Source: Rhizophagus irregularis
Taxonomy: Eukaryota; Glomeromycota; Glomeromycetes; Glomerales; Glomeraceae
NCBI RefSeq assembly: GCF_026210795.1
Contig: NC_089453.1
Location: forward strand, 2,854,501 to 2,918,500
Direction: 5' to 3'
DNA: 64,000 bases
The notes below the pieces were generated by a model. The model did no database searches. It was given only the letters and a program-made list of their open reading frames with translations, and was not told the DNA's origin. A program made the translations under genes and the position numbers. Of this stretch, positions 1-64,000 are shown piece by piece. Position 1 is the stretch's first letter; each line of letters begins with the position of its first letter.

Positions 1-110
1 GGATTCGTTATAACCGATTCCCTACAATTGAATATTAAAAAAAAAGTGAGTTTCAAAAAATTATTTTTCGAAACTCACCTATGGGATTCGTTATAACCGA
101 TTCCCTACAA
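1..110. repeat. 27-bp direct repeat pair around a hairpin
   Basis: A 27-base sequence beginning GGATTCGTTATAACCGATTC is present at 1-27 and again at 84-110. Between them lies a hairpin: GTGAGTTTC at 46-54 pairs with GAAACTCAC at 70-78 across an A/T-rich loop. A degenerate relative of the repeat (GGGATTCCGGTATCC) is near 214. No coding potential is seen. It may be the edge of an element cut by the window start. Confidence 0.6.
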
Positions 111-1381
111 TAAAATGTTAAAAAAAAATGTTAAAAATCATTTATTAATATCTTCAAATAAATGGTTTTTTCAGTTTAATAAAGTTTCGAAAGTAAAATG
201 TTTGAAACTTTTGTGGGATTCCGGTATCCAAATCGGAACCAATTTCCTAAAAAAAAAATTTTTTTAAAAGTTTCAAAAGTAAATGTTTGAAAAAAAATGT
301 TAAAGATAGTATGAAATAGTTTAAACTTTTTTTTAAGTTTCAAAAGTAAATGTTCGAAAAAAATGTTAGTGTAAATTTCAATAGTATAAAATAGTTTAAT
401 TTTAGTTAAAGAAAAATAGTTTATCAATAGTCTAATTGAAACAATAGAAATCAATCGGTAAATTTAAACTGAACGATAATTATTAATCGGGTATTAACCT
501 GATTGATACCCGATTGAAGTGTACACCAATTTCTAACTATTGAATAAATCAGATGACCGATCAAAAAAAAAGTTACCAATCGGGTAGGTACTTAATTGGT
601 CAGCGTTTTACCTGTGTTGTATATGAGAGAATTCCAACCAGCAAATAGAAGGTGATGTATATGACCTAAAAGGAAGAAAAATTTTTAAGCATAATGAAAC
701 AGTGGTCAGTTGCTTTAGAAAAAACAAGACAATATATAAATCAATTGTTAAAGAAGGAAATAGGGTAATTTGGAAGGTATATAATAATATCAAATTGTAT
801 AAATATAAATATAATACTTCCTTTTGTTTAGAGGGTAGTGAAAGCATTTACTAAAACCATGTGATTATGATGATCCTATATAATCTGATAGCTATTATGG
901 GAGGATATAGATGAATTTCATAGGGTGATGGTAGGACATGGGAGTAATCTTATGGATGGGGGACCGGTTTGGAGTTTTAAACTAATTAATTATACATGTA
1001 ACAGAACTTTCTGTATTTTATATAATTAATAAACTCACAAATTGCACTACTTTACAAAAAAAAAAATAATAAATATAATAAATAATACCTAAATAAATAT
1101 AAAATGCGCTCTCCTATATCTCCTGATAGATATAATAAAGCAAATACAACTAAATAAATATAAAAATGCATTTTATAACTCTCCTAATAGATATAATAAA
1201 CAAGCATATGGGCTGATTTGTCTTTTTTTTGTTTTTTTTTTGTTTTTTTTATTAGCGATAAATGTTAAAGATCAATACATATGGGAAGTCTAATGACTTA
1301 TACATAGGAAGGCAGGCAATATGGTGAACTAAAACGAATACTATCCAACTAGTTTCTATATAAGTTCTAATTAATACCTAC
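111..1381. other. AT-rich region without a supported gene
   Basis: Degenerate repeats of an AGTTTCAAAAGTAAATGTT-like unit lie at about 180-370. Two similar stretches containing TAGATATAATAAA lie at about 1080-1200. A TIR-like word TGGGCTGATTTGTC preceded by TA is at 1209-1222; the same word bounds the element at 12981-18730. Minus-strand ORFs at 176-454 and 608-847 are low-complexity and not supported as genes. Confidence 0.5.
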
Positions 1382-1384
1382 ACT

Positions 1385-1918
1385 CACAGGTCGAAAAGTG
1401 AAAAATCAGGCATCAATCAGTCACCAATCGGTTACCAATCAGGTACCTGATTGGTGACCGATTGGTGCCTGATTGGCATTTTCGCCAAATACCGTCACCA
1501 ATCAGGCAGTTTGCTAACATTTGATTCAGTGATTAGAAAAAGATGAAATATAGCTCATTGGAATTGTCTCAACAAGACGAATCTAATGGTAGTAAAATCG
1601 CATCTCTAGAATTAATAGTTAATAAAAAATTAAGTAAAATATAAAAATAAAACATTACTTGATGAGAAATTAAGTAAAATATAAAAATAAAAATGTTTTA
1701 TTTTTATATTTTACTTAATTTTTTATTAACTATTAATTCTAGAGATGCGATTTTACTACCATTAGATTCGTCTTGTTGAGATGATTCCAATAAGCTATAT
1801 TTCATCTTTTTCTAATCACTGGATTAAAAGTTAGCAAACTGCCTGATTGGTGACGGTATTTGGCGAAAATGCCAATCAGGCACCGATTGGTGCCTGATTT
1901 TTCACTTTTCGACCTGTG
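1385..1918. mobile_element. Palindromic foldback MITE, CACAGGTC ends
   Basis: The 534-bp segment is almost a perfect palindrome. The left arm (1385-1656) starts CACAGGTCGAAAAGTG and the right arm (1692-1918) ends with its reverse complement; the loop is about 35 bp. The element is flanked by ACT at 1382-1384 and 1919-1921, a candidate 3-bp target duplication. The left arm carries an extra inner palindrome at about 1422-1466 (around GGTACC, built of ACCAATCAGG/CGATTGGT words) that the right arm lacks. Ends and TSD length resemble CACTA-like elements; that assignment is inference. No ORF. Confidence 0.8.
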
Positions 1919-2058
1919 ACTATAGTGTTATAATCCTCAATTTGGGAAAATGACCTATTTCTTTCGCCCTAAAAACCTGACTAGGATAAAATTAGTTTTT
2001 TATTTATCGCACCAAGTAAAATGAAATAATAAATTTGTGAAATCTAAATTAATCTAAA

Positions 2059-3649
2059 CTAAATTAATTTACGCAAAACATCTATAATTTCTGCTAAGAT
2101 CTTTGATCTCGATGCTTTACGGGACTTGTCTTTTTTATCCTTTTTGGATTTTTTATCAGACTTTGTCTCTTGTAGTTTCTTCTTGGAATTCTTCAAAGAA
2201 TTCTGCTATTTTTTCTGGATCTGTTGACTTCTTGAAGTTCTTTAGTTCTTGTTGGTATTATTACCTTATGACCTTGTTAGTTGCTTTGGAGGTACGTGTC
2301 GATTCCAAGACAGGTGCACTTGTTTCCAAGTATATTGATTATCTAATGCTGTTTGCATATCAACCCACTTTTCAAAATAACCAATAAACTTACGATTCCC
2401 TTAGCTGTTTGTATAATTTTAAAACTTTTCAAACCTTTTACGGCAGAAAGGAATGAATGTGGGCAGCTATCTTTCCATAAAGCTGCTAACGTCATAGAAT
2501 TTGGAATGTTTCTAATCATAGCTTAGAACTTCTCGCGTTGTTTTCTTTCTTTGAGAGTCCACTTAGCTGGAAACCACCGTACAGGTATCCCCTAAATCTG
2601 TAGTCCACATAGGGTTTTCATTAACTTCGAATTGGGCTAGACGAAAGGTACTCAATTCTATTGACAAACGAACTGTCTGATATTTTCTTTGTCGTTTTGT
2701 TTGCATACTAATAGTTTTTCCCCATAGAGTTAATTGTTTTAGAATTTCCTCTGGCGTCCAGGATACCGAAATATCATATACTAAAATGTCTCTGACTCGC
2801 AATGTATCCTCATTGGTTGGTATATGACCTGTAATAGCTTGTTAAACTAAATGTTTATTCAACTTTTTCTTTTTATTCGAAGATTTTGTCAAATCCGCTA
2901 TGATGTTCTGTAATTGAAGAATTGCCTGCAGCAAGGTCGTATTTTCAATCTGTTTTATAACTGGTATATCCATGACGATTTCCATTTTTGATGATTGATC
3001 AACATTTGGGCTGTTATCAAGATTAATTCCAGATTTGATCATCTTCATTGGATCTACAATTGGTTGGTCAATTGAGATCATCTCATCAGCGGCTTTCTCC
3101 ATCAGTTCATTAATTGTTTGATCTAATAGATCATCAGAATCACTCCCATATTGGTAAGTAAAATCTGAATCAGAATCATGGCGTTGGGCTTTTTTCTTTT
3201 TTTTCTTATCTTTTTAGACCTGTGTTTTATTTCTGTCTTAGATTTTTCCTTTTCAGGAGATCGCTCTGAATAATGCTTTTTTGCTTTTTGGATCTCTTCT
3301 ATTTTTTGTTATTTCAAATCCATAGAAGTCACATGTTCTGCTATTGATGTTGCCAACATATTTCTTCTATCAGCCGTTGAACACTCTGCTGCGACATAAC
3401 CCTTTACGGCAAAATATATAGCAGTGTGTAAAAAAAAGCAAAACTTTCTGGAGTCATTTGATAACGAGAGGCCCTTAGTTCCCAACTATTTATGTCTTTG
3501 TCTGTTAAAACTGAAATTATTCTGTAGTACATTACGTTGAACTTCTATATCTCTTCCGGTAAAAAACTGAGCGGCAAGACCTTCACTAAAATTTAAGTAA
3601 TTTATATATGTGGTTTGTAAAAAAATTTGTTGTTCTGTGCCTTCAATAA
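2059..3649 (-). pseudogene. Retroelement ORF1-like protein, decayed (3' part)
   Basis: Minus-strand translation gives, in order, a region with FSEGLAAQFFTGRDIEVQR (about 3600-3545), an acidic/Lys-rich linker, a core with VSWTPEEILKQLTLWGKTIS (about 2760-2690), then VRWFPAKWTLKERKQREKF (about 2585-2525), and a Lys/Ser-rich tail ending at 2059. The core looks like an RNA-binding-type domain of retroelement ORF1 proteins, which I associate with Rhizophagus; this is recognition without a search. There is a frameshift near 2590 and several stops (near 3210, 2840 and 2525). The start codon lies at 12892, beyond the transposon inserted at 3650-12843. No reverse transcriptase follows it downstream. 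Confidence 0.6.
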
Positions 3650-3689
3650 GGGGTGTGCCAGAAATCAGCTGATTTGATATGGGGTGGGG

Positions 3690-4620
3690 GAGTCAGTCTC
3701 AAAATCAGGTTGATATGGTCACGTGAAAATTATTTATAATTTTATTGGTTGATTTTTTTTTACTAATAAACGTGTTTTTATACAATACATATATCACCTG
3801 ACAATATCGAAGTAAATTTGTGTAGCAGTTATTGATTTTATTTGTTAAAAATTCACATTTCTTTAAAATTTTTATTTAATTACTTTCAAAGAAAAATTTT
3901 AAAAAAGTCTTATTATTATTAGTTAAAGAAACCCAAGTTTATTAGATGTATTAACCCGTTCCTATTAAAAAAAAGAATAGAAAACGGTTAGTAACCGTTC
4001 AAATGAGAAAAAATAAGGAAAACCTGAATTCTACCTTAAAGAAAGTGTAAAAAAACTCATACCAATTGATCCTATTAAAAAAAAACAAAAAGGAATGATT
4101 AAATACTGTTTTTAAAAGAGAAAAACGTAAAAAATTCTAATGAAAGCGTAGAAAACATACCCGTTCCTATTTAAAAAGAAAAGAAAAAGGTATAGTTAAA
4201 TACAATTCCTAAAGAAATAAAAAATAAAAAATAAAAAAAAATCTTCAAAACTTACCACAAAAAAGCCTTAAAAAAAGAAGAGAAGTACCTTTGTAATAGT
4301 AAACTTATCAAATGCCTTTATCCAAGAAAAATCTAATTCTACTTTTCCCAAAAAGTTACTTGCTTTGAATTAGCTGACGGTTTTATATTATGTTGGCTTT
4401 CGTTTGACAGAAAGTTTCTCAACTCCATGGAAAATCGTAGAAAATCATCGGCATATTAGTTTTAGTAATACTAATTTTGTATCACAAAGTTTTATGTAAC
4501 GTATTATGTATCACTTAAATAGAGTTCAAAAACCACTACAAAAAAAGTAACGAAACATTTTTTTTTATTTATTAATTATTATAAAGAAATTTTCAAAGAC
4601 AAGATAACGAAGTTAATATT
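3690..4620. other. Subterminal non-coding part of the 9.2-kb element
   Basis: AT-rich sequence between the left TIR and the transposase stop codon. Short dispersed repeats of the type CCTATTAAAAAAAA plus GAAAAAGG/GAAAACGG occur at about 3955-4200. No ORF or RNA gene is seen. Confidence 0.5.
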
Positions 4621-6222
4621 CTACCACTCTTCATCAGAATGTATTTCGCGAAAATCTCTTGTAATTTCTTGTCTTTGAATAATTATGTCTTCTGCAACAT
4701 TGAAATTTTGAATTAACAGAATAGTTACACATTCCAATTCTGTTTTGTTAATTCTTTTATAATTTTTTTTTAATGGCTTATAATTTTGAGGGTGGTATCT
4801 AGAGTGCATACTACACTTATGCTCACTTATAAATTTAAGAGTTGGAAAGTATTTGCCACATATATTACAACATAGCCGCTAGTGTAACTCTTGTGAAATT
4901 GAAGGGCAAGAACGATCGTATGGTAAGATCTTAAGTCTATCATGATATTGAAGGGCGTGAATTGGATTAATAAAATGACCATCTTTTTCTTTTGTAACTG
5001 GAGGGAGAAATCTATCATTTTCATTCAAGAGTATTGTTGCATTCGAAGCTCTGTATTCACTACAACACTCACGATTTTTACATTTTTTTATATCTAGTGA
5101 ATAGCGGCAAATTTGTGTGTGATTTTCTATCCACTTTTACGATATTGAAGAATCAGATTCATCAAATGGACTTATCTCCTGGTCAATATATTCCAGGGCT
5201 TTCTATATATATCATTTCTTTTCTATATATCACACAGTTTTTTACCTGAAAATTCAAAGTTTTGTCATACTAATTCTTCATCCACTACGTTTTCTTGACT
5301 ATTTAGATGTGATCTGAACTCGTCTACAGGTAAAGTAATACCTGCAAGTTTTCCAGACAAAGAAGCCATACTTCGTTCTACTGGATTATACGCACTTTGA
5401 CCTGGAGCATGAGTACGAATAGTTAAGTAATCCAAGTTGAGATCACGAAAAAAATAAGCATATTGAATAATATTTTTCATATGCTTTGGATTTTCATCAG
5501 GTCCGCCATCAACAAGAAGAACCCAAATAGGTCTAACTTGATTATCTTTTTTTATTATAGAAGAAAACTTTTCATTGGATACAATACTTTTTAAATCTGC
5601 CATGTGGGTTTATGACGATATTCCAATAAAATATTCTGGCCTAATGAATATAGAAAGCTGTTCAGTTCGGAGTGTATTACTTGAATTAGTTGGATCAATG
5701 ATTAGATAAACAGAAGGTATAAGCTTCATTTTTGAACCAACTGGAAAGTCATGATCTTCAACAGTTACTAGTTCATTAATAGTTTGAATTGTTTTAAATG
5801 TACGACCAACTGCAGGTGTTCCTAATCCAACTTTCGCCTTGTCATCTTGAGAAACAATAATTGCTTCATCTGCAAAGACTTCAGCAAACATTTTTGCAGC
5901 TTTAACAGAAGCTAGACAATAATGTTAATTAATGTGAGATTTCATTTCTGTTCTCGCTACGGAAGCAAGACCAACTTGTGCTGGATGATAATGACGACGT
6001 GTAGCAAAAGTATTTTGATGACGGGATTGGAGATAAGTTGATAAACATTGATGAGATAAGTATGTGTTGTATTTTTCTTCTAAAGTTTCACGTAGATGCT
6101 TTACCGTTCTTACTTTAATGATTACTTTTCTACGTTTTGCATGAGCAACTCCAAATTCAATACTATCATGAATTTTATCCCATAAATCTGGGTCTTTCAT
6201 AGCTGCAGATGGTCTTCCCGCC
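4621..6222 (-). pseudogene. DDE transposase of the 9.2-kb element (C-terminal part)
   Basis: Reading on the minus strand from 6222: an N-terminal helical DNA-binding-like region (GRPSAAMKDPDLWDKIHDS, then TVKHLRETLEEKYNTYLS), a catalytic-looking segment VSQDDKAKVGLGTPAVGR (about 5850-5800), a second Asp in WVLLVDGGPDENP (about 5525-5490), and a Glu in HAPGQSAYNPVERSMASLS (about 5415-5365). Further down is a Cys/His cluster CNICGKYFPTLKFISEHKC (about 4870-4815). Stops interrupt it near 5925, 5607, 5265 and 5024. The spacing suggests a D-D-E transposase; I cannot name the superfamily. Related 'DDKAKV...DGG...NP.ER' proteins occur in cnidarians (from memory, unverified). The N-terminal part lies at 12002-12636. 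Confidence 0.65.
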
Positions 6223-6539
6223 CCTATAAAAAATATGTATACGGTTTTTATACTGTATATACGTATTTTTGATACAGTTCGCATTTTTACATACGGCATA
6301 TCAGTATAATGTATACTGTTCGCAAAATGTGTTTAGTAAAAAATACAATAAAGTATACGGTAAACATACTGTGTGATACGGTATATTAAATTCATACGTC
6401 TATAACGTATATCATTTCTACTGTATATCAGTATTTTGTATACAGTTCACAAAAATATTGTAAATAAAGGATACGGTATATGTATTATTCTACAGTATAT
6501 TAAAATTCATACGTTTATAACATATTTTCTACAGATATA

Positions 6540-8806
6540 CACAGGTCAAATAAATAAAAATCAGATTTTTGCCCTTTTTAATATGGCTGTCTGATTTTTT
6601 GGCAATTTTAATATAATATTTCCGATTTTAATAAATATTTCTAATTTTAATATAATATTTCTGATTTTTAACATGAAATTGCCGATTTTGGTTATTTGTA
6701 ATAGGATTTTTCGATTTTAATATAAAATTTCTGATTTTAATATATAACATGTGATTATGTATTACGGTTTAATATTTATTTATTAACTTAGATTTTTTTT
6801 TTATTTCAGTTATAATTATTTTTTTGCCTCAAAAACTTTACTAAAATACTTTTTAAATACTTTATAAAATAGAATTAAAATATTTTTTTTCTTAAATATA
6901 AATACATTTAAATTAAGTAACTCATAATTTAAAATATAAACAAATATTATACATATATTTCAAAGTATGGTTTGAGCATTTTGGCTGAAGTAAATCTTAT
7001 TCTTTTAATTAAAAGTAGTTTAGTAAGTTTAAAACTGTTAAGAATATAAAAGTATAGTTTATATTTTTGGAATTATTTACATTTTTTATATAATACAGTA
7101 GTATTAAGTTACAAATTTTTTTACCTTCGAAGCGTATTTTGAGATCTTTAGCCAAAGTAAATCAACTTCTTATATTAATTGTAAGTTGTTCGGCAAGTTA
7201 AAATCTACTTGGATATTAATTTTCACGAAGGTACAGTTAATACTTGATGAGTTATTCACAATTTTCACAACAGTACTCATTCATGAATTTTATTTTTTTC
7301 ATTTTGTCACTTCAGAGCGTATTATGAGCACTTTATCCAAAGTAAACCAACTTCTTATATTAATTGAATGTTGTTTAGCATGTCAAAATCTACTTGAATA
7401 TTAATTTTCACGAAGGTACAGTTAATACTTGATGAGTTATTCACGATTTTCACAATGGTACTCATTTACGAATTTTATTTTTTTCTGTTTTGTCACTTCA
7501 GAGCGTATTTTGAGCACTTTAGTCAAAGTAAATCGACTTCTTTTATTAATTGAAAGTTGTTTAGCATGTCAAAATCTACTTGAATATTAATTTTCACGAA
7601 GGAACAGTTAATACTTGATGAGTTATTCACGATTTTCACAATGGTACTCATTTACGAATTTTATTTTTTTCCGTTTTGTCACTTCAGAGCGTCTTTTGAG
7701 CACTTTAGTCAAAGTAAATCGACTTCATTTATTAATTGAATGTTGTTTAGCATGTCAAAATCTACTTGAATATTAATTTTCACGAAGGTACAGTTAATAC
7801 TTGATGAATTATTCACGATTTTCACAATGGTACTCATTTACGAATTTTATTTTTTTCCGTTTTGTCACATCAGAGCGTATTTTGAGCACTTTAGTCAAAG
7901 CAAATCGACTTCTTTTATTAATTAAAAGTTGTTCAGCAGGTCACAATCTACTTGGATATTAATTTTCACGAAGGAACAGTTAATACTTGATGAGTTATTC
8001 ACGATTTTCACAATGGTACTCATTTACGAATTTTATTTTTTTCCGTTTTGTCACATCAGAGCATATTTTGAGCACTTTAGTCAAATTAAATCAACTTCTT
8101 TTATTAATTGAAAGTTGTTCAGCAGGTCGCAATTTACTTGGATATTAATTTTTATGAAGGTACAGTTATTACTTGATGAGTTATTCACGATTTTCACAAT
8201 GATATTTATTTACGAATTTTATTTTTTCTATTTTGTTACTTCAGAGCGTATTTTGAGCACTTTAGCCAAAGTAAATTGACTTCTTTTATTAATTAAAAAT
8301 AGTTCAGCAGCTTAGAATCTACTTGAATATTTATTTTAATGAAGGCACAGTTAATATTTGTGGAGTTATTAATTTTTTATAATTGTGCGTATTACATTGA
8401 ATTACAAGTAAATTTATATTCTTAATGTATTTTGTTTAAAATTTAATTATTTAAGATTAGTTTTTTATTTAATATTGCTTAATAAAATATTTTTTAAAAT
8501 TTAATTCAATATTACAATATAATTTTTTATAAAAATATATATTTCATAATGTATATACAATTTTTTTGTATAGTGAAAAAACTGAAAAATGTGGTTAAGA
8601 ATTGGTAATACAGCTGTAAAAAGTCACAAATCGGACAAATATAGCTAAAATCAGCAGTCTGATTTGAATATGCAATTTAAAAATTGGCATATCCAATTTT
8701 TGTCAATTCATGCTAAAAATCGGCTACAAAATGCTACAAATCAGACAAATATAGCCAAAAATTGGCTATCTGATTTTTTTGCCAAATTTTATTTATTTGA
8801 TGTGTG
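6540..8806. mobile_element. 2.3-kb nested element, CACAGGTC-type ends
   Basis: The left end CACAGGTCAAATAAATAAAA (6540) matches the reverse complement of the right end (CACACATCAAATAAATAAAA) ending at 8806. ATA flanks both sides (6537-6539 and 8807-8809). The start CACAGGTC is shared with the palindrome at 1385-1918, so both may be one CACTA-like group. Inside both ends lie CAGAT/CCGATTT words ('AAATCAGA...GGCAATTTT'). It carries the 186-bp satellite and no gene. This is the fourth nesting level. Confidence 0.7.
7130..8385 (+). repeat. 186-bp satellite array, about 6.5 copies
   Basis: The landmark GAGCGTATTTTGAGCACTTT recurs at 7315, 7501, 7687, 7873, 8059 and 8244: spacing 186, 186, 186, 186, 185. 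A more diverged copy starts near 7130 and the last decays toward 8385. Each unit also contains AGTTAATACTTGATGAGTTA and TTCACGATTTTCACAATGGT. Such regular spacing and high identity in the middle copies point to recent unequal crossover or rolling amplification. Short ORFs inside are by-products. Confidence 0.9.
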
Positions 8807-8934
8807 ATAGGATAAGTTTTTCTACACTTTAAATCATCAAACAATACTAGTATCCGCTAATATGTACTACCCAAAAACTCACTGATGTAAAATCACTTAT
8901 TTAAAAATTCGCAAGAATTTTTGTTAATACTGTT

Positions 8935-9350
8935 TAATTTTTAAGTTCAAAGTCCGATTGATAATACTAAATTCAAAAACTCAATTATAAATCATTTTTA
9001 TAAATTATAATTTAAAAATTAAGCAGTATCAAGGAAAATTCTCATGAATTTTTCTTAATACTACTTAATTCTAATTTAACTAATTTAGTATTAAGGTTTT
9101 AATTTAAAAATTAAGCAGTATCAAAGAAAATTCTTGCGAATTTTTCTTAATACTGCTTAATTCTAATTTAACTAATTTAGTATTAAGGCTTTAATTTAAA
9201 AATTAAGCATTATCAAGGAAAATTCTTGCGAATTTTTCTTAATACTGCTTAATTCTAATTTAACTAATTTAGTAGTATTAAGGCTTTAATTTAAAAATTA
9301 AGCAGTATCAAGGAAAATTCTTGCGAATTTTTCTTAATACTGCTTATATC
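8935..9350. repeat. Array of about 93-bp units each holding a palindrome
   Basis: Each unit contains AATTAAGCAGTATCAAGGAA, then TTCTTGCGAATTTTTCTTAA, then TACTGCTTAATT. The inner part AAGCAGTAT...AT(A)CTGCTT folds into a stem of about 20 bp around TTC/GAA. Units are joined by TTTAACTAATTTAGTATTAAGG. About four copies occur here; three more, more degenerate, are at 10455-10725. Confidence 0.8.
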
Positions 9351-10454
9351 TTCCAATTCGTGAAATTAGCCAAACATAAAAATTTGCACATTTTAACAAG
9401 AATTATGTTTCACAAGCTTAAATTGTATGTGTTACATAATCAGATGATCTAAATCTATCAAAAAATAAAAAAAAATTTTTTAACGTTTATTCAAAAATAA
9501 CAATGGCAACTACTTTCTTTTTCAATCACTTTTCAATCACTTTTCAATCAGATTTTTGTTAGGTGACTTAGAAAAGTTTATAGGCATATATAGCAGGTTT
9601 TTTTTAATCAGTAAGTAAGAAAACAAATATTAATAATTTTTATTAATAAGAAAAATCTTTTTTCATTTATTTTAACCTTAGTTCCTTCTTTTTTTTTAGT
9701 AAAAATATATACAAAATAAAAATGTGAGTTATGATTTAGAGTTTTTGAGATGTTTTTTTTGTTTTTTACTATACTAATTTTATTCTACTTGTTAATTACT
9801 TTTTAAAATTGATTTTATTAATTTATTCAATTTAAAACAGAAATGGCAAATAAAAACTTGTTAAGTAAAGTAAAAAGAGCCCAATAATACCTGTAAAGAT
9901 CATCTTTTGGTAAGAATTATAATTTTAAGAATTTTTGTGTCAGATACTCAGAGTTTTATTCAATTAACAAAATCGTTAATATCTCGGCGTACATGTATGC
10001 TAAACACATATATTTATATTCATATGAAAGCCCAGAATCTACTCTACCTGAACGAAAAATGATTATTCAAATCGAATTACTAGATGTGAAGATATTAACG
10101 ATCAAAGTCAAAGGTTAAAAATAAATATATTGAACGTAATTATTCGGCAACTTGTGATCCAATTCATGTGATATTTGGTTTATAGATAGCTCTTGATTAC
10201 CTCTTTCTAATGAATATAAATTCATTCATCTAGCACACATACACGTTAAGTTATTCAATATTTTGTCATGACAATTATATTTAAATTTTTTAATTTTAAT
10301 GATATTATTAAAAAAATCAAAAAATAATATAATCAAATCAATTTTATTTATATCAGCGGTGTGAATCTATCATTTTCATGTAACTTGTATTTGCATTTTC
10401 TTAATAAAGTTAGTTTTTTGAATATGAAAACTTAATTCCATAAATCAGCCCATA
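9351..10454. other. Spacer between palindrome arrays
   Basis: No gene. A copy of the recurrent 'ATATCTCGGC' module lies at about 9980-10110 (ATATCTCGGCGTACATG; later CTAGATGTGAAGATATTAAC). The word AAATCAGCCCATA at 10443-10455 is the inverse of the TGGGCTGATTT TIR word. The rest is AT-rich. Confidence 0.4.
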
Positions 10455-10725
10455 TGTTAATTCTAATTTAACTAATTTAGTTGTATTAAGGCTTTAATTT
10501 AAAAATTAAGCAGTATCAAGGAAAATTCTTGCGAATTTTTCTTAATACTGCTTAATTCTAATTTAACTAATTTAATATTAAGGCTTTAATTTAAAAATTA
10601 AGCAGTATCAAAGAAAATTTTCACAAATTTTTCTTAATTCTAATTTAGCTAATTTAGTATTAAGGCTTTAATTTAAAAATTAAGCAGTATTAAGAAAAAT
10701 TTTTACAAATTTTCTTATTAAAAAA
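10455..10725. repeat. Second array of the 93-bp palindromic unit
   Basis: Three copies of the unit described at 8935-9350, in the same orientation; the last two have lost part of the stem. They sit 1.1 kb from the first array inside the same 5.8-kb element. Confidence 0.75.
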
Positions 10726-11640
10726 AAAGAACTTTTAAATTACTAATTAAACTTTAAAAACAATCTGTATGATTTAAATTTTAAAAAAAATACTTCTGCT
10801 TTTTAATTTTCGCATTTCTATATTTAACCAATTAAAATTCAGCTGATCGCTGATCACATGCATTAATAACACGTTATTGTTTATTTTTTGTTTATTTTTT
10901 CAAAAATATTCTTTTCTCGTCTTTTTTTTTAGAAAAAAAAAGACAATAAAAATGAATACCAAAATTATTTTAACATATAATAATAAAAATTAAATAAAAA
11001 ACTTATTTTGACAATATATAATATATATTTGTACCAAACTACTAATTATACAAAAAGTGATATGCACGTATATCAATTAACAATTACTTTCACTAATATC
11101 TCTCAGGAATTGTAATGGTGAATTTTAACAATATTAATTAAACAACTATATGTACACCATTTTATGTTTTTATTTTTATATTAATATTATATGTTAACAT
11201 ATATTAATTATAATTTTTTTTTACTTTTATGTATTTTATTTAATTTTTTTAATATATTACTAACATTATTACTACTATCGTTTTATTACTTTTTTATATC
11301 TAACTAATATATTAATAATATTACTAACTTTTTATTATTTCTTTTTTATATTTAAAATAATGATAATATTACTAATTAAATTTCTTTTTTTTACTAATCT
11401 TTTATTATTCCTTTTTTATATTTAAAATAATGATAATATTACTAATTAAATTTCTTTTTTTTTGTTTATATTTTGCTAATATTATTTTTTTTACAAATAG
11501 TATATTATTTTATACTAGTTTTTTATTTATATTATTTATAAAAAATATTTGTATATTTAATATTATTTAATAAAAATTTTATTGATTATAAATGCATTTT
11601 AAATTATGTTTGCAAATATAAAATATACAATTTAATTGAA
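10726..11640. other. Extremely AT-rich filler
   Basis: Only A/T-rich low-complexity sequence is seen, including a duplicated stretch with TTTAAAATAATGATAATATT at about 11352 and 11422. No ORF, RNA gene or TIR is supported. Confidence 0.5.
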
Positions 11641-12001
11641 TAATATATACTATTTATCAGTACAAAATATGCAGTTTAAATTGGAAAAAAGTACTGTTTA
11701 TCAGTATAAAATATACGGTTTATCCTGGAAAAGTATACTGTTCGCAATATAAAATATAAAACAATATACTGTTTATTAGTATAAAACATACAGTTTTTCT
11801 ACTGTTTACAAGTATAAAACATACGGGTGAAACTGGAAAAATATACTGTATGCAAACCGTATATATGATACGGTATGCAGAATACCGAATATATACAGTA
11901 TGTGAAAATACTGTAATTATACGGTAATAATACTATAAATATACTGTTCGCAAAATACGAAAATACAGTATACTAACCGTATATATATTTTTTATAGGGC
12001 C

Positions 12002-12636
12002 GGAGTATCATACTTTTCAACAACTTCTTCTTCTAGCAACTTAAACTTTTTTGCTACTAGTTTTGCTTATGCATCAGCATGATGTTTTAATTTATTTATC
12101 TGTATCTTTTGTTCTGATATAATCTTTGTTCTTCAGCTATTTTAGATAATAGTATAAGTTTCATTGAGTCATCTGTAGTAATTTCCATCATTTATTCAAT
12201 TTCAAATAGTTTTTTCATAGCTGAATTAATTTTTTTAGCTGCATTATATTGTGATGTTGCATTTTTTGATATTTTTGTAATATCAATATAAGTTTATTTT
12301 GGGGTGGAAATGTGTTCTGAAGTGGAAGCAGCGGGAGTATGATGAAAACCAGTTGTCATATTACGTGACATAAAATTCTTTGATGAGAACGAACAGTAGA
12401 AAGTATAGTCTCGTAATATTCACAAATTTTATTATCAATAAAAGCAGTATCATTTTTTTTGATTTCTTTCCAAATAACTATACATTCTACTGATAGTTTT
12501 TGGCAGTTTAACTGGAAGTCACAAAGTGTTGCTTGTTTGTAATATGCATACGTGTTGCAAAACTCTTGATATTTATTTTGAAGTTGTTAATAAAAAAATT
12601 TTTATTAAAATTTGGTGCTTTTAAAAAACTTTGCAT
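12002..12636 (-). pseudogene. DDE transposase of the 9.2-kb element (N-terminal part)
   Basis: Probable start ATG at 12636-12634 (MQSFLKAPNFNKNFF...). The frame is broken near 12500, and KQATLCDFQLNCQKLSVECI follows in another frame. Downstream, after further stops, is a Lys/Glu-rich coiled-coil-like stretch (AAKKINSAMKKLFEIE, later AKLVAKKFKLLEEEVVEKY). It ends at TPA, which continues directly into GRPSAAM at 6222 if the 5.8-kb insertion is removed. With 4621-6222 it makes one gene of about 700-750 codons. Confidence 0.55.
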
Positions 12637-12843
12637 GATTTATTTTCTTAAAGAGATTGATTATAAAATCACGAATTTACAATTTACAACGAAGTTTGAT
12701 TAATACATTTTTTTTTAACCAATGAAAATCAAAATTTTAATATATATTTTTTTCGGCCAATCAAAATGATTGATTAAGTGATCAGGTGGGGTGGGGGTCA
12801 AGCTTACTAATTGGACGAAATCAGCTGATTTCTGGTACGCCCC

Positions 12844-12892
12844 TAAGTGGAAACTTATTTTCAGCTATTTGTATATTTTGTTTATCTTCCAT
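12844..12892 (-). pseudogene. 5' end of the ORF1-like gene
   Basis: ATG at 12892-12890 opens a frame (MEDKQNIQIAENKFPL) that reads straight into IEGTEQQIFLQ at 3646 downward once the 9.2-kb element and one TAA copy are removed. This short piece is the displaced start of the pseudogene at 2059-3649. Confidence 0.65.
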
Positions 12893-13229
12893 TTTTTTTT
12901 AAAAAAAAACTAAGCAAAATAAAATTTTACTGCAGAATTGTTATGTTTTTTAAAAATTTTTGGGAAAGTAAGCTCATATATGGGCTGATTTGTCTTCTCT
13001 GCATTAAAAAGAGTTATTGAATTGATTTTCACAATTTTCATTACTCAAAATTGTTTTGTAATACCTAGGGGGTTAGATAAATATACGGGGGGATAACTCA
13101 TAGGTTACACAGGCTGATTAGTGATTGCTAGAACTGTCACCATATGTAAATTACTATGTGTTACTAGTAAAATGTAATGATACCCCATGTTTAAAGTGAA
13201 AGATCTGCCGATAATCAACCCATCCCAAA

Positions 13230-14020
13230 ATAAAAACTATTTTTCGGAAATGACGAAATGCTCAAGTTTATCGTTACGTATTTTTTTTCATTAGTTTATT
13301 TTCTGTATTTTTCAAAAAATAGGATCGGCTATTTGAAATACCTTAAAACTATATGAAAAATTATTACACACTTGAAAATAATACATAATAAAAGAAGAAA
13401 GCACTATTTTTAAATGTTTTAAGCAAAAATATTTTATAACTTTTTATTGAAATCTCTAAAAAAAAAAAAGTATAATTCTAGCTTTCTAATATAAAAGTAA
13501 CAAATACATATAAAATTAAAAACAAATCAACCAGTGGTTCAATTTTGATAAAAAAACTACACTTACATAGAGCTAACATATACAACCATAACTTTTGAGA
13601 TTAGCTGCTTCTCTATCTATACGCATCGAAAAATCAAAAAAAAGTAAAATTTTTGCGCGATTTAATATGAAAATTTGTTTGTGTAACCAATTTATAGTGA
13701 TTGATGATCACTTGACTAAATAATAAGTTGAACAAAAATTTACATTTGCGAAACTTAAATTATTAAATGTAAAAGAGTTGTGAAAAAACCCATTTTACTA
13801 ATAAAAAACCCATTTCTCATATATATGGAATTTTTAACATATATTATTAAAAAGTAAGTATATTTTAATAAAATATAAAGTAAAATAAAAATTTATATAG
13901 TTTTAGTAGCTATAAATATTTATAAAAGTATAATAAAAATATCATATAAAAGACGGTATCATAATAGATATTTTCAAACAATAAAAATAATTATTTTATG
14001 TCGGAATTTGTATTACCATC
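13230..14020. other. Non-coding body of the TA-flanked element
   Basis: AT-rich with no ORF above noise. Short inverted and A-rich stretches only. Confidence 0.4.
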
Positions 14021-14024
14021 TTTA

Positions 14025-14345
14025 GACGCAAACAAGATTCACTGATCCGTTTTCTATAATTTTAGGCTCGTTGGAAAGCCCTTGTTCTGGACTTTATAGG
14101 CGAAAAAAGAGCTCGCCGATTGAATCATTAGATCCAGAGATATTTACGTTTAAAGTTGAGGTACGAACTTTTTAACATGCTTAAATGCAAATATCTTGGG
14201 ATCCACTGATCCTTATTTTATAAATTTAGGCTCTTCAGAAAGCCCTTGAACTGGTCTATATGAGCGAAAAAAGAGCTTGCCGATTGGATCATTAGATCTG
14301 GAGATATTTACGTTTAAAGTTGAGATACAAATTTTTAATATATAT
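14025..14345 (+). repeat. Two tandem copies of a roughly 155-bp module
   Basis: Copy 1 (about 14029-14181) and copy 2 (about 14188-14344) share, in order, GATTCACTGATCC or GATCCACTGATCC, TAATTTTAGGCTC or TAAATTTAGGCTC, GAAAGCCCTTG, GCGAAAAAAGAGCT, GCCGATTG, ATCATTAGATC and GAGATATTTACGTTTAAAGT. The same vocabulary recurs in unrelated elements of this window (see findings). Function unknown. Confidence 0.7.
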
Positions 14346-15040
14346 AGTAAGTGCTAAGAATTATATTAATTTAAAAGAAATATTTACCAATTTAAAGTAT
14401 AATAACATTAAATAAAAGTTTTTTAATACTCACCTCCAATTTACTGTATATTATATAGTATTTTGTATAATAAAAATGTAACAAAATCAATATTTTAATT
14501 AAAGGTAGACAAATCAGCCTAGAGGTCTGCAAACGGGACCCGCAACCCGGAAACCCGGACCCAGCCCAAACCCGGATCTGGGTTTGAGCCAGCAAATTCT
14601 CCTTCAAAATTCACCCGGGCCGGGTTCGGGCCGGCATTTGATTTTCATAAATTTTCCGGGCTGGGTCTGGGTTTAGATTCTCAACCCGGATTTTTATTAA
14701 TTCTGGCCAAAATTTTGTTAATTCTGGCCAAAATTTAAATATAAATTTAATATTAAATGTAATGGTTTTATTTTATTTTTACACATTTTTTGATTTAATT
14801 TTAGATAGTAATTTATTTCCTATTAGTGTATTGCAGTATATTATAGTTTATAAATTTTTCTGATATAACTTTTCGCTTGTATTGTTTTTTAAAAATTTTA
14901 ATGTTGTGTTACAATTTCATTATTTTTTTAAAAAAAATAGAATAAATAAATAAATAAATAAGTATTTTATTTTGTTTTTATTATTATTGAATTATAATTG
15001 TGAATGGTTTGTTTCTTTAAATTTTTGTTGTGTTTATTTT

Positions 15041-15736
15041 TAGGGATTGGAACCGTCCAAAAAAACCTTAACCAGGACCCCGGATATCTCCAAAACAGGT
15101 CATAAGTACCACTTTCGGCAGATTGGCCCATTTTTCAGGGCTCAAAAAATCGTTTTTTGTAAATATCTCGGCATCCAGTGGTCCAATTTTGATGAACTTT
15201 TTTTTAAATTGTAGAGCTAAATGAGGGCTACAAAATAAAAAAAGTTCATTAAAATTGAATTACTGGATGCTGAGATATTTACAAAAAACGATTTTTTGAG
15301 TTTCAGTAAAAAGGGGTGTTTTTGACCAAAAGTCCATTATGACCTTTATATTAGATATCTGGGGTCCTCCTTAACTGGTTAAAAACCGGTTAACCAAGGG
15401 TCTTAACTGGTTAATAACTGGTTAATATCAAAAATATTTTAAAAACTTTTTTTACTGCAAATTGTACCAATTTTTGATTTTACTTGCATATTTAGTTATA
15501 GGAAGACTATGTATCACTAAAATTATTATAAATAAATAGAAAAAAATTCAGCATTAAAACTTCAAGTTTAGGAACACGTGGCCGCAATTTACATGTCTCT
15601 GGGCTGCATTATATAAATCTGACTAGAATTATGGTAAATATAGTTTAACCGGTTAACCGATTTTCAAAATCCTTTAACCGGTTAACCGTCTTAACCGGTT
15701 AATTAACCGGTTAACATTAACCGGTTCCAATCCCTA
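15041..15736. mobile_element. hAT-type MITE nested in the hAT, 8-bp TSD
   Basis: TIRs are TAGGGATTGGAACCG (15041) and CGGTTCCAATCCCTA (ending 15736). TTTATTTT flanks both sides (15033-15040 and 15737-15744). GGTTAACC-type repeats fill both subterminal zones (15375-15430 and 15640-15725). The centre (about 15151-15293) is a long hairpin: ATATCTCGGCATCCAGTGGT on the left pairs with TACTGGATGCTGAGATAT on the right. No gene. Confidence 0.9.
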
Positions 15737-15744
15737 TTTATTTT

Positions 15745-16261
15745 AATAAAATAAAAACGCGTATCATAGTATGAACCACGATCAGCAAAAATAATGGTTA
15801 GAAATAGTTGATTTGCTAAAAAAAAAGATAAATAAATTTTTTATTTATTAAATTATTATTAAAAAAAAAAATAATAAATAGATTTTTATTAATTATATTA
15901 TTTAAGAATAAATTATTATTTTTTTTTTGTGTACCAATCCGATCTTCTATTATAATGATTAATTAGGCTCATCATTAACGAAAATCATTTCTTTTTATAA
16001 ACTGCATATTGCGCCATAATGCATATATGTTTTAAAAATTAGAAAAAGTACCAATCAGATTACTTTTCATTATTATAATGATTAAATTCATTAACTAATT
16101 CAAAGTTTTATTGATTTAATAAATAAAGTAAAGATGGTGAAATATGTGTTTATTGAATGAAATTCATTAAACTATTGTGCGTATTGTAGATCATTTTAAA
16201 GAATTTTTTTAAATTTAGATTACGCACATGTGCTATAACATCTTGAAAAAATTCTATCATT
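15745..16261. other. 5' leader of the hAT transposase
   Basis: AT-rich, no ORF. TATAATGATTAA-like words at about 15950 and 16075 could serve as promoter elements, but this is not demonstrable. ATG choice is discussed under the transposase. Confidence 0.35.
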
Positions 16262-18151
16262 ATGGCAAATTTAAATTTAAATATTGAACAAGTTACATTG
16301 AAAATAAAGAGTGGAGAGTTGTTATGCCAGGAAAAAAGTGGAAAAAGTGACGTCTGGTTGAATTTTGAAGAAATAATTGATAAAGAAGAACAACCTGTTG
16401 GTTTTGCTATGTGTAAAAATTGCTCACAATTATTTAAATATGATTATAAAACAGGTACCTCAAGTTTAAAGCGTCATAAGTGTCCTTCTGATGAAAAACA
16501 ACCAAAGATTACAACATTTTGGGGAAAAAAGAAATTCCTACTGCTGCCAAAGAAGTAACTTCAAAGAAGCTAATTAATTTAGTATGTAAAGATATAAGAC
16601 CATTTGAAATAATTGTAGGCCAGGGTTTTAGAGAATTTGCACAGGAGATGATTAATATTGGTGCTACATATGGTAATTTACCAGTTGATAATTTATTTCC
16701 TCACCCAACAACCCTTTCAAGAAATGTAGTAAAAAAAGCAGAAATAGTTAAAAATGACTTTGCTTTAAAGTTAAAATATGTTTTTGAACTATTTGGTGGA
16801 GCATTTACTACAGACATGTGGACTGATGATTATAGGAAAATTAGTTACATTTCTCTTACTGTCCATTACATTGATGAGAATTGGCAAATATGTGAACAAA
16901 CATTGGCAGTCTCAAAGTTTCCAGATGTTAGTCATACAGCAGAACAAATTAAAAAAGTAGTGTTAGGTATTTTAAATAGTTACAACCTTATACCAGATGT
17001 TACAATGAAGAAATTCACATTTGTTACTGATTCTGGTGCTAATTTTGTTGCAGCATTTAGAGCTTTAAATCACATACCCTGTTTTGCTCATAAGTAAGTC
17101 ATTTTTTTTGTTAAATTATTTAAAATTTAAGAAAATATATTTTAATTTTTAATTATTTTATAGAATTAATACAGTTTTGTCAAACTCTTTTCAAGATAAA
17201 AACTTTGAAAAATATCCCTCTTTAATAAATACACTTAAAGAATGCAAATCTTTAGTTACATATTTCAAGCAGTCGTCTTTAAATTCAAAATTAGAAAAAT
17301 CACTCAAGCAAGAGTCAGAAACTAGGTGGAACAGTAAATTAGTACTAATGTTAGAATCAATAAATGATCAGTTTGAAGCAATCAGAAATATTCTGATAGA
17401 AAAAGAAGAAGAAAGCAGAATAGAAAATATTGATCTCAATATATTACAAAATTTAATTACATTTTTAAGAAAATTTTGTGAAGCAAGTGAATTTTTGGAA
17501 GGATTTAAGTATCCAACATTGTGTATGATTATTCCATGGTATAAAGCTTTATTGAATCATTGTAAAACTGACCTATTAGATGATGAAATTTTAACTCATA
17601 TCAAATATGTTGTTGAGCAAAAGATGAAAAGTAAAATTAAAATTGAAGATATTTATAAAATTGCTGTATTTTTTGACCCTAGAATGAAACAGCTCAAAAT
17701 ATTAGAAGAATCTGATGTTAAATTAGTCAAAAATAAAATTAGAAGTCAATGTGCTAGCATAACAAATAAAGATAATGAATCAGATGATTCAACAACTACT
17801 GTTCAAGAAAAGCCAATTAAAAAATGTAGAAAATCAAAAGAAACTAATGTAGACTTCAGCCAATATTATGACTCAAGTAGTGATAATAATAATGAAGATG
17901 AAGTTGATCAATATGTAAAATCTAAAGTGCCAAAGGATAAAAATCTGGATGTATTAAAGTGGTGGAAGGAACACAGACTTGAGTTCCCAAAACTTGCAAT
18001 TCTTTGTGCTTATTACCTCTCAATTCCAGCTTCAAGTGCATCCAGTGAAAGAGAATTTAGTAAAGCAGGTCAAACAATTAATGAACGTCGTACAAGTTTA
18101 AAACCTGAAACAGTAGATAGTATTTTAGTATTACATAGTGCACTACAATAA
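16262..18151 (+). CDS. hAT transposase with BED zinc finger (one frameshift)
   Basis: This would catalyse cut-and-paste movement of the surrounding hAT. The first exon starts at ATG 16262 and encodes a BED finger (CKNCSQLFK...SSLKRHKC). At about 16521-16530 (GGGGAAAAAA) the frame shifts by one base; the downstream frame continues with IPTAAKEVTSKKLINLVCKD. Catalytic features follow: TTDMWTDDYRKISY (about 16807), FVTDSGANFVAAF (about 17022) and IPCFAHK. A 70-bp intron (17094-17163, GTAAGT...TATAG) joins CFAHK to INTVLSNSFQ. ETRWNSKL (about 17317) and the C-terminal dimerisation domain (LKWWKEHRLEFPKL, ASSASSEREFSKAGQTINER) complete the family pattern. Apart from the homopolymer shift, which could be a sequencing error, the gene looks intact. 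Confidence 0.9.
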
Positions 18152-18792
18152 TTTTTTATTTTATATTTATTAAATGTATTTACTAATAGTAAATTACTAT
18201 ATAAAATTTTTATTTATAAATAAATACATTATTTCATATCGCTAAGTTTCGCGTTGGTTAAAATTATCAAATTGCCATGACACAAATTTATAATTGTGAT
18301 CTACATTATATTTTCACGTTATAATTATAAAACTTCAAAATTTTTATTACATATTTTTAATATTCCCAATTTTTATTATATTAAATATCAACATTTTCAA
18401 ATAATTAGTGAATTTTGTTTCAACTGTTTATATAAATGATTATTATTATTAAATTTCTTTGATTTGCCGAAAATTACTACACGAAAATGATCTACATAAA
18501 AATTTGCCAAAATCACTATACAAAAATAATCTACATTTATATACTAAATAATTATAAGAATTCCGGGTTGGGCCGGGTTTTGATATTATGAATCCAGGCT
18601 GGGCTGGGTTGGCATAAAATATATATTTAAGGCCCGGGCTGGGTCTGGACCGGCATATATATTCATATATTATTTCTGGGCTGGGCCGGGTTTTAGAATA
18701 TAGGCAAATGCAGACCTCTAAATCAGCCCATATGGTATGATAAATAACCTAAATAAATATATAAACGCATGTTGCTTAAAGAGATTTAAAAA

Positions 18793-19330
18793 ATGCATAA
18801 TGCATTTAATATTATTACAAAGTATAATTATAAGTCTCTTACCAACAAAATCAAAACTATGGAAGATGAAATAACTAACACAGATTCCAAATTACTTACC
18901 ATTCATCAAAATTATAATACTCTAGAGTAATCTTTTACAGACGTGAAGTTGAGACTAGATAAATACGATACAATCCTCCAACAACTTACAACCAATATCA
19001 CTTTACTCAATGAAAATAAAATTTCATCTAGCAATCGCCTACAAAAACATCCAAAAGAAACATACCTTACAATAAAACTTTATACGAAGCTACTAAGGCC
19101 AAATATAACTTAAGATCCAATAAACAAGCCAAAGGTTCAGCGGAAGATAGTGAATATTTCCCCGCAACTAATGAAGAACTGACCTTCACGACGACGCAGG
19201 TTTATCAGATGGCGCCATATTCGAAGAAATTATCTAACCTAACAACGACCAATCACCGTCAGATAACCAATTTACAGTCAAATCATACAACTCTCTCAAT
19301 CTCCTCCCCAGCTTTAATGCATCACATTAA
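18793..19330 (+). pseudogene. LINE A ORF1-like remnant
   Basis: A frame running from about 18793 reads KIKTMEDEITNTDSKLLTIH, one stop near 18930, then SFTDVKLRLDKYDTILQQL and ITLLNENK. This is heptad-like, as in coiled coils of LINE ORF1 proteins. Frames then change several times. No RNA-recognition or zinc-knuckle motif could be recognised. Assignment rests on position upstream of the endonuclease. Confidence 0.45.
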
Positions 19331-19486
19331 TAGATTTGTGATTCACTAAGCACTTTATATTGGATAACTGTTAACGATTAACCCCTTTTTGATTTTAATG
19401 TTTTCACAATTTTATACACATTTTCTTTTTTTAAAATATATAAATTTTATGGATTACAACAATTTAAACCCTCCAGTTGGCGTAAG

Positions 19487-20236
19487 ATTGCTTGCAGAAA
19501 TCAAGTAGTTTAGGCCAAGGCCGAAACTTTTTTAAAACCGAAAGTTTAGGCAATTAAAAGTAAATTTGCTGAAATTATACAATGCCAAAACTTTTACCGA
19601 AAGGCTGAAATTTGGCCGAAATTATTGGCTAACATTAATACTATAATTCTGGCCAGAATAATGATCAACACATAAATATCCTTTTATGGAAATTTGTGTA
19701 ACATTTGTGCAACACATTTAGTGTTTGGAATTATGTAATAGTTATTCGAATAACTCGAGTATATTTGAGTATTCGAATAAGCATAATGGTTATTCGAGTA
19801 TTCATTTAGCCAGATATAATATAGTTAAAATTCTAATTGGGCATTAAATCCTTAAATTTAACTGAGTTAAAATCATAATTCAGGCTAAAAATTATGTAAA
19901 TCATTACTATAAAAGGAAACTTAACTTATTTGAATATTATTCGAATACACTTTATAAATTTAAATGAATACTCGAGTATATTTGAATATATTCGATTCCA
20001 AACACTAGACACATTTCTCCGATTTTACTGGAAACAAAATTTCCTTTTTTGGAAATTTGTGTAATGTCACGTGAAACAATGTCATAATTTCGGCCGAATT
20101 TTAATTTTGGCCAAAATTAAGACCAAATTTTGGCCTAATTTCAGCATTTTCAGCATTTGATTTGATTGGCTGAAACCTTTCAGAATTTCCTTTTTAGTTT
20201 CGGCAGGCAACCTTAGGTTGGCATTGAAAACCAACC
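19487..20236. mobile_element. Putative TIR element rich in TTTCGGCC words
   Basis: Left GGCGTAAGATTGCTTGCAGA (19487 on) resembles the inverse of the right end (...GGCAGGCAACCTTAGGTTGG, about 20202-20221). Both halves contain many copies of TTTGGCC/GGCCGAAA words and the pair GGAAATTTGTGTAA (19688 and 20055). No ORF and no clear target duplication. It interrupts LINE A between ORF1-like and ORF2 regions and holds another MITE. Confidence 0.45.
19719..20007. mobile_element. 289-bp hAT-like MITE
   Basis: TIRs TAGTGTTTGGAAT (19719) and ATTCCAAACACTA (ending 20007). The flanks AACACATT (19711-19718) and GACACATT (20008-20015) agree at 7 of 8 positions, a plausible aged 8-bp duplication. The interior repeats TATTCGA/CTCGAGTAT words around ATTCGAATAA palindromes. 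Confidence 0.7.
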
Positions 20237-20246
20237 TTTAGATAGC

Positions 20247-22225
20247 ATGTTACAATATTCATATTCAATACATAACCAAAAAACTAAACCCCAAAAAAAT
20301 CACATAAAAACACAAAACACTCAAAAAAAATATAATTATAACAAAGATATTAACAATAATACTAATACTTATTATTCATCTGACGATTTATCATCATCAG
20401 GAATACATGATCGTGTTCATAAATCCTGTAATGACAAAGATGAACAAATGTTAAATTATATACATAATAACATTTTTGAAGATCCTGACAAAATTGGAAT
20501 AGCGTCTACATCACAAACTCACGCTATACCTATAACACTAAATCCACAAATATGATCACAATTTATAGATTACTACAAATTTGGTACTATCAACATCCAA
20601 GAAGGATTCAACAATAAATTGGAAGATATACTCCATTTTTATATTATACAAAATTATGATATACTTATCATTTCTGAAACAGGTTTACATCAAAATACCC
20701 ATCCAAACTCGTATAAAGCCAAACATTCAACACACTCTTTACCTTCACTCGACCACAACAATTTCAACCATAAAGTCCACATTTATACAGACAATAAAGG
20801 ACACACCAAAGGCAGTGGAATTTCCATGATCATATTGGAACAATTACAAAAACATGTTATAAAAACTACCACATTTCTGGGACGAATCTTAACCATTGAT
20901 CTTTGCTTTAAAGGCAACCATTACATTAAATTCATTTGCTGTTACTTACTAGCAAATGCCTCAGATGACAAAAACCTCATCATCATGTGTTATAAAGAAA
21001 TAGAAAAAATTTTAATTAACGCTACACTTAACCATTTCCAATGTATAATCATTGGAAATTTAAATATTAATTTAGATAAAATGAAACAATCCAATCATTA
21101 CCCCGCTTGGAGATGTGAAATCAAAAATATTCTTAAGAATTTTGATTTGAAAAACACTTTGAAATTTTTTTACAACCAACCATCACATACACATACCTCT
21201 ACTTGTCACGATGGTCCAGACATACAATCATGTATCGATTATATATTCACATCAATTAATATTCTACAGCATACTTTCTACACTTACACCCATAATGTGT
21301 CAGAAAACCTTTTCACGACTGATCACAAAGCAATTGGATGCTATTTAGAAATAAAACTAATAGCTCGAGAAAGAGCTTAGAAAAATCTAAGACTTTTTTA
21401 CCTAATAATACACCTCACATTCATTACAAATATTATTCTATGAATGACGAATCATAGTCATATTACAAATTAACAAATGGTAATTTGTTTCATCAACAAT
21501 CCCCTAACTGGCATTAAAATGATGAGACACCCTCACAACAAATTGAAAACTATTGGACTAACATTAAAGATCTAATTAATCAAATCAAAGAAAAATGTAT
21601 TCCTCATTCAAAACACAAGTCCTATATTAAACAGGACCATCCCCTCAGTTTGAGACAATACAAAAACAAATTTTTAACAATTCGTAATATTTTACAAAAA
21701 TTTTCCAATAATAAAATGGAAAAAATACAAGATGACAACAATAAATAGAAAGATTATTGGCAATCATGGAATTTATATCATCAACAAATTTTAACCATCG
21801 ACGTTCATTTAATTCCAAACTAACTATTCAGATACCGGCCATGCTAACAAGAGATAATTTAATAGAAACTAAAACAAATATTCAAAGTCTATTATGAATT
21901 ATTACTGTAATACACAAACAAGAAGATGATGCTTGGAAAATTAACAATATTAACAGATACATTAAGGAATGAAATAATAATTTGATCTATGATCAAAAAA
22001 GAATGATCAATAGTATCCTTGATCGTAAACCCAAAAAATTCATTTAGATCGTTTACATTATTTTAATCAAAATACTAATGAATTTCAATTTACTAACAAC
22101 CTGAACATTATAGCTGAACAAACTAATTTACATTTCCAAAGACTAGGAAAAACTCTTAAAGAAATTAATAACATTCCAAACTACAAATGTATACAGGATC
22201 TCCCGTTTGATTGGAGGTCGATGTA
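20247..22225 (+). pseudogene. LINE A ORF2 N-terminus: APE-type endonuclease
   Basis: From 20247 a polar leader runs to a TGA at 20553-20555. The same frame then continues as an exonuclease-endonuclease-phosphatase domain: FGTINIQEGFNNKLEDIL (about 20580), DILIISETGLHQN (catalytic Glu), IIIGNLNIN (about 21048, where the family has GD; Asp changed to Asn), CIDYIFTS and FTTDHKAIG (about 21316, catalytic Asp-His). The domain would nick target DNA for target-primed reverse transcription. The Asp-to-Asn change and the many stops after 21380 mean it is inactive. Decayed linker sequence continues to the MITE at 22226. Confidence 0.75.
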
Positions 22226-23118
22226 CAGTCGCGTCGGAAAGTAATGCCCGATTTGAAAATGAAGACAAAAACAAAAATATTTGTATTTTTTCACCAGTAT
22301 ATACATTAGTAAAAAATTTATATCTAGTTTGCTTCTCATACTACATCAAATTTTCACAATCCCAGGGTGGCAGCCTTCCCAAAAACAGAACTATTTAAAT
22401 TTTCATTTTTTCTTCAGTACAGCTTTAAGTTCGCCTACAGCTTTTGGGAGGAGGTCAACACTTCTGGGTAATATATTGGTTCGTTTCTAATTGTTCTCTA
22501 CTTTGTTTTAAACCAAGTAAATTTGTTGGTAAATCACTAGTTGCAATTTTATTTAATTTTAGCTGATTTTTGGCTTAAAGATGAAATCTATAATTATCTT
22601 GCCACTCGTGATTATCTTGGCATCCAGTAATCCAAATTTGGCAAATAAGGGCTCATTGGATTCGTCTCGTCAAGATGAATTGAATGGTGGTCGGTTCATA
22701 TCTCTAGGATCAATATATGCTAAGATATACATTAAAATATATTTTGGACGTTTTTGCCATTATCTCGTGATATATCGATACTATACACATGGGCTGGCCA
22801 CCATTCGATGCGTCTCGAAGAGACTAATCCAATGAGCCTTTGATTATCAAAATTGGATCACTGGATAGTGAGCTATTCCCGATTTTATGAAATTCAGAGT
22901 TTCGAAAAATTTTCAGGTAAAGTATGTTTGGAGGTATATCTCGGCATCTATTGGACCTAAAGATATAATTCAACTAACATTGGACTCGTCTTGGTGAGGT
23001 GAATCCAACAAGCCTTAATTTGTCAAACTCTGATCACTGGATGCTGGGATAACCATGGTGGCTAAATAATTATAACCTCCATCTGTAAGTAATCGGGCAA
23101 TACTTTCTGACGTGACTG
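22226..23118. mobile_element. 893-bp Tc1/mariner-like MITE
   Basis: TIRs CAGTCGCGTCGGAAAGTAAT (22226) and the inverse ACTTTCTGACGTGACTG (ending 23118) are flanked by TA at 22224-22225 and 23119-23120. Three diverged copies of the recurrent module lie inside (about 22600-22735, 22795-22880, 22930-23055), with words such as GGATTCGTCTCGTCAAGATG and GATCACTGGAT. It sits in the LINE A ORF2. Short ORFs inside have no support. Confidence 0.85.
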
Positions 23119-23120
23119 TA

Positions 23121-25273
23121 CAAACCTATAAATAATCCTGATACTAGTCATATGACCACATTATGCGAAGATTTTGATACAGTGAGATTTTCTGTATCAT
23201 ATCATCACTCCCCAATAATAAAGCCACAGGGATTTCAGGAATTACCTACGAAGACATTAAACACACCTATCAAGTCTTCAAAGATTATATTAAAAAATTC
23301 TTTAATTTAATTCTTTAGGTTTAGATATATCCACAAGAATGGTCACGAGCATTACTATTTCCCATTCCCAAACCGAAAGATTGGGATTGCAAAATAGAAA
23401 ATACAGTATACGCTTAATAGTTTTATTAGAAACATTCCGAAAATTATTTGTAAAAATTTTAACACAAAGAATCAACATCTTATTAACAAGCTATAATTTA
23501 ATTAACAAAAATAATCATGCTGGCCTAATTGGTCAATCAACATTACAGCCCTTACAAGTTATCCAACACATTATAGAATCAGCCTACAAAGATAAAAAAC
23601 AGCTTTGGATTGGATTACATGATCTCAGCAAGGCGTATGACAGAGTCAACCTTTCGCTATTGAAATTAGTGCTGGAAAGATTACATTTTCCATCAACAAT
23701 CACCTTCCTTTTAATTTCCCTTTTTAGTAACAGAAAAAACAATGTTATTTTACCATCAGGCTTATCTACCGATTATGATGTCCTACAAAGCATAGATCAA
23801 GGAGAAGTAATCAGTCCTATTCTATGGATCATTTATTATGATCCCATGTTCACACACTTTTTGATTATGACTGAAAATTTACATATTACTTCTATCAACA
23901 AAATTAATAACATTTACCAACCGGATATAGACTTCAAAATTAACTACTTATCGTCAGTGGTGAGTTACCTTGACGATACTAGTTGGTTCGCTTCCTCAAA
24001 ATCACAATTAGAATCTAACCTCCAAATTGCCAATTCTTTTTATGAAATGGCAAATATTACCATCAATCACGATAAATATACTATAATAACTAATAACCAC
24101 AAATTCTGTAATAAAAAAATTCAACTACTAATCACTTCTACCAAGTCCATTCCTATTAAAATAGCCTCCCGTTTCTCTTCCAACCATATTCTTGGAATAT
24201 ATATCAACGCGTTCAACTCACATACACCAACGCTGAAAAAATCAAAAAAATTATTAATAATTTTGCTTATACGATGCATTTTAAGAAAATCACGCACGAC
24301 CATCTTATTTATATTATTAACAAGGTGTTACTTCTGAAATTGGAATATATTAACCAATTTACTATTTTCATATGATCACAATGTGAATCCCTATTAGCAC
24401 TGATTAAAAAATTATTCAAACAACATTTAAAATTACCAGTGTTCACACAGAATAATATTATTCATAACAAATTATTTTCTTCTATTAATAGTTTTTTTTA
24501 TAACCAATTTTATTCACACGTTTCAATAGTAAACGTTCTTTTTAACACTCCTTTATTTTCCACTATCGGTTTACAAAAAATTCTGAATACACAATACAAT
24601 TTTTGGATTCCTAATTTTTCAATATCCAAAGACCTATCTAACCCTATTTCTTCGACTTATCAATCACTTTTAATGCGTCAATTACGCTTATTTAATAAAT
24701 TTTATATTAATTTTTTACCACATTGTAATACTTCAATTATGGGTGGTAGTAATCCTATCGTCTCATATTACAAATCATATTCACAATTACAGGATTTATT
24801 CTCTACAGATTTACAAAGTTTATGAAAAAAGCGTATCATGTTCATGGATCAACTTACGTCCATCGATGGTTATCATCTAAGTACCTGGAAAGAGGTCAAA
24901 AAACAAAACCCAAAAGCTAATTTTAAAGGCCCTACACCATGATGGTTTCTAGATCTGGAAAATAGTAACATTATTATGGCAAAAAACTCACGCCATTTAC
25001 TAAAAACCTTGATTTATTGCCAGTAGTCAAATATGATTTTACTGCTCCATCCATCTTTAAAAAGAAAGCAACTCACCGTCCCAAAAATGAATGGATAATC
25101 TCTTGGAATTTTACTCACCAACAAGAATTTTATGGAAAAATGATAGAACAACAAAATGATATATATGGCACTAGCCTTACTTATAAAACACATTATATAC
25201 CGGCCCTTGAGACCAACACTAGAACAAATTTAACCCAAAAAATTAACATCTACTTTACATCCTTACTCGGGAA
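23121..25273 (+). pseudogene. LINE A reverse transcriptase and linker
   Basis: RT begins in SLPNNKATGISGITYEDIK (about 23212) with stops near 23320. Then PIPKPKDWDCKIENT appears, and an open frame 23339-24337 carries GLHDLSKAYDRVN (catalytic Asp), IDQGEVISPILW and the active-site box YLDDTSWFASS (about 23968). A thumb/linker region follows with PVVKYDFTAPSIFKKKATHR (about 25017) and WIISWNFTHQQEFYGKM, up to the Tnp2 insertion at 25274. At least four stops or shifts occur. The reaction would be cDNA synthesis at the nicked target. Confidence 0.8.
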
Positions 25274-25479
25274 CCCTATAAAAATTAATTGTCCGTAAAA
25301 TGTAATAGTAAATAATTGATAAATAACGGTCATATAGATGTCTAGTAATTTAACTATTTTATATATGTATTTTAAACGTTAAATATACGGAAAAATGAGC
25401 CCATCCGTTTTATGTTTGAAATTTAAATGTAAATTATTTGTTTATTAAATGTACTATTCTCACTAACCCATTCAATCAG

Positions 25480-28400
25480 TTATTCATCTGTATAATCTAC
25501 ATCCTTATCTATTACATAATAAGTAGTTTTAATCTGAAAAAACCCTACACAATGGTCTATAGCAAATGCATCAATGAATTCATGCGTTCCAAATTTTTGA
25601 AATGAAATAAGACTTGCACTATCTTCTCTAACATCTGCAGTCCAATGAATATATGCTAACATATAAGTTACTTTGTCAAATTCGTAAGCAAGATAATATT
25701 CAACCTGTCCATAAAATTTTTTCAATACAAATTCTGGTATTTTCCGAGGAAATGAAGACCATCTATCCACTTCCATAATTACCTATAAATTTATCATAGC
25801 AGATAAGATTAATGATAGCAATTTCATAACATAAATTAATATAATAATACATGTACCAAAACTGAGTAATTATTGCGAGCCCAATCTTGATTTTGTCTTG
25901 CCCATTTGGATCCAATCTGGTGGCCCTTTTTCGTCTGTAGGCGTCCATATTTCATGCCAAATGAAGAAAAGGACTATGAATTAAAAAAAAATAAATTATT
26001 TGATTAAAAAAAAGTCCTTTAAACAAATTTTCACATATAAAATTTGAAATTACCATTAACTTTCGGCCTCTAACATTGTGAGTCGTGGAAAAATGCTCTT
26101 TAATTTTTTTTAATTCTGACTGCCTAAGATTATGCCTTTTTGATGGAGATCGCAATACTTCTTCAGAATCAGGTTGAGAATATGCAAGATTATTTGAATT
26201 GTGCTTGACTTCTTGTAAAGGAAATATTGCTGTATGCATATTTTGATAAAATTGTAAATGATTGAACATTTCCTATACATGTATATTGTTAATTATATTC
26301 TTGTAAGGGTGTAACCGTGAACGAGCTAAAGGAAGTAACATTCCACAGACTCTTTCAATCGGAAATTGCCATGTAGCCCAACATGGACCTGTGTTTTCTA
26401 TACTATCGGCAATATGTAAAAGGTTGTGAAAGCATAATTTCATTGTACTTAGCCGCTCTTCCAAACTTTGATAATATTCTCTAAAATAAAAAATAAATTA
26501 AATATCAAGACTATACTATACAATTTGAAATTAAATTGATAATAAACTACTTACTTTTCATAATAATCATAAAAAGACTGAAATAAAAATCTAATATCAT
26601 TTATATCTTGAGATGTTAATGATAATTTTTGACATAAACGCATTAACAAATTTTGCCCATCCTTTGTAATGTTTCTGTGGCATTCTACCTTTCAAAAGAG
26701 GCAATGAATACATGGTAATCCAGGCAGCCCATTCTTTAGCTTTATAACCTTTATGGTATAATACTATATTGCGTGGTGGTCGTCCAAAACAAGTTGGAAA
26801 CTCTTTTCGTGCTTGATGCATTTCTTCACCGATAATCTTCCATTCAGATTGGCTAAGAATATAATCACCAATATTTTGATCACTATTATCATTAAAAAAA
26901 GTTCCGGTCCATAATTTGAACATGTAATAGGCAATATTCTCATATATAAAATGCATTAGATTAATCGGAAAAGAATTTGGAAAATGAATTGCTTTAAGGT
27001 TAAAGAGTATACTACGCCCTTTTATTCCTTATAAATAAATAATTATTAAAATTACTAAAACAATAAAATTTAATTAAGAGTTATATATACCAAATTCAGT
27101 TTCTAATTCTTTTCTTTCTCTTTTTGAATTTGCTTGGTTTAATTGAAAAATTTGATCTTTAAACTGCCTATGAGTTCGCAAAGGTAAATTTTCAGGATCA
27201 TATCTTTCATATTCATTTTCTTTTTCCATAGGTGGTTTAGTAGGAAAATACACATGATTTAAGTAAATACCACGAATATCACAAAACTGGCACCCCTTAT
27301 ATGAATTATGGCCAGTTAATTGCATGAGTTTGGTCAATCCTGGAGTATCACCTGACCATGATAAAATATGGGCATGTAATAAAAATGTTTCATTTTTTAA
27401 TCTGTCATAGCAATCTATCCCATCTAAAAGTAATAAAATATAAAATATTACTAAATATTATAAAATCAAAAAATTTAAATCAAGGAAAAATTACCTTCCA
27501 GTTCTTTTAATTCTTTAATTATAGGATACATAAATGAATTAAAGTCTTTGGGTTCTTTTGGGCCTGGAATAATTGCTGCTATTAAGAGATTTTCTTTTTT
27601 AACACGTTCTTCAGGACATATATTGGCATTAATTATAAGGACAACCCAGCAATCATCTGTTTTTTGTTGAAAGATTTGGTAGCCATCAACAGAACCCATT
27701 AATGCAACATCTCTATCATCTTCAAAATATCCATTAGATAAAAGTTTTTGGTATCTAGCGCCATCAAATATATCTCCAATTATTCCATCTAAACCAAATC
27801 CTTGACGACTTGTATAATTTGCACGATATCTCAACTCTTTGGAACGTTTTGGATCTTGATATTGAATTCTAAGACGGTCTTTAATGGAAAAAAAGGCCAT
27901 TTGTTGTCGTGAAACATGTTTTCTAGTCTGAAATCTTGATGTTTGACAATATTCACAAAAATCATTGTCTTTATACTTTCCTGTATAAGCGCAACAAGAG
28001 TTGATACAAGTATCTACCCATGTAGGTTTTATTGGAACAATTGATTCTAGTGTTTTTTTAACTTGAAATAAACTAATATCATTACCATTAACTGCTACCA
28101 TGGTTTGATGAAATGCATTATCCGTTAAGTTACACTGAGATTTAACTCGAAATAATCTTAAAGCACAAGTTAATTCTTCAGTTAATTGTATCTCTCCTTC
28201 AAAATCTATATTAAATAAATGAATTAGATTTGAGTAAATATTTCAAATTATTTAATCCTTATATATTTTTTGTACCTGAATTATCTGCAGAAGATTCACT
28301 TAATTCAGAAAGTTCATCGGTTACATTTGGAGATAATTCTTGCTCTACATCAGACTCATCAATATTAAAAAAACAATCATCTCGTCCAGAAGATAAATTT

Positions 28401-28810
28401 TCCATATTATCCAATAAACTTGATGATTCATTTAATCCATTTTCTTCCGGCCTTTAAAATTGTATTTTATTAAAAATTAAAAATTGAAGTACTAAAATTT
28501 ATTAAAAAATATACCTATCGACACTTGTAGATATAATATTAGCTTCAGAAGCGTTAGAATGCAAAAAATCAATATTTTCATCTTGATCCATAAGCATAGA
28601 AGATTCACTTTCAGAACTAGAATGTATATCTGAAATACTTAAACTTGAGGTTGTTGAACTTAAAGTTGAGTTTATTTCTGCTGTTTTTTTTTCTTGTTTG
28701 CGATGTCTAGTTCTTGTAGATTTTGAAATTAAACATCCAACTCCTTCAGTGTCATTTTGACGACATTTTAAACATGTACAAAGAACTTTTTTAGATGTTT
28801 GATTTAACAT
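25480..28810 (-). pseudogene. Tnp2-family transposase, near-intact, multi-exon
   Basis: Predicted exons (minus): 28810-28515, 28452-28276, 28205-27495, 27423-27091, 27027-26555, 26480 to about 26055, about 25970-25864, and about 25791-25480. All listed introns are GT-AG and keep frame. The N-terminus has a Cys cluster (VLCTCLKCRQNDTEGVGC) and a Ser/acidic linker. The Tnp2 core has CINSCCAYTGKYKDNDFCEY, DVALMGSVDGYQIFQQKTDD (about 27700), SWSGDTPGLTKLMQLTGH, CQFCDIRG and KEWAAWITMYSLPLLKGR. The C-terminal domain has FYGQVEYYLAYEF and AIDHCVGFFQ. Two lesions are seen: a frameshift near 26650 and an in-frame TAG at 26272-26270 where Gln is expected. It would excise elements with CCCTATAAAA-type ends. 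Confidence 0.88.
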
Positions 28811-29064
28811 GTTTAATATAAATTCAATCCAATCGAAAAAACAAACAATTTGTTAAATAGCTTAATTGTCTTACATATTTATACTTAAATGTATATAATT
28901 GACTTAAATGATAAATATTACAATATTATGATGTAATACACTTATCTATATATATACCTGATTAACTTTACATTAACTTTTTAAAGATATAAATACGTAA
29001 AGTTTAAGTAATTTTTTCAAACTAATTAAAAAACTACTAATTAATTATCTTCTTAATTATAAAT
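28811..29064. promoter_or_regulatory. Divergent promoter region of the Tnp2 element
   Basis: A 254-bp AT-rich gap separates the start codons of the two divergent genes. It contains several TATATA-like words (about 28890 and 28950), but no specific box can be assigned. Position is the only evidence. Confidence 0.4.
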
Positions 29065-30625
29065 ATGTCCAAACATATCATTCAAAAATATCCAAAAAAA
29101 AAATTTACTAAAGAGAGTTCAAAAGAGTTTGATAATAAAAGTGACTACAATTCTAACCTTGAAAGTTCAGATAATAATAATGATAATCAAAAAGAAGATA
29201 TGTTATCAAAAATTTTAACTCGTATTACTGCCTTAGAAAATGAAAATAAGACATTGAAAGTTGAATTAAAAAATAAATCATCAGTTTCAAGTTCAAGAAA
29301 TAAAGAAACTTCAAATATTATAAAGTCCAGTTCCAATAAATTTATTCAAAAAATGGATAGGGTGGTGCCTAAATTGACGTCCAAAAAGCATGCAGAATCC
29401 AGCTTAGAACAATCAAGCTCTGAACAAGAATCAGATAGTGATACAGAAGCAGAAGTATATGAAAAAGATATTTTACATAAAGATTGTAAGACTAAAGAAG
29501 ACGTTTCACATGAAGATTGTATGACTAAAGATGCTTCACACGAAGGTTGTAAAATTAAAGATGATCTACCAATTCCAAAACCTGTCAACTTTACAAATTT
29601 GCATTCAAAATTGAACTTGGAAAAGAATGTATATCAAAGTTATAAGGTGAATTTAATAAAGTATAATATTAATTATCAAATATTAATTAATTGTTTTTTA
29701 ATGTGTTTTTTTCTAATTTAGACTGCTTTCTATAACCTTGTTGATCGGCATACTTCTGCTGAAGTACAATATAAAAACCTTGATAAAAAAACTAAAGCTG
29801 GTATTATTCGCAAGTTTAAGAAAGATAATCCTCATTTTCCAAATTGCATTGGTGATTGGGCCTTAATATATCTTATGCGTCGTAAAATAAATTTTAATCG
29901 TATGTATTATATTACATAATTAATATTTTTACATTTGTAATAAATATAATTTACTAAATAATGAATTGTTTTTTTATAGGTGATAATATCCGCCGTCAGA
30001 ATATGAACAAAAGGCGAGCTGTGAAAAATAAACCAGTTAATAAAAGACGTGCAAAAAATAATGTTATATACGCAAAAACACTTGGCAATAATACTGAAGA
30101 GCCTAAAATACAAGATACCTATCAGCAGTCTGAACAGTCTGAAGAAGATTTTAATAGTGATGACGAAGCAAGAAATTCAGAATGTGAAGATCATGAAAAG
30201 CAAAATGATGATGAGTTAGTACTACGTGATTCAACTAAATTTAATAAATTGGATGACTCTTCTGTATATGTATAAAATAAATTTATTTGATTAATAATTA
30301 ACTGGAATAATGGAGATATTTCCTTTAAATATTAGGAATGTCAAATCAAATCCACGACGAAACAATAGAAATAAAGAATCTATTGAAAAACAGCAAATTG
30401 AAAAACAGCAAATTGAAAAACAGAACAAATTGCCAAATAAATCTTCAAATTCGTATGTATCTTTTAAATGTGTAATAAATAATTGATTTTATTAATATTT
30501 ATTCTGTTAACATTAGAAAATCAACACCGCAGCCAACACTTCGTAGATCTTCTCGTAAAAAGACAAATGTTGAAAAACGTCCAATTGATGAAGGTAATAA
30601 TTCAAGCAAACCTGCCAAAAAATGA
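29065..30625 (+). CDS. Second protein of the Tnp2 element (function unknown)
   Basis: Exons: 29065-29646, 29722-29899, 29980 to about 30255, about 30335-30449 and 30517-30625, with GT-AG introns. The join of the third and fourth exons did not resolve in phase. The protein begins MSKHIIQKYPKKKF, has a short coiled coil (ITALENENKTLKVELKNK), a Ser/Glu-rich stretch and an imperfect Cys-containing repeat (HKDCKTKED, HEDCMTKD, HEGCKIKDD). Next is a basic globular-looking domain spanning the first introns (YQSYK/TAFYNLVDRHTSAE, IRKFKKDNPHFPNCIGDWAL, YLMRRKINFNR) and a tail with KQQIE repeats and RRSSRKKTNVEKRP. CACTA elements often encode a second DNA-binding accessory protein; I infer such a role but recognise no family. 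Confidence 0.7.
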
Positions 30626-30917
30626 CAATATAAAAGGAAATAAAAGTCATAACTTTTACAATAGGAATTTACTATACATAAATTGACCTTATTATGTAAC
30701 AATTGCATTTCACATTATGTTTAAACATGTTATTTGAACGTTATTTGTTCATTAAATTAGTGCTTGTTTATATTTACAATACAACTTACGAATATTCAAT
30801 ATTGCATTAAATAAAATTATGTTTAAATAATAAACAAATAATGATATTTCGAATAATATATGGTTAAATAACATTTTTTTACATACATTTTACGGAAATT
30901 GTGTTTTCATAGGGGAA

Positions 30918-32887
30918 ACTGTGGCCATGGTGTTCCATTTAGTGGCGATTTATGCCCTAAATGTATTTTAGTTTCACTTACGTCACAACTTATACTTTTT
31001 AAAATTCATTCCAAAAAATATAAACCTCAACATAACCATTTAATAATGGATAATACTTTAGTTTTTCCAATTACACTTTTACACACGCTTCGTTTATTAG
31101 CTCTTTCTATTAGTAAACATAAATTGATTACACCTAATAACTTTCCTACTCATGTTCCTATTTTATCAACATTAGATTCGTATTTAAATATGAATTTGGA
31201 ATTTTTTATAAATTCACCAAATTTAAATTTAAACATTTCTTCATTATTATTTATAAATAATATTTTTATAGGACAGCGAGATTCAATTATTCAATTATTA
31301 GAAATAGCAAAAAATTTTACTTCACAATCACATTTTATTTTTTATACTGATGGTTCGTTTACTAAATTAGATAAAAGTTCTTCTTCTCCTACTTAAATGG
31401 GATTTGCTTGGATTGAGATATCCAATTCGAGCTGAGATTTTGGACCACCACCACCTTCATTTAAAGGAGCTTTATCTTTCAATCCATCTTCAACAAAGGC
31501 AGAAATTTACGCCCTTTTGACAGCAATTATTGCAGTACCTAATCATAATGTAATGGATGTTTACACAGATTCGCTTAACGTGATCCATACTTTTCACAAA
31601 ATTACTAACAAATTAACTTCGATCTGCCAAACATTGAAATGTAATAATCATATAGCATGGCGCTTAATTGATACATTAATCATGAAAAAGTCTCTTACCA
31701 TACACTTACACAAAAATAAAGCTCATTCCAACGATCATTGGAATGACATAGCAGATAATCTTGCCAATATAGCACATACTCTTTTACCCATTGAAATCAA
31801 TCCAACCAACCTTTCAGGTTCTTTAATGACTCCTCCATAGGCTTCTTTAGCTTCTGTTGATCATGATATTAGAAAATTTGGTCACAATATTACCGACCTT
31901 TACACATTCGACAAATTCCTGGGCAACCCGTCATTATCATCCATATTCGATAGATTTCCTATATCATCAATACATTGGTCGCTCACACAACATTAGTTAC
32001 ATCATAATTCTACACAGGACGTTTGTAACTCTACAAAATCATTATACGACGCTTTTAAAATCAAATCCCTCAACCACATTTTACCTTGTGGCAACGTCCT
32101 AACTAAACATTATCCAGAGTTATATTCTGCTACTGACATTCCTTGTCCTTTTTGTAACAATCATCAAGATACCAATGAACATCTGGGGATATGTATGAAT
32201 CTGTTTTCCGTTATCAATAAAACTTTACTAGATCATAGAAATATTCTTCAACAATTGATTATGGACAATTCATTGCATAGTTCGCTTCTTGTAAAATCAG
32301 CGATTGAACACTTTAATCTTCTTTCTCCAATTTTGGAGAATAATTCTCATACTCACCCTGTGTATTTATTCATACATCAATTAATCCCTCAAGATTTATA
32401 TAATCTAATTCGATCCTTTATTTTTAATGATAAAGTTACCTGTAAAATAATATGGGATTTCCTTTTATCTTTTCACGAACAAATTTATCAACAAATATGG
32501 CCGAAATACTGTTCTTTGTTAAGAACTTGGGAACAACGCAATGGCATTACTTCTAAACGTAAATGTAATTATCAACAAAATAGATCTGTTAAAAAACATC
32601 AACTATCGTCTTCTTTGACTCGACCTAGTATTGCAATAAATACCCTATCCAGCCCACAAGATTCACCTCAGGCTTGATGGCAGATGACTTCTATACCTCC
32701 AAATGGCGTTATTATTCGCAATTCTTATCCTTGGTCTTCAGCGGCACCATCTAATCATCCTCCGAACTTTCACAATTACCAATGTGGTTGATCTTGTGCA
32801 TGTGTAATTTTTTACATTCTGGTGGATGGTTATCTTCTGTCTGGCATCCTAGTAGTTTCATGTTAGATATAGATCATTTTTCTTTAC
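30918..32887 (+). pseudogene. LINE A RNase H domain and C-terminal zinc finger
   Basis: The host frame resumes after the Tnp2 element as GNCGHGVPFSGDLCPKC. The RNase H catalytic set is present: FYTDGSFTKLD (about 31338), STKAEIYALL (about 31490), DVYTDSLNVIHTF (about 31555) and HSNDHWNDIADNLA (about 31725). Stops at 31394-31396 and 31838-31840 break it. A terminal CCHC-type finger CPFCNNHQDTNEHLGIC lies at about 32143-32193, followed by an open C-terminal frame to TGA at 32677. RNase H would remove template RNA during integration. The apparent start ATG at 30899 belongs to the Tnp2 element end, not to this gene. Confidence 0.8.
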
Positions 32888-33353
32888 GGGTCTGGTACGA
32901 AATCCTGACACACAAAATCCCGACATACATAATCCCGACTACCAAAATCCTGAAATAAGAAAATCCCGACTAGTACAAATTTCCGACAGTTACAAAATCC
33001 CGAAATTTACAAAATCCTGAAATTTAATAATCTGGCCTCATGTTACTTTCTTAATCTGTATATATTATGTTCATAAAAGACTACTAATACATTTGATAAT
33101 TATTAAAGTGAAACAATCAGCCACATATTTAAAGTACAAAGAATAAATATTGCTATATTAGTATTAGAAGTTGTTTCTTTGTATAAGTTATATTGCTATA
33201 TTAGTATTAGAAGTTGTTTCTTTGTATGTATAAGCTAAAAATATATTGATAATAAATATTCTGCGCATCTTTGATATTACAAATGTTTACTCATCCTTAG
33301 TCACGGAAACTTATTTCTCTATTCCATATATTGGTTACAAAAACTTATTAAAA

Positions 33354-34795
33354 ATGGATGAAATATGTGAAATTGTACCATCACAAAAAGAAAATAATAA
33401 AATAAATGTTCGTGGTTATTTAATGGTAAAAGATAAAATGAGAAACAACACTTATTATTGGTGTTGTGAAAAAAGAAAAGAAAATTGTAGAGGTCGAGCC
33501 ACAACAATCTTACTTGATAGTTTACATTACCTTAAAAACTTTACTGAACATCACCACTCACCTCAGGCTAGTAGTAATGTAAAGGTTGCAAAAACTGTTG
33601 CCCAAATCAAATAAAAATCTCGTGAAATAAGAGACAAACCTGCACGAATTATCCAAGATATCACTGCCAGAATGTCTCAAGAGTATCATCCTTATATGCC
33701 ATCTACTATTGCTCTTCGTGCAAGGATTAAACGTGTTAGGAGATCAGAAATGCCTCCACAACCACAGACTCTTGGAGAAATTAATATTCCAGATTTTCTT
33801 AGCAGAACTTTAAATGGAGATTCTTTCTTAGTAAAAGATTTTATGTTTGGTGAAGATCGGATTTTACTATTTACAACAAAAGCAAATATTCAACACTTAT
33901 CTCAAGCTCCATTTTTAATGATGAATGGAACTTTTGATACAGTTCCAGTAATATTCTGTCAGTTATATAGTATACATGCACCTGTTGGTAGAGAAAATTC
34001 AAGAATCCTCCCACTTGTTTACTCACTAACAACTAGTAAGTCATAAGAAATATATAGATGCTTGTTTGAAGAATTGATTGATTTTGCAGCAGAAAATAGC
34101 ATTGACTTACAACCATCAGTGGTTATAACTGATTTTAAACAAGCATCAATAAATGCATTACGCCATGTGTTTCCTAATATCCGCAATAAAGGATGTTTTT
34201 TTCACTTGGGACAATCAGGTTGGCGAAAAATACAATCATGTGGACTTGCTACTAGATATGGTAATGATGAGCATTTTAGTTTAATGCTGCGTCATTTGTT
34301 TGCTTTAGCATTTTTACCATCTAACGAAATTCCAGAAGCATTTATTAATACATTAAAGCTTGAAATGCCTCCAGAAGCAGATGAAGTTGTTAAGTGGTTT
34401 GAAGAAAATTATGTGTATGGAAAGATACGTCGCCATCTTAGAAATGGCAATACTATTCGTGGAGCTCCTTTATTCCCTCCAGAGTTGTGGTCAGTACATG
34501 ATTCAATTGAAACAGGAATTCCACGAACACAAAATATAGTAGAAGCCTGGCATAGGCGTTGGAATATTTTAGTTGGTAAAGCCATGTTGGTGTTTATACG
34601 ATAATTCAGGAGTTACAAAAAGAACAACAGAATGTTGAATTTCAAATTGAATGTATTATTCGTGGTGAAAAAAAACCACCAACAAAAAGGGCCTTAGTTG
34701 ATAGAGAAAATAGAATAATGACGATTATTAATGATCGAGAAAACCGCTCATTGATGGATTTTCTCCGGGGAATCGCGCACAACCTTTCATTGTAA
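33354..34795 (+). pseudogene. MULE transposase with FLYWCH-type finger
   Basis: From ATG 33354: MDEICEIVPSQKENNKINVR, then a FLYWCH-like finger (YYWCCEKRKENCRGRA...NFTEHHHSP). Stop TAA at 33612-33614. The frame continues with LRARIKRVRRSEMPP and the MULE core: MMNGTFDTVP (about 33919; the family has DGTF, so the first catalytic Asp is Asn here), a TAA at 34044-34046, VVITDFKQASINAL (about 34120), GCFFHLGQSGWRKIQ, and IVEAWHRRWNILVG with the catalytic Glu region. A shift near 34585 leads to a C-terminus GVYTIIQELQKEQQNVEF ending RGIAHNLSL at 34795. It is inactive as read. Confidence 0.88.
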
Positions 34796-35176
34796 TTTTC
34801 TTTAGGTTTGGGTATTGATTATTTTCATTTTATATTGCTTTGACATTTGCAATTAAATTTATATATAATAAAGTTTATAGCAATATATTTTATAAAATTA
34901 AATAATTCAATTAAATACTAATATTTTACAAAAGTGATATAAAGTTAAACATATAGCATATTAAATAATTAATATTTTACAAAAGTGATATAAACATATA
35001 GCATTAGCATTTTTACTAAAATAAATAACAAAATTTTGCAAGTTGATATGAAAGTTATTTTGTAAAAAAAAAATTTTGGGATTTTGTAACTGTCGGGATT
35101 TTGTACTAGTCAGGATTTTCTTATTTTGGGATTTTGGTAGTCGGGATTTTGTGTGTCGGGATTTTGTACGGGTCCC
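34796..35176. other. 3' part of the MULE
   Basis: AT-rich, with a duplicated stretch containing ATTTTACAAAAGTGATATAAA at about 34922 and 34974, then the terminal TIR array from about 35069. No ORF. Confidence 0.5.
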
Positions 35177-35420
35177 TTCTTTACCTGGTAATTTTAATTA
35201 TAATTTTTTTAGTTCTACTTTTTCTTTAGATAGTATTTTCATGACATAAGGTTATGCCGATTTGTTCTAAAGAATAAAAGGCAAGACGACTCCTTCAGGC
35301 TTCTCCTGAGAAGTTGGGTTTTATCATTAGTTTAGAATTTATTAGACTTTTAGTTTATGTTTATTCTTATTTAGCGTTAGACCTCAGTCGTGTCTATATT
35401 TGAAAAATAAAAATAAAAAT
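35177..35420 (+). other. 3' end of LINE A with AAATA tail
   Basis: The sequence continues the LINE after the MULE. It ends in AAAATAAAAATAAAAATAAA at about 35405-35425. The other LINE copy ends the same way at about 55907-55930, which supports this as the element's 3' tail. Confidence 0.6.
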
Positions 35421-35429
35421 AAATTTTAT

Positions 35430-36888
35430 AATTAAAATTCCACCACACGTGACCGGTGACATTTAAAGGGATGTGAAAAAAATAATTTTGCAAGGCAAAA
35501 AAACCTAAGTCCCTCAGATAAATATAAACAGTGAAAACGCGGTGGGGTGTGATGCCGGTGATGAATATTACAAAATCACGTGGGGTGGAAAAAGTGTTGG
35601 TGATACTGGGTAAGATCGGTCACATTGGCTGACGGTTGATTTTTTCAAAACTAATTTTTGAACGGCTAAACTTAAAATTTTATTGCAAAAGATATTTTAA
35701 AAGAATATTTTTTTGCAAACATATTTATTCAAAATAATCATATGAAATTTTATTTGCAAATATTAAAATTTAAATCACACATTTATGATTTTAAAGAAGT
35801 ATTTGTTTTAATGAAGTGATGCAAGTAAATTACAATTATTAAGAAGAAAGCTGCTAATAAAAAAATGAAATAACAATGGAGTAATGGAAAGTAATAGAAG
35901 ATGAAAGGGAGTAAAAAAGAGTGATAGGAAACAAAAAGGAAAAATAGGACGTGGTGGGAGATGAAGAGGAGTGATAGGAAGATGAAGAGGAGTGATGAGA
36001 GACAAAAAGAAATGATGGGAAGTAAACAGGATAGAAAAAGAAATAATGGAAAATGAAAAGATGTAATAGAAAATAATGGGAGACAAAAAGGATGGAAGAA
36101 TGAGAAGTAATAGGAGATTAAAAATGATGAGACAAAAAATAAAAAAAGGATCATGATAGGAGGTTGAGTAGCAAAAGATAATGATAGGAAACCAAGTAAA
36201 AAATAAATCATAAAGTAAATTAAAATGAAGTTAGTAAGAAACAATAGTATAAGATAGAAACAAAGTAAAAAAAAATAAATAAAAAATAAAAAACATATCT
36301 TTATTAATTGTAGAACCAAAAAAACTAAAAGATCTAAAAAAAAATGAAATAAAATTAGTGAAAAATGAAATATGAAACAGAAACAAAATAAAAAAATAAA
36401 AAATAAGAAACGAAATGTAAAGTGAAAAACAACCGAACCTTAATTGTAGAACCAGAAAGACTAAAAGACTGAAAAATAATGAAATATAGTTAGTAAGAAA
36501 CAAAGTGTAAGAATTTAAATTAGAAATAAAAATTAAAACCGAGAAAACGAACCTCGAACCTATAATGAAAATGAGATTCGATAACAAATAAACATGACAC
36601 GCTCATGTGGCCAATCTGGCCAATCAAAATATTAAATCTGCCACGTGATCGAAGACCGGCGATTCCCAATATAATTTATATCATTCTAATATTATAAATA
36701 TGATTTAATACATATTATTTTAATTGTTAACTAATTATTGCCTATCATATTAAATTCTAATTATAAACAAAAACTGCTGTAACCATCTTTAATTTACTTA
36801 GTATTACATTATTATAATACTAAAATTTTCTATTTAAACAAACTCATTGGTCCCGGTGCGAAGCAACGGGTGACTGCTATACTGCTAG
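35430..36888 (+). mobile_element. Probable Helitron, 3' end recognised only
   Basis: At 36852-36870 a hairpin CCCGGTGC/GAA/GCAACGGG (one mismatch) is followed 14 bases later by CTAG (36885-36888) and T. This is the classical Helitron 3' end (hairpin, then CTRR, inserted before T). The 5' TC end could not be located; the start given is only the edge of LINE A. Most of the interval is GA-rich low complexity. No Rep/helicase gene, so non-autonomous if real. Confidence 0.5.
35860..36560. repeat. Purine-rich low-complexity tract
   Basis: The plus strand is nearly all A and G, with loosely repeated units such as GATGAAGAGGAGTGATAGGA (about 35960 and 35980) and AATAATGGGAGACAAAAAGG. Long minus-strand ORFs here are strings of Phe/Leu/Ser/Ile from the pyrimidine strand and are not genes. 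Confidence 0.8.
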
Positions 36889-37203
36889 TGTATATATAAA
36901 TAAAAACATAAAGTTTGCATCGGTTATATGTTAAATATATTATCCGTTATCATTATTTATTTAGAAGAGAATTATAATTAAATTTAGTACCATTATTTCA
37001 AAAAAAAAGGCACATAGTAATCATAGTATGTCTGTTTTTATTCAAAAAAATTGATTATTTAGATGTAAACTATTCAACTTAGCAAAGTTAATAATATAAA
37101 ATAGGAATTAACCAAGCGGTATTTTTTGCATGTAAAGAAACGTACTTAATTCCTTTAAAATTAAATAATAGTAGTTTCTTCGGAGAATTGCGTAATTTTT
37201 GCT
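36889..37203. other. Intergenic
   Basis: AT-rich; no gene, TIR or RNA recognised. The end (TTTTATTTAG at about 37231-37240) could serve as a splice acceptor for the following ORF. Confidence 0.35.
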
Positions 37204-37455
37204 TTGTGTGAATTGTTTTGCCAACATAACATTTTATTTAGCGTGTCACAATTGAATGAGTTGTATGCAGCTTATCAGATGCCACACCATCAGCAACAGC
37301 AGTTGCACCAGCATCAGCAGCATCAAGTCATCAACATCAGCATCATCAACATCAGCATCATCAACAGCGGGCAGGCAACCGCTGACATAATACACTTAAT
37401 CGACCTAAAGGATCTGCTGTCTATTAAAGCTTACTGTATTTCAATTCCTAACTAA
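37204..37455 (+). other. His/Gln-rich exon-like ORF, unrecognised
   Basis: If TTTTATTTAG at about 37231-37240 is a splice acceptor, the exon would begin at about 37241 with VSQLNELYAAYQMPHHQQQQ, followed by a CAT/CAG microsatellite coding for His and Gln. The repeat crosses into another frame at about 37327 (a one-base slip); that frame reads HQHQHHQHQHHQQRAGNR and stops. It could be the last exon of a real gene whose earlier exons are not visible, or a relic. It is one of the few stretches here without transposon signature. Confidence 0.3.
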
Positions 37456-37853
37456 CTGTCGTCAATTTTATCTTTTCCAGCAATTACTCTATGATTTTCT
37501 GAAAATAAAATCACGAAATTTTTTCAATACAAATATTCAGTAATTTCAAGTGCAATATTTTATAATGATAATAGTTACTTAAACGCGTTCTTGTATTTTT
37601 CACTTGGTACGTTGCTGGTTAATGTCATATGTAAAATGTCCAAATTTCATTGTGTTCTTGTAGATCGTGTGTACCACTTTTTGTATCATGAGTAATTGAG
37701 TGTACACTGGATCTTGTGCTTGAAACATCGTACGGTTTTCTCATTTCTTTAAGTAATTTGTTTTCTCTTATCTTATGTTTTTCGTTATTCTACGAGTTTA
37801 TGGTAATTTATGAGACTTTCGGCCATGTTACAATTGTTACATGGATCTGTGTG
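37456..37853. other. Intergenic
   Basis: Less repetitive than the surroundings; no ORF, TIR or RNA motif is recognised. It might be 3' UTR of the preceding exon-like ORF. Confidence 0.35.
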
Positions 37854-37861
37854 ATCTAAAC

Positions 37862-38304
37862 TAGGGATGGCAACGGTCGGTCACGGTCGGTTATCGGTCG
37901 GTCATAACCGGTTATGGGTCTTTGACCGACCGACCGTTTTTGCTGACCGTTTTTCTGACCGTTTAACCGACCGTTTGACCGACCGTTTAACCGACCGTTT
38001 AACCGTTTTTTTTAGTGAATTTAATTAAGAAAAAACGTTAAAAAGTTTTTTTTTTGATTAAATCCGCTAACAAAAGCATTATACAACTTTTTTTTATTGA
38101 TTCAGCTCATAAAAAAAGTGTTTAATGAATAGGGTTGGTTAAATGGTCGGTTAACGATCGGTTAAACGGTCGGTTAAACGGTCGGTCAAACGGTCGGTCA
38201 AAACCGGTCGGTTAAACGGTCGGTCAGAGCCTTTGACCGACCGATATCGGTCACGGTTATTAACCGGTCATGACCGGTTATGACCGTAACCATTGCCATC
38301 CCTA
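37862..38304. mobile_element. 443-bp hAT MITE with 8-bp TSD
   Basis: TIRs TAGGGATGGCAACGGT (37862) and ACCATTGCCATCCCTA (ending 38304). ATCTAAAC flanks both sides (37854-37861 and 38305-38312). Each half is a run of GGTCGGTTAAACGGTCGG-type repeats in opposite orientation, so nearly the whole element can fold on itself. The TAGGGATGGCAA end is typical of hAT elements. Confidence 0.92.
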
Positions 38305-38312
38305 ATCTAAAC

Positions 38313-39155
38313 TATAGAATTAAATCTTCCTTATGTATTGTCGTTGTTTTTTGTTAGTTTTTTTTTCTATTATTCCAATTATATTCGCTTTTTTAACCTT
38401 GCAGTAATCCATAAACACCATCCCATTTGATACATGTAGTTATGCCTTGAATTTCTAAAGGGCGATCAATAATGTTATTATTATTAAATTTGATCATTCG
38501 TACTTGGAATATAAAAAGATTGTTCACTTCTGCTTTAATTTTCGTCGGACAGTGTTAAAGGTCAGTGTCACTCTTTAGCCGCTAGCTTTCTCACAATTAT
38601 ATATATAATTTATAAGTTTTTCGTTGATAGTATTGATATGGTCATTTTAAACGTTCAAGTAAAAGTCACTGCTAAAGAGTTGGATTCGTCACTATCTTTC
38701 TTTTTATTGGCTTACAACCTTGTTTCCTGCACCTTTAGTTTGTGTCGTTTCCCCCGTAATATATTTTTTTACTTATTCCCCATATGTATTTTTTGTATTT
38801 TTATAAACTCATGTAAAATTCTTATTCCGAAGAGACTTTATTGGAATGGATATGCATTCTTATTCTTCTCGTATTTTCATGGTTTGCGCTTTGTAATAAC
38901 TTCTCATTTATGTACGCATTTTGCCAGCACCCGAGAATTCAACAAACGCTATGTTACCTATGTGTTTTCCACATAATTTTTTTTCTAAAATCCTGGCTGT
39001 TGTAGTATATGCGACCAGATTTATAAGCTTTTCAACATATTTCGGTCTTTTTTGCCATATGTTGTGAGAAGTAATGACGTACTAAGAGCTTCAATACTAT
39101 TTCTTATTGACAAAATTACCATGATCTACTATTTACGCAGGCTGAACATAATGTA
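38313..39155. other. Intergenic; one weak ORF
   Basis: The plus ORF 38638-38976 (112 codons) is hydrophobic and Cys/Phe-rich, without signal or domain pattern. I do not support it as a gene. No repeats are recognised. Confidence 0.35.
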
Positions 39156-39358
39156 CCGTTGAGACCTAAAATTACCAAAATTTCATTTTCAAATTTGTCA
39201 TTTTTAGTCCCAACATCGTAAGAAATGTTTTTTAAAAAGGCGATTTTTATTAAAAAATATTTGAGAATCGCAGATTTCTCATTTGGTAATTTAAATTTGA
39301 AAAACAGGAAATTTGGAAATTCAAAATTTCGATTTTCATAATTTTATGTCCCAACGGT
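39156..39358. mobile_element. 203-bp Tc1/mariner-like MITE
   Basis: TIRs CCGTTGAGACCTAAAATTA (39156) and TAATTTTATGTCCCAACGG (ending 39358), flanked by TA at 39154-39155 and 39359-39360. Interior AT-rich with AAATTTGTCATTTTTAGTCC. No ORF. Confidence 0.8.
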
Positions 39359-40139
39359 ACATCACCGTACTGTACATGAATTTACTACATCGGCAAAATC
39401 TAAGCAAGGTCGGATAATTTCATGACAATCTTTTCAAATTTAAATATTGACCTCATTGAATGAGTTGTAATTAGTAAATCAGTAACAACGTACTACAATT
39501 TCCGCTCTGCGCTTTATTTCTGTGTTTATCTTTACAAGTATATCAAACACAACAGAATTTAAATGATCATCTTAGAACTATTTCCGACCCCAAATATCAA
39601 TTTAATTAATATTATTTAATGGTGATGAAAAAAAAAAAATAGAATTCGATGTTTAGTTAAATAATAATTGATAAATGTTTCTAATACAAAGTATATATTG
39701 GTTCCCTTATTATCTCTAATGCCGTGGTTACTAAAATATGAATTTATTGAATTATTAATACAGTGTATCGACTGTATCGTACAGAGATTTATTTATAGTA
39801 GTTCATCAGAAAATCTTGGCTTAATGTCGATAAATTTGATTATTTCCTTTATTATGAAAGAAAAATTTGCCTAATTTGGCTACATCATAATGTTAATTGT
39901 TTTAATTGTAGCAAAGCGGCAAAATGTGTGCAAAATTATTTTGTATTGATTATTTTATTGCCATTTTCGGAGTACATGTTCCGTAAGATCTATATCTCTA
40001 TATCTTTTTTTGGCAACAATACAATTGAATACGAGGTTCTTTCAAAAAGAAAAAAAAATTGATATAAATATATCCTTTCTACATAATGAGAATTTTTTTT
40101 TTTATTAAAAAATTAAATACAAATTTTTTTTTACAATTA

Positions 40140-40227
40140 CCGGGTCATAGTACCCCTATGTACAGTATAGTATCTAACCATGTAATATACCCCGGGTATA
40201 AACGAGATTGAGGTACTATGGCCCGTG
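40140..40227. mobile_element. About 90-bp MITE, CGGGYCATAGTACC ends
   Basis: CGGGTCATAGTACC on the left is mirrored by GGTACTATGGCCCG on the right. The same element is at 56502-56593 in copy C and, degenerate, at about 47235-47315 in copy B, so it was present before the gene copies separated. Confidence 0.7.
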
Positions 40228-40438
40228 AAATACTGATATAAGGTAATAATGAAATAGAAAATAAATAAAAATTTTGATTTTTTTTTCGTTCAACTATACT
40301 ACAACTACTAAAAATATTGGCAAGTTTGAATTAGTAAATTATCTTTCCTTTTAACGTTCTTGACTCATTTTCGCAACTCCTTTTCTATTGATCTTGTTTC
40401 TTCATTTTTCGCTTATTAAGACCATTTAAAGACAAATT

Positions 40439-42993
40439 TTATACTGTATGTCCAAGGATTTTCCCTACTAACGTATATTGAAATGGATCTTTCTCTTTAT
40501 CTAAAATACCGTTCTAGATAAACGATTGGCTCATCAGAAATCAAAAAGTTTCATTTTTATATTTCCTTTTTTTTAAAAATAATGAAAACAAAGAAATAAC
40601 TTACCATGTACTGTCGCTTAATGTTCTTCCACTTAATGCAACATTGTTCCCATGAATAACTATGTTTTTCGGCGAGCATCAACTCAGAGGCACCATTCCA
40701 GAGTTCTAATTTTACACCACTATGAGGGTCACCCAATTTTTCGATTTTATCAATATTATCTTCTAAATATAATAATAAACATTCGACCGCTTCGTCACTC
40801 CAAAAGCATCGTGTGTTTTTTCCCGAAGATAATTTTCGTGATTTTTTTAGTGGACTTTCACTCGAAAAGGACATTTGTCTTGGGCTTTCGCACACAAATG
40901 TTGGACTTTCACTCGAAAAGGACATTTGTCTTGGGCTTTCGCACACAAATGTTGGACTTTCACTCGAAAAGGACATTTGTCTTGGGCTTTCGCACACAAA
41001 TGTTGGACTATCACTCGAAAAGGACGTTTGCATTGGGCTTTCGCACACAAGTGTTGGACTTTCACTCGAAAAGGTCATTTGTCTTGGGCTTTCGCACACA
41101 AGTGTTGAACTGCTCCAAGATAGCTTTCGTGCTACATATTCAGAAGATTCGGTTAATCCTAATGAAAAAAGGAAAATCATTATCATTACTCAATTTTAAT
41201 AGCTCAATTGTACGATTATCGACTCTCGTTATATTATGTTGACAGCTTAATTATCTACGAATTCAGATCTCCTATTCTCTGTACTAGTTATTTCACCCTT
41301 TAACTTATTTTGGTTGAATAAGGAAATGAACGGTCAATATAAAGTTTATAATACCTTGATTGGGATTATCAACATTATAATCTAAATAACTCGCTTCTTG
41401 CGGAAGGACATCGACCGATAATCCTATTACAAAAAAAGAGATTAATATGATTTCAGGCAGCATAAATATTAAATATCTTAATTTGTGTAGGATAAACTTT
41501 TTGATAATGCAATAAAAGTAAAAAAAAGGTAATAATGAAAACCTTTTTGATTGACCGTCGTCTGTGACATTGAAAGTATATCGTTCGAATCTAATATTTT
41601 ATTTTAAGAGATTACAGTGTTAATAAAATCGGCAATATTAACAATATTCCTTTATTAAAGCGGCAATAAAAAAGCCGAAAGATACGTGAGAAACGGAAAT
41701 CTCTAAATAAGGCTAACCTTTTTTATCTTGATGAGCATCATCGTAAGTATAACGTACTTTTTGTGACAAATATCGATGAAAAAGGTTAATACCAGAAATA
41801 TGAAGGAACATATCGACAGTGCAATTAATCGCGAATTAGTATTATCATTGTAATTCTGGTGATTTTTAATCGTTGGTAAAAAATTATTACCATTAGAGAC
41901 ATCGTCTAATTGAGATTGTGGTAGTGGATTTACCATTAATTATAATTGAAAAATGATGATTTATTAGTATACAATAGACAATCGGAAATTTAAGCAGTTT
42001 GAGCAATCTATAACATCGTAAGAATTATCAATTACTAAATCAAATTAAATTTAATATGTAATTGGCAATTTTAATCAATGATGGTATTTTTTGCTTTTTT
42101 GAAAACTGCAACAATATTACTTTTGAAAAAAAAATTCATTGTTATAATAACCTTGATAATAATCTTCTTGTCCAAGTTCTAGTAGTGGATCAGTGATTAT
42201 CAGATTTAATTAAAAAAAAAAATTTTTATTTAGTACCGATTGATAACAGAGATTTAAGTGATTTAAGTAATTTATAACATCGATATTAAAAAATTATCAA
42301 TTACAGAAATAATTTTAAGTTTGATTATGGTAACTGATAATTTTAAACAATGATAATATTGTTTCGCTTTTTTGAAATCTGCAATAATATTAAGGTGGAA
42401 AAAAATAATAACCTTGATAGTCTCCTTGCTCAAGTTCGAGGAGTGGGTCTATTACTATTATAATTAAAAAAATAACGATTTTTACTTATAATTTAAAGCA
42501 ATACAGCAACGGCGTAAAATTGTCAATACAAAATGAAGTTCGCTTTATTTATTGTAATTAGTAATTTCATGGGGTACAATTTTTGAAATGATATTAGGGT
42601 CGAGAAAAATTTTTTTTACCTTGGCTGTGACAATACTCATTTAGAGTAGGATGATCTGGATGATCAAATTCAAGTTGGGAAAGTGAGTGTATTGCTATTA
42701 TTATAAAAAAAAAAAGATTTTATTTAGCATTTACTCAAATGTAGACGTGTGTTTGATTTAAGTAATTTAAAATAATCGATTATACTCGATGTAAAACAAC
42801 CTTGATTATGATGAGAATAATCCAATAAAGATTGAAATTGTAAGTGGGCGTTTAATTCTAAAAAATTAATGACTGATATTTAGCATTCGTGGTTTTATTA
42901 ATATTTCTTAAATATTTTGAAGATGAAAATACCTTGATTAAAATCATTAGTATAATTATTCGAAGAGAAAATTGTTTCAATTGTTTCATCCAT
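40439..42993 (-). CDS. Gene A: Ser-rich Myb/SANT-like protein from micro-exons
   Basis: Predicted exons (minus): 42993-42933, 42857-42801, 42694-42620, 42454-42413, 41423-41355, 41158-40605, 40513-40439. All joins are GT-AG; the internal ones are phase 1 and the last is phase 0. This gives 310 codons with no stop. Start MDETIETIFSSNNYTNDFNQ; then ELNAHLQFQSLLDYSHHNQ, AIHSLSQLEFDHPDHPTL, VIDPLLELEQGDYQ and LSVDVLPQEASYLDY. The long exon has five 17-residue repeats (TFVCESPRQMSFSSESP) and a Myb/SANT-like DNA-binding domain: FWSDEAVECLLLYLEDN, GVKLELWNGASELM, CCIKWKNIKRQYM. Tail NGILDKEKDPFQYTLVGKIL. Two further unit exons (about 42195-42152 and 41932-41891) have lost their acceptors. Probably a nuclear DNA-binding protein (inference). 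Confidence 0.7.
40855..41110 (-). repeat. Five coding 51-bp tandem repeats in gene A
   Basis: A 51-bp unit (minus strand, 17 codons: TFVCESPRQMSFSSESP with T[LF]V, M[ST]F and S[ED] variants) repeats five times in the long exon. Central copies are almost identical at DNA level, implying recent slippage or conversion. Copy C has about four units ending SSESS, copy D only one remnant (QMCESPIQISFSSP). The Ser-Pro dipeptides are potential kinase sites (inference). Confidence 0.9.
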
Positions 42994-44586
42994 TGCGCTA
43001 TATAAAATTGAGTAAGAAAACTTTTGTTTCCCTTTTATTATTCGCTATACGAGAATGAATTTGGTTGTTTAAATATTGCATGTTTAATTTTTTGAGCGAA
43101 TATTTATATAGCAGATCTTTCGTTAATCCAATACAGATGAACACAACTGTTTGTTGCCATCACATTTGATAAAAGGCGTTATACAATCATTATGATATTT
43201 CTCACGAAAAAAAAAATTAATTGGATATTGGTAAAATTTGGATTAAAAGTGGGACAATCTAAAACCAATTCAGTCATATATATTACAAAAATAGAAATTG
43301 AACGTCTTTTAAAAACAATATAAGTATTAAATAATCAATAATGATTATGAAACTTGTTTACATCTTTCAATCTAAGAATCCCTGTACTATTATTATCAAC
43401 GATTATCATAAAAAATATAAAAAATACGTGCAACGTGTAAAAAATTAGAGTTTTGCCGATCATTTTGTACCTTACTTAAATCCAGTCAACTTACCTTATT
43501 TAACTAAGTGTTAATTAATCTCGTAAGTATCACCTGCAATTCAAATCACAAAATAATGTGTTAAAGAATTTACCTCAATATTAATTTTTCTACTATATAT
43601 TGACTTACTTGTCAATTGCCAATTGGATACTTCAGCTACTTATTATTATCCTAACGATTGTGCACTGAGCTGAAAACACTATTATTTCGTGTTTCTTTTG
43701 CGGATGAAAATGGAAGTATGTAGTGCTCCGCAAAAGTCGAGTTTATCGGGACTTCTACATTTGCTTGATGCGGACGAAGCCATACCAAAAAATGTGGACA
43801 CCTTCTGTCCGTGATCACATTATTTTGCGGAATATGATCCGAGTCGAGTCGACTCTTGCGAAGCACTACATGTCTTTTCATCCGTGATTATTAAATATTA
43901 TGTGATTCAAATTATAAGTGATACTTGCGAGATTAATTAGCACTTAGATAAAACAGGTAAGTTGATTGGATTTAAGTATGGTACAAAAAAAGATCAGCAA
44001 AACTCTAATTTTTTTTACATGTTGCACGTATTTTTTAATGAAACTATCAAACGATAGTAATATAAACCATGATATATAACGATATTAATATAAACCACGT
44101 AGATCTATGGTGTTTGCAATGGAATATTGGAGTAATTTCAACCTCGAAAATATATTCAATCATTAAAATTACGGGAATTTCCGCGGTTTTTTTTTATCTA
44201 GGAATCTTTGTGCTACATTCTGTCTAAACAGAGTGTAAACAGATTTCATAATCAATATAAAATTATTAATGCTTATATTGTTTTATAAAGACGCATAATT
44301 TCTATATATGACTATATATAACGCAAATTTGGATTAAAAGTGGGACAATCTGCCCCATCAAAAATCAATTCAGAATCAAATAAATAAATTTATCAAGATC
44401 AAAGATCAATTAATTTTTTTTTCATTAGAATATACGTAATGATTTATACGTAAATGATTTTTTAACGCCTCTTATCATATGATGCCAAACAAGTAAGTTG
44501 TGTTTATCTGGATTAATGAAAGATCTGCATTGATCAATGATTGGTTATTGCTCAACAAAGTTTCTTACTCAATTTTATATAGCGCA
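42994..44586. promoter_or_regulatory. Head-to-head spacer between genes A and B
   Basis: 1.6 kb between divergent starts. A TATA-like box (ATTTTATATAGCGCA) lies directly before ATG in both A (about 42994-43008) and B (about 44572-44586) and is conserved in C, with a weaker form in D. Inverted flanks meet around 43.7 kb: TGCAACGTGTAAAAAATTAG at 43433 against its inverse near 44010. The word AATTTGGATTAAAAGTGGGA occurs in the same orientation at about 43236 and 44325, so not all of the spacer is mirrored. The centre 43570-43890 has no ORF worth keeping. Confidence 0.5.
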
Positions 44587-46715
44587 ATGGATGAAACAAT
44601 TAAAGCAATTTTCCCTCATAATACTCATTAATTTTTTATTATTAAACGCTCAACCTACCTTTCAATCCGTATCGGATTACTCACATCATAATCAAGGTTG
44701 TTTTACGTCGAGTATAATCGATTATTTTAAGTTTGAATATGAGTGAATGCTAAATAAAAAACATTTTCAAAAAATTGAGAAATATTATCATCGCGTGAGA
44801 TTACCAATTACATTAAAGTAACAAATTTCACTTTATATTGATAATTTTACACCGTAAAATTGCTGAATCGCGATTGAAATTTCATTAAAATTGTTTTTTT
44901 TTTAATATAATAGTCACCGATCCACTACTAGATCTTGGACAACTGGAGATTATCAAGGTTATTAATTACTTTTTTTCAGCTTTAATATTGTTGCAGTTTT
45001 TAAAAAGCTGAAACAATGCTGTTGTTATTCAAAATTATCAATTACAAACTTGAATTCATTTCAGTAATTGATAATTTTTTAATACGCCATAAATTGCTTG
45101 AATCGCTTAAATCTCGACTTTCAATCGGTACTAAATAAAACTTGTTGTTTTTTAACTATAATAGTCGGTTCATTATTAGAACTTAGACAAGGAGGTTATC
45201 AATGTTATTATAACAATGAATTTTTTTCAACATTTACAGTTTCCAAAAAGCAAAAGATATTATCATCGAATAAAATCACCAATTGCAAACTAAATTTGAT
45301 TTAATTTTGTAATTGATAATTCTTACGATGTTTTAAATTGCTTTAAACTGTTAAATCTCCGATTGTATATTGGATACTAAATAAAATCGATATTTTTCAA
45401 TTATAATTATTAGTAACCCACAACCACAATTCCTGCTTCCAAAGGTTATTATATGAATGATTTTTTATCAGCGAGTAATTACAGAATTACAATAATACGG
45501 CGATGCTCATTAAGGTTATAAAAAAGTTAACCTTATTTAGAGATTCCGGTTTTCACGTATCTTTTAACAATTATCGGCTTTTTATTGCCGTTTTAATATA
45601 GTGATAGGAAATTAATATTGCCGACTTTACTAATGTTGTGATCTCTTAAAATTATAATTATATTCGATCTCCACAACAGTGATAATGCTGAACAAGGTTA
45701 TATACATAATAGTTTATACTTAATTTTCTTATAAATAAGATTGATAAGTATTAATCGTCGTGCTTATTTAATTATATTAGAAAACTTCCTTATCCCCTTA
45801 ATATCACAAACAATGATCTATTAAAAAGGTTTCATTATTATTTTTTTTTATTGCCATCTTCAAAAAGTTTAAACAAATTAATATGTTGAATAATAGGATT
45901 TGTTAATGTCCTTTCGTCCTTCGCAAGAAACGAATTATTTTGATTATAATGTTCGCCAAGGTTATTATACAATTGTTTAAACTCAGTATTGATCTTTTAT
46001 TGCCGTATTCAGTCCAAAGGTTAAGGTAAAATAATATCAGAAATAGAGATCCGAATTCGTAGTTAATAAAGTATAACGAGCCGAGAGCCGATGATCATCC
46101 AATTGAGTAATAATGATTTTCTTTTTTTCATTAGGATTAACTGATGAACGTATGCAAGAGCTCAAGGCAAATCCCTATAAAAATTCTTTTTGGAAAATTG
46201 TTCACATGTCCGAGTTTTTTTTGGAATAAAAACTAGAAAAATGATCATTTATCGGAAGAATATTTTTACAGGCCCAAACGAATGTCATGGGGTGAAAGTG
46301 GTAAATCACGAAATTTAACTTCGGAAAACGATGCTCTTGGAATGACGAAGCGGACAGATGTCTATTATTGTTCGGAGCGTAGCGAGACGGAAGGACATTC
46401 TATTGTTATGCACTAGACGATTTGATAGTTAACCCATGTAATTCCACCAACTACGTCATCCTATTAACCCCTGCATTTCCTTTATTGATTATATACCTCC
46501 TTTTGTAGTGTTAACAGTTGAGCTATTTTTCGTAATCAAATTTTTTTTTGTTTAGGTTGTAATAAAAAGATGTAAAAATAGAACTCTGGAATGGTGCCTC
46601 TAAGTGGATGTTCACCAATGGAGTTATTCAAAGGAACAGTGTTTTAATAAATGGAAACAAAAAGCAACATTATACAATAGGTTATTTCTTTGTGTTTTTT
46701 TTTAAAAAAAAAATA
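44587..46715 (+). pseudogene. Gene B: decayed copy of the Myb/SANT-like gene
   Basis: ATG at 44587 opens MDETIKAIFPHNTH, followed by a stop; exon 2 follows without a usable intron. The DHPDHPTL exon is deleted. Later unit exons are recognisable (ACCGATCCACTACTAGATCT after ATAATAG at about 44910; an equivalent near 45165; TAACCCACAACCACAATTCC at about 45414; CGCAAGAAACGAATTATTTT at about 45922), several out of frame. The long exon is nearly gone: GGATTAACTGATGAACGTAT at 46134, two MITE-disturbed stretches, and a fragment reading ELWNGASKWMFTNG at about 46582-46625. The last exon has an early stop. Clearly non-functional. Confidence 0.75.
46173..46274. mobile_element. About 100-bp CCCTATAAAA MITE in pseudogene B
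   Basis: Starts CCCTATAAAAATTC (46173), ends TTTTTACAGG (about 46272). The interior TAGAAAAATGATCATTTATC shows it is the same family, in opposite orientation, as the MITE at 62141-62237. The right TIR is degenerate. Confidence 0.7.
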
Positions 46716-46820
46716 AATAAAACTTTTTTGTTTCTGATGAGCCAATCGTTTTTTTAGAAAGGGCATTTTAAATGAAGAGAAAGATATATTTCAGTAGAAA
46801 GAATCCTGGACATATATAAT

Positions 46821-47003
46821 CCCTATAAAATATTTTATCCGTTATTTCTGTAAAAACTCCGTAAAATGAGCCTTTCACGGATCCATTCACGGAAATGTAA
46901 ATAATTCGATAAATTCCGCGATATAAGGTTATTAATTCCGGGAATATGAGCCTTTTACGGAAAAAGATGGAATATGAAAAACGGATTGACTTTTTTTATA
47001 GGG
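46821..47003. mobile_element. 183-bp CCCTATAAAA MITE, TSD AAT
   Basis: CCCTATAAAATATTTTATCC (46821) and TTTTTTTATAGGG (ending 47003), flanked by AAT (46818-46820 and 47004-47006). The interior contains GTAAAATGAGCC and its inverse-like partner GAGCCTTTTACGG; the Tnp2 element ends carry CCGTAAAATG and GGAAAAATGAGCCCATCCG, so this may be its deletion derivative. It splits the last exon of pseudogene B. Confidence 0.85.
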
Positions 47004-47883
47004 AATATGTCTTTAAATGATCCTAATAAGCGAAAAATGACTGAAGAAACAAGACCAACTGAATAGAAAAGGAGTTGAAAATTATTCATGAAAATGAGTC
47101 AAGAACGTAGGAAAGGGAAGGGAAGAGAAATATGATTTATTAATTCAAACTTGCCAATATTTTCAGTAGGTGTAGTCTAATTGAACGAAAAAGAAGTCAA
47201 TATTCTCTATTTCATTATTCATGTTTACTGTATCACGGGTCATGTTACCCGGAGGTATACTACTTGAGTGGATATTATAGTGCGCATAGGGGGAATACTA
47301 TGGCATGGGATATACGGAAATCGTCGAAAAAAAAGTTTGATATTTAATTTTTTAATAAAAAAAGTCTCCTTATGTAAAAGGAAGATATATTTATATCAAT
47401 TTTCTTTCTTATGAAAGAACGTATTTGATTGTATTATTACTAAAAAAAATAATATAGTCCCTACGGAACATGTACTCCGGAAATGGCAATAAAATAATCA
47501 ATACAAAAATAATTTTGCACACATTTTACCGCTTTGTTACAATCAAACAATAAACATTGTGATGTAACCAAATTAGGCAAATTTTCTTTCAAAATAAAGG
47601 AAATAATGAAGTAAAATCAAATTACGCCAAGATTTCTGATGAACTACTATAAATAAATCTCTCATTGATTTTGTACGATACATTCACCGTATTTATGATT
47701 CAATAATATGTAATTTTCGCACGGATCAAGCTGATTTTGTTTGCTGATCACCGTACAATTTAGTTTTCACCCCTACTTCCAATGATTTTGGCTAGTGAGC
47801 TAGTGAGCCGGGTCCGATTGATCAACATCTGGAACTTTTGATTTGTAATCATTTGGGGCTCATGTCTTCTGCCGTCATTATAT

Positions 47884-48108
47884 CCTGTAAAAAATGTTTG
47901 TCCGATAAATATTCGGAATGGTTCAATTTTCCGGACATTCGCACGCTATTATACAATATTTGTTACAATTTAACACAATATGCGGAGATTGAGAATTTTT
48001 AACCACATAAAAAACGTACAATATCATGATGAATGTACAATAAATGTCAAGTAAATGTTCGATTTTCCAAACAAGAAACCGAACAGTGTTTGGACAATTT
48101 TTTATAGG
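47884..48108. mobile_element. Degenerate CCCTATAAAA-type MITE
   Basis: Left TCCTGTAAAAAATGTTTGTC resembles the inverse of the right end (CCCTATAAAAAATTGTCCAA) ending near 48108. Interior words TCCGATAAATATTCGG and CCGAACAGTG. TSD not clear. Confidence 0.5.
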
Positions 48109-48380
48109 GATGGAATCCAAGCTAATTTCACGTCGGATCAAATGGGAACCTGGGGCGAAAATTAGTATAGCCACAATATCAATCATCAATAGTTAGTTTA
48201 TTTTGACAATAGTGATACAATAAATACAATGAATGAACATCTATGTGACTGAAATATTAATTTTAATTTACTCGTAAAATTTCGCTATTTATCAAATCCA
48301 GTATTTATAGTAATTTGTTAAAATGTACTAAATGAAGGAACGAAAACAAATTTTAATAATATTTTTAACATTTAACAAAT

Positions 48381-48631
48381 CCCTATAAAAAAGGAATGTT
48401 TAGAATATATACGTAAAATATACAATATACATAAAATGTCTATAGAATGTCCATAAAATATATAAAAAATATACAAAATGGGCTCACTGTATATAAAATG
48501 TACAAAAAAGTATATGAGTCCCCTTTGCATATATCCTATGTATTCTATGGACATTCTATAGACATTTTATGTATAATGTACATTTTATGTTTATTTTATG
48601 TATGTTTTCTGAACATTCCTTTTTTATAGGG
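48381..48631. mobile_element. 251-bp palindromic CCCTATAAAA MITE, TSD AAT
   Basis: CCCTATAAAAAAGGAATGTT (48381) is mirrored by AACATTCCTTTTTTATAGGG (ending 48631). AAT flanks at 48378-48380 and 48632-48634. Inner TAAAATGTCTATAGAATGTC is mirrored by GACATTCTATAGACATTTTA, so most of the element is one long inverted repeat. ORFs inside on both strands are by-products of the palindrome. Confidence 0.88.
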
Positions 48632-49130
48632 AATCCTTTATTCTTTTTTTGCATTATAATTGTTATCAATATCAAATGTATTAGTGTCTAATTCCTCTAT
48701 ATATAAAATTTTGTTTTTTTATTAACATAATGACAAAAATTTGGTTTATTGCATTAGTGTTACGATCCGCGGATGGCGGATACTAATTGATCCGGATATC
48801 CGACGGATGATCCGCAGAAATCCGAGGATTATAATACCGACGGATATCTGCGCTCACATGAATCTGAACTTTCTACAATCTACATTTTTATTTCGAGCTG
48901 CTAATTTCATTGATCTTTTGAAAAACCGAATTTTGAAGCCCTTGTATGAGTGTTTTACGTCCAGTATGGTTTGTAATTTTTTGGTTAGCCAGTGCAATCA
49001 ATACCACTCATTTTGCATATTTTATATTTTCATTTCAATCGGGTTTGTATATTAATAATATAAATTAATTGATTAGTAATAAATAAATAGATAATTTAAT
49101 GAAATAAATAATAGCGTTAAATTTACCATC
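48632..49130. other. Intergenic with a GATCC-rich patch
   Basis: At about 48763-48860 a patch of repeated GATCCG/CGGAT words (GATCCGCGGATGGCGGATAC) looks like the subterminal part of a MITE; no partner end is seen. The ORF 48741-49055 runs through it and is not supported. Confidence 0.4.
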
Positions 49131-50060
49131 TCGTTTGCATTCTTGGAGATAAAATGGTTCAGCTACTTAAGGACGATAAGACAAATATTTTTCATAAATT
49201 TCAATTATATCTGGATTATTTGGTAAAATAAGTAGCCTTCCCATGATTTCCGATTTCTACCGCTGATTCTATATATATGTAATATATCAAAACCTCCATT
49301 CTTCACGTTTTTTAAAATTCTCAGCCATTAAATAAAAATGTTCTCCCACGTAAACCTAATACAGTATATTGCGTTATAAAAAAAAAACTATTTTGAACTT
49401 CTTCGTTAGACAATCATTGGAACCATTTTTTTCTCCTTGATTTCCCTGAATAAACCTGCTAGAATTGCTTAAATATTTTGTTTTCAATTTATATGACTGA
49501 ATTTTGATTTAAATAACGATAAATTGCTGAAACAGTTGCTTTAATTGAAGAAATTGCATTTTTCTGTTTCATGACTGCTAAATATCGTGCTTAATTCCAA
49601 CACTTTTATTTCAAATATCTCCTCCAGTTTTCCCCATAATTATTTTTAGCACAAAATATTTCTACAGCACGTATCCAATTATTGATAGAATATTTTGTAT
49701 TCTTTAATTTTTCCAGTTACACAAAAGAAGTTTACATTTTTTCAAATTGTCACTTGAAACTTTTTTTCAATAGTCAAAATTATTATGAATAATATTAATT
49801 CGTGATCCAGATGCATGTCTATCAGTAAAAATTCGTAAATAATAAGAATCTGCCGCCGTCGTCACAAAGACAAGTCATTTTTTAATTTTCATTGGAAGGG
49901 AAATTAATAATGCATTCGAAAGTTGTGGTTTTTCTGCTATAAAATACTGCGTAATATTTTCATTTTGTTGCACTGGATGCAGTGATACCTTACCCACAAA
50001 AATGCCAATTAAATAAATTTCATTAATGATCAAAATTTCGCCCCGTTTTTTGATAGTGTA
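49131..50060 (-). pseudogene. Possible decayed gene fragment, unrecognised
   Basis: Minus-strand frames give protein-like stretches: QYFIAEKPQLSNALLISL (about 49950-49900), LVFVTTAADSYYLRIFTD and ASGSRINIIHNNFDY (about 49875-49790), separated by stops. No motif can be named; a transposon remnant is likely. Low confidence. Confidence 0.25.
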
Positions 50061-51179
50061 ATGCCGTAACTTACCTAGTAAATTTATTAATTGTGGGGCG
50101 CAGTATTATATTAATATTAGTATATAAATTTTTTATAGTTTAAAATTGTATTTTAATTGGTCCGCAATGACATTAAACTATGATGAACCAAAATTAGGAA
50201 AGGATTAACGTCCGAGATGACGTTAAACTAATGAATTAATATATCAGGTGATTAATTTGTAGATCATGACATTAAATTAAAGGATAAGTTAATTGGTTCT
50301 ACAATTAAGGAGATAGTTGAGCAATGATAACATTGTTAATTTTGAGGTGTAAGATGAAACAGCACTTTTTAGCAATGTGTCCACCAAATATTTGGTTTTA
50401 CACCGCTTTTTAGCAGTGTGTTTAGTAAATATTTAGATTTGAGGCAACGCTCAATATAAAGAGGTGTAGGATTAATCGTGTACAATTTAAATATAAATAG
50501 ATGGTGATTTTGGACTTTAAAATCAGGTTACGAATTTTAGAGAATAATTTTTAAAATGTGTAGGTCTAGTAATACATTGCCTTAATTGAGCGTGGCTACG
50601 AAGTTTATGATTCCTAAACTATATATATATATCATATATTGATATTATATTTTAGCATATTTCTCTAATTTTATATTTGCATATTTTTTACATATAGAAT
50701 ATGATATTCCATTAATTAATTTTCACCATATAACAAAGATATTGCAAAATACGCTAGTTGAGCAATTTATTGATATGAGAGTGATTGATCAATGTATAGA
50801 TTCTTAAAATCATGTGAAAATAGTTTTATGATCCTAATGATAATTATATAGATTCAAATGGTGAAAGTAATTAGTAATTGCACGAATCAATAAATAGTAC
50901 AAATTTCAAACAAATTTCAAAAATCCATATTAAAATAATTGTACAATTTCCATTTAATAAATGTTAGAATTTAATAACTTTATAAAAAATCTACAATAAT
51001 CATACATTTAAGTTTACGAAATAAAATTTAAATATCAGAATATTAATAATGTTATGAAAAGCCTACAATAATCATATGATTAAATTTTATAAAAAAATGC
51101 GAATTTATTCAATTATACAAATACTAAACAAAAACTAGATGATTATTACAAAAATAAAACAAAAACTGCACGATTTTTA
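50061..51179. other. Intergenic, AT-rich
   Basis: Small repeats only: TGACATTAAACT or TGACGTTAAACT words at about 50167, 50219 and 50266, and a near-duplicated stretch with CTTTTTAGCARTGTGT at 50355 and 50407. No gene or RNA is seen. Confidence 0.4.
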
Positions 51180-52640
51180 TACAATGACTTTTTACTAGGT
51201 TGTTATTATTAAAAAAAAATTGAAAAGTTTTATTTATACAATATCTGCCTTATTTATTATTATACGATCTATTGTTATTAGAAAAAAAACTTAGAAAAAA
51301 TTTCTGAAATATTTTATTATATCTATAACGATCTATTAGCATTATTATAAAAAAAAAATTGGAAAATTTTATTTATACAATATTGTCTTACACATTATTA
51401 GAAAAAAAAAATTAAAAAAAAATTCTGAAAGATCCATAACGATCTATTGGTATTATTAGAAAATTTACACAATATCTGTCTTATATATTATAGCTATTAT
51501 TAGAAAAAAAATTTTTTAAAAAAAAAATTCTGAAAGATTTTATTATATTTATAACGATCTATTGACATTATTAAAAAAAAAATTGGAAAATTTTATTTAT
51601 AAAATTTTTGCCATATGTATTATACCAATTTATTGTTATTAGAAAAAAAAATTAAAAAAAATTTTGAAAGATTTTGTCAGGTTTATTGGCATTATTAAAA
51701 AAATTGGAAATTTTTAACCTATTAGAAAAACAAATTCAAAAAAAAAATTCCGAAAGATCCATAACGATCTATTGCTATTATTAAAAAAAATTGGAAAGTT
51801 TTATTTATACAATATCTGCCTTATTTATTATTATACGATCTATTGTTATTAGAAAAAAAAACTTAGAAAAAATTTCTGAAATATTTTATTATATCTATAA
51901 CGATCTATTAGCATTATTATAAAAAAAAAATTGGAAAATTTTATTTATACAATATTGTCTTACGTATTATACCTATTATTAGAAAAAAAAATTCAAAAAA
52001 AAAATTCTGAAAGATCTATAGCGATCTATTGGCTTTATTAAAAAAATAAATCAGAAAATTTTATTTATATCTGCCTTATATTATACGATCTATTGTTATT
52101 AGAAAAAAAATTTAGGTAAAATTTTTGAAATATTTTATTATATCTATAACGATCTATTGGCATTATTATAAAAAAAAAAATTGGAAAATTTTATTTATAC
52201 AATATTATCTTACGCATTAAACCCATTATTAGAAAAAAAAATTTTAAAAAAAAATTCTGAGAGATCTATAGCGATCTATTGGCATTAAAAAAATAAATCA
52301 GAAAATTTTATTAGAAAAAAAATTTAGAAAAAAATTCTGAAAGATTTTGTTACATTATCTATGGGCATTATTAGAAATTTTTATTGTCCGGAGGACAATA
52401 TATGTCTACGCACTATGAAAAAAAAATCGATCACGTGAGTTTATCTGTCCGCCACGTGATCGTCACCCAATGAAATCGGCAAATTTTAGTTTTTCGTTCC
52501 GGACTTACAACGGTTCCCGTTTCCTAGTTTATACAGTATCTGTCTCACGTATTATACCTATTATTAGAAAAAAAAATTTAATCTGAAAGATTTTATTATA
52601 TCTATAACGATCTATTGGCGTTATTAAAAAAAATGTTTCT
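51180..52640 (+). repeat. Irregular minisatellite, ACGATCTATTGG units
   Basis: Units of roughly 130-180 bp share ACGATCTATTGGCATTATTA, AAAAATTGGAAAATTTTATT, TATACAATAT and AAAATTCTGAAAGAT. About nine variable copies. The array is interrupted at about 52382-52530 by unrelated sequence with two hairpins (TTGTCCGGAGGACAA at 52384; CGATCACGTGA paired with CACGTGATCG at about 52428-52463). Confidence 0.75.
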
Positions 52641-53280
52641 CTATCTTTTTTATCAATAATAATATAAAAAAATGTTGTGAAACATTTTTATATTAAAATA
52701 CTTTAACACTTAAAATTTTTATATATTATTATTGATAAAAAACGTTGCGAAACGTTTTTTTCTAAGTATAAACGTTTTTTTTAAAGTGTTTCAATATAAA
52801 AAAACGTTTCGCAACATTTTCTTATATTATTATTGATAAAAAACGTTGCGAAACGTTTTTTTTCTAAGTATAAACGTTTTTTTTAAGTGTTTTAATATAA
52901 AGAAATATATTTTTATATTATTATTAATAAAAAATGTTGCAAAACGTTTTTTTAAGTGTTTTAATATAAAAAAACATCCTGCAACATTTTCTTACATTAT
53001 TATTAATAAAAAACGTTGCGAAACGTCTTTTTCTAAGTGCTTTAATATAAAAAAAATGTTTTGTAACATTTTTTATATTATTATTGATAAAAAACGTTGC
53101 GAAACGTTTTTTTCTAAGTGCTTTAATATAAAAAAAATGTTTTGTAACATTTTTTTTATATTATTATTGATAAAAAACGTTGCAAAACGTTTTTTTCTAA
53201 GTGTTTTAATATATAAAAAACATTTTGCAAATATTTTTTATATCATTATTGATGAAAAGCGTTGTACAAAATATTGCTTG
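52641..53280 (+). repeat. Palindromic minisatellite, AACGTTGCGAAACGTT core
   Basis: Six to seven units of about 80-105 bp. Each has AAAAAACGTTGCGAAACGTT (an inverted repeat), TAAGTGTTTTAATATAAAA, and a second inverted repeat (AAAATGTTTTGTAACATTTT), joined by TATTATTATTGAT. Every unit can form two hairpins. The open frame across the array (52846-53298) merely repeats the unit (FKCFNIKK). Confidence 0.85.
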
Positions 53281-53513
53281 AGTTATCCTATAAACTAATA
53301 ATTAGAAACTAATAATTTATATCTTATTGGCTTCATTTTTGCTTAGATGAATCTAATGGTGATATAAGAATGATGATATCACAAAAATTGAATCCTCATT
53401 GGCTAAGACGAGCAATGTGATATATCACGTGACCAATAATATGTAACGACTCGTGTAGAAATTCAATGATCATCCAGGGTAATGTTTGCATCCAGGGTAA
53501 ATTTTCAAAATCC
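53281..53513. other. Intergenic
   Basis: No gene. GATGAATCTAATGGTGATAT at 53346 and CATCCAGGGTAATGTTTGCA at about 53471 hint at fragments of the module and of the following palindrome cluster. Confidence 0.35.
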
Positions 53514-53833
53514 TATAATGCGCCATACTGTTCAAAAATCCCGGGTGATCACCCTGGATGCATCCAGGGTCATCCTGGATTTTTGAACAGTACGGCGTTT
53601 AATAATCCAGGGTAAATCCTGGATACATCCCGGGTGGCTACCCGGGATTTTTGAACAGTATGGCGCATTATAGCATCCAGGGGGACCACCCGGGATGTAT
53701 CCATGGTCATCCTGGATTTTTGAACAGTACGGCGTTTGATAATCCAGGGTAAATCCTGGATTGATCCCGGGTAGCTACCCTGGATGCATCCAGGGTGGCC
53801 ACCCAGGATTTTTGAACAGTATGGCGCATTATA
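53514..53833. mobile_element. Nested GC-rich palindrome cluster (foldback element)
   Basis: Outer ends TATAATGCGCCATACTGTTC (53514) and GAACAGTATGGCGCATTATA (ending 53833) are exact inverses. Inside, GATTTTTGAACAGTAYGGCG recurs three more times, and CATCCAGGGT, CCCGGGTGATCACCC, CCCGGGTGGCTACCCGGG and CATCCAGGGTGGCCACCC make further palindromes. A basic palindrome of about 75 bp appears duplicated at about 150-bp period. GC content is far above the surroundings. No ORF. Confidence 0.8.
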
Positions 53834-53919
53834 ATATTCTGTGGTGGGTACTGGAACAAAAAAAATACTGGCTAGTTTCTAAATAAAGTTGACTTCGTTA
53901 AAAAAAAAAAAAAAAAAAA

Positions 53920-55930
53920 ATCTTATTCACCAATTATTAATACCAAAAACCTACCAAAAAAATGCGTGTTCCCTGTTCATAATTTATTTATCTTAAAACG
54001 AGAGCATAAAACATCAACATGTATATGATCAAAGCTAAACACCCTTTTAATCACGTTACATCACCACCAGCGGCAGATTCATCAGATATAACAATTTCTG
54101 CGACTCATTTATCACCTAACATTATCAATTGCATCATAGGCAACGAAACATTCTATTGAGTTATTGGATACCCTCGCACGCGCATTTTCGTGTGAACAAA
54201 ACATCACCTTTTACACTGACGGAGCTTCACGACCAGCATACTTACCATCTGACCAGACTCTGACTACTACTAACATGGGCTTCGGATGGGTCAAAGTAAG
54301 CAATAAATCTCCACTATACACTTTTCATGGCAATACCACCTTCACGTCATCATCCACCAAAGAAGAATGATTCGCTATGATACTCACGTCTTTATTAACA
54401 TGCCCACCAAAATTCACCATCAATATTTATACAGACTCGCAGAATTGTATCAACACTTTTCATCTTGTTAACGACGCATTAACATCGGACAGAAAAATCC
54501 TAATGATCAACAATCACCACGCATAGCACATTATCAAATTCTTGATCAATAACATGACTTTGAATATCACACTACACAAAGTTAGAGCTCATTCTAACAT
54601 TTATTATAATGATCTAGCAGATGTCAAAGCAAAAAAAGGTCTTGACATACTTCCAATGTATATTAACCTGAAATTCGTCCCGGATGCCACAATGTCTCCC
54701 TTTTGGGATTCCATTGGCACCATTGATAGAGATATCAGAAAATTCAGTATAATAGTTACAGATGCACATACTTTTGATTCTTTCATCAACAACTCCAAAT
54801 TATGATACTTTTTCACACCACAATTTAAATGAAATCAATTGGTCCATCACGCAAGTTTGGCTCAAATATAATGAAACTACGGACGTATGCAGTTCAGAGA
54901 AATCCAACAAGATGAATTCAAACTGAAATGCCTGAAATAACATATTACCTTGCGGCGATAAATTAAAATCACATTATCCTTCACGGTATACTGATATTCA
55001 GAAGCCCATCAAATGCCCAATTTGCAAAATGGAAGACGACACAAATTCACACTTAGGTTTCCGTTCTTCCAGAACTTAATCACATCATCAAAGATTTTAA
55101 AGCCAGCCTACATACTAAAATCTCTTTGCATGCCGATCAACGCATAACAACATATTTGCTCAATCAAGATCTGAACAATTCTCCTCTTTTCCATCCTATA
55201 CGGACAAATCACACCCAGTTTATCTATTACTTCACAACTTCATTCCGCAACTACTTGTGGATCTAATCAATCAATACACCAACCGATTTAACGTAACGAA
55301 AAAGCTAACAATAGAATTTATGTTGCAGCTACACACAGAAGCTATGAAACAATGGGACATAACGGAAGGTATCACTACTACGAAAAAGATACACCACAAG
55401 AAAAAATGTCACCAACGGATTAAAAACTGATCAAAACCTAATCTTACATTCACAAGCTCTCCTTTACCATTAAGGAATATTAACAAACATTACGATGAAA
55501 ATCATCAATTCGACGACAGACTACGTATCAACTATTATCAATGCCAGAAGACGGACGACCACTTCATTCCATTTTGGATCATCCTCATCACATCGAATTA
55601 TCTGCATGCGGATGGTTAGAATAATCTTTTATCAAATTGTTAGATAGACAACAATTTTATAGAGAATATTTACTATTTTTTTCTTATTTTTCTTTATTTT
55701 CATCTCATTATAATTTAGGTTTTTTTATCACTTCTTTTAATTTTTATTTTTATGATGTTAGCAGGATACTTGGATGCCTAGGGCTCATGGTTGAATATTA
55801 GGCAGGACAACTTCTTTATAGGGGGGTTGAAATTACTCATGTATGTTGTTTAGTCTTGTATTTGTAATACCTGCTACGGCAGTTGTTTGTTCTTTCCGTA
55901 GATAATAAAAATAAAAATAAAATAAAAATT
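53920..55930 (+). pseudogene. LINE B: 5'-truncated LINE with RNase H remnant
   Basis: The preserved part starts after an A21 run (about 53899-53919). RNase H catalytic segments are FYTDGASRPAYL (about 54212), SSSTKEE followed by a stop (54368-54370), NIYTDSQNCINTF (about 54424) and [12 protein letters not shown] (about 54592). Next is a finger-like CPICKMEDDTNSHLGF (about 55017) and a decayed C-terminus. The 3' end is AATAAAAATAAAAATAAAAT at about 55904, as in LINE A. Same family as LINE A, older or more damaged. Confidence 0.75.
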
Positions 55931-56257
55931 TATTTTTATACTTAGTTCTATTTTCTTTTATAAAATATTTATCTTATAATATGGTTAATTTGGTCCACCA
56001 TGACCCTAAACTGGAGGACAGATAAGTATGGTTATAGTGGATAGGATCTTTATTTAGTTAAAGACGCTAGAATTATTATAAATAGAGCACTATGAATTAG
56101 GATTTGGGCACAGTTTTATAATATTAATAAAGTTTATATTTTGCCACAGCAAATAATACCTCTGCGATGGTCTGGTTGGTAAAGAGATATACCTTTATGG
56201 TTATTTCTTGCAGGTAATGCTGCGAGGCCATCTGGAAGTAGTTCTGCTTTAGACGTC
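55931..56257. other. Intergenic
   Basis: No supported gene. A GC-richer patch (56155-56260, with GCGATGGTCTGGTTGGTAAA) resembles a tRNA D-arm only superficially. TATAAATAGAGC at about 56078 could be a TATA box, but nothing downstream confirms it. Confidence 0.35.
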
Positions 56258-56501
56258 CCCCCTAATTTGGCTACATCACAAATGTTTAAAATAATAAATA
56301 CAAAAATAATTTTGCACACACTTATTATATATTGTCATTTCCGGAGTACATGTTCCGTAAGGTCTATATCTTTTTTTTGCCAATAATACAATGGAGTACG
56401 TTATTCTTTCAAAGGAAAAAAAATTGTTATAAGTATATCCTTTTTACATAGTAGGATTTTTTATATTAAAAAATTAAATTTTTTTTACAATTACCGTATA
56501 T

Positions 56502-56593
56502 CACGGGCCATAGTACTCCCCCATGTATAGTATAGTATCTAACCATGTAAATATACCCCGGGTATAAACAAGATTGGGATAATATGGCCCGTG
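56502..56593. mobile_element. 92-bp MITE, CACGGGCCATAGTAC ends
   Basis: CACGGGCCATAGTACTCCC (56502) is mirrored by GGGATAATATGGCCCGTG (ending 56593); the interior has TAGTATAGTATCTAACCATG and CCCCGGG. The orthologous insertion lies downstream of gene A at 40140-40227. Confidence 0.75.
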
Positions 56594-56695
56594 AAATACT
56601 GATATAAAATTTTGACTTTTGTTTTCGTTCAACTAGACTACGACTACTGAAAATATTTTGGCATTAATAAACTATATTTCTCTTCTCTTTTCTTT

Positions 56696-59120
56696 CTACG
56701 TTCTTGCCTCATTTTCGTGAATAATATTCAACTCCTCTTTATTTAAAATGCCATTCTAAAAAAATGTTTGGCTCATCAGAAATCAAAAAAGTTTCTTCCT
56801 TTTTAAAGAAGAAATCAAAGAAATAAATTACCATGTAACGTTGCTTATTGTTTCTCCATCTATTGTAACACTGTTCCGGTGAAAGATCATGGCCATTAAC
56901 GAGCATCCACTTAGAGGCACCATTCCAGAGTTCTACTTTTACACCACTATGAGGGTCACTCAATTTTTCGATTTTATTAATATTTTCTTTTAAATATAAT
57001 AATAAACATTTGACCGCTTCGTCTTTCCAAGTGCATCGTTTTGTGTTTTTCCCTGAAGATAATTTTCGTGATTTACTTCCACTCCATGCACTCAATGACA
57101 TTCGTTTTAGACGTTTGTACATAGATGTACTTTTACCCGAAAAAGATATTTGTCTTGGACTTTCACTCATTTGTCTTGGGCTTTCGCACACAAGTGTTGG
57201 ACTTTCACTCGAAAAGGACATTTGCCTTGAGCTTTCGCACACAAGTGTTGAACTTTCACTCGAAAAGGTCATTTGTCTTGGGCTTTCGCACACAAGTGTT
57301 GAACTTTCACTTGAAAAGGTCATTTGTCTTGGGCTTTCGCACACAAGTGTTGAACTGTTCCAAGATAGCTTTCGTGCTACACCTTCGCCAGAAGATTCGG
57401 TTAATTCTAATGAAAAAAGGAAAATCATTATCATTACTCAATTTTAATAGAATAATTGTACGATTATCGACTCTCGTTATATCATATTGACAGCTTAATT
57501 GTCTACGAATTCAAATCTATTCTCTGTCGTTATTTTACCTTTAACTTATTTGGGTTGTATAAGGAAATGAAAGATCAATTTAAGGTTAATAATACCTTGA
57601 TTGGGATTATCAACATTATAATCTAAATAACTCGTTTCTTTCGGAAGGACATCGACCGATAATCCTATTACAAAAAAAGAGATTAATATGATTTCAGGCA
57701 GCATAAATATTAATATCTTAATATGTGTAGGATAAACTTTTTGATAATGGCAATAAAAGTAAAAAAAAGGTAATAATGAAAACCTTTTTGATTGACCGCC
57801 GTCTGTGACATTGAAAGGATATCGTTCGAATCTAATATTTTATTTTAAGAGATTACAGCGTTAATAAAATCGACAATATTAACAATGTTCCTCTATTTAA
57901 ACGGCAATATAAAAGCCGAAAAGATACGTGAGAAATGTAATCTAAATAAAGCTAGCCTTTTTTTATTGATAAGCATCACCGTAAGTATAATGTATTTTTG
58001 TGAAAAATGTTGATGAATAAAGTTTAATAACCTACATCGCGAATTTGTATTATTGTAATTCTGACGATTTTTAATCGTTAATAAAAAAATCATTACCATA
58101 GTAACCTTTGGAAGCATCATCTGATTGAGATTGTGGTAGTAGGTTTACTATTAATTATAATTGAAAAAAAAATAACGAGTTTATTTAGTAACCAATAGAT
58201 AATCGGAAATTTAAGCAGTTTAAGCAATTATAATATCATAACTACTAAATTAATCTGTAATTGGCGATTTTAATCAATGATAATATTTTTGCTTTTTTGA
58301 AAACTGCAATAATATTAATTTTAAAAAAAAATTCATTGTTATAAATTACCTTGATAATCTTCTTGTCCAAGTTCTAGTAGTGGATCAGTGATTATTAGAT
58401 TTAATTAAAAAAGCAATTTTTATTTAGTACCGATTGATAACAGAGGTTTAAGCGGTTTAAGCAATTTATAACATATTAAAAAATTATCAATTACAGAAAT
58501 GAGTTCAAATTCAATAATATTAAGATTGAAGAAAAATAATTGTTATAATAACCCCGATAATCTTCTTGCCCAAGTTCTAGTAGTGGGTCGATGACTATTA
58601 TAATTAAAAAAAACGCGATTCAGTAATTTACGGCATAAAGTATCAGTACAAAATGAAGTTTGCTTCCTTTATTGTAATTGGTAATTTCGCGCGGTGTAAT
58701 TTTTGAAACGATATTGGGGTCGAGAAAAAATTTTTTTTATAATAACCTTGTTTGTGACGACAATCATTTAGAGTAGGATGATCCGGATGATCAAATTCAA
58801 GTTGAGAAAGTGAATGGATTACTATTATTATAAAAAAATAAAGATTTTATTTAGCATTTATTCAAATGTAGACGTGTGTTTGATTTAAGCAATTTAAAAT
58901 AATTGATTATACTCGATGTAAAACAACCTTGATTATGATGAGAATAATCCAATAAAGATAAAGATTGAAATTGTAAGTGGGCGTTTAATTCTAAAAAATT
59001 AATGAGTGTTATTTAGCATTCGTAGTTTTATTATTATTTCTTAAATATTTTGAAAATGAAAATACTTTGATTAGAATAATTAGTATAATTCTCATTCGAA
59101 AGGAAAATTATTTCATCCAT
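56696..59120 (-). CDS. Gene C: Ser-rich Myb/SANT-like protein from micro-exons
   Basis: The best-preserved copy. Predicted exons (minus): 59120-59066, 58990-58928, 58821-58747, 58594-58553, 58147-58106, 57664-57596, 57406-56832, 56755-56696; all GT-AG, phase 1 inside, phase 0 at the last join, 326 codons, no stop. Start MDEIIFLSNENYTNYSNQ; micro-exons give LNAHLQFQSLSLLDYSHHNQ (6 bp longer than A), SLSQLEFDHPDHPTLND, VIDPLLELGQEDYR, VNLLPQSQSDDASK and LSVDVLPKETSYLDYNVD. The long exon has SSTLVCESPRQMTFSSE repeats, then TWKDEAVKCLLLYLKEN, GVKVELWNGASKWML, QCYNRWRNNKQRYM. Between 58594 and 58147 lies one more unit exon with a good donor (58350) but no AG at the usual place; an internal AG (CTACTAG) could give an in-frame 24-nt exon. 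The tail is shortened by deletion (NGILNKEELNIIHENEART). Confidence 0.75.
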
Positions 59121-60575
59121 TGTCGTTATATAAAATTGAGTAAGAAGACTTTGTTGATCTTTTATTATTCGCTATACGAGAACAATTTTTGATTTTTCTG
59201 AATGAGTATTTATATCATTAATCAAAATGCAGATCCTCCAACTAAATAAACACATACTATGTACTGCACCATATTTGAAAAAGATCATTATTATATTATG
59301 ATAAAATAAGTTAGATGTATTTGACTGGATTATCCAGTAGTATTTGTTTCTATTTGATTCGCAAATTTTTGGACAATGTGTTCGATCAAAAACTATGTCG
59401 TACACAAATTCGCATAGATGTTAAATTATTATATTCTAATAAAAATAAGTTTGCCTGGATTATCCAATAGAATTTTTGTTTTCTATTTATTTGGACAATG
59501 TAACAGTGTCGTACAAAAAAAAGATTTTTAAAAAAAATTCGCATAGATGTTAAAATAAAAATAAGTTTGCCTGGATTATCCAATAAAATTTTTCTATTTA
59601 TTTGTAATTTGATGGACGATGTAATAGTGTCGTACAAAAAAAAGATTTTAAAAAAAAATTCGCATAGATGTTAAACAATCATTATAACATTTTAATCGAA
59701 ATAAGTTTGCCTGAATTATCCAATAGAATTTGTTTTCTATTTTATTTGTAATTTGATGGACAATGTAAACAGTGTACAAAAAAGATTTTAAAAAAATTCG
59801 CATAGATGTTAAACTATTATATTCTAATAAAAATAAGTTTGCCTGGATTATCCAATAGAATTTGTTTTCTATTTATTTGTAATTTGATGGACAATGTAAC
59901 AGTGTCGTACAAAAAAAAGATTTTAAAAAAAATTCGCATAGATGTTAAACAATCATTATTATATTCTAATAAAAATAAGTTTGCCTGGATTATCCAATAG
60001 AATTTGTTTTTATTTATTTGTAATTTGATGGATAATGTAAATAGTGTCGTACAAAAAAGATTTAAAAAAAAATTCTCAACTTTTCTACTACGCAGTTCCG
60101 AGATGAAAGAATATCATGTAATAAACCCGGTCAACTATAGTACCTATTTTATCAATTACAAATTCTGTCACTAAATGTTAAATGCAAAAATTTTTGTTTT
60201 AATCTAGGGACTCTTTCTTTGTGCGTCATACTGTTTAAACAGATTTCGTAATTATATTGTTTTAAAGACGGTCAGTTTCTAATTTTGTAATAATTTATTT
60301 TTGATTGAACACATTGTCCATCAAATTACAAATTTGCGAAGCAAATAGAAAACAAATTCTATTGGATAATCCAGTCAATTTATTTTACTTATTTTTATTA
60401 GAATATAATAATGATTGTTTAAATCTTTTTCAATACGTAATATGTTTATTTCTTGATCGGCTATATATAAACACTCGCTCAAAAAAATTAGTAAATATTT
60501 AAACAATCAAATTTGTTCTTGTATCATAGCAAATAATAAAGGTCAACAAAGTCTTCTTACTCAAAATTATTTACA
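59121..60575. promoter_or_regulatory. Head-to-head spacer between genes C and D
   Basis: A TATA-like ATTTTATATAACG lies directly upstream of the gene C ATG; gene D has the weaker AAAATTATTTACA. Upstream of both, GCGAATAATAAAAG (C) and GCAAATAATAAAGG (D) precede GTCAACAAAGTCTTCTTACT-like sequence. Most of the spacer is occupied by the tandem array described separately. Confidence 0.45.
59290..60070 (+). repeat. Tandem array of about 115-150-bp units between genes C and D
   Basis: Units contain TTCGCATAGATGTTAAA, AAAAATAAGTTTGCCTGGAT, TATCCAATAGAATTTGTTTT, TGTAATTTGATGGACAATGT and AGTGTCGTACAAAAAA. Copies begin near 59410, 59540, 59660, 59797 and 59935, with a diverged one at 59290-59400. A single inverted copy lies at about 60300-60420 on the D side. 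The array is absent from the A/B spacer, so it expanded after the two blocks separated. Confidence 0.85.
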
Positions 60576-61129
60576 ATGGATGAAACAATTGTCCCTTTAA
60601 GTAAGAATTATATTAATGTTCTAATCAAGATTTCATTTTCAAAATATTTACGAAATATTAATAAAACTATGAATGCTAAATAACAATTATTAATTTGAAC
60701 GCTCACTTACTGCATCGGATTATTCTCATCATAATCAAGGTTGTTTTACATCGAGTATAATCGATTAATTGAAATTGTTTAAATCAAAACACACGTCTAC
60801 ATTTGAGTAAATGCTAAATAAAGTCCTTTTTTTATAATAATAGCAATACACTCATTTTCTCAACTTGAATTTGATCATCCGGATCATCCTAATCTAAATG
60901 ATTGTTGTCACAACCAAGGTTATTATAAAAAAATTTTTTTCTTGACCCCAATATCGTTTCAGAAATTAAGAAATATTATCGAAATAACCAATTACAATAA
61001 AGGAAGCCAATTTCATTTTGTATTGATACTTTGCCGTAAATTGCTGAATCGCGTTTTTTTTTAATTATAATAGTCATCGATAGTCTTTTAGAATTTATAC
61101 AAGAAGGTTTGTTATTATATAACAATGAA

Positions 61130-61660
61130 TTTCTGTTTTCAACATTAATATTATCAGAGGCAAAGCAATACTATCATTGTTTAACATTACCAATTACAAT
61201 AAAGAAAGAAATTTCATTTTTGTATTGATAATTTTATGCCGTAAATTGCTGAATCGCGATTTAATAATCGCTATTTTAATTATAATAGATATCGATCCAC
61301 TGCCCGGACAGGAAAATCTAGGTTATTATAAAATTGTTTTTTCCAATTTTAATATTATTACAGTTTTCAAAAAAGGCGAAACAATACTATCATTGTTTAA
61401 AATTACCAATTACAATAAAGAAAGAAATTTTCATTTTGTATTGATAATTTTATGCCGTAAATTGCTGAATCGCGATTTAATAATCGCTGTTTTAATTATA
61501 ATAGATATCGATCCACTACGACAAGAAAGTAGCCAAGGTTATTATAAAATTATTTTTTTCCAATCTTAATATTATTACAGTTTTCAAAAAAGCGAAACAA
61601 TACTATCATTGTTTAAAACTACCAATTACAAATTCAATTTGCCTTAACTTTGTAATTGAT
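61130..61660 (+). repeat. Tandem intron-exon units in gene D, period about 215 bp
   Basis: The 33-nt exons start at 61074, 61289 and 61505 (spacing 215 and 216). The introns between them are nearly identical, with AATACTATCATTGTTTAAAA, TTACCAATTACAATAAAGAA, TTTTATGCCGTAAATTGCTG and AATCGCGATTTAATAATCGC, and acceptor TTATAATAG. This is a young duplication of complete intron-exon units. Confidence 0.9.
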
Positions 61661-62140
61661 AATTCGTTATTTTATTCAGATGATGTTTCCGTTCTAAATA
61701 ATATTGTTATTTTATTCAGATGATGTTTCCGAAAATTATTATGGTAATGATTTTTACTATCGAGTAAAAATTACAGAATTACAATAATACGAATTCGCGC
61801 TGTCAACTTAATCATGCAAATTGCGATATACTCGCTCATATTTCCGGTATTATCCCTTTATTCGTTGATATTTTTTACAAAAAATACGTTATACTTACGG
61901 CGATGCTCATCGTGGTCATAAAAAAGGATAGCCATATCCGTTTTCCGAGAGTTTTGTCGTATCTTTTAACGGTTATCGCATTATTTTCTAACTAATAAGA
62001 TTGACAAGTATTAATGTCGTTGCTTTAATAGAATTCTTCTCTATCCCTTCAATGTCACAAACGATCGACTATCGAGTTTATTATTATTATTATATTAATT
62101 TTTATTGCCATCTTCAAATTAAATATGGTTACTATACAAT

Positions 62141-62237
62141 CCCTATAAAAAAAATTCCGATAAATGATCATTTTTCTAGTTTTTATTCCGAAGAAACTTA
62201 GACACGTGATCATTTTTCTGAAAATTTTTTTATAGGG
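62141..62237. mobile_element. 97-bp CCCTATAAAA MITE, TSD AAT
   Basis: CCCTATAAAAAAAATTCCGA (62141) and TTTTTTTATAGGG (ending 62237), flanked by AAT at 62138-62140 and 62238-62240. The interior carries two ATGATCATTTTTCT copies. Located between exons of gene D; the same family hit gene B at 46173. Confidence 0.88.
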
Positions 62238-63300
62238 AATTGTTTGTATCGTTCTTTTATTGCCGCATTCAATCCAAAAAGTTAAAGGGTGAGAGAAATA
62301 ATACCAGAGAATAGAGATTCGGATTCGTAGTTAATTAAGCTTGTCATCATACTCGTACAATTGAGCCACTAATTGAGTAATAACGACAATGATTTTTTTT
62401 TTTCATTAGGATCATCTAGTAGTTGGAGCAGTTACGTCTATGATTCGAGTAGTAGTGATAGTCCAAATCAAATGTGTGAGAGCCCGATACAAATATCTTT
62501 TTCGAGTCCTGGAAGAACAAAACGATGCGAATGGAAAGAGGAAATGGATACATGTTTATTATTATATTTAGAACTAAACAAAGATACAATTAAAAAACTA
62601 CATAATCCTCATAGTGGCGTCAAATCAGAACTCTGGAATGGTGCATCTAAGTGGATGCTCGCCGGTGGCCATGATCTTTCACCGGAACAGTGTTCCATTA
62701 AATGGAAAAATATTAAGCAAAATTACACGGTAAGTTATTTCTTTTTTTTAAAAAAAAAGAGTTAAAAAAAAAGAGAAGTCTCTCATTAGCTAATCGTTTT
62801 ATTTAGTGCGGTAAATTAAATGAGACGAAAAATCCAGTTCAATATAACTTAGTAAAAAAAATTATTGAACGAAAAATGTAATATTCCAATTTGTCAATAT
62901 TTCAGTAATTATTATGTAGTTAAACGGAAAAGTTTAAGATTTTTAACTTTCTGTTTCATTATTGTATATATAATTAAAAAAAAAAATTAAAGGGACATAT
63001 TTATATCAAATTTTTTCTTCTTGAAAGAACAAAGAACAACGTATTCAATTGTATTATTGCCAAAAATAATAGACCCTACGGAACATGTACTTCGGAAATG
63101 GCAATAAAATAATCAACACATGCTTTACCGCTTTGCTACAGTTGAGCAATAAACATTGTGATATAGCCAAATTAGGCAACTTTTTCTTTATAAATAAAGG
63201 AAATAATGAAATAAAATCAAATTTATCGATATTATGCCAACTTTGCATTAGCAACATTTATCAATTATTATTTACCTAAACATCGAATTCTATTTTTTCT

Positions 63301-63949
63301 TTTCTTCACCATTACACGAAATAACCTAATAATATTTCTTAATTGTACATGTTTGAAATCCGCGCCTTAGTTATCATCCTTATAAGAAATTTATTCCGTG
63401 TTTTTTTTCAAGCTGCTTATATTTTTAGTTATTTTTCCGTGAATGTGTCATATTCACGAGTTTTTACAGAAATTACGGATAAAATTTTTTACAGGGCTTC
63501 AACTGATAATTAACTGTAATGTGTTGTTCACTTATTTATCACCGAAATCTATTTACAGTATTTTATTATTTTTATTACATGTGCCTTTATCATCAATCTC
63601 GTCATTTGTTTTAAAAAAAAAATTAATAAAAGGAAATAAAAAAAATGGTAAATTACATAAATAAGATGTAGAAAACAGTATTGAGATTCTTACGTAACAT
63701 ATTGCAAATGTGGAAAAGTCTGTAATTCTGGTCGCATACGCTACAACAGCCAGGATTTTAGAAGAAAAATTATAAATGGAAAACACGTTGACAACATAGT
63801 AGCATGTTGTTGAATTCTCGAGTGCTGACAAAATACATACATAAATGTCAGTGAAGTTATTACAGAGGTCATCATGTTGCAATTGACCATGAAATACAAG
63901 AATACACGTCCCGGAATACACAAACCATCCGTTTCATTGTTAAAATTTG
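63301..63949. other. Flank of block 2 with a degenerate MITE
   Basis: At about 63377-63497 a decayed copy of the 46821-type MITE is seen (CCTTATAAGAAATTTATTCC ... TTACGGATAAAATTTTTTAC). No gene: overlapping ORFs at 63443-63664 (plus) and 63553-63921 (minus) lack motifs and run in opposite directions through the same AT-rich sequence. Confidence 0.4.
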
Positions 63950-64000
63950 TCAAAAATCCGTTATATCGAGAAATCCGATATATTGAGGTTAAATTAATCA
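63950..64000. mobile_element. Possible pogo/Tigger-type terminal sequence
   Basis: The window ends with TCCGTTATATCGAGAAATCC and ATATATTGAGGTT. Its reverse complement (AACCTCAATATATCGGATTT) resembles the AACCTCxxTATAACGGA vocabulary at the ends of pogo/Tigger elements. Only one end is in view, so this is tentative. Confidence 0.3.

Follow-up and report, generated by a model that had tools for sequence, protein, structure and literature searches.

A clustered gene family of Rhizophagus irregularis predicted to join symmetric micro-exon units to a trihelix-like DNA-binding domain

Described micro-exon and repeat systems and the copies in the window

In schistosome MEGs, as described in PMC4350168, most of the coding region consists of very small symmetrical exons from which variant proteins arise by splicing. 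The bicycle genes of aphids, according to PMC9168663, have many small internal exons of a single phase that start at codon position 2, and the same paper reports internal tandem duplication with common intron positions for megacycle. For Rhizophagus irregularis itself, SP7-like effectors are reported to have a signal peptide, with one conserved intron preceding the repeats, and their paralogues are scattered over the chromosomes (PMC11333574). Here, we analysed a stretch of 64,000 nucleotides of the R. irregularis genome (the window), in which a preliminary description had recognised a gene family built from duplicated intron-exon units. Compared by description only, its modelled N-terminal part would fit the MEG pattern of small symmetric exons, but in the models of A, C and D no exon is longer than the Myb exon; its predicted internal exons share the phase of those in the aphid genes. 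However, the reported locations of MEG proteins are secretions, glands and exposed epithelia, and bicycle genes encode putative secreted effectors of aphids, whereas the predicted array of this family precedes a DNA-binding domain of nuclear type. Like the SP7-like effectors, the family consists of repeat proteins of R. irregularis, but it is clustered and its units lie in separate predicted exons. The AGL cell-surface repeat proteins, in whose genes the signal exon is described as followed by one intron only (PMC8786786), were rejected as relatives owing to this different layout. The preliminary description knew of no account of the family, and we likewise found none in open-licence PMC papers.

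All four copies named in that description were located, at the following positions of the window:

42993-40439, minus strand: copy A, conceptual ORF of 340 aa, 10 predicted exons
42993-42933, 42857-42801, 42694-42620, 42454-42413, 42178-42152, minus strand: first five of the 10 predicted exons of copy A
41905-41891, 41590-41543, 41423-41355, 41158-40605, 40513-40439, minus strand: last five of the 10 predicted exons of copy A
42413-42454, minus strand: unit exon E4 of copy A, VIDPLLELEQGDYQ, acceptor ATAATAG, donor CAAG/GT
42152-42178, minus strand: unit exon E5 of copy A, ELGQEDYYQ, original acceptor lost, in-frame AG within the old exon
40605-40847, minus strand: Myb/SANT-like (trihelix) domain of copy A, Pfam PF13837, E 6.5e-8
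40851-41111, minus strand: 51-bp in-exon tandem repeat (17 aa) in the Myb exon of copy A (TRF, 5.1 copies)
57167-57356, minus strand: counterpart of this in-exon tandem repeat in copy C (TRF, 3.7 copies)
about 44587-46800, plus strand: copy B, pseudogene with disrupted exons
59120-56696, minus strand: copy C, conceptual ORF of 350 aa
59120-59066, 58990-58928, 58821-58747, 58594-58553, 58373-58350, minus strand: first five of the 10 predicted exons of copy C
58147-58106, 57831-57784, 57664-57596, 57406-56832, 56755-56696, minus strand: last five of the 10 predicted exons of copy C
60576-62881, plus strand: copy D, conceptual ORF of 205 aa
60576-60600, 60844-60918, 61074-61106, 61289-61321, plus strand: first four of the 8 predicted exons of copy D
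61505-61537, 61720-61743, 62410-62729, 62807-62881, plus strand: last four of the 8 predicted exons of copy D
61074-61700, plus strand: array of copy D, three intron-exon units, exons of 33 nt each in phase 1-1, spacing 215 and 216 bp

The architecture ascribed to all four fails in copy B, which has lost E3, the E2 acceptor and the greater part of intron 1, reaches a stop after 14 codons of its first exon and carries stops plus an insertion in its Myb exon. Gaps of 2 and 13 bases in the last exon make the C-terminal end of C unlike that of A. Exon 7 of A (41756-41718) was omitted from the models, since its acceptor seems weak and C and D have only a broken E7. Transposon coding sequence is present elsewhere in the window.

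Frame and splice signals of the predicted micro-exons

The seven internal N-terminal predicted exons of copy A are all multiples of three in phase 1-1, and the same holds for 38/38 such exons (15-339 nt) in the chosen models of A, C, D and the paralogues L002-L004, a count to which the search itself contributed, since exon candidates were partly sought under that very constraint. The symmetry of the units stood up: every subset of the modelled symmetric exons stays in frame (128/128 in A, 128/128 in C, 32/32 in D), so that gain, loss or skipping of modelled exons would keep the DNA-binding domain in frame. The rule that exons start after ATAATAG and end with CAAG/GT in phase 1-1 applies to exons of the E3 and E4 type (mostly as regards the donor), but only part of the exons fit it; the other signals among the predicted exons are TTTTTTAG, AATATTAG, TTTGTAATAG or TTCATTAG. 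A and C have both lost the original acceptor of E5, and A that of E6 as well; in the two unit exons with lost acceptors, the next AG lies within the former exon and preserves the frame. Copy D has lost its original exon-1 donor, E2 acceptor and E8 donor.

Scanning with strict signals yielded three open phase-1 micro-exons in A, three in C, two in D and none in B, and 0/300 shuffles per copy reached the count of A, C or D. As a control, the two other phases were scanned for an equal length class and yielded one micro-exon each in A and in C, and 1 and 0 in D; one strict micro-exon in each of these copies is open in another phase too. A chance origin of the open micro-exons was ruled out for A, C, D and L003 (300 shuffles each), but not for B. 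The ORFs are open from start to stop in A, C, D and L002, and up to the model ends in L003 and L004.

Between A and C, the N-terminal exons differ by 14.5 synonymous and 21.5 nonsynonymous changes, with synonymous change enriched (permutation P=0.005). The differences are distributed 9, 9 and 18 over the codon positions, and the shifted frames give 8.2 and 10.7 synonymous changes. The corresponding dS and dN are 0.239 and 0.075 (N against S, P=0.001). Synonymous change (15/72) lies above the divergence of the introns (P=0.004), and nonsynonymous change (21/297 versus 111/1176 in introns) is not significantly below it (P=0.25), so that it is the synonymous excess which speaks for constraint on these micro-exons. 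Indel lengths are divisible by three in 10/10 events in exons 1-9 versus 10/28 intron events (P=0.0005), and in 9/9 exon events (P=0.001) when the 27-base E6 gap, due to the different acceptors used in the A and C models, is left out. Taken by itself, exon E3 has 2 synonymous and 5 nonsynonymous changes in both the A-D and the C-D comparison. Taken together, the substitution and indel patterns support the view that the predicted micro-exons of A and C evolve as coding sequence.

Duplication of intron-exon units in copy D and in paralogue L002

The regular period noted for copy D was reproduced, the three units being spaced 215 and 216 bp apart (TRF period 216, 2.2 copies, 92% matches), and the introns of units u1 and u2 are identical at 156/175 positions. 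Homology among the introns of the family, proposed on the basis of shared strings, exceeds chance, but for two of the three strings quoted D alone has exact matches. Allowing up to 3 mismatches, CAATAYTATCATTGTTTAAA has 8 matches in the window versus 0.22 expected; copies A, C and D together account for six of them, B has none, and two lie outside at 11.4 kb. With 1 mismatch, TTAATTATAATAG has 10 matches in the window versus 1.76 expected, including one outside the genes at 26.9 kb and two that fall within A and C but on the opposite strand. The unit exons of D, as far as three short units can tell, diverge more than their own introns (P=1.7e-6 for u1-u2, 0.011 for u2-u3 and 0.053 for u1-u3). 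The proposed mechanism diversifying the N-terminus found no backing in A and C, where the synonymous excess points to constraint; in D the unit exons do vary more than their introns, on the basis of three short units.

In the R. irregularis assembly (146.7 Mb, 32 contigs) 12 loci were fetched, and L001-L004 were judged family members; the models cover L002-L004. L005-L011 carry the domain, and no unit exons were recognised in them by eye in the candidate scan; L012, outside that scan, gave short weak matches only. The N-terminal DNA of copy A matched contig C25 only, plus one 60-bp piece on C30, and queries with L002 and L003 against the genome returned no further array members beyond C25. Paralogue L002, 1.1 Mb from the window copies, has units 73-98% identical to one another. 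When acceptor-donor pairs were chosen by rule (T-rich TAG acceptor, [AC]AGGT donor), all those without a phase-1 stop were multiples of three. In its array, 9/9 exons versus 3/9 introns are multiples of three (P=0.009, for units that are copies and thus not independent), and GCTAATT occurs in 9/9 introns. Over all ten L002 exons dN is 0.233 versus intron mismatches of 0.125. The alignments of D and, more clearly, of L002 show that the predicted exon and intron of one unit were copied together, as had been claimed for whole intron-exon units.

The DNA-binding domain, the tail and competing explanations

The assignment of a Myb/SANT-like domain was supported by PF13837 (Myb_DNA-bind_4), which scored 29.9 bits in A, 27.3 in C and 30.8 in D on the conceptual proteins (curated cut-off 27). 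The AF2 model of the copy A domain (mean pLDDT 82) has helices at 18-30 (and 32-36), 45-59 and 66-80, and the predicted fold is of the trihelix type found in GT factors. Among 109 chains compared by VIA-align, Arabidopsis GT-1 was best (Z 9.7 with rmsd 3.8 for 2jmw, and Z 9.1 with rmsd 2.1, over 67 residues) and Drosophila Zeste reached Z 8.2, middling Z values being common among helical folds; identity to GT-1, however, is just 18% over 67 residues. Foldseek with this model returned nothing at E<=0.001, and a PDB sequence search gave a single, uninformative match (E 0.94). The predicted tail is acidic and rich in Ser, Thr, Asn and Gln, with repeats such as DPLLELxQxDYQ; in 6/6 modelled proteins it has a negative net charge (-6 to -57) and the domain part a positive one (+2 to +10), and no Pfam match over its cut-off was found in the tails of A, C and D.

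An explanation that is not the likeliest but has to be taken seriously is ordinary tandem exon duplication followed by decay, in a recently duplicated, partly dying cluster whose unit changes are put to no use. The pseudogene B, the splice sites lost in D and the transposon coding sequence in the window are in line with it, as is the Myb domain in the A-C comparison, where dN (0.189) about equals dS (0.170) and lies above intron divergence (P=0.004), a level that fits relaxed and diversifying selection alike. Diversification of the recognition helix was considered and rejected, change not being significantly concentrated in helix 3 (8/15 versus 16/54, P=0.13). The decay explanation is opposed by full ORFs in four members and two more open as far as modelled, by the synonymous excess in the A-C micro-exons, and by Myb domain dN/dS of 0.12-0.84 in 20/21 pairs among seven domains, A-C being the exception.

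It is improbable that the units are merely intronic or otherwise non-coding tandem repeats, with genes consisting of the Myb exon and a short leader and open micro-exons arising by chance or as relics. Such repeats would account for unit introns better conserved than unit exons in D, for an A-C micro-exon dN no lower than intron divergence and for the lack of an intact unit exon in B, but would leave the synonymous excess and frame-preserving indels of A-C, the shuffling results for A, C and D and the exon lengths of L002 unexplained. A secreted SP7-type effector family, in which the repeats rather than DNA binding would be the working part, is very unlikely: other repeat-bearing proteins do exist in R. 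irregularis, but, judged by eye, the sequences predicted for the start of A, C and D (MDETI..., MDEII...) are hydrophilic and have no signal-peptide-like stretch, and SP7-like membership was rejected because the units occupy separate predicted exons instead of following the signal peptide and single conserved pre-repeat intron described in PMC11333574.

We favour, with a probability of roughly 0.58, a local DNA-binding family in which frame-neutral duplication of exon units and loss of splice sites lengthen and shorten the acidic tail. Its members would be nuclear-type DNA-binding proteins, with a C-terminal trihelix Myb/SANT domain behind a tail of predicted phase 1-1 micro-exons. Copies would change when homologous introns undergo unequal crossing-over or replication slippage, and the tail may serve as an acidic-hydrophobic region of tunable length, for activation or partner binding, which the domain tethers to DNA. 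A bolder proposal, which we regard as doubtful, is a cassette-exon system in which interchangeable frame-neutral units would give many versions of the regulatory tail per gene, perhaps per strain or nucleus, through changes of unit number in DNA combined with splicing choice.

RNA reads and several strain assemblies of R. irregularis are reported (PMC10234402, PMC11333574), so the central claim for this local DNA-binding family can be tested with data already made. In the papers compared here, the genes described as built of symmetric micro-exons are those of secreted proteins from parasites and insects. If our reading is true, L002 with its closely similar units would offer a clean setting to watch the gain and loss of intron-exon units, and the family would be a fungal case with a DNA-binding domain, in which micro-exon architecture tunes a transcription-factor-like protein.

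Gene models and splice sites of the window copies

Between 40.4 and 62.9 kb the window holds four related copies, of which A and C read on the minus and B and D on the plus strand. Further members of the family were found in a genome search covering 146,748,485 bases on 32 contigs (G+C 28%), and conceptual gene models were built as follows.

Conceptual models of window copies and of paralogues L002-L004
42993-40439, minus: copy A, open from start to stop, 340 aa
59120-56696, minus: copy C, open from start to stop, 350 aa
60576-62881, plus: copy D, open from start to stop, 205 aa
C25:1755500-1762300: L002, open from start to stop, the start being guessed as the Met inside an E8-like exon
L003: open as far as modelled, to an arbitrary point of the last exon
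L004: open as far as modelled, to the end of the domain exon

The preliminary description had given all four copies a 5' half of micro-exons (short N-terminal unit exons); this holds for the open reading frames of A, C and D and fails for B, which is a pseudogene. The models contain 38 internal N-terminal exons with lengths of 15-339 nt (A 7, C 7, D 5, L002 10, L003 7, L004 2); all 38 are divisible by three in length and phase 1-1, a count that alone proves little because exon candidates were partly sought using this same multiple-of-three and phase constraint. In the conceptual models, every subset of internal exons kept the frame of the Myb exon (A 128/128, C 128/128, D 32/32), in agreement with the proposal that symmetric unit exons can be skipped in frame.

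Several original splice sites have been lost. The E5 acceptor is gone in A and C and the E6 acceptor in A, and in each case the next AG lies in frame inside the old exon. Copy D lacks the old exon-1 donor and carries GTAAGA earlier in that exon in the same phase; its model is also without E2, E8 and E9. The substitute sites in A, C and D are probably put to use. In L003:1151-1060 (minus), a deletion seems to have removed the intron preceding the Myb exon and to have left the TTTCTTCATTAG tail of that intron as in-frame codons. By eye, a TATA-like run was also noticed about 90-110 bases upstream of the first ATG in three copies.

TATA-like runs (by eye)
43101-43110, minus: copy A
about 59204-59216, minus: copy C
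about 60464-60471, plus: copy D

Probable coding character and duplication of the units

A comparison of A with C over 123 aligned codons of seven N-terminal exons gives 14.5 synonymous changes and 21.5 nonsynonymous ones, with 9, 9 and 18 differences at codon positions 1, 2 and 3, whereas random placement of the same base changes gave a mean of only 8.1 synonymous changes (P=0.005). Indels between A and C were multiples of three in 10/10 events in exons 1-9 (9/9 without the E6 gap, which stems from differing acceptors in the models) versus 10 of 28 in introns. Owing to a 2-base and a 13-base gap in the last exon, the C-terminus of C differs from that of A. In the L002 array, nine of nine exons but three of nine introns were multiples of three, the exons not being independent events since the units are copies of one another; all pairings of chosen acceptors and donors lacking phase-1 stops were likewise multiples of three. 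All three tests, namely A-C synonymous excess, indel frames and L002 exon lengths, say that the micro-exons are coding, and sequence comparison supports a coding manner of evolution in A and C. Against a coding role, the A-C dN of the micro-exons (0.075) is not significantly below intron divergence (P=0.25), and it is their synonymous rate (dS 0.239) that exceeds it (P=0.004). On the same side of the argument, synonymous/nonsynonymous changes for E3 alone were 4/6 (A-C), 2/5 (A-D) and 2/5 (C-D). It also counts against coding that A, C and D each have an exon which the strict scan found open in phase 0 as well, and that A and C each have one open in phase 2 as well.

Tandem duplication of whole intron-exon units, with a 215-216-bp period in D, had been read from the sequence, and both points were borne out: the period was recovered, the u1 and u2 introns of D are identical at 156/175 positions, and L002 agrees. 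The latter is the clearest case of units duplicated along with their introns, having nine exon-intron units of 153-418 bp that are mutually 73-98% identical. Identities of 0.96 for both u1/u3 and u2/u4 are as expected under copying of a pair of units; u7/u8 reach 0.98. By eye, GCTAATT precedes a T-rich stretch ending in TAG in all nine introns. Two L002 exons carry an in-frame repeat, each copy of which ends in a possible donor; these share one phase, so that the donor choices are nested.

Exonic repeat
L002:4272-4950: 87-bp in-frame repeat with putative 5' splice sites

Together, these comparisons demonstrate duplication of units and, for the predicted exons, frame neutrality. Unit exons of D diverge beyond their introns (u1-u2, 15/29 versus 19/175 mismatches, P=1.7e-6; u2-u3, P=0.011; u1-u3, P=0.053). 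Across all ten L002 exons dN (0.233) exceeded pooled intron mismatch (0.125), and within u1-u5 dN (0.058; dS 0.152) was not above introns i1-i4 (0.096), the pooled pairs in both cases not being independent.

The Myb/SANT-like domain and its distribution

In A, C and D alike, the domain scored above the Pfam cut-off for Myb_DNA-bind_4, in support of the Myb/SANT-like assignment. A model of the copy A domain, built on an alignment of 15 domain sequences from this genome, had a mean pLDDT of 82; among 109 chains pre-picked by Foldseek, the two top-ranked were the Arabidopsis GT-1 trihelix structures (Z 9.7, 9.1), followed by Drosophila Zeste. Foldseek alone gave no match to this model at E<=0.001. 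Between A and C, domain dN was 0.189 and dS 0.170 (0.23 and 0.16 in an alternative alignment), dN lying above intron divergence (P=0.004) and the changes showing no enrichment in helix 3; this pair is the exception among seven domains, the other 20 of 21 pairs having dN/dS of 0.12-0.84. A 51-bp repeat lies inside the Myb exon of A and C. Myb exons have been duplicated too, with two in L002 and three in tandem on contig C29.

Tandem Myb exons
L005:4652-5766 (C29): three Myb exons with introns, 371-372 bp each, 86-98% identical

Of the 21 genomic matches to the domain query at E<=0.01, 14 fall on C25, the contig of the window; N-terminal queries, in searches that may miss matches, found none beyond C25 save one 60-bp piece on C30. 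In a genome survey scoring 150 of 246 candidates, Myb_DNA-bind_4 matches occurred on most contigs, many as ORFs of equal length (122, 126, 140 or 91 aa) and often with equal scores, as would be expected of a transposon-encoded Myb protein. At L001:3000-4660, a protein-kinase-like coding sequence was seen by eye immediately upstream of a Myb exon on the same strand, possibly forming a fusion gene with it.

Transposon coding sequence in the window (hAT dimerisation region, reverse transcriptase, Transposase_21, FLYWCH and MULE domains)
17153-18151
23306-24337
27475-28242
33234-34604

Known systems and a proposed mechanism

As described in the respective accounts, very small symmetrical exons make up most of the coding region of schistosome micro-exon genes (PMC4350168), and aphid bicycle genes contain numerous small exons beginning at codon position 2 (PMC9168663), by description the same phase as the micro-exons of the window family. 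Many similar-sized exons of one phase per gene are described there as rare in most genomes (PMC9168663). SP7-like secreted repeat effectors of R. irregularis are reported to have a single conserved intron ahead of their repeats (PMC11333574). No title or abstract describing the window family was found among the papers listed in searches of the open-licence PMC literature (subscription papers lying outside this scope), in line with the earlier remark that no description was known.

We propose that homologous introns mediate the gain and removal of units, through unequal exchange or slippage between them. In 6/6 modelled proteins the tail is acidic, its net charge ranging from -6 to -57, and S/T/N/Q-rich. 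In the encoded proteins, the GT-1-like domain, as modelled, would bind DNA and the acidic tail may serve as an activation or partner-binding region.
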